From Sarcodiotheca gaudichaudii (lineage: Eukaryota > Rhodophyta > Florideophyceae > Gigartinales > Solieriaceae): a stretch of 25,713 nt of DNA. This document shows, in pieces, positions 1-25,713 of this stretch. Every line of letters starts with the position of its first letter. Position 1 is the stretch's first letter. A program made the translations under genes and the position numbers. The stretch is taken from assembly GCA_032355985.1 (NCBI GenBank), contig JAUKVZ010000022.1:1-25713 (forward strand), given 5' to 3'. The notes beneath the pieces were generated by a model. That model saw nothing but the letters and a program-made list of their open reading frames with translations, was not told where the DNA came from and did not search any database.

Positions 1-461
1 GGCATATGAGACATTTTCGCAAAAAACATTTTGGCCCACATTACACTATGGTTTTTTTTTTGCAATCGCACTGCATTACCAACACTGTACGATGTCATCT
101 CTGTCAATATTGCGCATACACACCCCAGTTACTGCGATATCACACAGTGCAATGCACTTACCTACTCATTTTGTCATTTTCGCATTGTCGAAGAAGAGGC
201 GGCATATGCATCTGCGCGCCAGCCAAATCGTATGCGCATCTTCTCCCAGAGGGACTTAGAAAAAATTAGAAATCAATTCCACTTTTTTTTTGTTTGCGTC
301 ATATCCAGAACATAAAGCAATGTGAATTAAGAAAAGGTTTCTACTGTTGAGAAGTTAAAGTTTGACATCACAACTAACTTTCGTCAAGTAGTAGTAGTAC
401 TAGTAGGTGTCTTTACACTGAAAAGAGACAAGCACAACATGCACCTAATAGGTAGCACGAT
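1..461. other. AT-rich left flank without a convincing gene
   Basis: No ORF here has protein-like composition. The stretch holds homopolymer T runs (about 51-61 and 282-291), a short GTA-repeat patch (about 389-406), and several TGCATTA/AATGCAC words (72, 148-157) that also cluster near the right end of the window. A 12-bp word at 39-50 followed by an 8-bp word at 83-90 recurs in inverted orientation and the same order near 25425-25491. It may contain a transposon end and the 3' flank of the leftmost gene. Confidence 0.4.
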
Positions 462-2576
462 CTAATCAAAGTCATCGTCGGATTCACTCTCAAGCTCATC
501 AGACGAATCTCCTCCGCACATTAAACCACTCACCACTACCTTATCACCTGCCGCCACATTTTTCTCGCCTGCCAGACCAACGGAATCAACAGGTTCTGTT
601 TTGAAGTAGTTGGACATAGGCGCATATTCTGTAGCAGTCTCGTCACCACTAACGATTTGTCCGATATTTGCATCCCGAACTACTCCCCACCAAGAACACA
701 CAAACAGGCATATGAATTCAGCGCTCCCTACGAGGTAGTCGGCGCCATCGGACGGTGAATATAATGCACGACTGTAAAAACGCGCGGCCGGCATGAAGAA
801 GTTATACCTGTGTATATCACTTGTCAGCATCGTCTTGCATGTACTATCGAAATCTGACCTCGCCTCACTCATCGACGACGTGACAATATCATCCTTACTA
901 CGAATATAAATGTCAGTATCTGCCCCGATGTCCTTCCTCTTCGCCTTCCAAGCCGAATACTCCGAGTAAAAGAAAGGACACTTCACTTCCACTAACCGCG
1001 CGTGCGGGATTTCGAGGAAGATTTCTCGAATGACACGTAGAAGATCCACACCGGCGTGACCGATAAGTGAGTTGTAAAGCGCGGACTGGGCATGAGAAGA
1101 AACGGAAACGTTGTGCATTAACTCCATCTTGCGACAGTGTATCCCAACAGCCCAATCTGTGTCCGCCTCTATGAGAGATCGGACTGAAGTATCACCGAGG
1201 ATTCTCTTCACAGCGATGTACTCCTCCTGCTTGGAGTTGGGTAGGGTGAATGATACCGGGTCTGATGCATGCTGCCCAACGTATATAATTTCACAGTCCC
1301 TTCCCAAGTAACCCTTCATTGCTACCCGGGCTTCGTATGTCCTGAACAGCCTATCCGCGAACGGCCCCGACTTCCTCATATCCAACTCAGTCGGCAAGAA
1401 ATCGTTGTTAATGTAGAACTCTTTTGAAACCAAGAGAGATAACGGTATGTTTGGAACTGCATCTCGGTAACCCACGCGAATCTTTCCTACTTGCGCCTGC
1501 AAAGCTTTAGAATTCTCAGCACTCACCATTCGCCAGCCACCGAACGTACCACCCCAGTCTTCAAACGACTTGGCGTGAGTGAATTTCCCAGGCGTAACTT
1601 CAACAGCATTGCCTGCGCCGAACTCATCGAACAATGTATCATACATTGATACAAGCTTATCGTCAGCTTTCAAGCAGCGATAGCGCTCAACCCGGTCAGC
1701 TTTCATGCGTTTCCCGATCCGTCCCGTAACGCACAAATTAGGGTCACTCTCCGCCAAGCGAAGAGCCTTCAATAGACCGGTAACGAATGGCTGCCGTAGT
1801 GTAGCCGAAGCAGCCACCATCTCTTTCCGCACCAGCCTCGCCAAGTTTTCACTGGAACACACGCTTCTTAGAAGAGTCTGCATGTAAGTCTCAACATCCT
1901 TCGGGGTCACTTCTTCACAGTCGGAAAGTGCTAACACCTTCATTCTCTTCTGCTTCTCCGCCATGGACTCATCCACACCACCCTTCTTCACCAAGCTATC
2001 TTTCCATGTCTTCATAGCTTGTTCCTTCAGCTTATCAGACACTAAAGCCGGATCATTCAGTGTGCTTCTGATTAACCGACGAATGAAACGATCTGAACCA
2101 AGACTTCCGAAGTTGTTGTGAGACGAGCAGGTAACCAAACCCTCATCGTCAAACTCCGGCGACCCGAAAGCGTGGTGATGCGGATCATCAACATTTAAAA
2201 TTCGCAAAGGGTTCCTGTCAACGTAACCAGTTAGAGTCCCGGTTCCATTGGCGACAGCATCTTCAACAGTGTGAGCTCCGACGAACAAGTCGGAGTGGGG
2301 CTGCGAAGAAAGAACTGTGGGACGCGGATTTTTGGAATCGTCGAATCCGATCAGGGGCACACCCCACCCCGAGAGAACCTGTTCAGGCGGCATAGCTCTC
2401 ACATGTCCATACGGCCCATCACCGACGTACTTCCTTTTCCGATACGGGTACTTGCCTAAAACCTTACTTTTCAGAGATGGATCTCGCCATTGCTCAAGAA
2501 ATACCTTTTCAACTAGCGAAAGAGACACTGTCGCGAACTCATACAACGAAGAATTTCTGAAGAGTAAAGATGCTAA
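462..2576 (-). CDS. YqaJ-like (PD-(D/E)XK) nuclease-domain protein
   Basis: About 700 aa. From the first possible codon of the open frame (2582), the C-terminal third (about residues 465-635) carries a pattern like YqaJ/lambda-exonuclease recombinases: GHAGVDLL about 20 residues before LVEVKCPFF (E532, K534), then a hydrophobic segment resembling the family's later strand/helix. The E-x-K with a following CP is the usual YqaJ signature. Such nucleases resect DNA ends in recombination and occur in viruses and large mobile elements. Residues 1-460 match nothing I recognise. The C-terminus is an acidic tail (SDELESESDDDFD). The start is unclear: the frame is open to a stop at 2604-2606, the first in-frame ATG is at 2393, and a good 3' splice site (pyrimidine tract, then CAG) lies at 2577-2579, so a short upstream exon is likely. 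It lies 89 bp downstream of the neighbouring minus-strand gene. The nuclease assignment is moderate; the exact family needs a profile search. Confidence 0.6.
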   Translation of the reverse strand, partial: LASLLFRNSSLYEFATVSLSLVEKVFLEQWRDPSLKSKVLGKYPYRKRKYVGDGPYGHVRAMPPEQVLSGWGVPLIGFDDSKNPRPTVLSSQPHSDLFVGAHTVEDAVANGTGTLTGYVDRNPLRILNVDDPHHHAFGSPEFDDEGLVTCSSHNNFGSLGSDRFIRRLIRSTLNDPALVSDKLKEQAMKTWKDSLVKKGGVDESMAEKQKRMKVLALSDCEEVTPKDVETYMQTLLRSVCSSENLARLVRKEMVAASATLRQPFVTGLLKALRLAESDPNLCVTGRIGKRMKADRVERYRCLKADDKLVSMYDTLFDEFGAGNAVEVTPGKFTHAKSFEDWGGTFGGWRMVSAENSKALQAQVGKIRVGYRDAVPNIPLSLLVSKEFYINNDFLPTELDMRKSGPFADRLFRTYEARVAMKGYLGRDCEIIYVGQHASDPVSFTLPNSKQEEYIAVKRILGDTSVRSLIEADTDWAVGIHCRKMELMHNVSVSSHAQSALYNSLIGHAGVDLLRVIREIFLEIPHARLVEVKCPFFYSEYSAWKAKRKDIGADTDIYIRSKDDIVTSSMSEARSDFDSTCKTMLTSDIHRYNFFMPAARFYSRALYSPSDGADYLVGSAEFICLFVCSWWGVVRDANIGQIVSGDETATEYAPMSNYFKTEPVDSVGLAGEKNVAAGDKVVVSGLMCGGDSSDELESESDDDFD

Positions 2577-2636
2577 CTGCAAGTTCGAAGAGAAAAGAAA
2601 AGGTCAGTACGACAGGCACTACTGAAGCGAATATAC
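2577..2636 (-). other. possible small 5' intron of the YqaJ-like gene
   Basis: Read on the minus strand, a run rich in C and T ends in CTTGCAG at 2577, just inside the open frame. A candidate donor GTATAT begins at 2636, directly after ATGATT at 2637-2642. Joining them would give a Met-Ile start in frame with the 700-aa ORF. The acceptor is convincing; the donor is weak, and the intron would be only 60 nt. Translation could instead start at ATG 2393. Confidence 0.3.
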
Positions 2637-2665
2637 AATCATTACATTAGTAACCTTGGTGTTGA

Positions 2666-4795
2666 CTACACCCAATATCCAAGCATAGAACGTACTGTCG
2701 ATAGAAGACCGCCATAATTTTCAACCTGCTCCAAAGCCTGAAGCTCTGCCCAAGTCGCGTCGCGTAGATCAACCTTTGAACGCGACTTCCTCTTATTGGG
2801 CTGGTGTACAGCATCACTCGCTGCACCTTTCGTTACTGCGGCGTACCGCCTTTTCCTGAGCGGAACATCGACTTGTTCCAGAGAGGACTTGGCGATAAAT
2901 ACCTTCAATGACTCCAATTCATGATTTGCAGTCTGTAACTTCGCTTCGCACAACTCCAATTCTATTTCGGTACGCCGCTGAGACTCTTCCAGTCGTGTAT
3001 TCAAAACAGCGTAGTTTTTTTCATTTCTTTCGTCCCTCCTCGACCTGGCCTCCAGAATTTCGATCGAGCGCTTCAATTCCCCCTTCATAGCCACACAGCC
3101 GGCATCCAAGCACCGACCGACCCTACGACGCTTAACAATATCTCCATCATTGCCGTACCCATTCACTTCGTCTTTTCCACTAATCGCATTTGAAGGCGAC
3201 GTTCCCGGCTCAATATCCCGTCCCACTTCAACTTCAGTTAGGAACAAGGGACGTGGGAGCGCCCGAGCCTTTCCAGTAGTACGTTCTGCATTCCCAAGAC
3301 CCATACCAGAACCAGTGTAGTCCCGAACCGGGGCATGGTAGCAACCACCACTACGCGCGGAGACGCCTGGAGTTACCTTCGGAATTTCGGAACCACCCAA
3401 CTCACGGGCAGGAGTAGAAAAAGAAGCATCACGATCTCTCTTCGACCTAGTCGTGAGCACCGCGACGGGTTCAGCTGGACGAATACAGGCAGCACTAACT
3501 TCGTTTTCCACTGCTGATGGAACTTGTGTTGAAGACTTACGATTACTTGCTTGCCGTGCATTGCGGCCGAGTTTTGGGCGCGAGGTTGTGGATAGTTTCG
3601 GAGGAAGTGGCTTGTGGTATGGCGAAGATTCAGTTCGCTTTTCCGTGTGTGGACCGCTGCCATTACCTGGTAAAATTTCCCCCGTAAAACATCTTTCACC
3701 ATTATCTCCTGATAAGTTGTCACTGCCTTGATGTCGACGGCTTCTCTTATTGGAAGGTATCTGAATAGGCAACTCGCCTAACTCGGAGTTAGCCTTGGCT
3801 TGGCTAAATTTCGCTTGAGTATCATGTTCTTGACGCGTCTTACACAAATCATTATTGCGATCATTGAAGCCACCCGAAGACTGGCCGCCCGTGAAATCAC
3901 CATCTCCCTCACCACGACGTCCCTCTTCTTCAAACTTTTCATCGCCTCCAACTTCGGTTCGCTTCTTCAAGATGTTCTCCTTGGCAGAGGTTCCACACTC
4001 GCCATCTTCACCAGGCTTGACGAACTTTGAAAGGACAGCTTCCTGTTCTATGACAGGCACGACCGGTGTCACCGCAGCAGTAGGCTCTTTCTCTCCCGGT
4101 CCTTGTTGCATCTTAGAACCTTGTCCCACGACAATATCAGGCGCCGACGTAATTTCAACATCTTTCGGTGCAGAGGGAGCATCCAACTTGTCTTCAAGCA
4201 CTTCAGGTTGAGACTGTGGAGTAATTAGAGGACCACCAGTGCGACTGCCACGTGCAACAGACGACAAATCATCGTGCGCGTCGGTGGTATCGTATGCTGT
4301 GTCACCGTCCATCTCCTTTTGAGAGAGGAAGTAGCCTTCGCGTTTGTGAACAGGCGTACGGACGAGTGGACTCGTCGTCGTAAGTTTGGACTGTACCTTT
4401 GAAGAAGAGGACTCATTGTCCTCAAATGACAATTTCGAACTGCGACGCTTCGATCTGGTAGACCGGCGTATAGGTTTCTCAAAACTGTCAAGACCATTCG
4501 CGGGAGTCTGACTGTCGACAATGCGCTTGCTTAGCGAAGTGGCAAGTTCTTGTTCGTTGACATGACGTGCACTATAGCTTGTGGACAAACCCCGACTAGC
4601 GCTGGACGGAAGATTCGCATCATGCGAGTGATGATCACTCACTGTCTCACTACCTTCAGCTGGTTCACCTTGCATTGAATGTGAAGGAGCCTTTACACCC
4701 TTCGAGGAACGGCGTTTGTCGAATGGCCTGCCACTCCCTTCGGACGCTCTTGAAGAACCACCCCTGGCAGCGCGTGACCTCCCACGCTTGGCCAT
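2666..4795 (-). CDS. disordered basic protein with C-terminal coiled coil, function unknown
   Basis: 709 aa from the ATG at 4795, which has an excellent context (A at -3, G at +4); the few codons upstream to 4810 lack an ATG. Residues 1 to about 540 are low-complexity and rich in Ser, Arg, Gly, Glu and Pro, with several basic clusters that look like nuclear localisation signals (MAKRGRSRAARGG at the start, RRSTRSKRRSSK, then KRRRVGR just before the coil). Residues about 565-635 have heptad-like spacing and high charge (LEARSRRDERNEKNY, LEESQRRTEIELELCEAKL), a likely coiled coil. A second basic patch (PLRKRRYAAV, NKRKSRSKVDLRD) and a short conserved-looking C-terminus follow. I recognise no family. 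It probably acts in the nucleus as a DNA- or protein-binding partner. It is transcribed away from the Ulp1-like gene across a shared 650-bp intergenic region. Confidence 0.65.
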   Translation of the reverse strand: MAKRGRSRAARGGSSRASEGSGRPFDKRRSSKGVKAPSHSMQGEPAEGSETVSDHHSHDANLPSSASRGLSTSYSARHVNEQELATSLSKRIVDSQTPANGLDSFEKPIRRSTRSKRRSSKLSFEDNESSSSKVQSKLTTTSPLVRTPVHKREGYFLSQKEMDGDTAYDTTDAHDDLSSVARGSRTGGPLITPQSQPEVLEDKLDAPSAPKDVEITSAPDIVVGQGSKMQQGPGEKEPTAAVTPVVPVIEQEAVLSKFVKPGEDGECGTSAKENILKKRTEVGGDEKFEEEGRRGEGDGDFTGGQSSGGFNDRNNDLCKTRQEHDTQAKFSQAKANSELGELPIQIPSNKRSRRHQGSDNLSGDNGERCFTGEILPGNGSGPHTEKRTESSPYHKPLPPKLSTTSRPKLGRNARQASNRKSSTQVPSAVENEVSAACIRPAEPVAVLTTRSKRDRDASFSTPARELGGSEIPKVTPGVSARSGGCYHAPVRDYTGSGMGLGNAERTTGKARALPRPLFLTEVEVGRDIEPGTSPSNAISGKDEVNGYGNDGDIVKRRRVGRCLDAGCVAMKGELKRSIEILEARSRRDERNEKNYAVLNTRLEESQRRTEIELELCEAKLQTANHELESLKVFIAKSSLEQVDVPLRKRRYAAVTKGAASDAVHQPNKRKSRSKVDLRDATWAELQALEQVENYGGLLSTVRSMLGYWV

Positions 4796-4800
4796 GCTTT

Positions 4801-5106
4801 CTAGCCACAAACTTCTGATGTTCCCACACCTGTATGTAGACTGTTGGCTGGTTGAATCGAAGGGTAACTCAAGCTCGTACCCCTTGCTGCACTAACCGAA
4901 CAAGAGTTGTAGGTTACGCCCACAATCAATCCGATTGGGACTTTTGACACGGACAGGGAAGGCAGATGCTTCAAGCACGTCAAGTTGACGGCAGTGCGAG
5001 CTGTATACACCAACAACAGAAGGTAACCTTCCTCAGGCAACTGATGGTCGTCGACGAGCGTGGGGGTCCGAAACCTGTGTGAGAGGCATACATACACAGT
5101 AAGCAT
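4801..5106 (-). CDS. possible small 101-aa ORF upstream of the coiled-coil gene
   Basis: An ATG-started frame of 101 codons ends 5 nt before the ATG of the downstream coiled-coil gene. The predicted peptide has no recognisable domain and its composition is ambiguous. It could be a upstream ORF controlling reinitiation, an independent small gene, or chance within a 5' leader. It is listed because a similar close arrangement of a small ORF just ahead of a long one occurs again at 14102-14317. Confidence 0.2.
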   Translation of the reverse strand: MLTVYVCLSHRFRTPTLVDDHQLPEEGYLLLLVYTARTAVNLTCLKHLPSLSVSKVPIGLIVGVTYNSCSVSAARGTSLSYPSIQPANSLHTGVGTSEVCG

Positions 5107-5147
5107 TGCATGAAGTTCACTAAACTTACTAAACGTTCTATTAGAAC

Positions 5148-5174
5148 GGCAGCGAGTTATTTTTACTAACTGCC
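5148..5174. promoter_or_regulatory. 27-bp palindrome, copy 1
   Basis: Begins GGCAGCGAG and ends CTAACTGCC with an AT-rich centre. It is exactly 27 bp, as are the copies at 9583, 9672, 15547, 15623 and 17012, and matches their majority sequence at about 21 of 27 positions with both five-base ends perfect. It lies in a divergent promoter, as expected for an operator or activator site. Confidence 0.6.
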
Positions 5175-5198
5175 ATGGATGTGAGAACTTACAGAAAG

Positions 5199-5206
5199 TG
5201 ACGTCA
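5199..5206. promoter_or_regulatory. CRE-type bZIP site TGACGTCA
   Basis: A perfect 8-bp palindrome identical to the cAMP-response element bound by CREB/ATF-type bZIP factors in many eukaryotes. It sits 25 bp from the 27-bp palindrome and 33 bp from a TGACTCA site, all in the divergent promoter. The sequence match is certain; use as a bZIP site is inference. Confidence 0.4.
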
Positions 5207-5238
5207 TGTCCGTGGCGTCATCATCACATGCGATGAAA

Positions 5239-5245
5239 TGACTCA
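5239..5245. promoter_or_regulatory. AP-1-type site TGACTCA
   Basis: Exact match to the 7-bp AP-1/GCN4 consensus. Its spacing to the CRE-like site and position about 200 bp before the likely ATG of the Ulp1-like gene make a promoter role plausible, but a 7-mer can occur by chance. Confidence 0.3.
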
Positions 5246-5445
5246 TTGACTCGGAGTCCCACCTTCCCTGACAGGCGACCGCAAAGGTGCTGCAGCTGTT
5301 AATAATCTCAGAGTGCAGGCTGCATCGCGCGGAGACATCGTACACCGCGGTGTCCTCCAACAGAAACTTCCCTTCAGCCTTGGACCCGTGCTCCTGCAGT
5401 ACTATTATCCGGTTGCGTACATACTATGTATGCCTAGTAGGCGTA

Positions 5446-6801
5446 ATGACTAAGCAATACGGGCGAACAACGCATTTCACAAACCGGAGCGGGCCCAACA
5501 ACAAAGTGAGGAAAATGACGAGAGACACCTCGACTCGGAGGGACCCGGATGGACCTCCTCGTCGACAAGGCAGCCCTGTGATGAGACGTGTAGATGGGAG
5601 TGAGACGAAGGTAGTGGTCAGGAAAGCCAGTTACTTCGGGAAAGGTAAACCGAGCCAATACACACTCCCAGACTCTGGTGACTCGGAGCAATGTAATGCC
5701 GACGAGACTAATAGCCTGCCAGGCTCCGCAGCAAAACCAGGCAATAGCAGCGAGCCTATGCAGCGCGTCACGTTCGGAGTTGGTACACTCCATGAAAGCG
5801 AAAAGTCCTCATCGTCAGGTCACCTTAACTTGATTGACGCATCAGACGACTCGTCTTCATCTTCATCGGGCACTGGGGCCAAACTCCTCGTGTCGGGATC
5901 GTCCGCAGGAACAAATTGTACCTCGACACACCAAGACAAATATGAAGTGCATCTCGAAGGCGAAGATCGAAGCGGAGACGTAAGAAGTGCTGGGGATGAC
6001 GTCACTTCCAAGCGCGACACATTTGAACGTCTGGACCACAAGTCAGTACAAAGACTGAAGCAGCTTGTCACGAGTGCCGGGAAAGAAGGAGTTTTCGCTA
6101 TTATACCGACTGACCGGAGGGGAAGTTTCGAAGTTAAGGGCAAGGACATCAAACGCCTGTTCGTGCACGGTACATACCTCAACGACGAAATTATTAACGC
6201 TGTCGCATGCATCGCGAATCGGGCTAATGAAGGCATGACCTACAGATCCCACATATTCAATTCGCACTTCTATGCCATGTTATGCGCTACACCTGGTGAA
6301 CTTCAATCACCCGGCGTTATCAATTTCGACCTCGTCAAACGATGGGCAAAACACGTCGATGTGTCTAGACTGGATATTATACTGTTCCCAGTCAACATTG
6401 GCAACACGCACTGGGCACTTGCGTATATAGACATGAACGCGAAAACTTTGTATTACGCGGATTCGATGGATACCGCACCTGCAAGAGGGGCCACACACCG
6501 GCCAATGCCCTTCGAGCTGGCGCAAATCCGTGAATGGCTCCACCAAGTTCTTACACTGCGGAGAGGTGAACTGCATTCTAAGTCACTTGACGTACGAAAC
6601 TGGCCCGGGGTGAGGTGTGGAGCCGATTTCCCACAACAAAAAGACACGACGTCGTGCGGTGTTTTTGCCATAACCACGGCCATGTTTCTCGCTTCGAATA
6701 CGATTCCTACCTACCACCAAGCACAAATCAAGAACATTCGATACTCCATTACTCAAGTCATACTGGCGAATCACTTAGGGAGACTTACAAGCGATTTCTG
6801 A
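5446..6801 (+). CDS. Ulp1/SENP-like C48 cysteine protease
   Basis: 451 aa from the ATG at 5446; the frame is open back to 5287 but without an earlier ATG, and a second in-frame ATG lies at 5515. The C-terminal ~230 residues are a Ulp1-type protease domain that removes SUMO or a related ubiquitin-like modifier. The catalytic set is visible in order: His322 in NTHWALAYIDM, Asp339 in LYYADSM, the oxyanion Gln398 in PQQKDTTSCG and nucleophile Cys404 in SCGVF, followed by a short helix-rich tail. Before it, KGKDIKRLFVHGTYLNDEIINA matches the family's entry motif (the W-L-N-D-x-x-I region). The N-terminal half is disordered, basic and Ser-rich. LNLIDASDDSSSSSS (residues about 124-138) looks like a SUMO-interacting motif. 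All key residues are present, so it should be active. Ulp1-like proteases are frequent passengers of large eukaryotic DNA transposons, which fits the neighbouring transposase. Confidence 0.85.
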   Translation: MTKQYGRTTHFTNRSGPNNKVRKMTRDTSTRRDPDGPPRRQGSPVMRRVDGSETKVVVRKASYFGKGKPSQYTLPDSGDSEQCNADETNSLPGSAAKPGNSSEPMQRVTFGVGTLHESEKSSSSGHLNLIDASDDSSSSSSGTGAKLLVSGSSAGTNCTSTHQDKYEVHLEGEDRSGDVRSAGDDVTSKRDTFERLDHKSVQRLKQLVTSAGKEGVFAIIPTDRRGSFEVKGKDIKRLFVHGTYLNDEIINAVACIANRANEGMTYRSHIFNSHFYAMLCATPGELQSPGVINFDLVKRWAKHVDVSRLDIILFPVNIGNTHWALAYIDMNAKTLYYADSMDTAPARGATHRPMPFELAQIREWLHQVLTLRRGELHSKSLDVRNWPGVRCGADFPQQKDTTSCGVFAITTAMFLASNTIPTYHQAQIKNIRYSITQVILANHLGRLTSDF

Positions 6802-6920
6802 TTCTGCGTAGTATGGATCGTCATGGTTTATCTCATAGCATCGTATGAGGAGACTCCTGTGTAAACACATTTCCTCGCACCGTATCGTATCTCGCAACCC
6901 ATTAAGCAATTCGACGCGGT
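6802..6920. terminator. convergent 3' region between Ulp1-like and SET genes
   Basis: The plus-strand protease gene and minus-strand SET gene end 119 bp apart, facing each other. The short gap must contain both 3' ends or overlapping 3' UTRs. No canonical AATAAA was found in it on either strand. Confidence 0.3.
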
Positions 6921-8628
6921 CTAGTTTAAGGACAACCGGCAGTTAGATGAGCCGCATCGACAAGGAATCCTTGAATCTACGTCCTCGTAAGCGAACTTGT
7001 AGTCAAATAGCAACTCGTCTCCTGGTCGTAACGCCCTCTTCGAGTACAATACTATCTTAGGTGCACCATCCAATCTGATTATCTTGGCAATTAGATTAGG
7101 ATCGCAGGAGTGATTAATATACTTAGCCACTGACCCTTTCATAGTGGCGTCAACAACGAATTCGGAGTCCAAGCTGAACATATAGGATTCGCCAAGACCC
7201 TTAAGCAAGTAACTACGTTCTCTGATATCCGACACTGGTCGACGTATAACTTCCCCGACATACTCAACCACGAAATCTCCAACAGGCACACTTTCCATCG
7301 CGAATAACCCTATCCCCTGAACAGCGGACTTGCCCATGCATAGAGATATCTGCCTCTGATGCAAAGAAGAACTGGCAAGCACACTTGGCGAAAGACGAGA
7401 CCTTGCAACGGATCTCCGTAGAATTCTGCCATTCACCCGCGCATCACGTGAAGAACGTGGCTTGGATACTCCTCGGATCTTCCCACTGCCTTCATAACGC
7501 CCAATTAAAGACGACGGCGCAGCCCTGAACGGTCCCGATTGCTGGATTACCTTGCTCGCGCGGTGTGTCGCAATGTCAAGATACTGACATCTCATAGATG
7601 ACACCTCATTGACAGGCTGGGCAGATTCGTTCTTAACCGCAACGACCTCCTCACCATCTTGAGCTGAAATGTCAGAATACTTCAAAGTGTCGTTCCGTAG
7701 AGCGAAATAGACAATCTCCCAAGAATCACCCTGCTGAACCATGCCTTGCACGCGCTGCTGCTGGTTGGATACACGCAAAGTGCCACAAATTAATTTGTAA
7801 AACTCGGCCCTGTCTTCCACAGAATGGAAAAAACACACAAACGCGGTCTCCCCTAGCGCAGTGATGGCAATTGGATATGGTTCATCGGCCCCTTGCAAGC
7901 TCTGCTCAATTAATGACTCCAGCGAGCTCAGCTGTAAGGGGCGGGCCTCCCTTCTGAAAATGGACGCTTTGTCATGGACAGCCTGACCTACTTCCACAAC
8001 ATAGTAGTATACGCCGGTGATTACGGTTTGAGGGCGCATCTTCTCGCAGCTAGCGAAGACACTCACACGTTCTATCTGGACACTGTGCAATGATTCAGAA
8101 ACAGCGAGCAATGAAGGATAACGACACAGTCAGTAACTGTGCGAAGCAACACGCCGTTATTGATATTCTGCGTAGTAGTGTTCAATAGTAACGCGTTTGC
8201 AGGTAATGTCAATGTAGCTCACCTCCCCGTATACAAAGACTGAAGGTAGGTAGCAGCGACCTTTTGTCTTCCCGAATATCATTCCCTTTCTTTATGGAAC
8301 TTCCATTGAAGGGATGATTCAGTGCTAATCGGAATAAACGAGCCATCTAACCACAGGAAACCTACTTCCTGTTCCGTAATGCACGTAGCTCGCTATGCTC
8401 GTATCAACAATATTAACCGCGAAGAAGTGAAGGTATTAACAGCGCCGTACGTAGTGTGTGGGAAGGGGTTGCCTTGTGTACTTACCAATAATTCAGCAAC
8501 TCTTGATGTGTGGAAGTAAACCAAGTCTCAACAAAATCAAACCGCACGCCTGAAGCAGGGCCTTTTGCAATTATTACTGCAGGGGCAGGGGCTTCAAAAA
8601 GGTATTTTACGCCGACAAAGGTGAACAT
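6921..8628 (-). CDS. SET domain lysine methyltransferase, KMT2/SET1-like, two exons
   Basis: Transfers methyl groups from S-adenosylmethionine to lysine; the family usually targets histone H3K4. Exon 2 (8082-6921) alone gives 372 aa from ATG 8039. In that numbering the SET core lies at about 225-350: GKSAVQGIGLFAMESVPVG, VEYVGEVI, YINHSCDPN (N309-H310 bind the cofactor) and ELLFDYKF (Y347, catalytic). A complete post-SET zinc motif CRCGSSNCR with the typical LN end closes the protein (360-372). SRIPCRCGSSNCR and KIVLYSKRAL are closest to Set1/MLL proteins. An upstream exon is likely: donor GTAAGT at 8485, acceptor CACAG at 8083, matching phase, adding residues from ATG 8628 for 434 aa in total. 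Coding-like sequence continues upstream to about 8717, so there may be more. The N-terminal ~220 residues match no domain I know. Compared with real Set1/MLL it is very short and lacks RRM, PHD or FYR domains, suggesting a mobile-element passenger. Confidence 0.75.
8083..8485 (-). other. predicted GT-AG intron in the SET gene
   Basis: On the minus strand the exon ends TTATTG and the intron starts with the ideal GTAAGT at 8485-8480. The proposed 3' end is a C/T-containing run ending TTGCACAG at 8083. The phases agree: TG plus the next exon's T makes a Cys codon and the reading frame continues into the SET ORF. Without splicing, the upstream frame stops three nucleotides into the intron (8482-8484). 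Confidence 0.55.
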
Positions 8629-9582
8629 TAGCTCGTCAGTTCCAATTGTCGAAAAGTGATGGGACCCAAATGCCGCGAGCGACCTCTCTAAAGACGCATG
8701 ACATTGGAGGGGCTCATCTGCGACACGTACCGTCCTTATTAAATACGACAGCGAACGTGAGAAAGACGTGACAAGAGATGGGGAGAGAATAAACTCAACC
8801 ACTGTGGTCACTAGGACGGCGGATTGGGTCGAAAGCCGCGAAAGAGCAAGAACGTGGCGTGCTCGGTGGCTACGACTGCCGAGCGGAAGACGGCGGCTTC
8901 TCGCGAATCCCGCGAAGGAGCTCAAGCGAAGCGGGCGGGGGAGGCTTTCGTAGGCAGCGGAGGACGGCGGCCTGACACGTCTACCCCGAGGGGGTCTTGA
9001 TGTGGCGAACGGAGGAGCTTCGTGCGCATGCTTCCGCGCTGAACGGATGTTTTCGGCCGAACGGGAAAGGAGCTAAAGCATGCTATCGCAGTGGCTGGGC
9101 GAGCTTCACGTGGCGATCGAAACACCCCTGCGTAACACGAATGCGGTGAGTGAGCCCTAAGGCTGTTGGCGTGGGAGGTTTGCGTGGACAAGGGGGGATG
9201 CTTGGGAGGCGAGCAGAACGGAGTGACGTAGCAAGGACGCCGCAAAGGGGCGCGAACGCGGCGGGATGAGCAGTCCACGCGATTTGCGCGCAGATTTAAC
9301 CGCGCTTGGTACAGGCGAGCGGGGAGGGATCACTCGATAGTGGGGGGCGATGAATGGGCTTCACGACATCGAACGGGGCAGGCTATCGATTTGGGTGAGG
9401 GGTTTAGACGGAGCTTGACTGCTGGAAGGGGGCGGGGGAGGTTGCGTGCCGCTCTGGAGAGTTTGGCGGCCTTCCACTGCCTCGCGCGGACGGATATTAC
9501 GAGAGTCAAAACTAAGGAGGAGAAACAGCTCGAATCGTCGTCGTCGCATCATTATATCATACACACGAAGGTATGATTACCT

Positions 9583-9609
9583 GCCAGTGGAGAAAATTTA
9601 GTCACTGCC
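9583..9609. promoter_or_regulatory. 27-bp palindrome, copy 2
   Basis: Starts GCCAGTGGAG and ends TTAGTCACTGCC; 22 of 27 positions match the majority form. It is preceded at 9555-9564 by TATCATACAC, a word that also precedes the palindrome at 15623 (at 15577-15586). The next copy begins 89 bp further on, so the sites form a pair as in the 15.5-kb region. Confidence 0.55.
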
Positions 9610-9671
9610 ATCGACGAACACACCGACTTCTAACTGTAATGCACAGAATTTCATTACTGGAAATGAAGTAC

Positions 9672-9698
9672 GGCAGTGGATAAATTTTATTGCCTGCC
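9672..9698. promoter_or_regulatory. 27-bp palindrome, copy 3
   Basis: Starts GGCAGTGGATAAATTTTATT and ends GCCTGCC; 24 of 27 positions match the majority form. The 26 bases before it (GAATTTCATTACTG...) also resemble the sequence before the copy at 15547, so more than the palindrome itself is shared between these regions. Confidence 0.6.
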
Positions 9699-10130
9699 CC
9701 ATGAAAGCTCGACTTACAACTTCGACAAGAGCCTCTCCTCGCGCGCCGCCGTAACGACCTTCCCCACGCGCTCCAACGGCCAAGCCCTCGTCCTTGCAGC
9801 CTTCCGGCCGCACATCACGTAGATGCTCTCCGAGCTTCTCCGCGCGGAGGTGGACCGAGGCCCTGTTTCCCCTCCCAGGCTCCCATTCCTAGGTCTCTTT
9901 ACGAAGCCTTTTCGTCTCATGGTAAAATCAGTCTTCATCTACCAGAATAGCTTTACTCTGCACATTGTGGAAAGGTGATTCTACGCTGCACAGCCGCTAT
10001 TATCTAGTGGAACGCTAGCCGCCGAGCCGTCCATGGCGAATGCGTCGGAATGCCCTTAACCCGCCCTCACGCTAGTGCCTACCACCGCTAAACAGAACCA
10101 GTATGAAGCGTCGGAATGGAAAAACAGGGT

Positions 10131-10148
10131 GGCACGAATTTGCATTTA
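10131..10148 (+). repeat. 18-bp direct repeat, copy 1
   Basis: GGCACGAATTTGCATTTA occurs here and again at 10373-10390, 242 bp apart and in the same orientation. The sequences after the two copies share only scattered words (ATCTACCT/ATCTACTT). It is too long for chance in this window, but the unit is not recognised. Confidence 0.5.
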
Positions 10149-10372
10149 CGGTTTGTTTTAAATACTTGCTCTTATCTACCTTAGGCACATATGAGCTATA
10201 TATTGATATCGCAATAAAGGTTTTACTAAACATGTTGCCCCATGAAACAAAGCATGAAAACCCTTTATTACAAGTTCATTGTTACTGTGTCGAAAGCTTC
10301 CCACGCCATTCGAAGTCTATTGCCTTTAAAGCGGGCTGACAATGTTCTGCATTTGCTCTAAGCGTGCTCTTA

Positions 10373-10390
10373 GGCACGAATTTGCATTTA
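10373..10390 (+). repeat. 18-bp direct repeat, copy 2
   Basis: Exact second copy of the word at 10131-10148, just beyond the 3' end of the transposase gene (which ends at 10476 on the minus strand). It could flank an inserted fragment or belong to the element's 3' UTR. Confidence 0.5.
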
Positions 10391-10475
10391 ACTTCGGCTG
10401 TGGACAGTATATTCATATCTACTTAACGTATATACGCCCACCTGCATAATCGCGGTAGAGCCCGTACAGGCACCA

Positions 10476-13400
10476 TCATCCTTCAGCGACCAAAGAAGCA
10501 ATCATATCACTAATCATGTACAGGGCCTCGTAGTTACTGACCTTGAAGCGGTTGAGGTAGAATAACCGATCAGACCACGTGTCGGACATATCAGCGGAAC
10601 CGGAGCTCTCAGCTTCCGAGTACGCATGCGTGCCATCAGTGATGACGTGCACTCGCCCTCGCACAGTACGAACTGGCTGGAGATCAATCCATGGGTCGTC
10701 GACCTCGGTCACGGCCCAGCGTAGCTTGACACACCCTAGGCACTTGTCTACACGCGTGTAATCTTCCCTCGGTATGACGGAGTAGTAGCGTAGTACGACA
10801 TTCTCTTGGTTTGTAGGTTCTGCAAAATGGCCAGTTGGTGCTGTTATCTTCACAATGGCAAGGACTTTGGCAACCCAGAATTCCTTCTTACCATCGTCAG
10901 TGCTGGACTTGGTCTCAATAATCACGCTGTCTTGCCACCTCTTCTTGCCGTGGCTGAACTGATCAGTCGCCACCACCCGCTGCATATGCCTGGAGCCTGA
11001 GTCTTTCATTCCAATGCGACCGTCACCACTCTCGGTCGGAAGATCTAGTAGATCAGACATGGTAGGGGCATCAAACCCCGGAACTAGTAGTGATTTCACA
11101 ACAGTGACACGAACTGATTGCAAAAAGATCTCTTTCCGATGACGTAGCGCATTAGCCTCGGTCAGGTCTAATTGCAGAAGATCGACACCCTTCACAATGT
11201 GCCTCAAAGCCAGTTTCCGAATGATACCGCATGCAGGGAAGGCTAGGAAGTAAGGCCCCCCCAGTTGATGTGTGAATCGATTGGCACCTAGCCTTGACCT
11301 GCCTAGCACGGAGTTCATGTGTAACTTTTTCATACCCTTCCTTGATAAAAATGAACCCAGGTCTTGAATATTTAACTCTACCTTCCGGAGCAATGTTTGC
11401 AGGTCACTTACCCTGAAGCTCATGTCCACCCAGCTTACCAATTGCGCCTTATCCGTCTGTATCGCTTTCAGTTTCAGAGCCAGACGTGACGATGTACGAC
11501 TTGGATTCTTGCCAGTGCAAAGTTTGTAAACTAAGGCTTTTCCTTTGTCAGAAGCCATGTCCTTGCTGAGATGGGACTTGAATGCAGATTTCCTTGTTAA
11601 CATCGCAACGGTTTCCGACACCCCAGTCGCAATCCGGTGAGACGTGCCTTTTTCCTCTTCCTTGTACGATGTGTGTGACGTTTCAAATGGGGATGAGCAG
11701 TGGTATATCAATCCTCCAAGGTCTTCAATGTCGTTCACGCAATGAGATCGCATCTTGTGGAACTTGAGGAAATTGAAACCACTTTTCTGGAAGCTTCGCA
11801 CTTCATACACCATCGCCGCATTAGCAAAATCTTCGATAGTACGCCTAGTCTCATCAAGGTTAGCTGCAGTGAAAGATCGATCAACCTGATCTTTCTTCGT
11901 AATTGCTGCATCCATGTCGGCGTATGTAGTCATGAAATCCGTGAAGACAGGATCAATGTCGACATCTGTATCGCCGGATAGATCTTGCGAAAGTCTGTCA
12001 GCTAGTGCCCCAATGAATGGGAGGATTTGGGTTATGTATTTCAGATGCTTTGCCTGTAGCATGGTGATGACACCCTTATCTGTGAACAGGCCGTTGAGGA
12101 CACCAACCATTTTCTGTCTGCCGAAATCGACGCGAAAGCCAGTGCACGGGCTGTCTCTATCGATAGCCACGCATAGGTTGTTCAGTGAGTTAAGGATAAA
12201 TGTCTTCCTCTTGGAAAGGGCCATCCGAGCGCCTTTCACAATATCAATAGCACCGGTTACAGTGTTCAGTTTCGATCTGTTGTTCGAGAGTACTGCATTG
12301 GAGGTCATCCTCTTGAATACGACTTTTAGGCAAGCGACGCTTAGTCCAATTGGGTTAGTGTGCATGTAGTCGAAGCGGAATATTTGGTACATGCTGAGAC
12401 CGTCGATATGAGAGAACGGCCATTGCTCGAAAGGCGAACTGACCGGATGAAGATCTGCAGCGCTGTATTCCTTCAAAATTGCCGTCTGTTCCGGGACGTC
12501 TTGACGTCGCACGGCATTTTCCATCCTGCGTCGCAGCGACATGGCTACCCGTTGATCACGTCTGTTGTCGGAACACACGAAGTCCGACTCCCCGTTCAGT
12601 TCCTTAGATCGGCAGGTGCACACGTTGCAGTACGTGTTCTTGAGTCCACTAGCATGAGCGACTTCAGGGGTGTCAGCTACCATCGACGCCATGGCTACGT
12701 GGCCTTTGAACTTCTCACCTGTGCTAGTAGTGTAGGAGATACCACTCTTACAGCGTTTCTTCAAAGGATCAAGTACTATCGAGACGCAGGCGGTGTAGAT
12801 CTCCCGTGAAGGTCTTCCAGCTGCTTTCAGTCTGGTTTGCTCGTAATTGGGCGATGTTTTTCTGTCAAGGCGATCTGCGTTAATACTGTCGTCGGAATCA
12901 GAGTCGCTTGACTGGATATCAAAGAAATCAACGTCTCCTTCACTGCCGGATTCCGTCTCGGACTTGTCAGCATTCTCCTCCTCACCATCGTATCCTCTTT
13001 GATGTTCTGTCCCTACCGACTCGTCTCTGCGCCACGTCTTGTCAGTCGGTAGGTATGCCACTACAGCTTCTCCTTCACAAACCATGGTGTCCTTTGCTGC
13101 GGAGCTGAAATTCAACGTACACAGCTGGAATGGGTAGAAACCAGCGGAAGTCGTCGACAGTGTCAGCATTGATACATCGGAATACGCCTGGGCCAGTAAA
13201 ACTGTTGACGTTGGCAATGAATGATCTCCTGGAGAAGTCCAGCTCACGCCTGCCTCGCTCGAGTCTTCCACACACCTCCTGATCTCTGGAATTACACGAT
13301 TAGCAAGCTTTGCGTTCATAGGATGGGATACACATGCGACACCGTATCTGTTGACAGATTCGAAATTCCGGAGATAAAAGTTTCTTTGGTCCCCATCCGT

Positions 13401-14081
13401 CACGGCCCTCAGTAGCTGTGCTTGCAGCCTTTTCACAGGATCCCGCCACCACATCTTAACATACTCCCCTGCAACGTTTGGATTGTCGACTCGACGTTCC
13501 TCGAAGCCATCCTCTCTTAATACCGCAGTGAAGTCCTTGTCGAGGGACTTCTGGACGTCAGCTACTTTCACTCTGTTGGTGTCACGTAATGTCCGCGAAA
13601 GGTCTCTCTCAGTCCAGCGGGGATGTGTCATTACGTCCAGGAGCCGGTTCATCGGGGCCTTGCCTTTGTTCACACCTAGTTTAATCACGAGATGGCAGAA
13701 TACCTCGACTAGTTGATCATCAGTTGCGTCGTTAATATCTAGGGCCCCTCCCTCTTCCCAGTTGCCGACTACTGCGTCCGAACTGCCATTTGCGCGGTTG
13801 TTAATACTATCAGCAGCCACTCCGTCGCTAGCACATTCTTGTACGCCTTCGCATTCGTTACCAGGCGAGAAGAATATGTTGTCAGCAGTCCGTATGTTTC
13901 CAAGACCACCTAGGCTTGGCGGGAGACTAGCTGAATTAAAATCTGGTTCCCTCGCATTTTTCCTACGTTTATTGCGTTGCGCCCCTGAGTTATTCGTGAA
14001 TACGCATTGGCGACTGCGGACTCTGTGAAAGTGCATTGAGCTATCGGACGGGAATGTTTTCCCACAACCGCAAACCGGCAT
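10476..14081 (-). CDS. Plavaka-like DDE (RNase H-fold) transposase
   Basis: 1201 aa, ATG at 14081 in good context. It is predicted to cut and rejoin its own element's ends. The N-terminus has a C/H zinc finger (C4, C6, H17, H19, C26), as is common in Plavaka transposases. A family-like landmark series follows: a FYPFQLCTLNF / VVAYLPTDK stretch (about 315-348), corresponding to the YPVYLTIGN / LGYLP region; an acidic insert rich in Asp and Ser (355-405); then the predicted catalytic residues D470 in MVADTPE, next to a CNVC zinc-binding pair (C485, C488), D571 in FDYMHTNPIGL, and E800 in SSPFETSHTSYKEE. The order and surroundings of D-D-E fit Plavaka proteins, known mainly from fungi and related to the KDZ set. 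Residues 850-1201 form the C-terminal region, including a possible beta-rich part (about 1080-1160). No stop or frame break is seen, so it may be functional. The assignment rests on recalled motifs, not on a search. Confidence 0.75.
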   Translation of the reverse strand: MPVCGCGKTFPSDSSMHFHRVRSRQCVFTNNSGAQRNKRRKNAREPDFNSASLPPSLGGLGNIRTADNIFFSPGNECEGVQECASDGVAADSINNRANGSSDAVVGNWEEGGALDINDATDDQLVEVFCHLVIKLGVNKGKAPMNRLLDVMTHPRWTERDLSRTLRDTNRVKVADVQKSLDKDFTAVLREDGFEERRVDNPNVAGEYVKMWWRDPVKRLQAQLLRAVTDGDQRNFYLRNFESVNRYGVACVSHPMNAKLANRVIPEIRRCVEDSSEAGVSWTSPGDHSLPTSTVLLAQAYSDVSMLTLSTTSAGFYPFQLCTLNFSSAAKDTMVCEGEAVVAYLPTDKTWRRDESVGTEHQRGYDGEEENADKSETESGSEGDVDFFDIQSSDSDSDDSINADRLDRKTSPNYEQTRLKAAGRPSREIYTACVSIVLDPLKKRCKSGISYTTSTGEKFKGHVAMASMVADTPEVAHASGLKNTYCNVCTCRSKELNGESDFVCSDNRRDQRVAMSLRRRMENAVRRQDVPEQTAILKEYSAADLHPVSSPFEQWPFSHIDGLSMYQIFRFDYMHTNPIGLSVACLKVVFKRMTSNAVLSNNRSKLNTVTGAIDIVKGARMALSKRKTFILNSLNNLCVAIDRDSPCTGFRVDFGRQKMVGVLNGLFTDKGVITMLQAKHLKYITQILPFIGALADRLSQDLSGDTDVDIDPVFTDFMTTYADMDAAITKKDQVDRSFTAANLDETRRTIEDFANAAMVYEVRSFQKSGFNFLKFHKMRSHCVNDIEDLGGLIYHCSSPFETSHTSYKEEEKGTSHRIATGVSETVAMLTRKSAFKSHLSKDMASDKGKALVYKLCTGKNPSRTSSRLALKLKAIQTDKAQLVSWVDMSFRVSDLQTLLRKVELNIQDLGSFLSRKGMKKLHMNSVLGRSRLGANRFTHQLGGPYFLAFPACGIIRKLALRHIVKGVDLLQLDLTEANALRHRKEIFLQSVRVTVVKSLLVPGFDAPTMSDLLDLPTESGDGRIGMKDSGSRHMQRVVATDQFSHGKKRWQDSVIIETKSSTDDGKKEFWVAKVLAIVKITAPTGHFAEPTNQENVVLRYYSVIPREDYTRVDKCLGCVKLRWAVTEVDDPWIDLQPVRTVRGRVHVITDGTHAYSEAESSGSADMSDTWSDRLFYLNRFKVSNYEALYMISDMIASLVAEG

Positions 14082-14091
14082 TGTGTTTGAT

Positions 14092-14111
14092 TTAGATGCG
14101 CTTAGATGCGC
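14092..14111. repeat. 10-bp tandem repeat between ORFs
   Basis: TTAGATGCGC occurs twice in immediate tandem, spanning the stop codon of the 71-aa ORF and the 5' leader of the transposase. It is probably a recent slippage product. Confidence 0.5.
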
Positions 14112-14317
14112 TTGTACTTCAGTCCGACTATGAGTACCTCGTTAGTAGTCTCGCGCCTGACACGTGACTCCAGCGGTTGTTCAGGTTTCGCCACAGTGGT
14201 ACGCGAGCTAGAGCTTCGGGAGGCGAGGTACGCTTCATCAATCTTTACGCTGATAATCTTATTTTGGACCGTTACACCTGCGTTACCGACAAGAAAAGAA
14301 ATCGAATTAGAATTCAT
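14102..14317 (-). CDS. small 71-aa ORF between transposase and 331-aa gene
   Basis: It starts at ATG 14317 with A at -3, 10 nt after the stop of the 331-aa ORF, and ends 20 nt before the ATG of the transposase. The peptide (MNSNSISFLVGNAGVTVQNK...) has alternating hydrophobic residues at both ends (SISFLV, IISVKI, EVLIVGL) around a polar, Ser-rich middle, and looks more like a small folded protein than random translation. No family is recognised. It lies in a different frame from its two neighbours, which share a frame with each other. It could be an independent protein from a multicistronic transcript, an exon, or an upstream ORF of the transposase. Confidence 0.4.
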   Translation of the reverse strand: MNSNSISFLVGNAGVTVQNKIISVKIDEAYLASRSSSSRTTVAKPEQPLESRVRRETTNEVLIVGLKYKRI

Positions 14318-14327
14318 TGTTTGGTTG

Positions 14328-15323
14328 TTAACGAATTTTTCCTAATAAAATCATAGCCTGCACGTACGCGTTACTTAGCTTTTCGCGCATTCGTGACACT
14401 ACTCGATTTGTGTGGAGGATGTCGCGCTGGAATAAGGAACGAAGGTCCTCAACTTCAAATTCCCCATCCCCGTCGCCGCTTTGCTGGCTAGTGTCGGCGG
14501 TCAAAGAAACAATACTTGTCGCAGTCGATTGGAGCCCCTGCATGCCCCGAGGTAGTATTTGCCCTGACTCCTTCAGAGCTATGCATTCCTCAGCGCGTAG
14601 AGTAGCTCTTAAAGTATCCTTGCCGCTTGACTTGGCACGCTGAGGTATAGAATTCATCTCGATCATGGCATCCATCGCTTCTCGTGTATTATCACTGCAC
14701 CGCCTCTCTACGGCTACGCGCGTCAGACTTCCATCACCACGCCCATCTGCGCCACTCACCACGCTCTGAGCGACATCCAGTTCGCCCCCGGATGTGAGGA
14801 TGCCTGCTCTTCCTTCTCCCGACTCGCATCGTGGAGCGAATTGTCTTTGTTCCTTTGTATTACCGGTATGTCCCTGGCCTTCGTCTTCTTTGTGTGGGAG
14901 CACATCCATTTGACCGACCGCTCTTCGAACTACGCTAGCCGTGGAATTAAAAATGCTCCCGCTACCGGTCACGCCGCCAACCATAGAAGCATCCCGCTCG
15001 TTGCAGCCAGCGCTGCGCTCTCCAGAAAGAGCTTCTGCACAGGCTTCGGTACTTGTAACGCTGGATACCCGCCGCGAGTACAGTGCGTCGATGTCCGTGG
15101 TACTACGCAACCGGACGCTTGCATCTTCTACGCGTGTAGCATGCGATGTTGTTCTGCGCTCGCTTGTCTTGTCCGACGGGTAGCACTTGCGCGGCCCGAC
15201 AAGCCCTTCGTGGTCGGAGGGCCTCATCCTCTTCCTCCCGCGCTCACTGTCGCTCTGTTCATCGCGCTTGCGTTTTACATTCGCTGTAGGCGAGACGCTC
15301 CATATGAGCTTGAGCCTGTCCAT
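14328..15323 (-). CDS. 331-aa polar nuclear-type protein, function unknown
   Basis: ATG at 15323. The N-terminus carries a basic cluster (VKRKRDEQSDSERGRKRMRP, residues about 16-35) typical of a bipartite nuclear signal. Residues 40-280 are polar, Ser/Arg/Gly/Glu-rich and probably disordered. The last ~45 residues (EVEDLRSLFQRDILHTNRVVSRMREKL...) form a predicted amphipathic helix, perhaps an oligomerisation or partner-binding tail. The design (basic, disordered, helix at the C-terminus) resembles the protein at 2666-4795, without evident sequence similarity. It is transcribed toward the 71-aa ORF and transposase and away from the 2092-aa gene. I recognise no family; a transposase accessory protein is possible from position alone. 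Confidence 0.6.
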   Translation of the reverse strand: MDRLKLIWSVSPTANVKRKRDEQSDSERGRKRMRPSDHEGLVGPRKCYPSDKTSERRTTSHATRVEDASVRLRSTTDIDALYSRRVSSVTSTEACAEALSGERSAGCNERDASMVGGVTGSGSIFNSTASVVRRAVGQMDVLPHKEDEGQGHTGNTKEQRQFAPRCESGEGRAGILTSGGELDVAQSVVSGADGRGDGSLTRVAVERRCSDNTREAMDAMIEMNSIPQRAKSSGKDTLRATLRAEECIALKESGQILPRGMQGLQSTATSIVSLTADTSQQSGDGDGEFEVEDLRSLFQRDILHTNRVVSRMREKLSNAYVQAMILLGKIR

Positions 15324-15546
15324 CCGCCCTAGACGGGGAGCTGTTCTGAGTGAGGGGCCTAATTCTGGAGGGAAGTTGTGGTTAATTCACGGCAGAGCTG
15401 GTCTTTCCAGTCGGTTTTTTCGTTGGCCCCTCCTGTCCACGCAATGTGGGTTGTGCTGGGCTTACTTGTCACTTCGATAATTGACCATTGCTGTCCACTG
15501 ATCTGTACAGATGACATGACACGGAATTGTCACTGTATTCCAATGG

Positions 15547-15573
15547 GGCAGCGAATAAATTTAATTACCTGCC
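15547..15573. promoter_or_regulatory. 27-bp palindrome, copy 4
   Basis: Starts GGCAGCGAATAAATTTA and ends TTACCTGCC; 23 of 27 positions match the majority form. It corresponds to the copy at 17012 in the duplicated unit. Confidence 0.6.
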
Positions 15574-15622
15574 TTTTATCATACACCGTTGTGTAAGTAG
15601 GTAAATCGATTTTTCAGTAATG

Positions 15623-15649
15623 GGCAGTGAGTAAAGTTAACTCAGTGCC
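15623..15649. promoter_or_regulatory. 27-bp palindrome, copy 5
   Basis: Starts GGCAGTGAGTAAAG and ends TTAACTCAGTGCC, almost self-complementary. It lies 76 bp (start to start) after copy 4. In the other duplicate the equivalent place has only GGCAGTGCC (17086-17094), as if 18 bp were lost between the two internal CAGTG words. Confidence 0.6.
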
Positions 15650-15873
15650 AACACGCCTTCCAGCAACCTCGTCATGTTACAGTCTGTGCTGTCCGAGTAC
15701 CGTCGTCGTTCACTTCGACTAGCAGTGGCCGTCATCCCCAGCTTCTGTCCCTCCGCTTCACACCTTCTTGTCAGGCGATCGAGGACAACGATGCCACGCA
15801 ATTAAACGACTACGAACAATGTAATGAGCGATCGTGAGCAATCGTCGCTGGTCGGCATGTAGTTGATGCGTGC

Positions 15874-16030
15874 GTGGGCGTCTCCCAGACGCCGGCTGAG
15901 GTCTTTGGCGGGTTAGCTCGTCGCGACGCGTCGCGCCGCGCCTTCCGCTCGCTCCTCATGCGATACGACGATGGTCTCGTGCGTGTGTGTCTCCCTGACG
16001 TCCGAGGAGGTCTTTGGCGGGTCAGCGCGT
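15874..16030 (+). repeat. short imperfect direct repeats in the inert copy
   Basis: A segment ending GAGGTCTTTGGCGGGTTAGC (about 15880-15916) recurs about 110 bp later, ending GAGGTCTTTGGCGGGTCAGC (about 15990-16026), both preceded by GTCTCCC-GACG. The tract 15853-16505 has no counterpart in the second unit and appears to be replacement or inserted DNA. Confidence 0.5.
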
Positions 16031-16504
16031 CCCTTCCATCGGCGCCGTACGTCCACGTAGGGGCCTCTGCCCGGCTGCTCATCTTCGCGCCGCCGAATTG
16101 CATAGTTCTGCTTGGCACCGCAGTGTGCGTTGGGACTGACCTTCTTGGCATGGCGCTGTTGGGCGCGTTTTAAATCGTGCTCAGGGTTAGCGAGCCGGGC
16201 GACGGGTACGCTTATGATGTGGTGGAAAGGATGTGGGCGAAAGAGGGCGAGCTTTGTGGCCGTACTGCGGTTTACCGTCGGGGAGCTGTGTCGGACGCAT
16301 GCGGGTATATTTCATCCTGCCGCCACGCTGAGGGGACCGGACGGGAAGGGTTGCAAGGAGCTATGTGTTGTGCCGAAGCTGAAGGTGGAGGATGATGATG
16401 CCGAGGGAGTTGATGTAATGGATGAAGGGGATGGCGATGGCAAGGGAGAGGGTGAGGATGGGAAGAGTGCCAGGAATGCGCCACCGGTGTATGCGCCGGT
16501 GAAG

Positions 16505-16935
16505 TCGCTGAGGAAAGGAGTGACGTCGCCGGCAATACAAGCGTCCGCAAGGACGGGAAGGTGTCCGAAATTGGTAGCGAGATCATCTCAAACCCCCATC
16601 CTCCTGACCGCGTAGCGATGATGTAGCCGCTGGCGAGAGCGCGCGACGCCGCGTTGGATCCAAGGTCCGGCGCGCATGATACTTCGGCTGTAGACGACGA
16701 TGCAATCGCTGGGGTGGGCGGATAGGTTGCCGGGATAACGAGCTATGTGTTTCTGGCGGCGGACAGCGCTCCCAAGCAGCCTCTGGCAGGCATTGCTGTC
16801 GCAGCGCCCGCTCAGAAGGCTGGCTATGTAGGTGCCGGCGCTGAGAGTGGTGGCGAGAATGGAAAGGAGGAGGTTGGTACTGGCGTGCGAAACACGCCTT
16901 CCACCGATCCGATGGGTGGAGCCACTGCGCTGGGA
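16505..16935 (+). repeat. 5'-coding repeat, copy B1 (degenerate)
   Basis: Aligns with 17612-18040, which encodes the Ala/Gly-rich repeat region of the 2092-aa protein. For example, GACAGCGCTCCCAAGCAGCC is identical in both. Here the frame is interrupted, so it is a decayed partial copy. It ends about 10 bp before copy A2 begins, giving the order A1-(insert)-B1-A2-B2. Confidence 0.75.
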
Positions 16936-16946
16936 CCTCACGGCGT

Positions 16947-17300
16947 TGACCATTGCTGTCTACTGCCGTGTACAGATGACATGACACGGGATGTTCACTG
17001 TATTCCAATGGGGCGGCGAATAAATTTTATTCGCTGCCCTTCATCATAACCTTTGTGTAAGCAGGTCAATCAATTTTTCCGAATGGGCAGTGCCAACGGG
17101 CCTTACATCAACCTCGTCGTGTTACAGTCTGTGGTGGCCGAGTACCGTCGTCGTTCACTTCGAGTAGCAGTGGCCGTCAACCCAAGCTTACCTGCCCCCC
17201 TCCCCTTCACGCCTTCTTGTCAGGCGATTGAGAACAAGGGAGCCACTCAATTAAACGACTAAGAACAAAGTAATGAGCGATCGTGAGCAGTCGTCGCCGG
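16947..17300 (+). repeat. promoter/5'-end repeat, copy A2 (productive)
   Basis: Second copy of the A unit, running into the true start of the 2092-aa gene at 17273. It carries one complete 27-bp palindrome (17012-17038) and a nine-base remnant (17086-17094). Confidence 0.8.
17012..17038. promoter_or_regulatory. 27-bp palindrome, copy 6
   Basis: Starts GGCGGCGAATAAATTTTATT and ends CGCTGCC; 24 of 27 positions match the majority form. It is about 235 bp upstream of the ATG of the 2092-aa gene, the closest full copy to a start codon. Confidence 0.6.
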
Positions 17301-20300
17301 CCGCAACGGTAACGGATGATGTCGCAGGCAAGGCGGAGCTACTTGCGACTGCGCCCGCGGTTACTTCCAGAGACACGCCTGTCCTCGACGTTGCGGTTGC
17401 GCCAACGCCATCCATTCCCGCTCCGTCGCTTGGCGACCAGGCCCCGCATAACGAACGAAAATGCGCTTCCGACGAAGGCGAAGATACACCAAACCTCGTC
17501 GACCCCGCGGTTGGGCTACCGTCTTCGACTGAGGACTTCGCTCGCTTGGAAATTACCGCGGCTGGAAGCTCCACCAAGCTGCCGCATCCCAGCGCCGCGG
17601 GCGGGGCGTCAGAGGAGGCGGAAAGAAGTGATGTCGCCGGCAATACAAGCGGCCGCAAGGACGGGACGGAGTCCGAAATTAGTGGCGAGAACATTTCAAA
17701 CACACCTCCTCCTCATGGCTTAGCGATGATGGAGTCGCAGGCGAGCGCTCGTGACGCCGCGTCGGCTCCAAGGTCCGGCGCGCATGATACTTCGGCTGAA
17801 GACGGCGATGCAATCGGTGGGGTGGGCGGATCGGTTGCTGGGAGAACGAGCTCTGCGTTTATGGCGGCGGACAGCGCTCCCAAGCAGCCTCTGGCCGGCA
17901 TTGCTGTCGCAGCGTCCGCTCAGAAGGCTGGCGATGAAGGTGCCGGCTCTGGGAGTGGTGGCGAGGATGGAAAGGAGGATGTTCGTACTGGTGTGAGAAA
18001 CACGCCTTCCACCGATACGATGGGTGGCGCCGCTGCGCAGCCGCCTGCCGGTGTTACCGAGACAGCGGTAGTTGGGAAGGCCGTTGAGAGTGTCGGCGGT
18101 GGTAAAGACAAGATCGGGGCGGAAGTGGCTGGCGAGAAGGCGACTTCTATGCCTCCGCCGATTGACGGGCCACCAGAGCAGCCCCATGCCCGCGGCGCGG
18201 TCGCGGGTTCTACTAATGAGGCCGGTAGCGCTGACGATGGCGCCTCCCCCGAGGGGAACGATGGGAAGGGGCTGCCGCAATCGGGCCCGCGGTTCAGGTC
18301 AGCTCCTTTACCGATTCTTACGGCGAAGAAAGCGTCTGCTCAGAAGGGTGGTCCGGTGGGGCCTACACAGGGAGATGAATCTAAGTCTGAAGGTAGGCTT
18401 CTATCAGGGGCTGCGGCTGGAGAAGATGCTGCGGCCGGGATCAGTTTATTGGACACAAGCGCCGGTCAGGGGCCTGCCGCCGTTGCTAATACGGAAATTA
18501 CAATTCCTATTGACGGTCCGGATGAGATCGCTAACTTGCCAGTGGTGGAGATACACAAGCTTATGGCTGATGTGTCCGAAGATGAGGAGGAACCTCTTCG
18601 GAATAGAAACCAGCCTGGTCCAGTTAGAGGCAGTACTCCAATTCCGGATCGAACTTCCGTTTTGTCGTCGCGTGGGCGCTCGCGTGCGAAATCCCGCCCT
18701 GGTCTTCCTGATCCTCGCGATGGTGGATCAGTTGTCAGACCGCGTACAAGGCGCACCTCTCGTGGAGATCCTGAACGGCGCAGTGCACGAGGCGAGGTGG
18801 GTGGTTCTGGAAGTGATATTGGTGGAGCTGGACAGTTGCTCACTGGTGATGATGCTTCCGCGGATGAATTGGAAGCGATGAAAGTAGGTGGAGATGTCGC
18901 CGCGGAAGTGGACGAAGTAATTTTTAATGAGACTGGTGCGGCCGGTGGTAGTGAAGCGCCGTCTGCGTTTTACACTACCGAAGAAGTTGCTGCATCTGTG
19001 AGGGCTCTAAGAACACCTCTGGGATGGGAGGGGCCCGATCTTGGACGGGATTATGATTCGAAGACACACCAAAAGAACCAGAATCGACGGGGTGTGTTCT
19101 GGCGTGTAGTGGTTGAAGAAATTAACATAACCAGATGCACGAACTCGGCCAGTATTGACAAATGGCAGTTCTCCGCCATCGACGACAGGCCTCTTGTGCG
19201 TGGTGGAACAGGGCAGCGACCGGTGGTCAACACTGGTTTGAAAAACCTGGATCTCTTTACCCTCTGTAGCAATATCACCATGCTTAAGATGGAGCACTGC
19301 ACAGATACGACTAGAAAAATGGTCTCATACGCCGCACGAGAGGACAAGTACTTCGTAGACAATGCCGATTTCGCGGTCTGCGTGAGTGGAGCGCGTAACT
19401 TGGAGGCGCTGAGGACGAAGATGAGCTTGGGAGACTTTTTCTCTTGCAAGTTTTTGGTACCCGAGCCGCAGGGTCTTCGCAACATGGAGAATGAAGTCGG
19501 GTCTAATGTTTATGGTTTTAGCCCGCAGGAGGTGCAAAATGCCGCGTTGATTTTGCAGTCTGGCGACTCTGACTCACGACGGGTAACACTGGTGGAGCAC
19601 CTCGCGCAATTGCAGTATGCGTACGGGTCCGCTGTGCTCACAGCTAAAACGCCTGCACATCGATTGAACGAGGGGAGACAGTCAAAACATCGGCTCGTTA
19701 AAGAAGGACTGGCTGATGAGGATCTGGTTGGAAAGATCGTGCCATGGTTTCCAAGATTCGGAGTTGATATGGTCGGGGTTGACAAAGCTCTGTATCAGAG
19801 ATGTCTGCAGCAGTTGTTCGCACAACGCGACAGTGTTGTCGGAAGTGAGGCTGTGAGGCGCGCCGCCCTTGGGGACGAGGTTCTGACGAGGGAGCTTCAT
19901 GACGTTTTGACAGTGTCAGAAAGGGGGACCGTATTGGCAGAGGAGAAGAGAATTCTGAGGCAAGCGAATTGTGGGGTTGCTGTGACAACTTTGAAGAGTG
20001 TGCGGGACTTCCTGAATAACAGTATAGGATGCTCGAACTTCCAGGGTTTACTAGTTTCCATACTGGACGTACACCCGAATTTCTTCACATTTGCCACCTT
20101 AATCTCAAAGAGGACGTTCTATCGCTTGAAGGGTGATTATGCAAAGAGTCTGGCGTTAATGCTGATTTACAAAGGTTATGTCGGTTTGACCGCCAGTGCC
20201 GAAGGGCAGAGTTTGGAAGACAAGCAAGCCTCGTTCTTAACATACTCAAGCATTTCGGGTATTATTGATCGGGTCGTTGATTACCTCCATCGGCTGCAGA

Positions 20301-23300
20301 ACTGCTGGGTCGTTGCTTGTGATGCCGCAGACGGTGATTCCGATGCCGTGGCAGCGATTAATAAGATTGGTGGAGCTTTACCTATGACTGGCAGGGACGC
20401 AGAAGGTGTGGAAAAGAAATTCTTAGTACCCATGGCGTTCGTTTATGCTTTGGGTGACCAATTCACACAGGACCTGTTGAATGTCAGCAAACAAACTCCT
20501 CTGCTGGAAATGACCCCACGTGAACACAACAATGAACTCGAACCTCTTGTGGCTCAGTCTAAGTCCTTCGCTCAGACGTTCTTGTGTTATGCTCTGAATG
20601 AAACAATCGAGACCGACAAAGGGTTCGAAAACGTGGAACTTGGTGATCTGGTTGGAATCGAAGTACCAAAGACCTTGGCGGAGGACATTGTGACCAAGCG
20701 GAGTATTGCCAGTGGGGAGAGGGGTAAGAGAGTAAGGAAAAGGGGTTCTTCAAGCGTTACGAAGAAGCCGCCAGCTCCCGTACCGACTGACCCCGCCCAG
20801 TATCGGGCTGAGACCCAACGTCTGAAAAAACAGAAGAAAGCTGAGGAGCTCGCCCGTGCTCTGGAAGCTACGACCGCATCAAGGATACCCGGACCTTCCG
20901 ATCTGCATCGTGCTAGACTTGTACGGCGAGGTGTTCAGATAGGAGATTTGGTCCCAGCTCTAGATTCGGGTCCTGTAGTTCCTGCCCCTGGAGTACTCAG
21001 CTCGGAGGACCTTGCTGGCCAAGTTTCTGTCACCTCTGCCGGGTCCGCAGCTCAGCTCGTTACATCTCTGCCGAGTCCCAGCGCTGAAGGATCCGCTGTA
21101 CCGGTAGACGGGGTTATAGAAGCCGGATTAACCGCTTCTAATTTGCCAGTGCCAGATACTGTCAAACCAAGTGGGCCACCGCCGGTGGTGACGGTGCTGC
21201 CGGGCGTTTCGAATCGCGACGCCGTAACCCCACTTGCAGGTCCAGGTCCGGAAAAGGCATTGGCCTTGCCTGTCCCTGACGGATCCATCCCTGTTGTAAT
21301 TGGATCGGGGTCTGGACTTGCTCCGACTGTATCCGATGCTTTGCCAGATGGAAAGGGGGCGGCATCATCATCACCTCGACTTACCCCCGACTACGTATGG
21401 GCGAGTCTGGTGGGTTCATTGCCTGCAGACTCTGTTCTTTTGCCGGCCAACGACCCGGTCCCAGAAGGTCAAGAAGCGTTGTATAAGGTACTTGCTAACC
21501 TGTCTCTTCAGACAGAGGTTACGTCCGCGTCGTATCCGCCATACAACAGTGACTTGCGGAAAGGTTCGTATGCGCTTTGGAAGCGTGCTGTCGACGCAGA
21601 TCAAAAGTTGGAGGCCGATTTACTGCCGGCGTACTTCTTTGAGTTAGAAGCATTTGTTCGAACTCACGGTTTATTCAGTTCAATTCTTGATGGTCGTGGT
21701 ACTACTCCAGAATCTGTTACTGCTATGGTGAAGTCTCTCCGTCTCGTCAAGCTGTTCGATCTATGGGCAGATGACCAGGGCAAGCGCTATGCTGAGGAAA
21801 TGTCGTTTGACGGTATTTACCTCACGCGGTCCCTGCTTGCTCGGAAAATGAAGCAGAGTGTTGCGTCTGGCGCTACTTCAGTTGCTAATCTTCAGCTATG
21901 TTGGGGTAGTGGTGGCGGTGATGTGCATCCTTTCTTCAGTGATGCTCTGCATGGTGCCTTGGGTCTTTTCTATGGGCCTGCTTTGAGTGCGTGCATCGCA
22001 GTGAGGTCCATGACGGAAGAAAAGATGTGGTCAGCGTATGTCGGAGGCTCCACCAAGGCACACCGCGATCTAGGTCCAGCTCTGGGATTAGATTGCAGCA
22101 GTGATTGGTTTGATAAGAAGTTCCCGACGGTTGACATTCGCCGGCGTCATCATCGAATGTTTACCATGTGTCTAAGGGGAAGTCAGGTTGGAAGGATTGG
22201 TGGGCAAGGCACCTTCAGCAGCTTGAACGGTCGGTTAAGTACTGCCTCTGCATGGAATTACGACGATGTGCATGGCAGTTTTTATAGCGTTGATTCTGTG
22301 ACTGTAGCGGGTGAACGCCTGTTTGAGCTCATCATTTCCGTGGCTGCAGAAGTTTACGTGGATTTGTTCGGTGCATCAGGTGGTGATATTGGAGTGGAAG
22401 TTTCAATCCCGCATAAGTTGGGATGCGAAGCATCATACCATTGGCTCGTACCGGACATGGATAATACTTTCTCTGTCGGAGAAGATGCTGGCAAAGATCA
22501 GATGGGGTCAGGATACTTCCAGAAAGTTACTGTGTATAGTGACCGGGTTGTTGGGAACATGCGCCATTTCGTCACTACGCGAAGATACGGTCTGGCGAAG
22601 GGCGACATTAACGCTGCTGATCCAGATTTGGTTCCGCCGACAGGCGTGTGTCGTGTTGGCGAAGAGCTCTTCGGTGGCAGTGTCGACGTCACGATTCTTG
22701 TGCGTGATGATAGCAATTGCGGCGGATGGAACACCGCAGGTATCCGCCCTTTCGATTACAGTGGTACTGGGGGTTTCGCCTTCCTCAGTGTATTTCTTGC
22801 AATGACTCGGCTGGAAGATCTCGAGATCCTCGGTAGTCAAGTATTCTTCCCTCACTTGATGCAAGCGCTGTCCAGGGAGGCGGGTTACTACGAGGTTGTG
22901 GATGATTTGTTGGATATAGGCGATCGCAGTGGTTTCGGCTTCTTGTCCATGAATGTTTTGTGTCCGTCTGTTGTAAGGCAGGTTCTGGCTGTTGGTGGAA
23001 TGGCGTCGAACGAGAAAGATGACAACGTCGGTTCTGGTTTTTCGATGTCTATGCCGCTTCTAACAAGTCCAGCTGGCACAGGTATCGGTTGTGGGAGTTA
23101 TTACGAGGGTTCTACTACTAGTAGTGATGATCGGCTTGATCTCGTTGGGGGAAGTGTCATCGTGCAGCCTTTGCGTTGGGGTATTGATTGTGGGAGCTTT
23201 GTATGTTCATCGGGAAATTTGGGCGTTGATTTATGTCAGAGAAGGCAGGCTTCCTTGCAGACTGGTAACACATTCATTGGTGTATCTGTCCCGCCGGACG

Positions 23301-23551
23301 CTTGGATGCCTCTTCTGGAGTTTGGTGAGGGTGAGGACCACGCCCTTCACTTGGACCTCGTGGAAGTTTCCGGATCCCGTAATGTATTGCCGACAGACAT
23401 CCGGCGTCGTTGTATTAGTGGCCCTGTGAACACGAACTTTGAATTCTTTCAGGGTGGTGGTGTACTGCTTGCTCGCCGATCGTCAGTCAATTGGGCTGTG
23501 AGCTCAGCGTTGGTTGCTCCTGTACTGACATGGGAGTTGCGCTGGAAATAA
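17273..23551 (+). CDS. giant 2092-aa protein of unknown family
   Basis: A single uninterrupted frame from ATG 17273. Visible architecture: residues 1-130 Ala/Pro/Ser-rich; about 137-333 contain four degenerate ~45-aa repeats with a recurring QPxAGxAVA...KAG...G..GKE pattern; an RS/basic patch at about 463-520; a first globular region at about 570-1150; a Lys/Arg-rich helix (RLKKQKKAEELARALEA) at about 1180-1205; a Pro/Val/Ser-rich linker at about 1220-1370; and a second globular, beta-rich, Gly-rich region at about 1375-2092. I recognise no enzyme motif, zinc finger, helicase or polymerase signature and no signal peptide or membrane segment. The size, two globular halves and intact frame suggest a constrained function, perhaps structural or DNA-binding. 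The 5' part is duplicated upstream in a decayed copy. It is the largest gene of the window and the only long plus-strand gene on the right side. Confidence 0.75.
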   Translation: MSDREQSSPAATVTDDVAGKAELLATAPAVTSRDTPVLDVAVAPTPSIPAPSLGDQAPHNERKCASDEGEDTPNLVDPAVGLPSSTEDFARLEITAAGSSTKLPHPSAAGGASEEAERSDVAGNTSGRKDGTESEISGENISNTPPPHGLAMMESQASARDAASAPRSGAHDTSAEDGDAIGGVGGSVAGRTSSAFMAADSAPKQPLAGIAVAASAQKAGDEGAGSGSGGEDGKEDVRTGVRNTPSTDTMGGAAAQPPAGVTETAVVGKAVESVGGGKDKIGAEVAGEKATSMPPPIDGPPEQPHARGAVAGSTNEAGSADDGASPEGNDGKGLPQSGPRFRSAPLPILTAKKASAQKGGPVGPTQGDESKSEGRLLSGAAAGEDAAAGISLLDTSAGQGPAAVANTEITIPIDGPDEIANLPVVEIHKLMADVSEDEEEPLRNRNQPGPVRGSTPIPDRTSVLSSRGRSRAKSRPGLPDPRDGGSVVRPRTRRTSRGDPERRSARGEVGGSGSDIGGAGQLLTGDDASADELEAMKVGGDVAAEVDEVIFNETGAAGGSEAPSAFYTTEEVAASVRALRTPLGWEGPDLGRDYDSKTHQKNQNRRGVFWRVVVEEINITRCTNSASIDKWQFSAIDDRPLVRGGTGQRPVVNTGLKNLDLFTLCSNITMLKMEHCTDTTRKMVSYAAREDKYFVDNADFAVCVSGARNLEALRTKMSLGDFFSCKFLVPEPQGLRNMENEVGSNVYGFSPQEVQNAALILQSGDSDSRRVTLVEHLAQLQYAYGSAVLTAKTPAHRLNEGRQSKHRLVKEGLADEDLVGKIVPWFPRFGVDMVGVDKALYQRCLQQLFAQRDSVVGSEAVRRAALGDEVLTRELHDVLTVSERGTVLAEEKRILRQANCGVAVTTLKSVRDFLNNSIGCSNFQGLLVSILDVHPNFFTFATLISKRTFYRLKGDYAKSLALMLIYKGYVGLTASAEGQSLEDKQASFLTYSSISGIIDRVVDYLHRLQNCWVVACDAADGDSDAVAAINKIGGALPMTGRDAEGVEKKFLVPMAFVYALGDQFTQDLLNVSKQTPLLEMTPREHNNELEPLVAQSKSFAQTFLCYALNETIETDKGFENVELGDLVGIEVPKTLAEDIVTKRSIASGERGKRVRKRGSSSVTKKPPAPVPTDPAQYRAETQRLKKQKKAEELARALEATTASRIPGPSDLHRARLVRRGVQIGDLVPALDSGPVVPAPGVLSSEDLAGQVSVTSAGSAAQLVTSLPSPSAEGSAVPVDGVIEAGLTASNLPVPDTVKPSGPPPVVTVLPGVSNRDAVTPLAGPGPEKALALPVPDGSIPVVIGSGSGLAPTVSDALPDGKGAASSSPRLTPDYVWASLVGSLPADSVLLPANDPVPEGQEALYKVLANLSLQTEVTSASYPPYNSDLRKGSYALWKRAVDADQKLEADLLPAYFFELEAFVRTHGLFSSILDGRGTTPESVTAMVKSLRLVKLFDLWADDQGKRYAEEMSFDGIYLTRSLLARKMKQSVASGATSVANLQLCWGSGGGDVHPFFSDALHGALGLFYGPALSACIAVRSMTEEKMWSAYVGGSTKAHRDLGPALGLDCSSDWFDKKFPTVDIRRRHHRMFTMCLRGSQVGRIGGQGTFSSLNGRLSTASAWNYDDVHGSFYSVDSVTVAGERLFELIISVAAEVYVDLFGASGGDIGVEVSIPHKLGCEASYHWLVPDMDNTFSVGEDAGKDQMGSGYFQKVTVYSDRVVGNMRHFVTTRRYGLAKGDINAADPDLVPPTGVCRVGEELFGGSVDVTILVRDDSNCGGWNTAGIRPFDYSGTGGFAFLSVFLAMTRLEDLEILGSQVFFPHLMQALSREAGYYEVVDDLLDIGDRSGFGFLSMNVLCPSVVRQVLAVGGMASNEKDDNVGSGFSMSMPLLTSPAGTGIGCGSYYEGSTTSSDDRLDLVGGSVIVQPLRWGIDCGSFVCSSGNLGVDLCQRRQASLQTGNTFIGVSVPPDAWMPLLEFGEGEDHALHLDLVEVSGSRNVLPTDIRRRCISGPVNTNFEFFQGGGVLLARRSSVNWAVSSALVAPVLTWELRWK
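17612..18040 (+). repeat. 5'-coding repeat, copy B2
   Basis: The in-frame counterpart of 16505-16935, lying inside the 2092-aa gene (residues about 114-256). Its frame is intact while B1 has decayed, which suggests selection on this copy. Confidence 0.7.
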
Positions 23552-23795
23552 TTTATTTTTCTAGTATCGTTTGCGGTGGTGGTATATAGTCAGTGTTTAT
23601 TTGAAAACGTATACATGCTTGATGCTTTAAATGATTTTATTACTAGGTTGCTGTTCCTTTGCTAACTTTTCAACAAGATAGATCTATCTTCTCTCGTTTA
23701 TTGTTATCACATTTTTATTTACAGTGGGATTTTTTGTCTGGAATTGTCATATATATACTGACAGCGTCGATATATTTCCGAGGTTTATTGTGGGG

Positions 23796-23811
23796 CACTG
23801 CCTTGGCAGTG
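23796..23811. repeat. everted pair of palindrome half-sites
   Basis: CACTGCC-TT-GGCAGTG: both seven-base ends of the 27-bp palindrome, but pointing outward instead of inward and separated by only two bases. It can form a 7-bp hairpin stem. It lies about 245 bp after the stop of the 2092-aa gene, so it may instead relate to transcript 3' structure. Confidence 0.4.
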
Positions 23812-25086
23812 TTCTTCTTATTGATTCGAGACATACAAGAAGTATATGAACAGATATGAGTTTATCCCAGAAGTTCCGTGATGCTGTCATATTCGTTCAT
23901 TTACAGTACACACCGTGTACAAAATATGTGACAAGACACGTCATTCAGTGGAAAGTAGACGACGACGGTCACGACCTGAGGTGGTTTAACCATACCATAC
24001 CGTCTCGACCCAGGCCTATCGCAACTCGTCGGTACGGACTGGCCATCCCGGCCTAGTACGCAATGCTTCGGACAAGCTCCGCCGTTGCTTGTGTCGAACA
24101 TATGCCTACACGACGCGGCAATTGATGTGGCGCCATGCAATTTATTGCTGTCACTGACTGAACTGGAAGTTTCGGCAATTGGTGTAGGTCACCAGGCGGG
24201 TCTTTTGTGTAAGTTCGAAGACTATCGCGTTCGGGTTTTACTTTCCTGACTTTCCACTTGGCATCACGTACTGACCTTGTTCCGAAGAAGAGTCTTCTTT
24301 CATCCTATTTCTTAATTGCGTAGATTGCCCGGCAGTGAACCCTGTCATGCACCAGTGATGTGAAGTAAGAATCATTCTGAGACATATTTGAACATGGCGG
24401 CGCCATTGTCAAATATATCATTCACAAGCGTCTGCGTACGATTGAGGCTTCTAACTTTTTTCCATCCTTCCCTACTATCCTTTCGTATTCGCAGTGTTGC
24501 TTGAGAACGTGGCGCGTTCGACAACCATCACCTTCACCGTGAAGATGTTCGATACTAGTCATGCCTTCAAGGCATGGTCAAGTTGACACAGAATGTCTAA
24601 TGTACGTAATGCGCGCGCAGTTGGATCATTGCAGCGCGGTGTTACTGTATGCCACTGACATTTCTAACTTTTCCTTGTCTCTGATAATCTGGCTTCTTGT
24701 TTTCTGGCGCTCTCTGGCTACGTCAAGTATTAAGGAAGTGCAGCGTCCCAGTGCTTCGTTTCGACTATAGGGGGTCAAAGTCGATGGTGCCTGTGTGAAG
24801 CGGGGGATTGGGTCTACTCGTCCAGAGTACTGAGATGGGAGGCGACGGAGTGCGGGTGAGATGTAGTGGGATCGGCTGGGTTAGTTGGGGATGGGCTTTT
24901 GTTGCTGGTGGCGGTAACGCAGTTTTTTTGTACTTTCTCTGCTCTACCTTTTACGTGGAGGTGGTTTAGTTTTAGTAGGTCCATCTTTCGTGTGATTGCG
25001 TTGTTTTCGCTTGTGTTGATACGTATGTTGCTAGTAGTCAGGTCTGGCTTGACCAGGCCGTTCAAGAAATAAATCGGAAAGCCTTA

Positions 25087-25305
25087 TTAGACCATTTCTT
25101 TGCAATTCGTTGCCTGTATCATTTTCGCGAGAAATCGTCGCATAGTCCTATGCGAACTGGAGATGTACGTGTGCTTACGTCGCATCTCAGTATGCCTTAG
25201 ATTATATCGGATGGCATCTTCCCATGCGCGGAAGTGATTACGATTTTTACCTAAATACATTATCATGTGCACCAAACAATGTGTGTCGAAGACATGAAGG
25301 TTCAT
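25087..25305 (-). CDS. possible small 72-aa ORF
   Basis: ATG at 25305. The peptide is rich in basic, aromatic and His residues. It contains FRAWEDAIRYNL, superficially like the W-x-x-x-I-R-x-N-L core of forkhead DNA-binding domains, followed by MRRKHTY. No other forkhead landmark is visible and the ORF is short, so chance is quite possible. It could also be an exon. Confidence 0.2.
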   Translation of the reverse strand: MNLHVFDTHCLVHMIMYLGKNRNHFRAWEDAIRYNLRHTEMRRKHTYISSSHRTMRRFLAKMIQATNCKEMV

Positions 25306-25424
25306 AACGCATACTCAAATGTGGGCACGGCAGACTGATATGTGGAAAGGTTCATACTGTATTGTGTCTGGCAGGAGGCGTTTACAAACAGAAATGTGAA
25401 AATGTCAAAAAAAATGTACGTAAT

Positions 25425-25491
25425 GTACAGTGCTTGCATATGGCCCGAAAACTGCATACGATAAAAAAATCTGTATCGACATAGTGTAATG
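25425..25491 (-). repeat. possible right terminal inverted repeat segment
   Basis: Read on the minus strand, CATTACACTATG (25491-25480), a T run, then CACTGTAC (25432-25425) repeats the order of the same words at 39-50, 51-61 and 83-90 on the plus strand. The spacing differs (59 against 44 bp from first word to last) and the sequence between is not clearly alike. This is a weak candidate for one end of a ~25.4-kb element. Confidence 0.3.
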
Positions 25492-25569
25492 CACTTTTGA
25501 GGCCTATTTCGCTGCATAATCTAATGCCAGTTTGGCACTTTTCTGCATTACCAATGCACCTAATGCACT

Positions 25570-25713
25570 TTAGGTTTTACCGACGTTGGGGTCCTTCTTG
25601 AACAGGGCGTGATACGCCTCGCTTCTGGCCAAGACATGGAGGACAGTCTTCGCCCGGGATGACGCGTTCGAAAATAAAGGGGTACGCGTACCCATCCGGG
25701 CTGTCGCCAGAGT
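25570..25713 (-). CDS. possible C-terminal end of a gene running off the window
   Basis: A minus-strand frame open from the window edge to TAA at 25570-25572, 47 codons, ending ARSEAYHALFKKDPNVGKT. The base composition shifts to GC-rich exactly here, compared with the AT-rich interval to the left, and the peptide has a protein-like mix with an amphipathic end. A run of 47 open codons is not unlikely by chance, so this is tentative. If real, it is outside the proposed element. Confidence 0.3.
   Translation of the reverse strand, partial: TLATARMGTRTPLFSNASSRAKTVLHVLARSEAYHALFKKDPNVGKT

What the first reader, a model, noticed from the sequence alone, without database searches (positions are those of the whole stretch)
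39..25491. Candidate giant Plavaka-like DNA transposon carrying nuclease, SUMO protease and histone-methyltransferase-like genes
Seen: in about 25 kb there is a Plavaka-type transposase (D470, D571, E800), a YqaJ-like nuclease (E532-x-K534), a Ulp1 protease with a full catalytic set, a SET1-like SET plus post-SET protein, and three proteins of unknown family (709, 331 and 2092 aa), with long intact frames. Known: Plavaka/KDZ-type elements are large, and related fungal elements travel with chromatin enzymes (TET/JBP). Ulp1-type proteases are common passengers. Inference: one autonomous element whose cargo alters chromatin and SUMO marks at its site and processes DNA ends. The combination with SET and the 2092-aa protein is, to my knowledge, not described.
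Basis: partly seen in the sequence, partly recalled or inferred. Interest (0 to 1): 0.82.

Follow-up and report, generated by a model that had tools for sequence, protein, structure and literature searches.

The report
Giant jumping gene carrying histone methyltransferase
This stretch looks like one unusually large (about 25 kb) cut-and-paste transposon of a eukaryote that carries, besides its transposase, a SET1-type histone methyltransferase gene and a SUMO-protease gene, as if it brought its own tools against silencing; big elements of this kind are already reported, but I found no report of the SET1 cargo.

Summary
The sequence observation largely holds. Seven very long frames are real; three carry significant Pfam domains: Plavaka transposase, Ulp1 protease, SET (closest solved chains are Set1, E 2e-44).

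Corrections: the transposase triad is D302-D470-E800, not D470-D571-E800. The 'YqaJ nuclease' is one motif without Pfam or PDB support. The 709-aa and 'nuclease' ORFs are probably one spliced gene, so there are about six genes.

New: a 27-bp palindrome occurs six times, always outside the long frames. A decayed tandem duplicate beside the intact 2092-aa frame suggests selection on that frame.

No second copy, empty site or host genome could be examined: none is held, and scans of viral and prokaryote collections gave no protein relatives. Published precedents: enlarged 16-20 kb, 4-5-ORF EnSpm families in a red alga and 'Plavaka giant repeats' in Amoebidium. I file this as a new variant of that kind, whose SET1 probably keeps its chromatin active (inferred, untested).

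The parts
37..38 (.). left target-site duplicate CA (2 bp) if the element begins at 39
   Evidence: same dinucleotide CA at 25492-25493; 1 in 16 by chance
39..50 (+). left terminal inverted repeat CATTACACTATG
   Evidence: exact 12-bp inverted match to 25480-25491; a match of 12 or more in 2, 1 and 8 of 1000 shuffles for three choices of end length
462..4795 (-). Gene A, probably one spliced gene: exon 1 2696-4795, intron 2577-2695 (119 bp, donor GTACGT, pyrimidine-rich acceptor TTGCAG), exon 2 462-2576; 1404 aa; low-complexity N-part, C-part with VEVKCPF motif; family unknown
   Evidence: frames, splice model (predicted, no RNA); no Pfam family over cut-off and, for the part 462-2603, no PDB match
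5148..5174 (.). 27-bp palindrome, copy 1, between divergent gene A and Ulp1 gene
   Evidence: 33.5 bits
5446..6801 (+). Ulp1/SENP-type SUMO protease gene (C48), catalytic motifs intact
   Evidence: Pfam 2.9e-19, SENP1 chains 1e-14, motifs
6921..8628 (-). SET1-type histone methyltransferase gene: exon 6921-8082, possible intron 8083-8485 (GTAAGT donor), upstream exon ending at 8486, frame open to 9072, nearest in-frame ATG 8628; SET and post-SET; Phe where Set1 has Tyr (LLFDYKF against LTYDYKF)
   Evidence: splice model (predicted; the upstream frame did not stand out in the codon scan)
9583..9609 (.). 27-bp palindrome, copy 2, upstream of the SET gene
   Evidence: 31.5 bits
9672..9698 (.). 27-bp palindrome, copy 3, upstream of the SET gene
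   Evidence: 35.7 bits
10476..14081 (-). Plavaka-type DDE transposase, 1201 aa; D302, D470, C485-x2-C488, H775-x4-H780, E800; zinc-finger-like N-end by eye
   Evidence: Pfam PF18759 1.8e-18, fragments, motifs
14102..15323 (-). gene of unknown family (331-aa ORF); probable C-terminal exon 14102-14277 gives 374 or 388 aa
   Evidence: frame; splice options (predicted; exon coordinates worked out from its indices)
15481..16945 (.). decayed tandem duplicate of the promoter and N-terminal part of the 2092-aa gene (stops in frame)
   Evidence: 88.8% identity over 419 bp (16512-16930 against 17620-18038)
15547..15573 (.). 27-bp palindrome, copy 4
   Evidence: 36.6 bits
15623..15649 (.). 27-bp palindrome, copy 5
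   Evidence: 34.1 bits
17012..17038 (.). 27-bp palindrome, copy 6 (duplicate of copy 4), upstream of the 2092-aa gene
   Evidence: 37.8 bits; duplication
17273..23551 (+). 2092-aa protein of unknown family; low-complexity N-terminal quarter (by eye)
   Evidence: no Pfam, NCBIfam or PHROG family over cut-off; no PDB match for the whole or for 18860-20401, one chance-level match (E 0.92) for 21443-23551
25480..25491 (-). right terminal inverted repeat CATAGTGTAATG
25492..25493 (.). right target-site duplicate CA

Best explanation
The window holds one large cut-and-paste DNA transposon (about 39-25491) of the Plavaka branch of the EnSpm/CACTA group in a eukaryotic genome. Shown: a Plavaka-type transposase with a consistent D-D-C2C-H4H-E set, a SET1-like gene, an Ulp1 gene, large genes of unknown family, a matching 12-bp inverted end pair with CA..TG termini and a possible 2-bp duplication, and six copies of one 27-bp palindrome in the gaps between genes. 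Inferred: the transposase cuts at the 12-bp ends and pastes with a 2-bp stagger. The palindromes are a common control site through which one protein (perhaps the element's own 2092-aa or 1404-aa protein) switches the genes on. The SET1-like enzyme, with Phe at the Phe/Tyr switch, trimethylates H3K4 on the element's nucleosomes, and the Ulp1 protease strips SUMO from silencing factors or from the transposase, so that the element stays expressed.
For: Domains. Triad and C2C/H4H order as in the CMCT clade: against PMC12730594. Ends CATTA..TAATG with CA flanks resemble published PlavakaB ends CATCA..TGATG with 2-3 bp duplications. The two 400-bp ends share 13 inverted 8-mers (the 12-bp pair included) against a null mean of 3.2, reached in 0 of 300 random controls, and 8 direct ones, reached in 11 of 300. 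Palindrome: six copies at 31.5-37.8 bits, next site 5.3, best of 100 shuffles 15.3, six of six outside the seven long frames. The scoring matrix was made from these six copies, so the gap is partly built in; the six-copy family was found independently. Frame upkeep: a neutral simulation at half the duplicate's divergence gives 10 stops on average in 2092 codons and none stop-free in 500 runs; the real frame has none. Precedents for large multi-ORF elements of this group; for Ulp1 in CACTA elements.
Against: Only one copy seen; no genome held. No relatives in five viral-contig protein scans or one GTDB protein scan, collections that hold few eukaryotes. The inverted pair is short, one of 28 exact inverted 12-mer pairs in the window (about 20 expected by base arithmetic). 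A second parse (CACTATG ends with TA duplicates) fits too. No palindrome lies directly before the transposase gene. A shared palindrome could be a host-wide promoter element. The stop-free argument weakens if the gene diverged less than its duplicate: at an eighth of the divergence 33 of 500 runs had no stop. Nothing shows that SET1 or Ulp1 acts on the element.
Confidence: 0.58

Rival explanations
1. Ordinary host DNA: a smaller Plavaka transposon (for example the transposase gene with its neighbour 14102-15323) lies beside host SET1, Ulp1 and other genes, and the 12-bp inverted pair is chance.
For: SET1 and Ulp1 are general eukaryotic genes (recalled); the pair is one of 28 such 12-mer pairs; no second copy was seen.
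Against: Host SET1 proteins are usually much longer (recalled). The end pair is the outermost of the 28, starts with CA, has matching CA flanks and encloses all the long frames. The same palindrome stands in three gene gaps across 12 kb. No smaller pair of ends with fitting flanks was noticed, but it was not searched for systematically.
Confidence: 0.22
2. A cluster of several mobile elements: repeated insertion of different elements builds a gene-rich island flanked by a Plavaka element, as described for Amoebidium giant repeats, rather than one unit that moves together.
For: [quoted passage not shown] The right flank carries further GCATTAC (25545) and TAATGCA (25561) words like those at the ends.
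Against: No tyrosine-recombinase family among the seven proteins at E up to 1. Little internal repetition apart from one tandem duplicate, the palindromes and a 54-bp repeat.
Confidence: 0.14
3. Remnant or relative of a large DNA virus or a virus-like element (Polinton type) that carries a transposase; the 2092-aa protein would be a structural protein.
For: Large frames of unknown family with few introns; an Ulp1-like protease is also a Polinton-type gene (passage); chromatin enzymes are reported in giant viruses and their insertions (passages).
Against: No polymerase, integrase, packaging ATPase or capsid family over cut-off among the seven frames; PHROGs none for four of the seven; no relatives in viral contigs for five proteins; predicted introns.
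Confidence: 0.06

Closest known systems
Enlarged EnSpm/CACTA families of Chondrus crispus (Kojima, Bao, Jurka 2013, Repbase Reports 13:2577-2613; not seen, cited in PMC6431247)
   Same: EnSpm-group transposons far larger than usual, with several ORFs (16-20 kb, 4-5 ORFs)
   Different: Here 25.4 kb and about six genes. The ORF contents of the Chondrus families could not be read here, so SET1 cargo may or may not be among them. The host of this window is unknown.
Plavaka giant repeats of Amoebidium appalachense (PMC11244446, passages)
   Same: Plavaka transposase with intron-poor genes over tens of kb; hits of the cargo named in red algae and dinoflagellates
   Different: Described as tandem clusters with many tyrosine recombinases; none seen here. 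No SET or Ulp1 cargo is named in the passages I read.
TET/JBP-carrying fungal transposons, including PlavakaB (PMC12730594)
   Same: Same transposase group, similar end words and duplication size, passenger enzyme proposed to fight silencing
   Different: Passenger is a DNA dioxygenase there, a histone methyltransferase here
CACTA and Mutator elements of plants with Ulp1 domains (PMC2528002, passages)
   Same: Ulp1 passenger in the same broad transposon group (five grapevine CACTA families)
   Different: Plant elements with Tnp2-type CACTA transposases
SETMAR (SET plus mariner transposase, primates; PMC9062482, listing only)
   Same: SET enzyme and a transposase together
   Different: A fusion of a methyltransferase with one mariner-type transposase, not a mobile element that carries a separate SET gene

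Membership tests
Plavaka transposons | Plavaka transposase domain (Pfam PF18759) | tested here: met
   E 1.8e-18, 67.3 bits against cut-off 26.3
Plavaka transposons | D, D, then C(2)C and H(3-4)H before the last E (PMC12730594) | tested here: met
   D302, D470, CNVC 485-488, HKMRSH 775-780, E800. D302 and D470 lie inside regions that Pfam aligns, D302 as the catalytic one by recalled motif; E800 by motif only (the fragment around it gave no Plavaka match).
Plavaka transposons | Termini TGT..ACA (A) or CATCA..TGATG (B) | tested here: inconclusive
   CATTA..TAATG, one letter off type B at each end
Plavaka transposons | 2 or 3 bp target-site duplication | tested here: inconclusive
   CA/CA at the chosen ends, TA/TA with another parse; one copy only
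CMCT clade (EnSpm/CACTA group) | 5'-CA..TG-3' termini, 2-5 bp duplications in most cases | tested here: met
   CA..TG and 2 bp under both parses; borders themselves rest on one copy
KDZ (Kyakuja-Dileera-Zisupton) | KDZ transposase domain | tested here: not met
   no KDZ row for any of seven proteins at E up to 1; that Pfam holds a KDZ model is recalled
Polinton/Maverick or large DNA virus | protein-primed polymerase, integrase, packaging ATPase, capsid protein | tested here: not met
   none among the Pfam rows of the seven proteins; only an Ulp1-like protease is shared
Starship | DUF3435 tyrosine recombinase | tested here: not met
   no such row for the seven proteins
SET1/MLL (KMT2) histone H3K4 methyltransferases | SET and post-SET of the Set1 type | tested here: met
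   best PDB matches are chains named H3 lysine-4 specific, 2.1e-44, aligned from residue 209 to the end; NHSCDPN (NHCCDPN there), DYKF and the post-SET cysteines align. No tree was built.
SET1/MLL (KMT2) histone H3K4 methyltransferases | methylates H3K4 | not testable with these tools
   needs a bench assay
YqaJ exonucleases | YqaJ domain | tested here: not met
   no YqaJ row at E up to 1 for the whole protein or up to 10 for fragments; no PDB match. Only the motif VEVKCPF. A very distant relative could be missed.
Ulp1/SENP C48 proteases | C48 domain with His, Asp, Gln, Cys | tested here: met

The most novel reading that the evidence does not exclude
An autonomous transposon carries its own writer of an active chromatin mark: a SET1-type H3K4 methyltransferase, tuned to trimethylation by the Phe at its Phe/Tyr switch, brought to the element by a regulator that binds a 27-bp palindrome repeated in its gene gaps, together with a SUMO protease. 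It would be the histone-side counterpart of transposons that carry TET/JBP dioxygenases.
Probability: 0.27. Interest if true: 0.75.

Novelty: new variant of a known kind. Interest (0 to 1): 0.5.

Why it matters
If confirmed, it shows a DNA transposon that writes an activating histone mark for itself. That would make it testable whether mobile elements resist silencing by adding active marks as well as by removing repressive ones. A defined palindrome gives a handle for finding the recruiting protein. If the genes prove to be host genes, the finding is ordinary.

Tried and rejected
No genome is held for the window, so copy number, empty sites and host could not be examined. Five of the seven frames were used in viral-contig scans: transposase, 462-2603, 2092-aa, SET and Ulp1. 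2, 3, 8, 4 and 14 stretches matched a peptide pattern, and none was a relative by tblastn. GTDB contigs with the transposase: 24 pattern matches, no relative. Frames 2666-4891 and 14328-15386 were used in no collection scan. The palindrome pattern gave nothing in viral contigs. In GTDB contigs it gave two bacterial stretches (Neobacillus, Flavobacterium); about 0.2 would be expected with even base use (my arithmetic), and their surroundings were not examined; I take them as unrelated. tblastn of the transposase against phages: no match.

ColabFold models without an alignment for 462-2576 and 21443-23551 had mean pLDDT 33.8 and 31.6, so no fold search was run. NCBIfam gave weak matches to bacterial effectors for the Ulp1 and SET proteins, far below cut-off; I read them as shared catalytic domains. 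PHROGs: none for four proteins. Rfam: none. Tandem Repeats Finder: none. A YqaJ search in one bacterial genome gave no match and added nothing. The codon scan listed the probable last exon of the 331-aa-ORF gene but not the frame upstream of the SET exon. It also listed six stretches of no clear meaning, so it is weak evidence either way.

Considered and rejected: D571 as catalytic residue; Polinton, Starship and KDZ membership; reading frames 462-2603 and 2666-4891 as two genes (less likely, since 462-2603 has no ATG in its first 70 codons and a good acceptor lies at its start). That the host is a red alga is only an analogy with the cited papers and was not tested. Passages of PMC12633428, PMC8226300 and PMC4455052 were looked at and gave nothing decisive.


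Full report
Check of the observation. The window has seven stop-to-stop frames of 352 to 2098 aa; at the window's stop frequency the expected number of frames so long is 0.0035 for the shortest and 1e-31 for the longest. Pfam gives three domains over cut-off: Plavaka transposase, Ulp1 C48 and SET. The other four frames have no family over cut-off in Pfam or NCBIfam. PHROGs was searched with four of the seven frames, the transposase among them, and gave none.

Transposase. Counting from the ATG at 14081, Pfam places residues 270-353, with D302 in AYSD, on profile positions 85-170 (E 0.0023 for that fragment alone), and the stretch with D470 on positions 180-300 (E 3.3e-14). CNVC at 485-488 and HKMRSH at 775-780 follow, then E800 in FETSH. 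That D302 is the catalytic one in its aligned stretch rests on a recalled motif; the fragment around E800 gave no Plavaka match. A weak match to the CACTA family tnp2 (E 0.04, under cut-off) covers the D470 stretch.

Borders. CATTACACTATG at 39-50 is matched exactly and inverted at 25480-25491. Shuffled ends gave a match of 12 or more in 2, 1 and 8 of 1000 trials (first 60 against last 250 bases, 100 against 290, 300 against 300). The whole window has 28 exact inverted 12-mer pairs; this one is the outermost. The flanks read CA on both sides. PMC12730594 gives CATCA..TGATG with 2-3 bp duplications for PlavakaB and CA..TG for most of the clade. A second parse, ends CACTATG with TA duplicates, is also possible. 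The first and last 400 bases of the element share 13 inverted 8-mers, the 12-bp pair included, against a null mean of 3.2 (0 of 300 controls), and 8 direct ones (11 of 300 controls). I call the borders plausible, not proven.

Gene models. Frame 462-2603 has no ATG in its first 70 codons. A 119-bp intron, 2577-2695, with donor GTACGT and acceptor TTGCAG joins it in frame to frame 2666-4891 as one 1404-aa protein. The SET frame can be joined in phase to an upstream exon ending at 8486 (donor TTG|GTAAGT, acceptor before 8082), with a nearest ATG at 8628 and an open frame to 9072. Against this, that upstream frame did not stand out in the codon scan and has no Pfam match. The 331-aa ORF probably gains a last exon 14102-14277. 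All are predictions without RNA. The genes are thus about six: gene A (-), Ulp1 (+), SET (-), transposase (-), the 331-aa-ORF gene (-), the 2092-aa gene (+).

SET protein. phmmer against the PDB puts chains 6ven_N and 6bx3_E, named H3 lysine-4 specific, first (2.1e-44, 3.5e-44). They align from residue 208-209, before the SET domain proper, and for 6ven_N to the very end. NHSCDPN (NHCCDPN in the chains), DYKF and the post-SET cysteines align. Where those chains read LTYDYKF this protein reads LLFDYKF. That position is the Phe/Tyr switch, where Phe favours trimethylation in MLL1 (recalled, no call). So it is a SET1-type enzyme by sequence; activity is untested and no tree was built.

Gene A. 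The nuclease claim rests on the motif VEVKCPF only. YqaJ does not appear in Pfam at E up to 10 for fragments, nor any PDB chain at E up to 10. A single-sequence fold had pLDDT 33.8 and cannot be used.

Palindrome. A 27-bp palindrome, consensus GGCAGTGAATAAATTTTATTCACTGCC, stands at 5148, 9583, 9672, 15547, 15623 and 17012. Scores are 31.5 to 37.8 bits, the next site in the window 5.3, and the best of 100 shuffles 15.3. The matrix was made from these six copies, so the gap is partly built in; the family itself was reported independently. All six lie outside the seven long frames: between gene A and Ulp1, upstream of the SET gene, and between the 331-aa-ORF gene and the 2092-aa gene. The copy at 17012 is a duplicate of 15547, so five are independent. 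None lies directly before the transposase gene. It may be a control site of the element or a host promoter element; this cannot be told without the genome.

Duplicate. The promoter and N-terminal part of the 2092-aa gene are duplicated upstream: 15481-15854 with 16946-17303, and 16512-16930 with 17620-18038 (82.5% and 88.8% identity). The upstream copy has two stops in the frame of the gene within the 419 bp. The 47 differences fall evenly on codon positions (17, 17, 13), so this low-complexity part shows no residue-level constraint. If the gene had drifted freely at half that divergence it should have gained about 10 stops, and 0 of 500 simulated copies had none; at a quarter of the observed divergence 1 of 500 and at an eighth 33 of 500 had none. 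So the frame has probably been kept by selection, if both copies diverged at like rates. The two stops in the duplicate are no more than drift gives (2 or more in 21% or 7% of runs, by assumption).

How it probably works. Shown: the gene set, the transposase motifs, the end pair, the palindromes. Inferred: the transposase cuts at the ends and inserts with a 2-bp stagger. The SET1-like enzyme marks the element's chromatin with H3K4 methylation; PMC9406493 (passages) ties this mark to active transcription and reports MLL2 activity as apparently needed for expression of young L1 elements. The Ulp1 protease removes SUMO from host silencing proteins or from the transposase. A protein that reads the palindrome may tie these together. 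The last three steps are guesses from family knowledge.

Known kin. PMC6431247 (passages) states that Chondrus crispus has enlarged EnSpm families of 16-20 kb with 4-5 ORFs, citing Kojima, Bao and Jurka 2013, which I could not see. PMC11244446 (passages) describes Plavaka giant repeats up to 50 kb in Amoebidium, many of whose genes encode tyrosine recombinases with hits only in distant lineages, red algae and dinoflagellates among them. PMC2528002 (passages) reports Ulp1 domains in five grapevine CACTA families. PMC12730594 describes TET/JBP cargo in fungal transposons, Plavaka included. In the listings of ten paper searches and the passages I opened, I saw no transposon described with its own SET1-type gene; SETMAR, a SET-mariner fusion, is the nearest (listing only). 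Those searches cover openly licensed papers only, not Repbase Reports.

Limits. The host is unknown. No related element was found in viral contigs by five protein and two motif scans or in GTDB contigs by one protein scan; one motif scan there gave two bacterial stretches that I did not follow. These collections are mostly not eukaryotic, so the absence says little.

Noticed in passing
15481-16945 and 16946-18038: Tandem duplication of the 2092-aa gene's promoter and N-terminal region; the upstream copy is decayed and has an extra stretch with a 54-bp direct repeat (15869-15922 / 15978-16031).
   Followed up: yes
25492-25713: Right flank has further GCATTAC (25545) and TAATGCA (25561) words like those at the ends, and a minus-strand frame 25580-25711 that could be the C-terminal end of a neighbouring gene; no Pfam match for it.
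   Followed up: partly
8486-9580: Minus-strand stretch upstream of the SET exon, partly open and G+C-rich, with an ATG near 9550 just below the palindromes; exon structure unresolved.
   Followed up: partly
23552-25479: About 1.9 kb without a long frame between the 2092-aa gene and the right end, function unknown.
   Followed up: no
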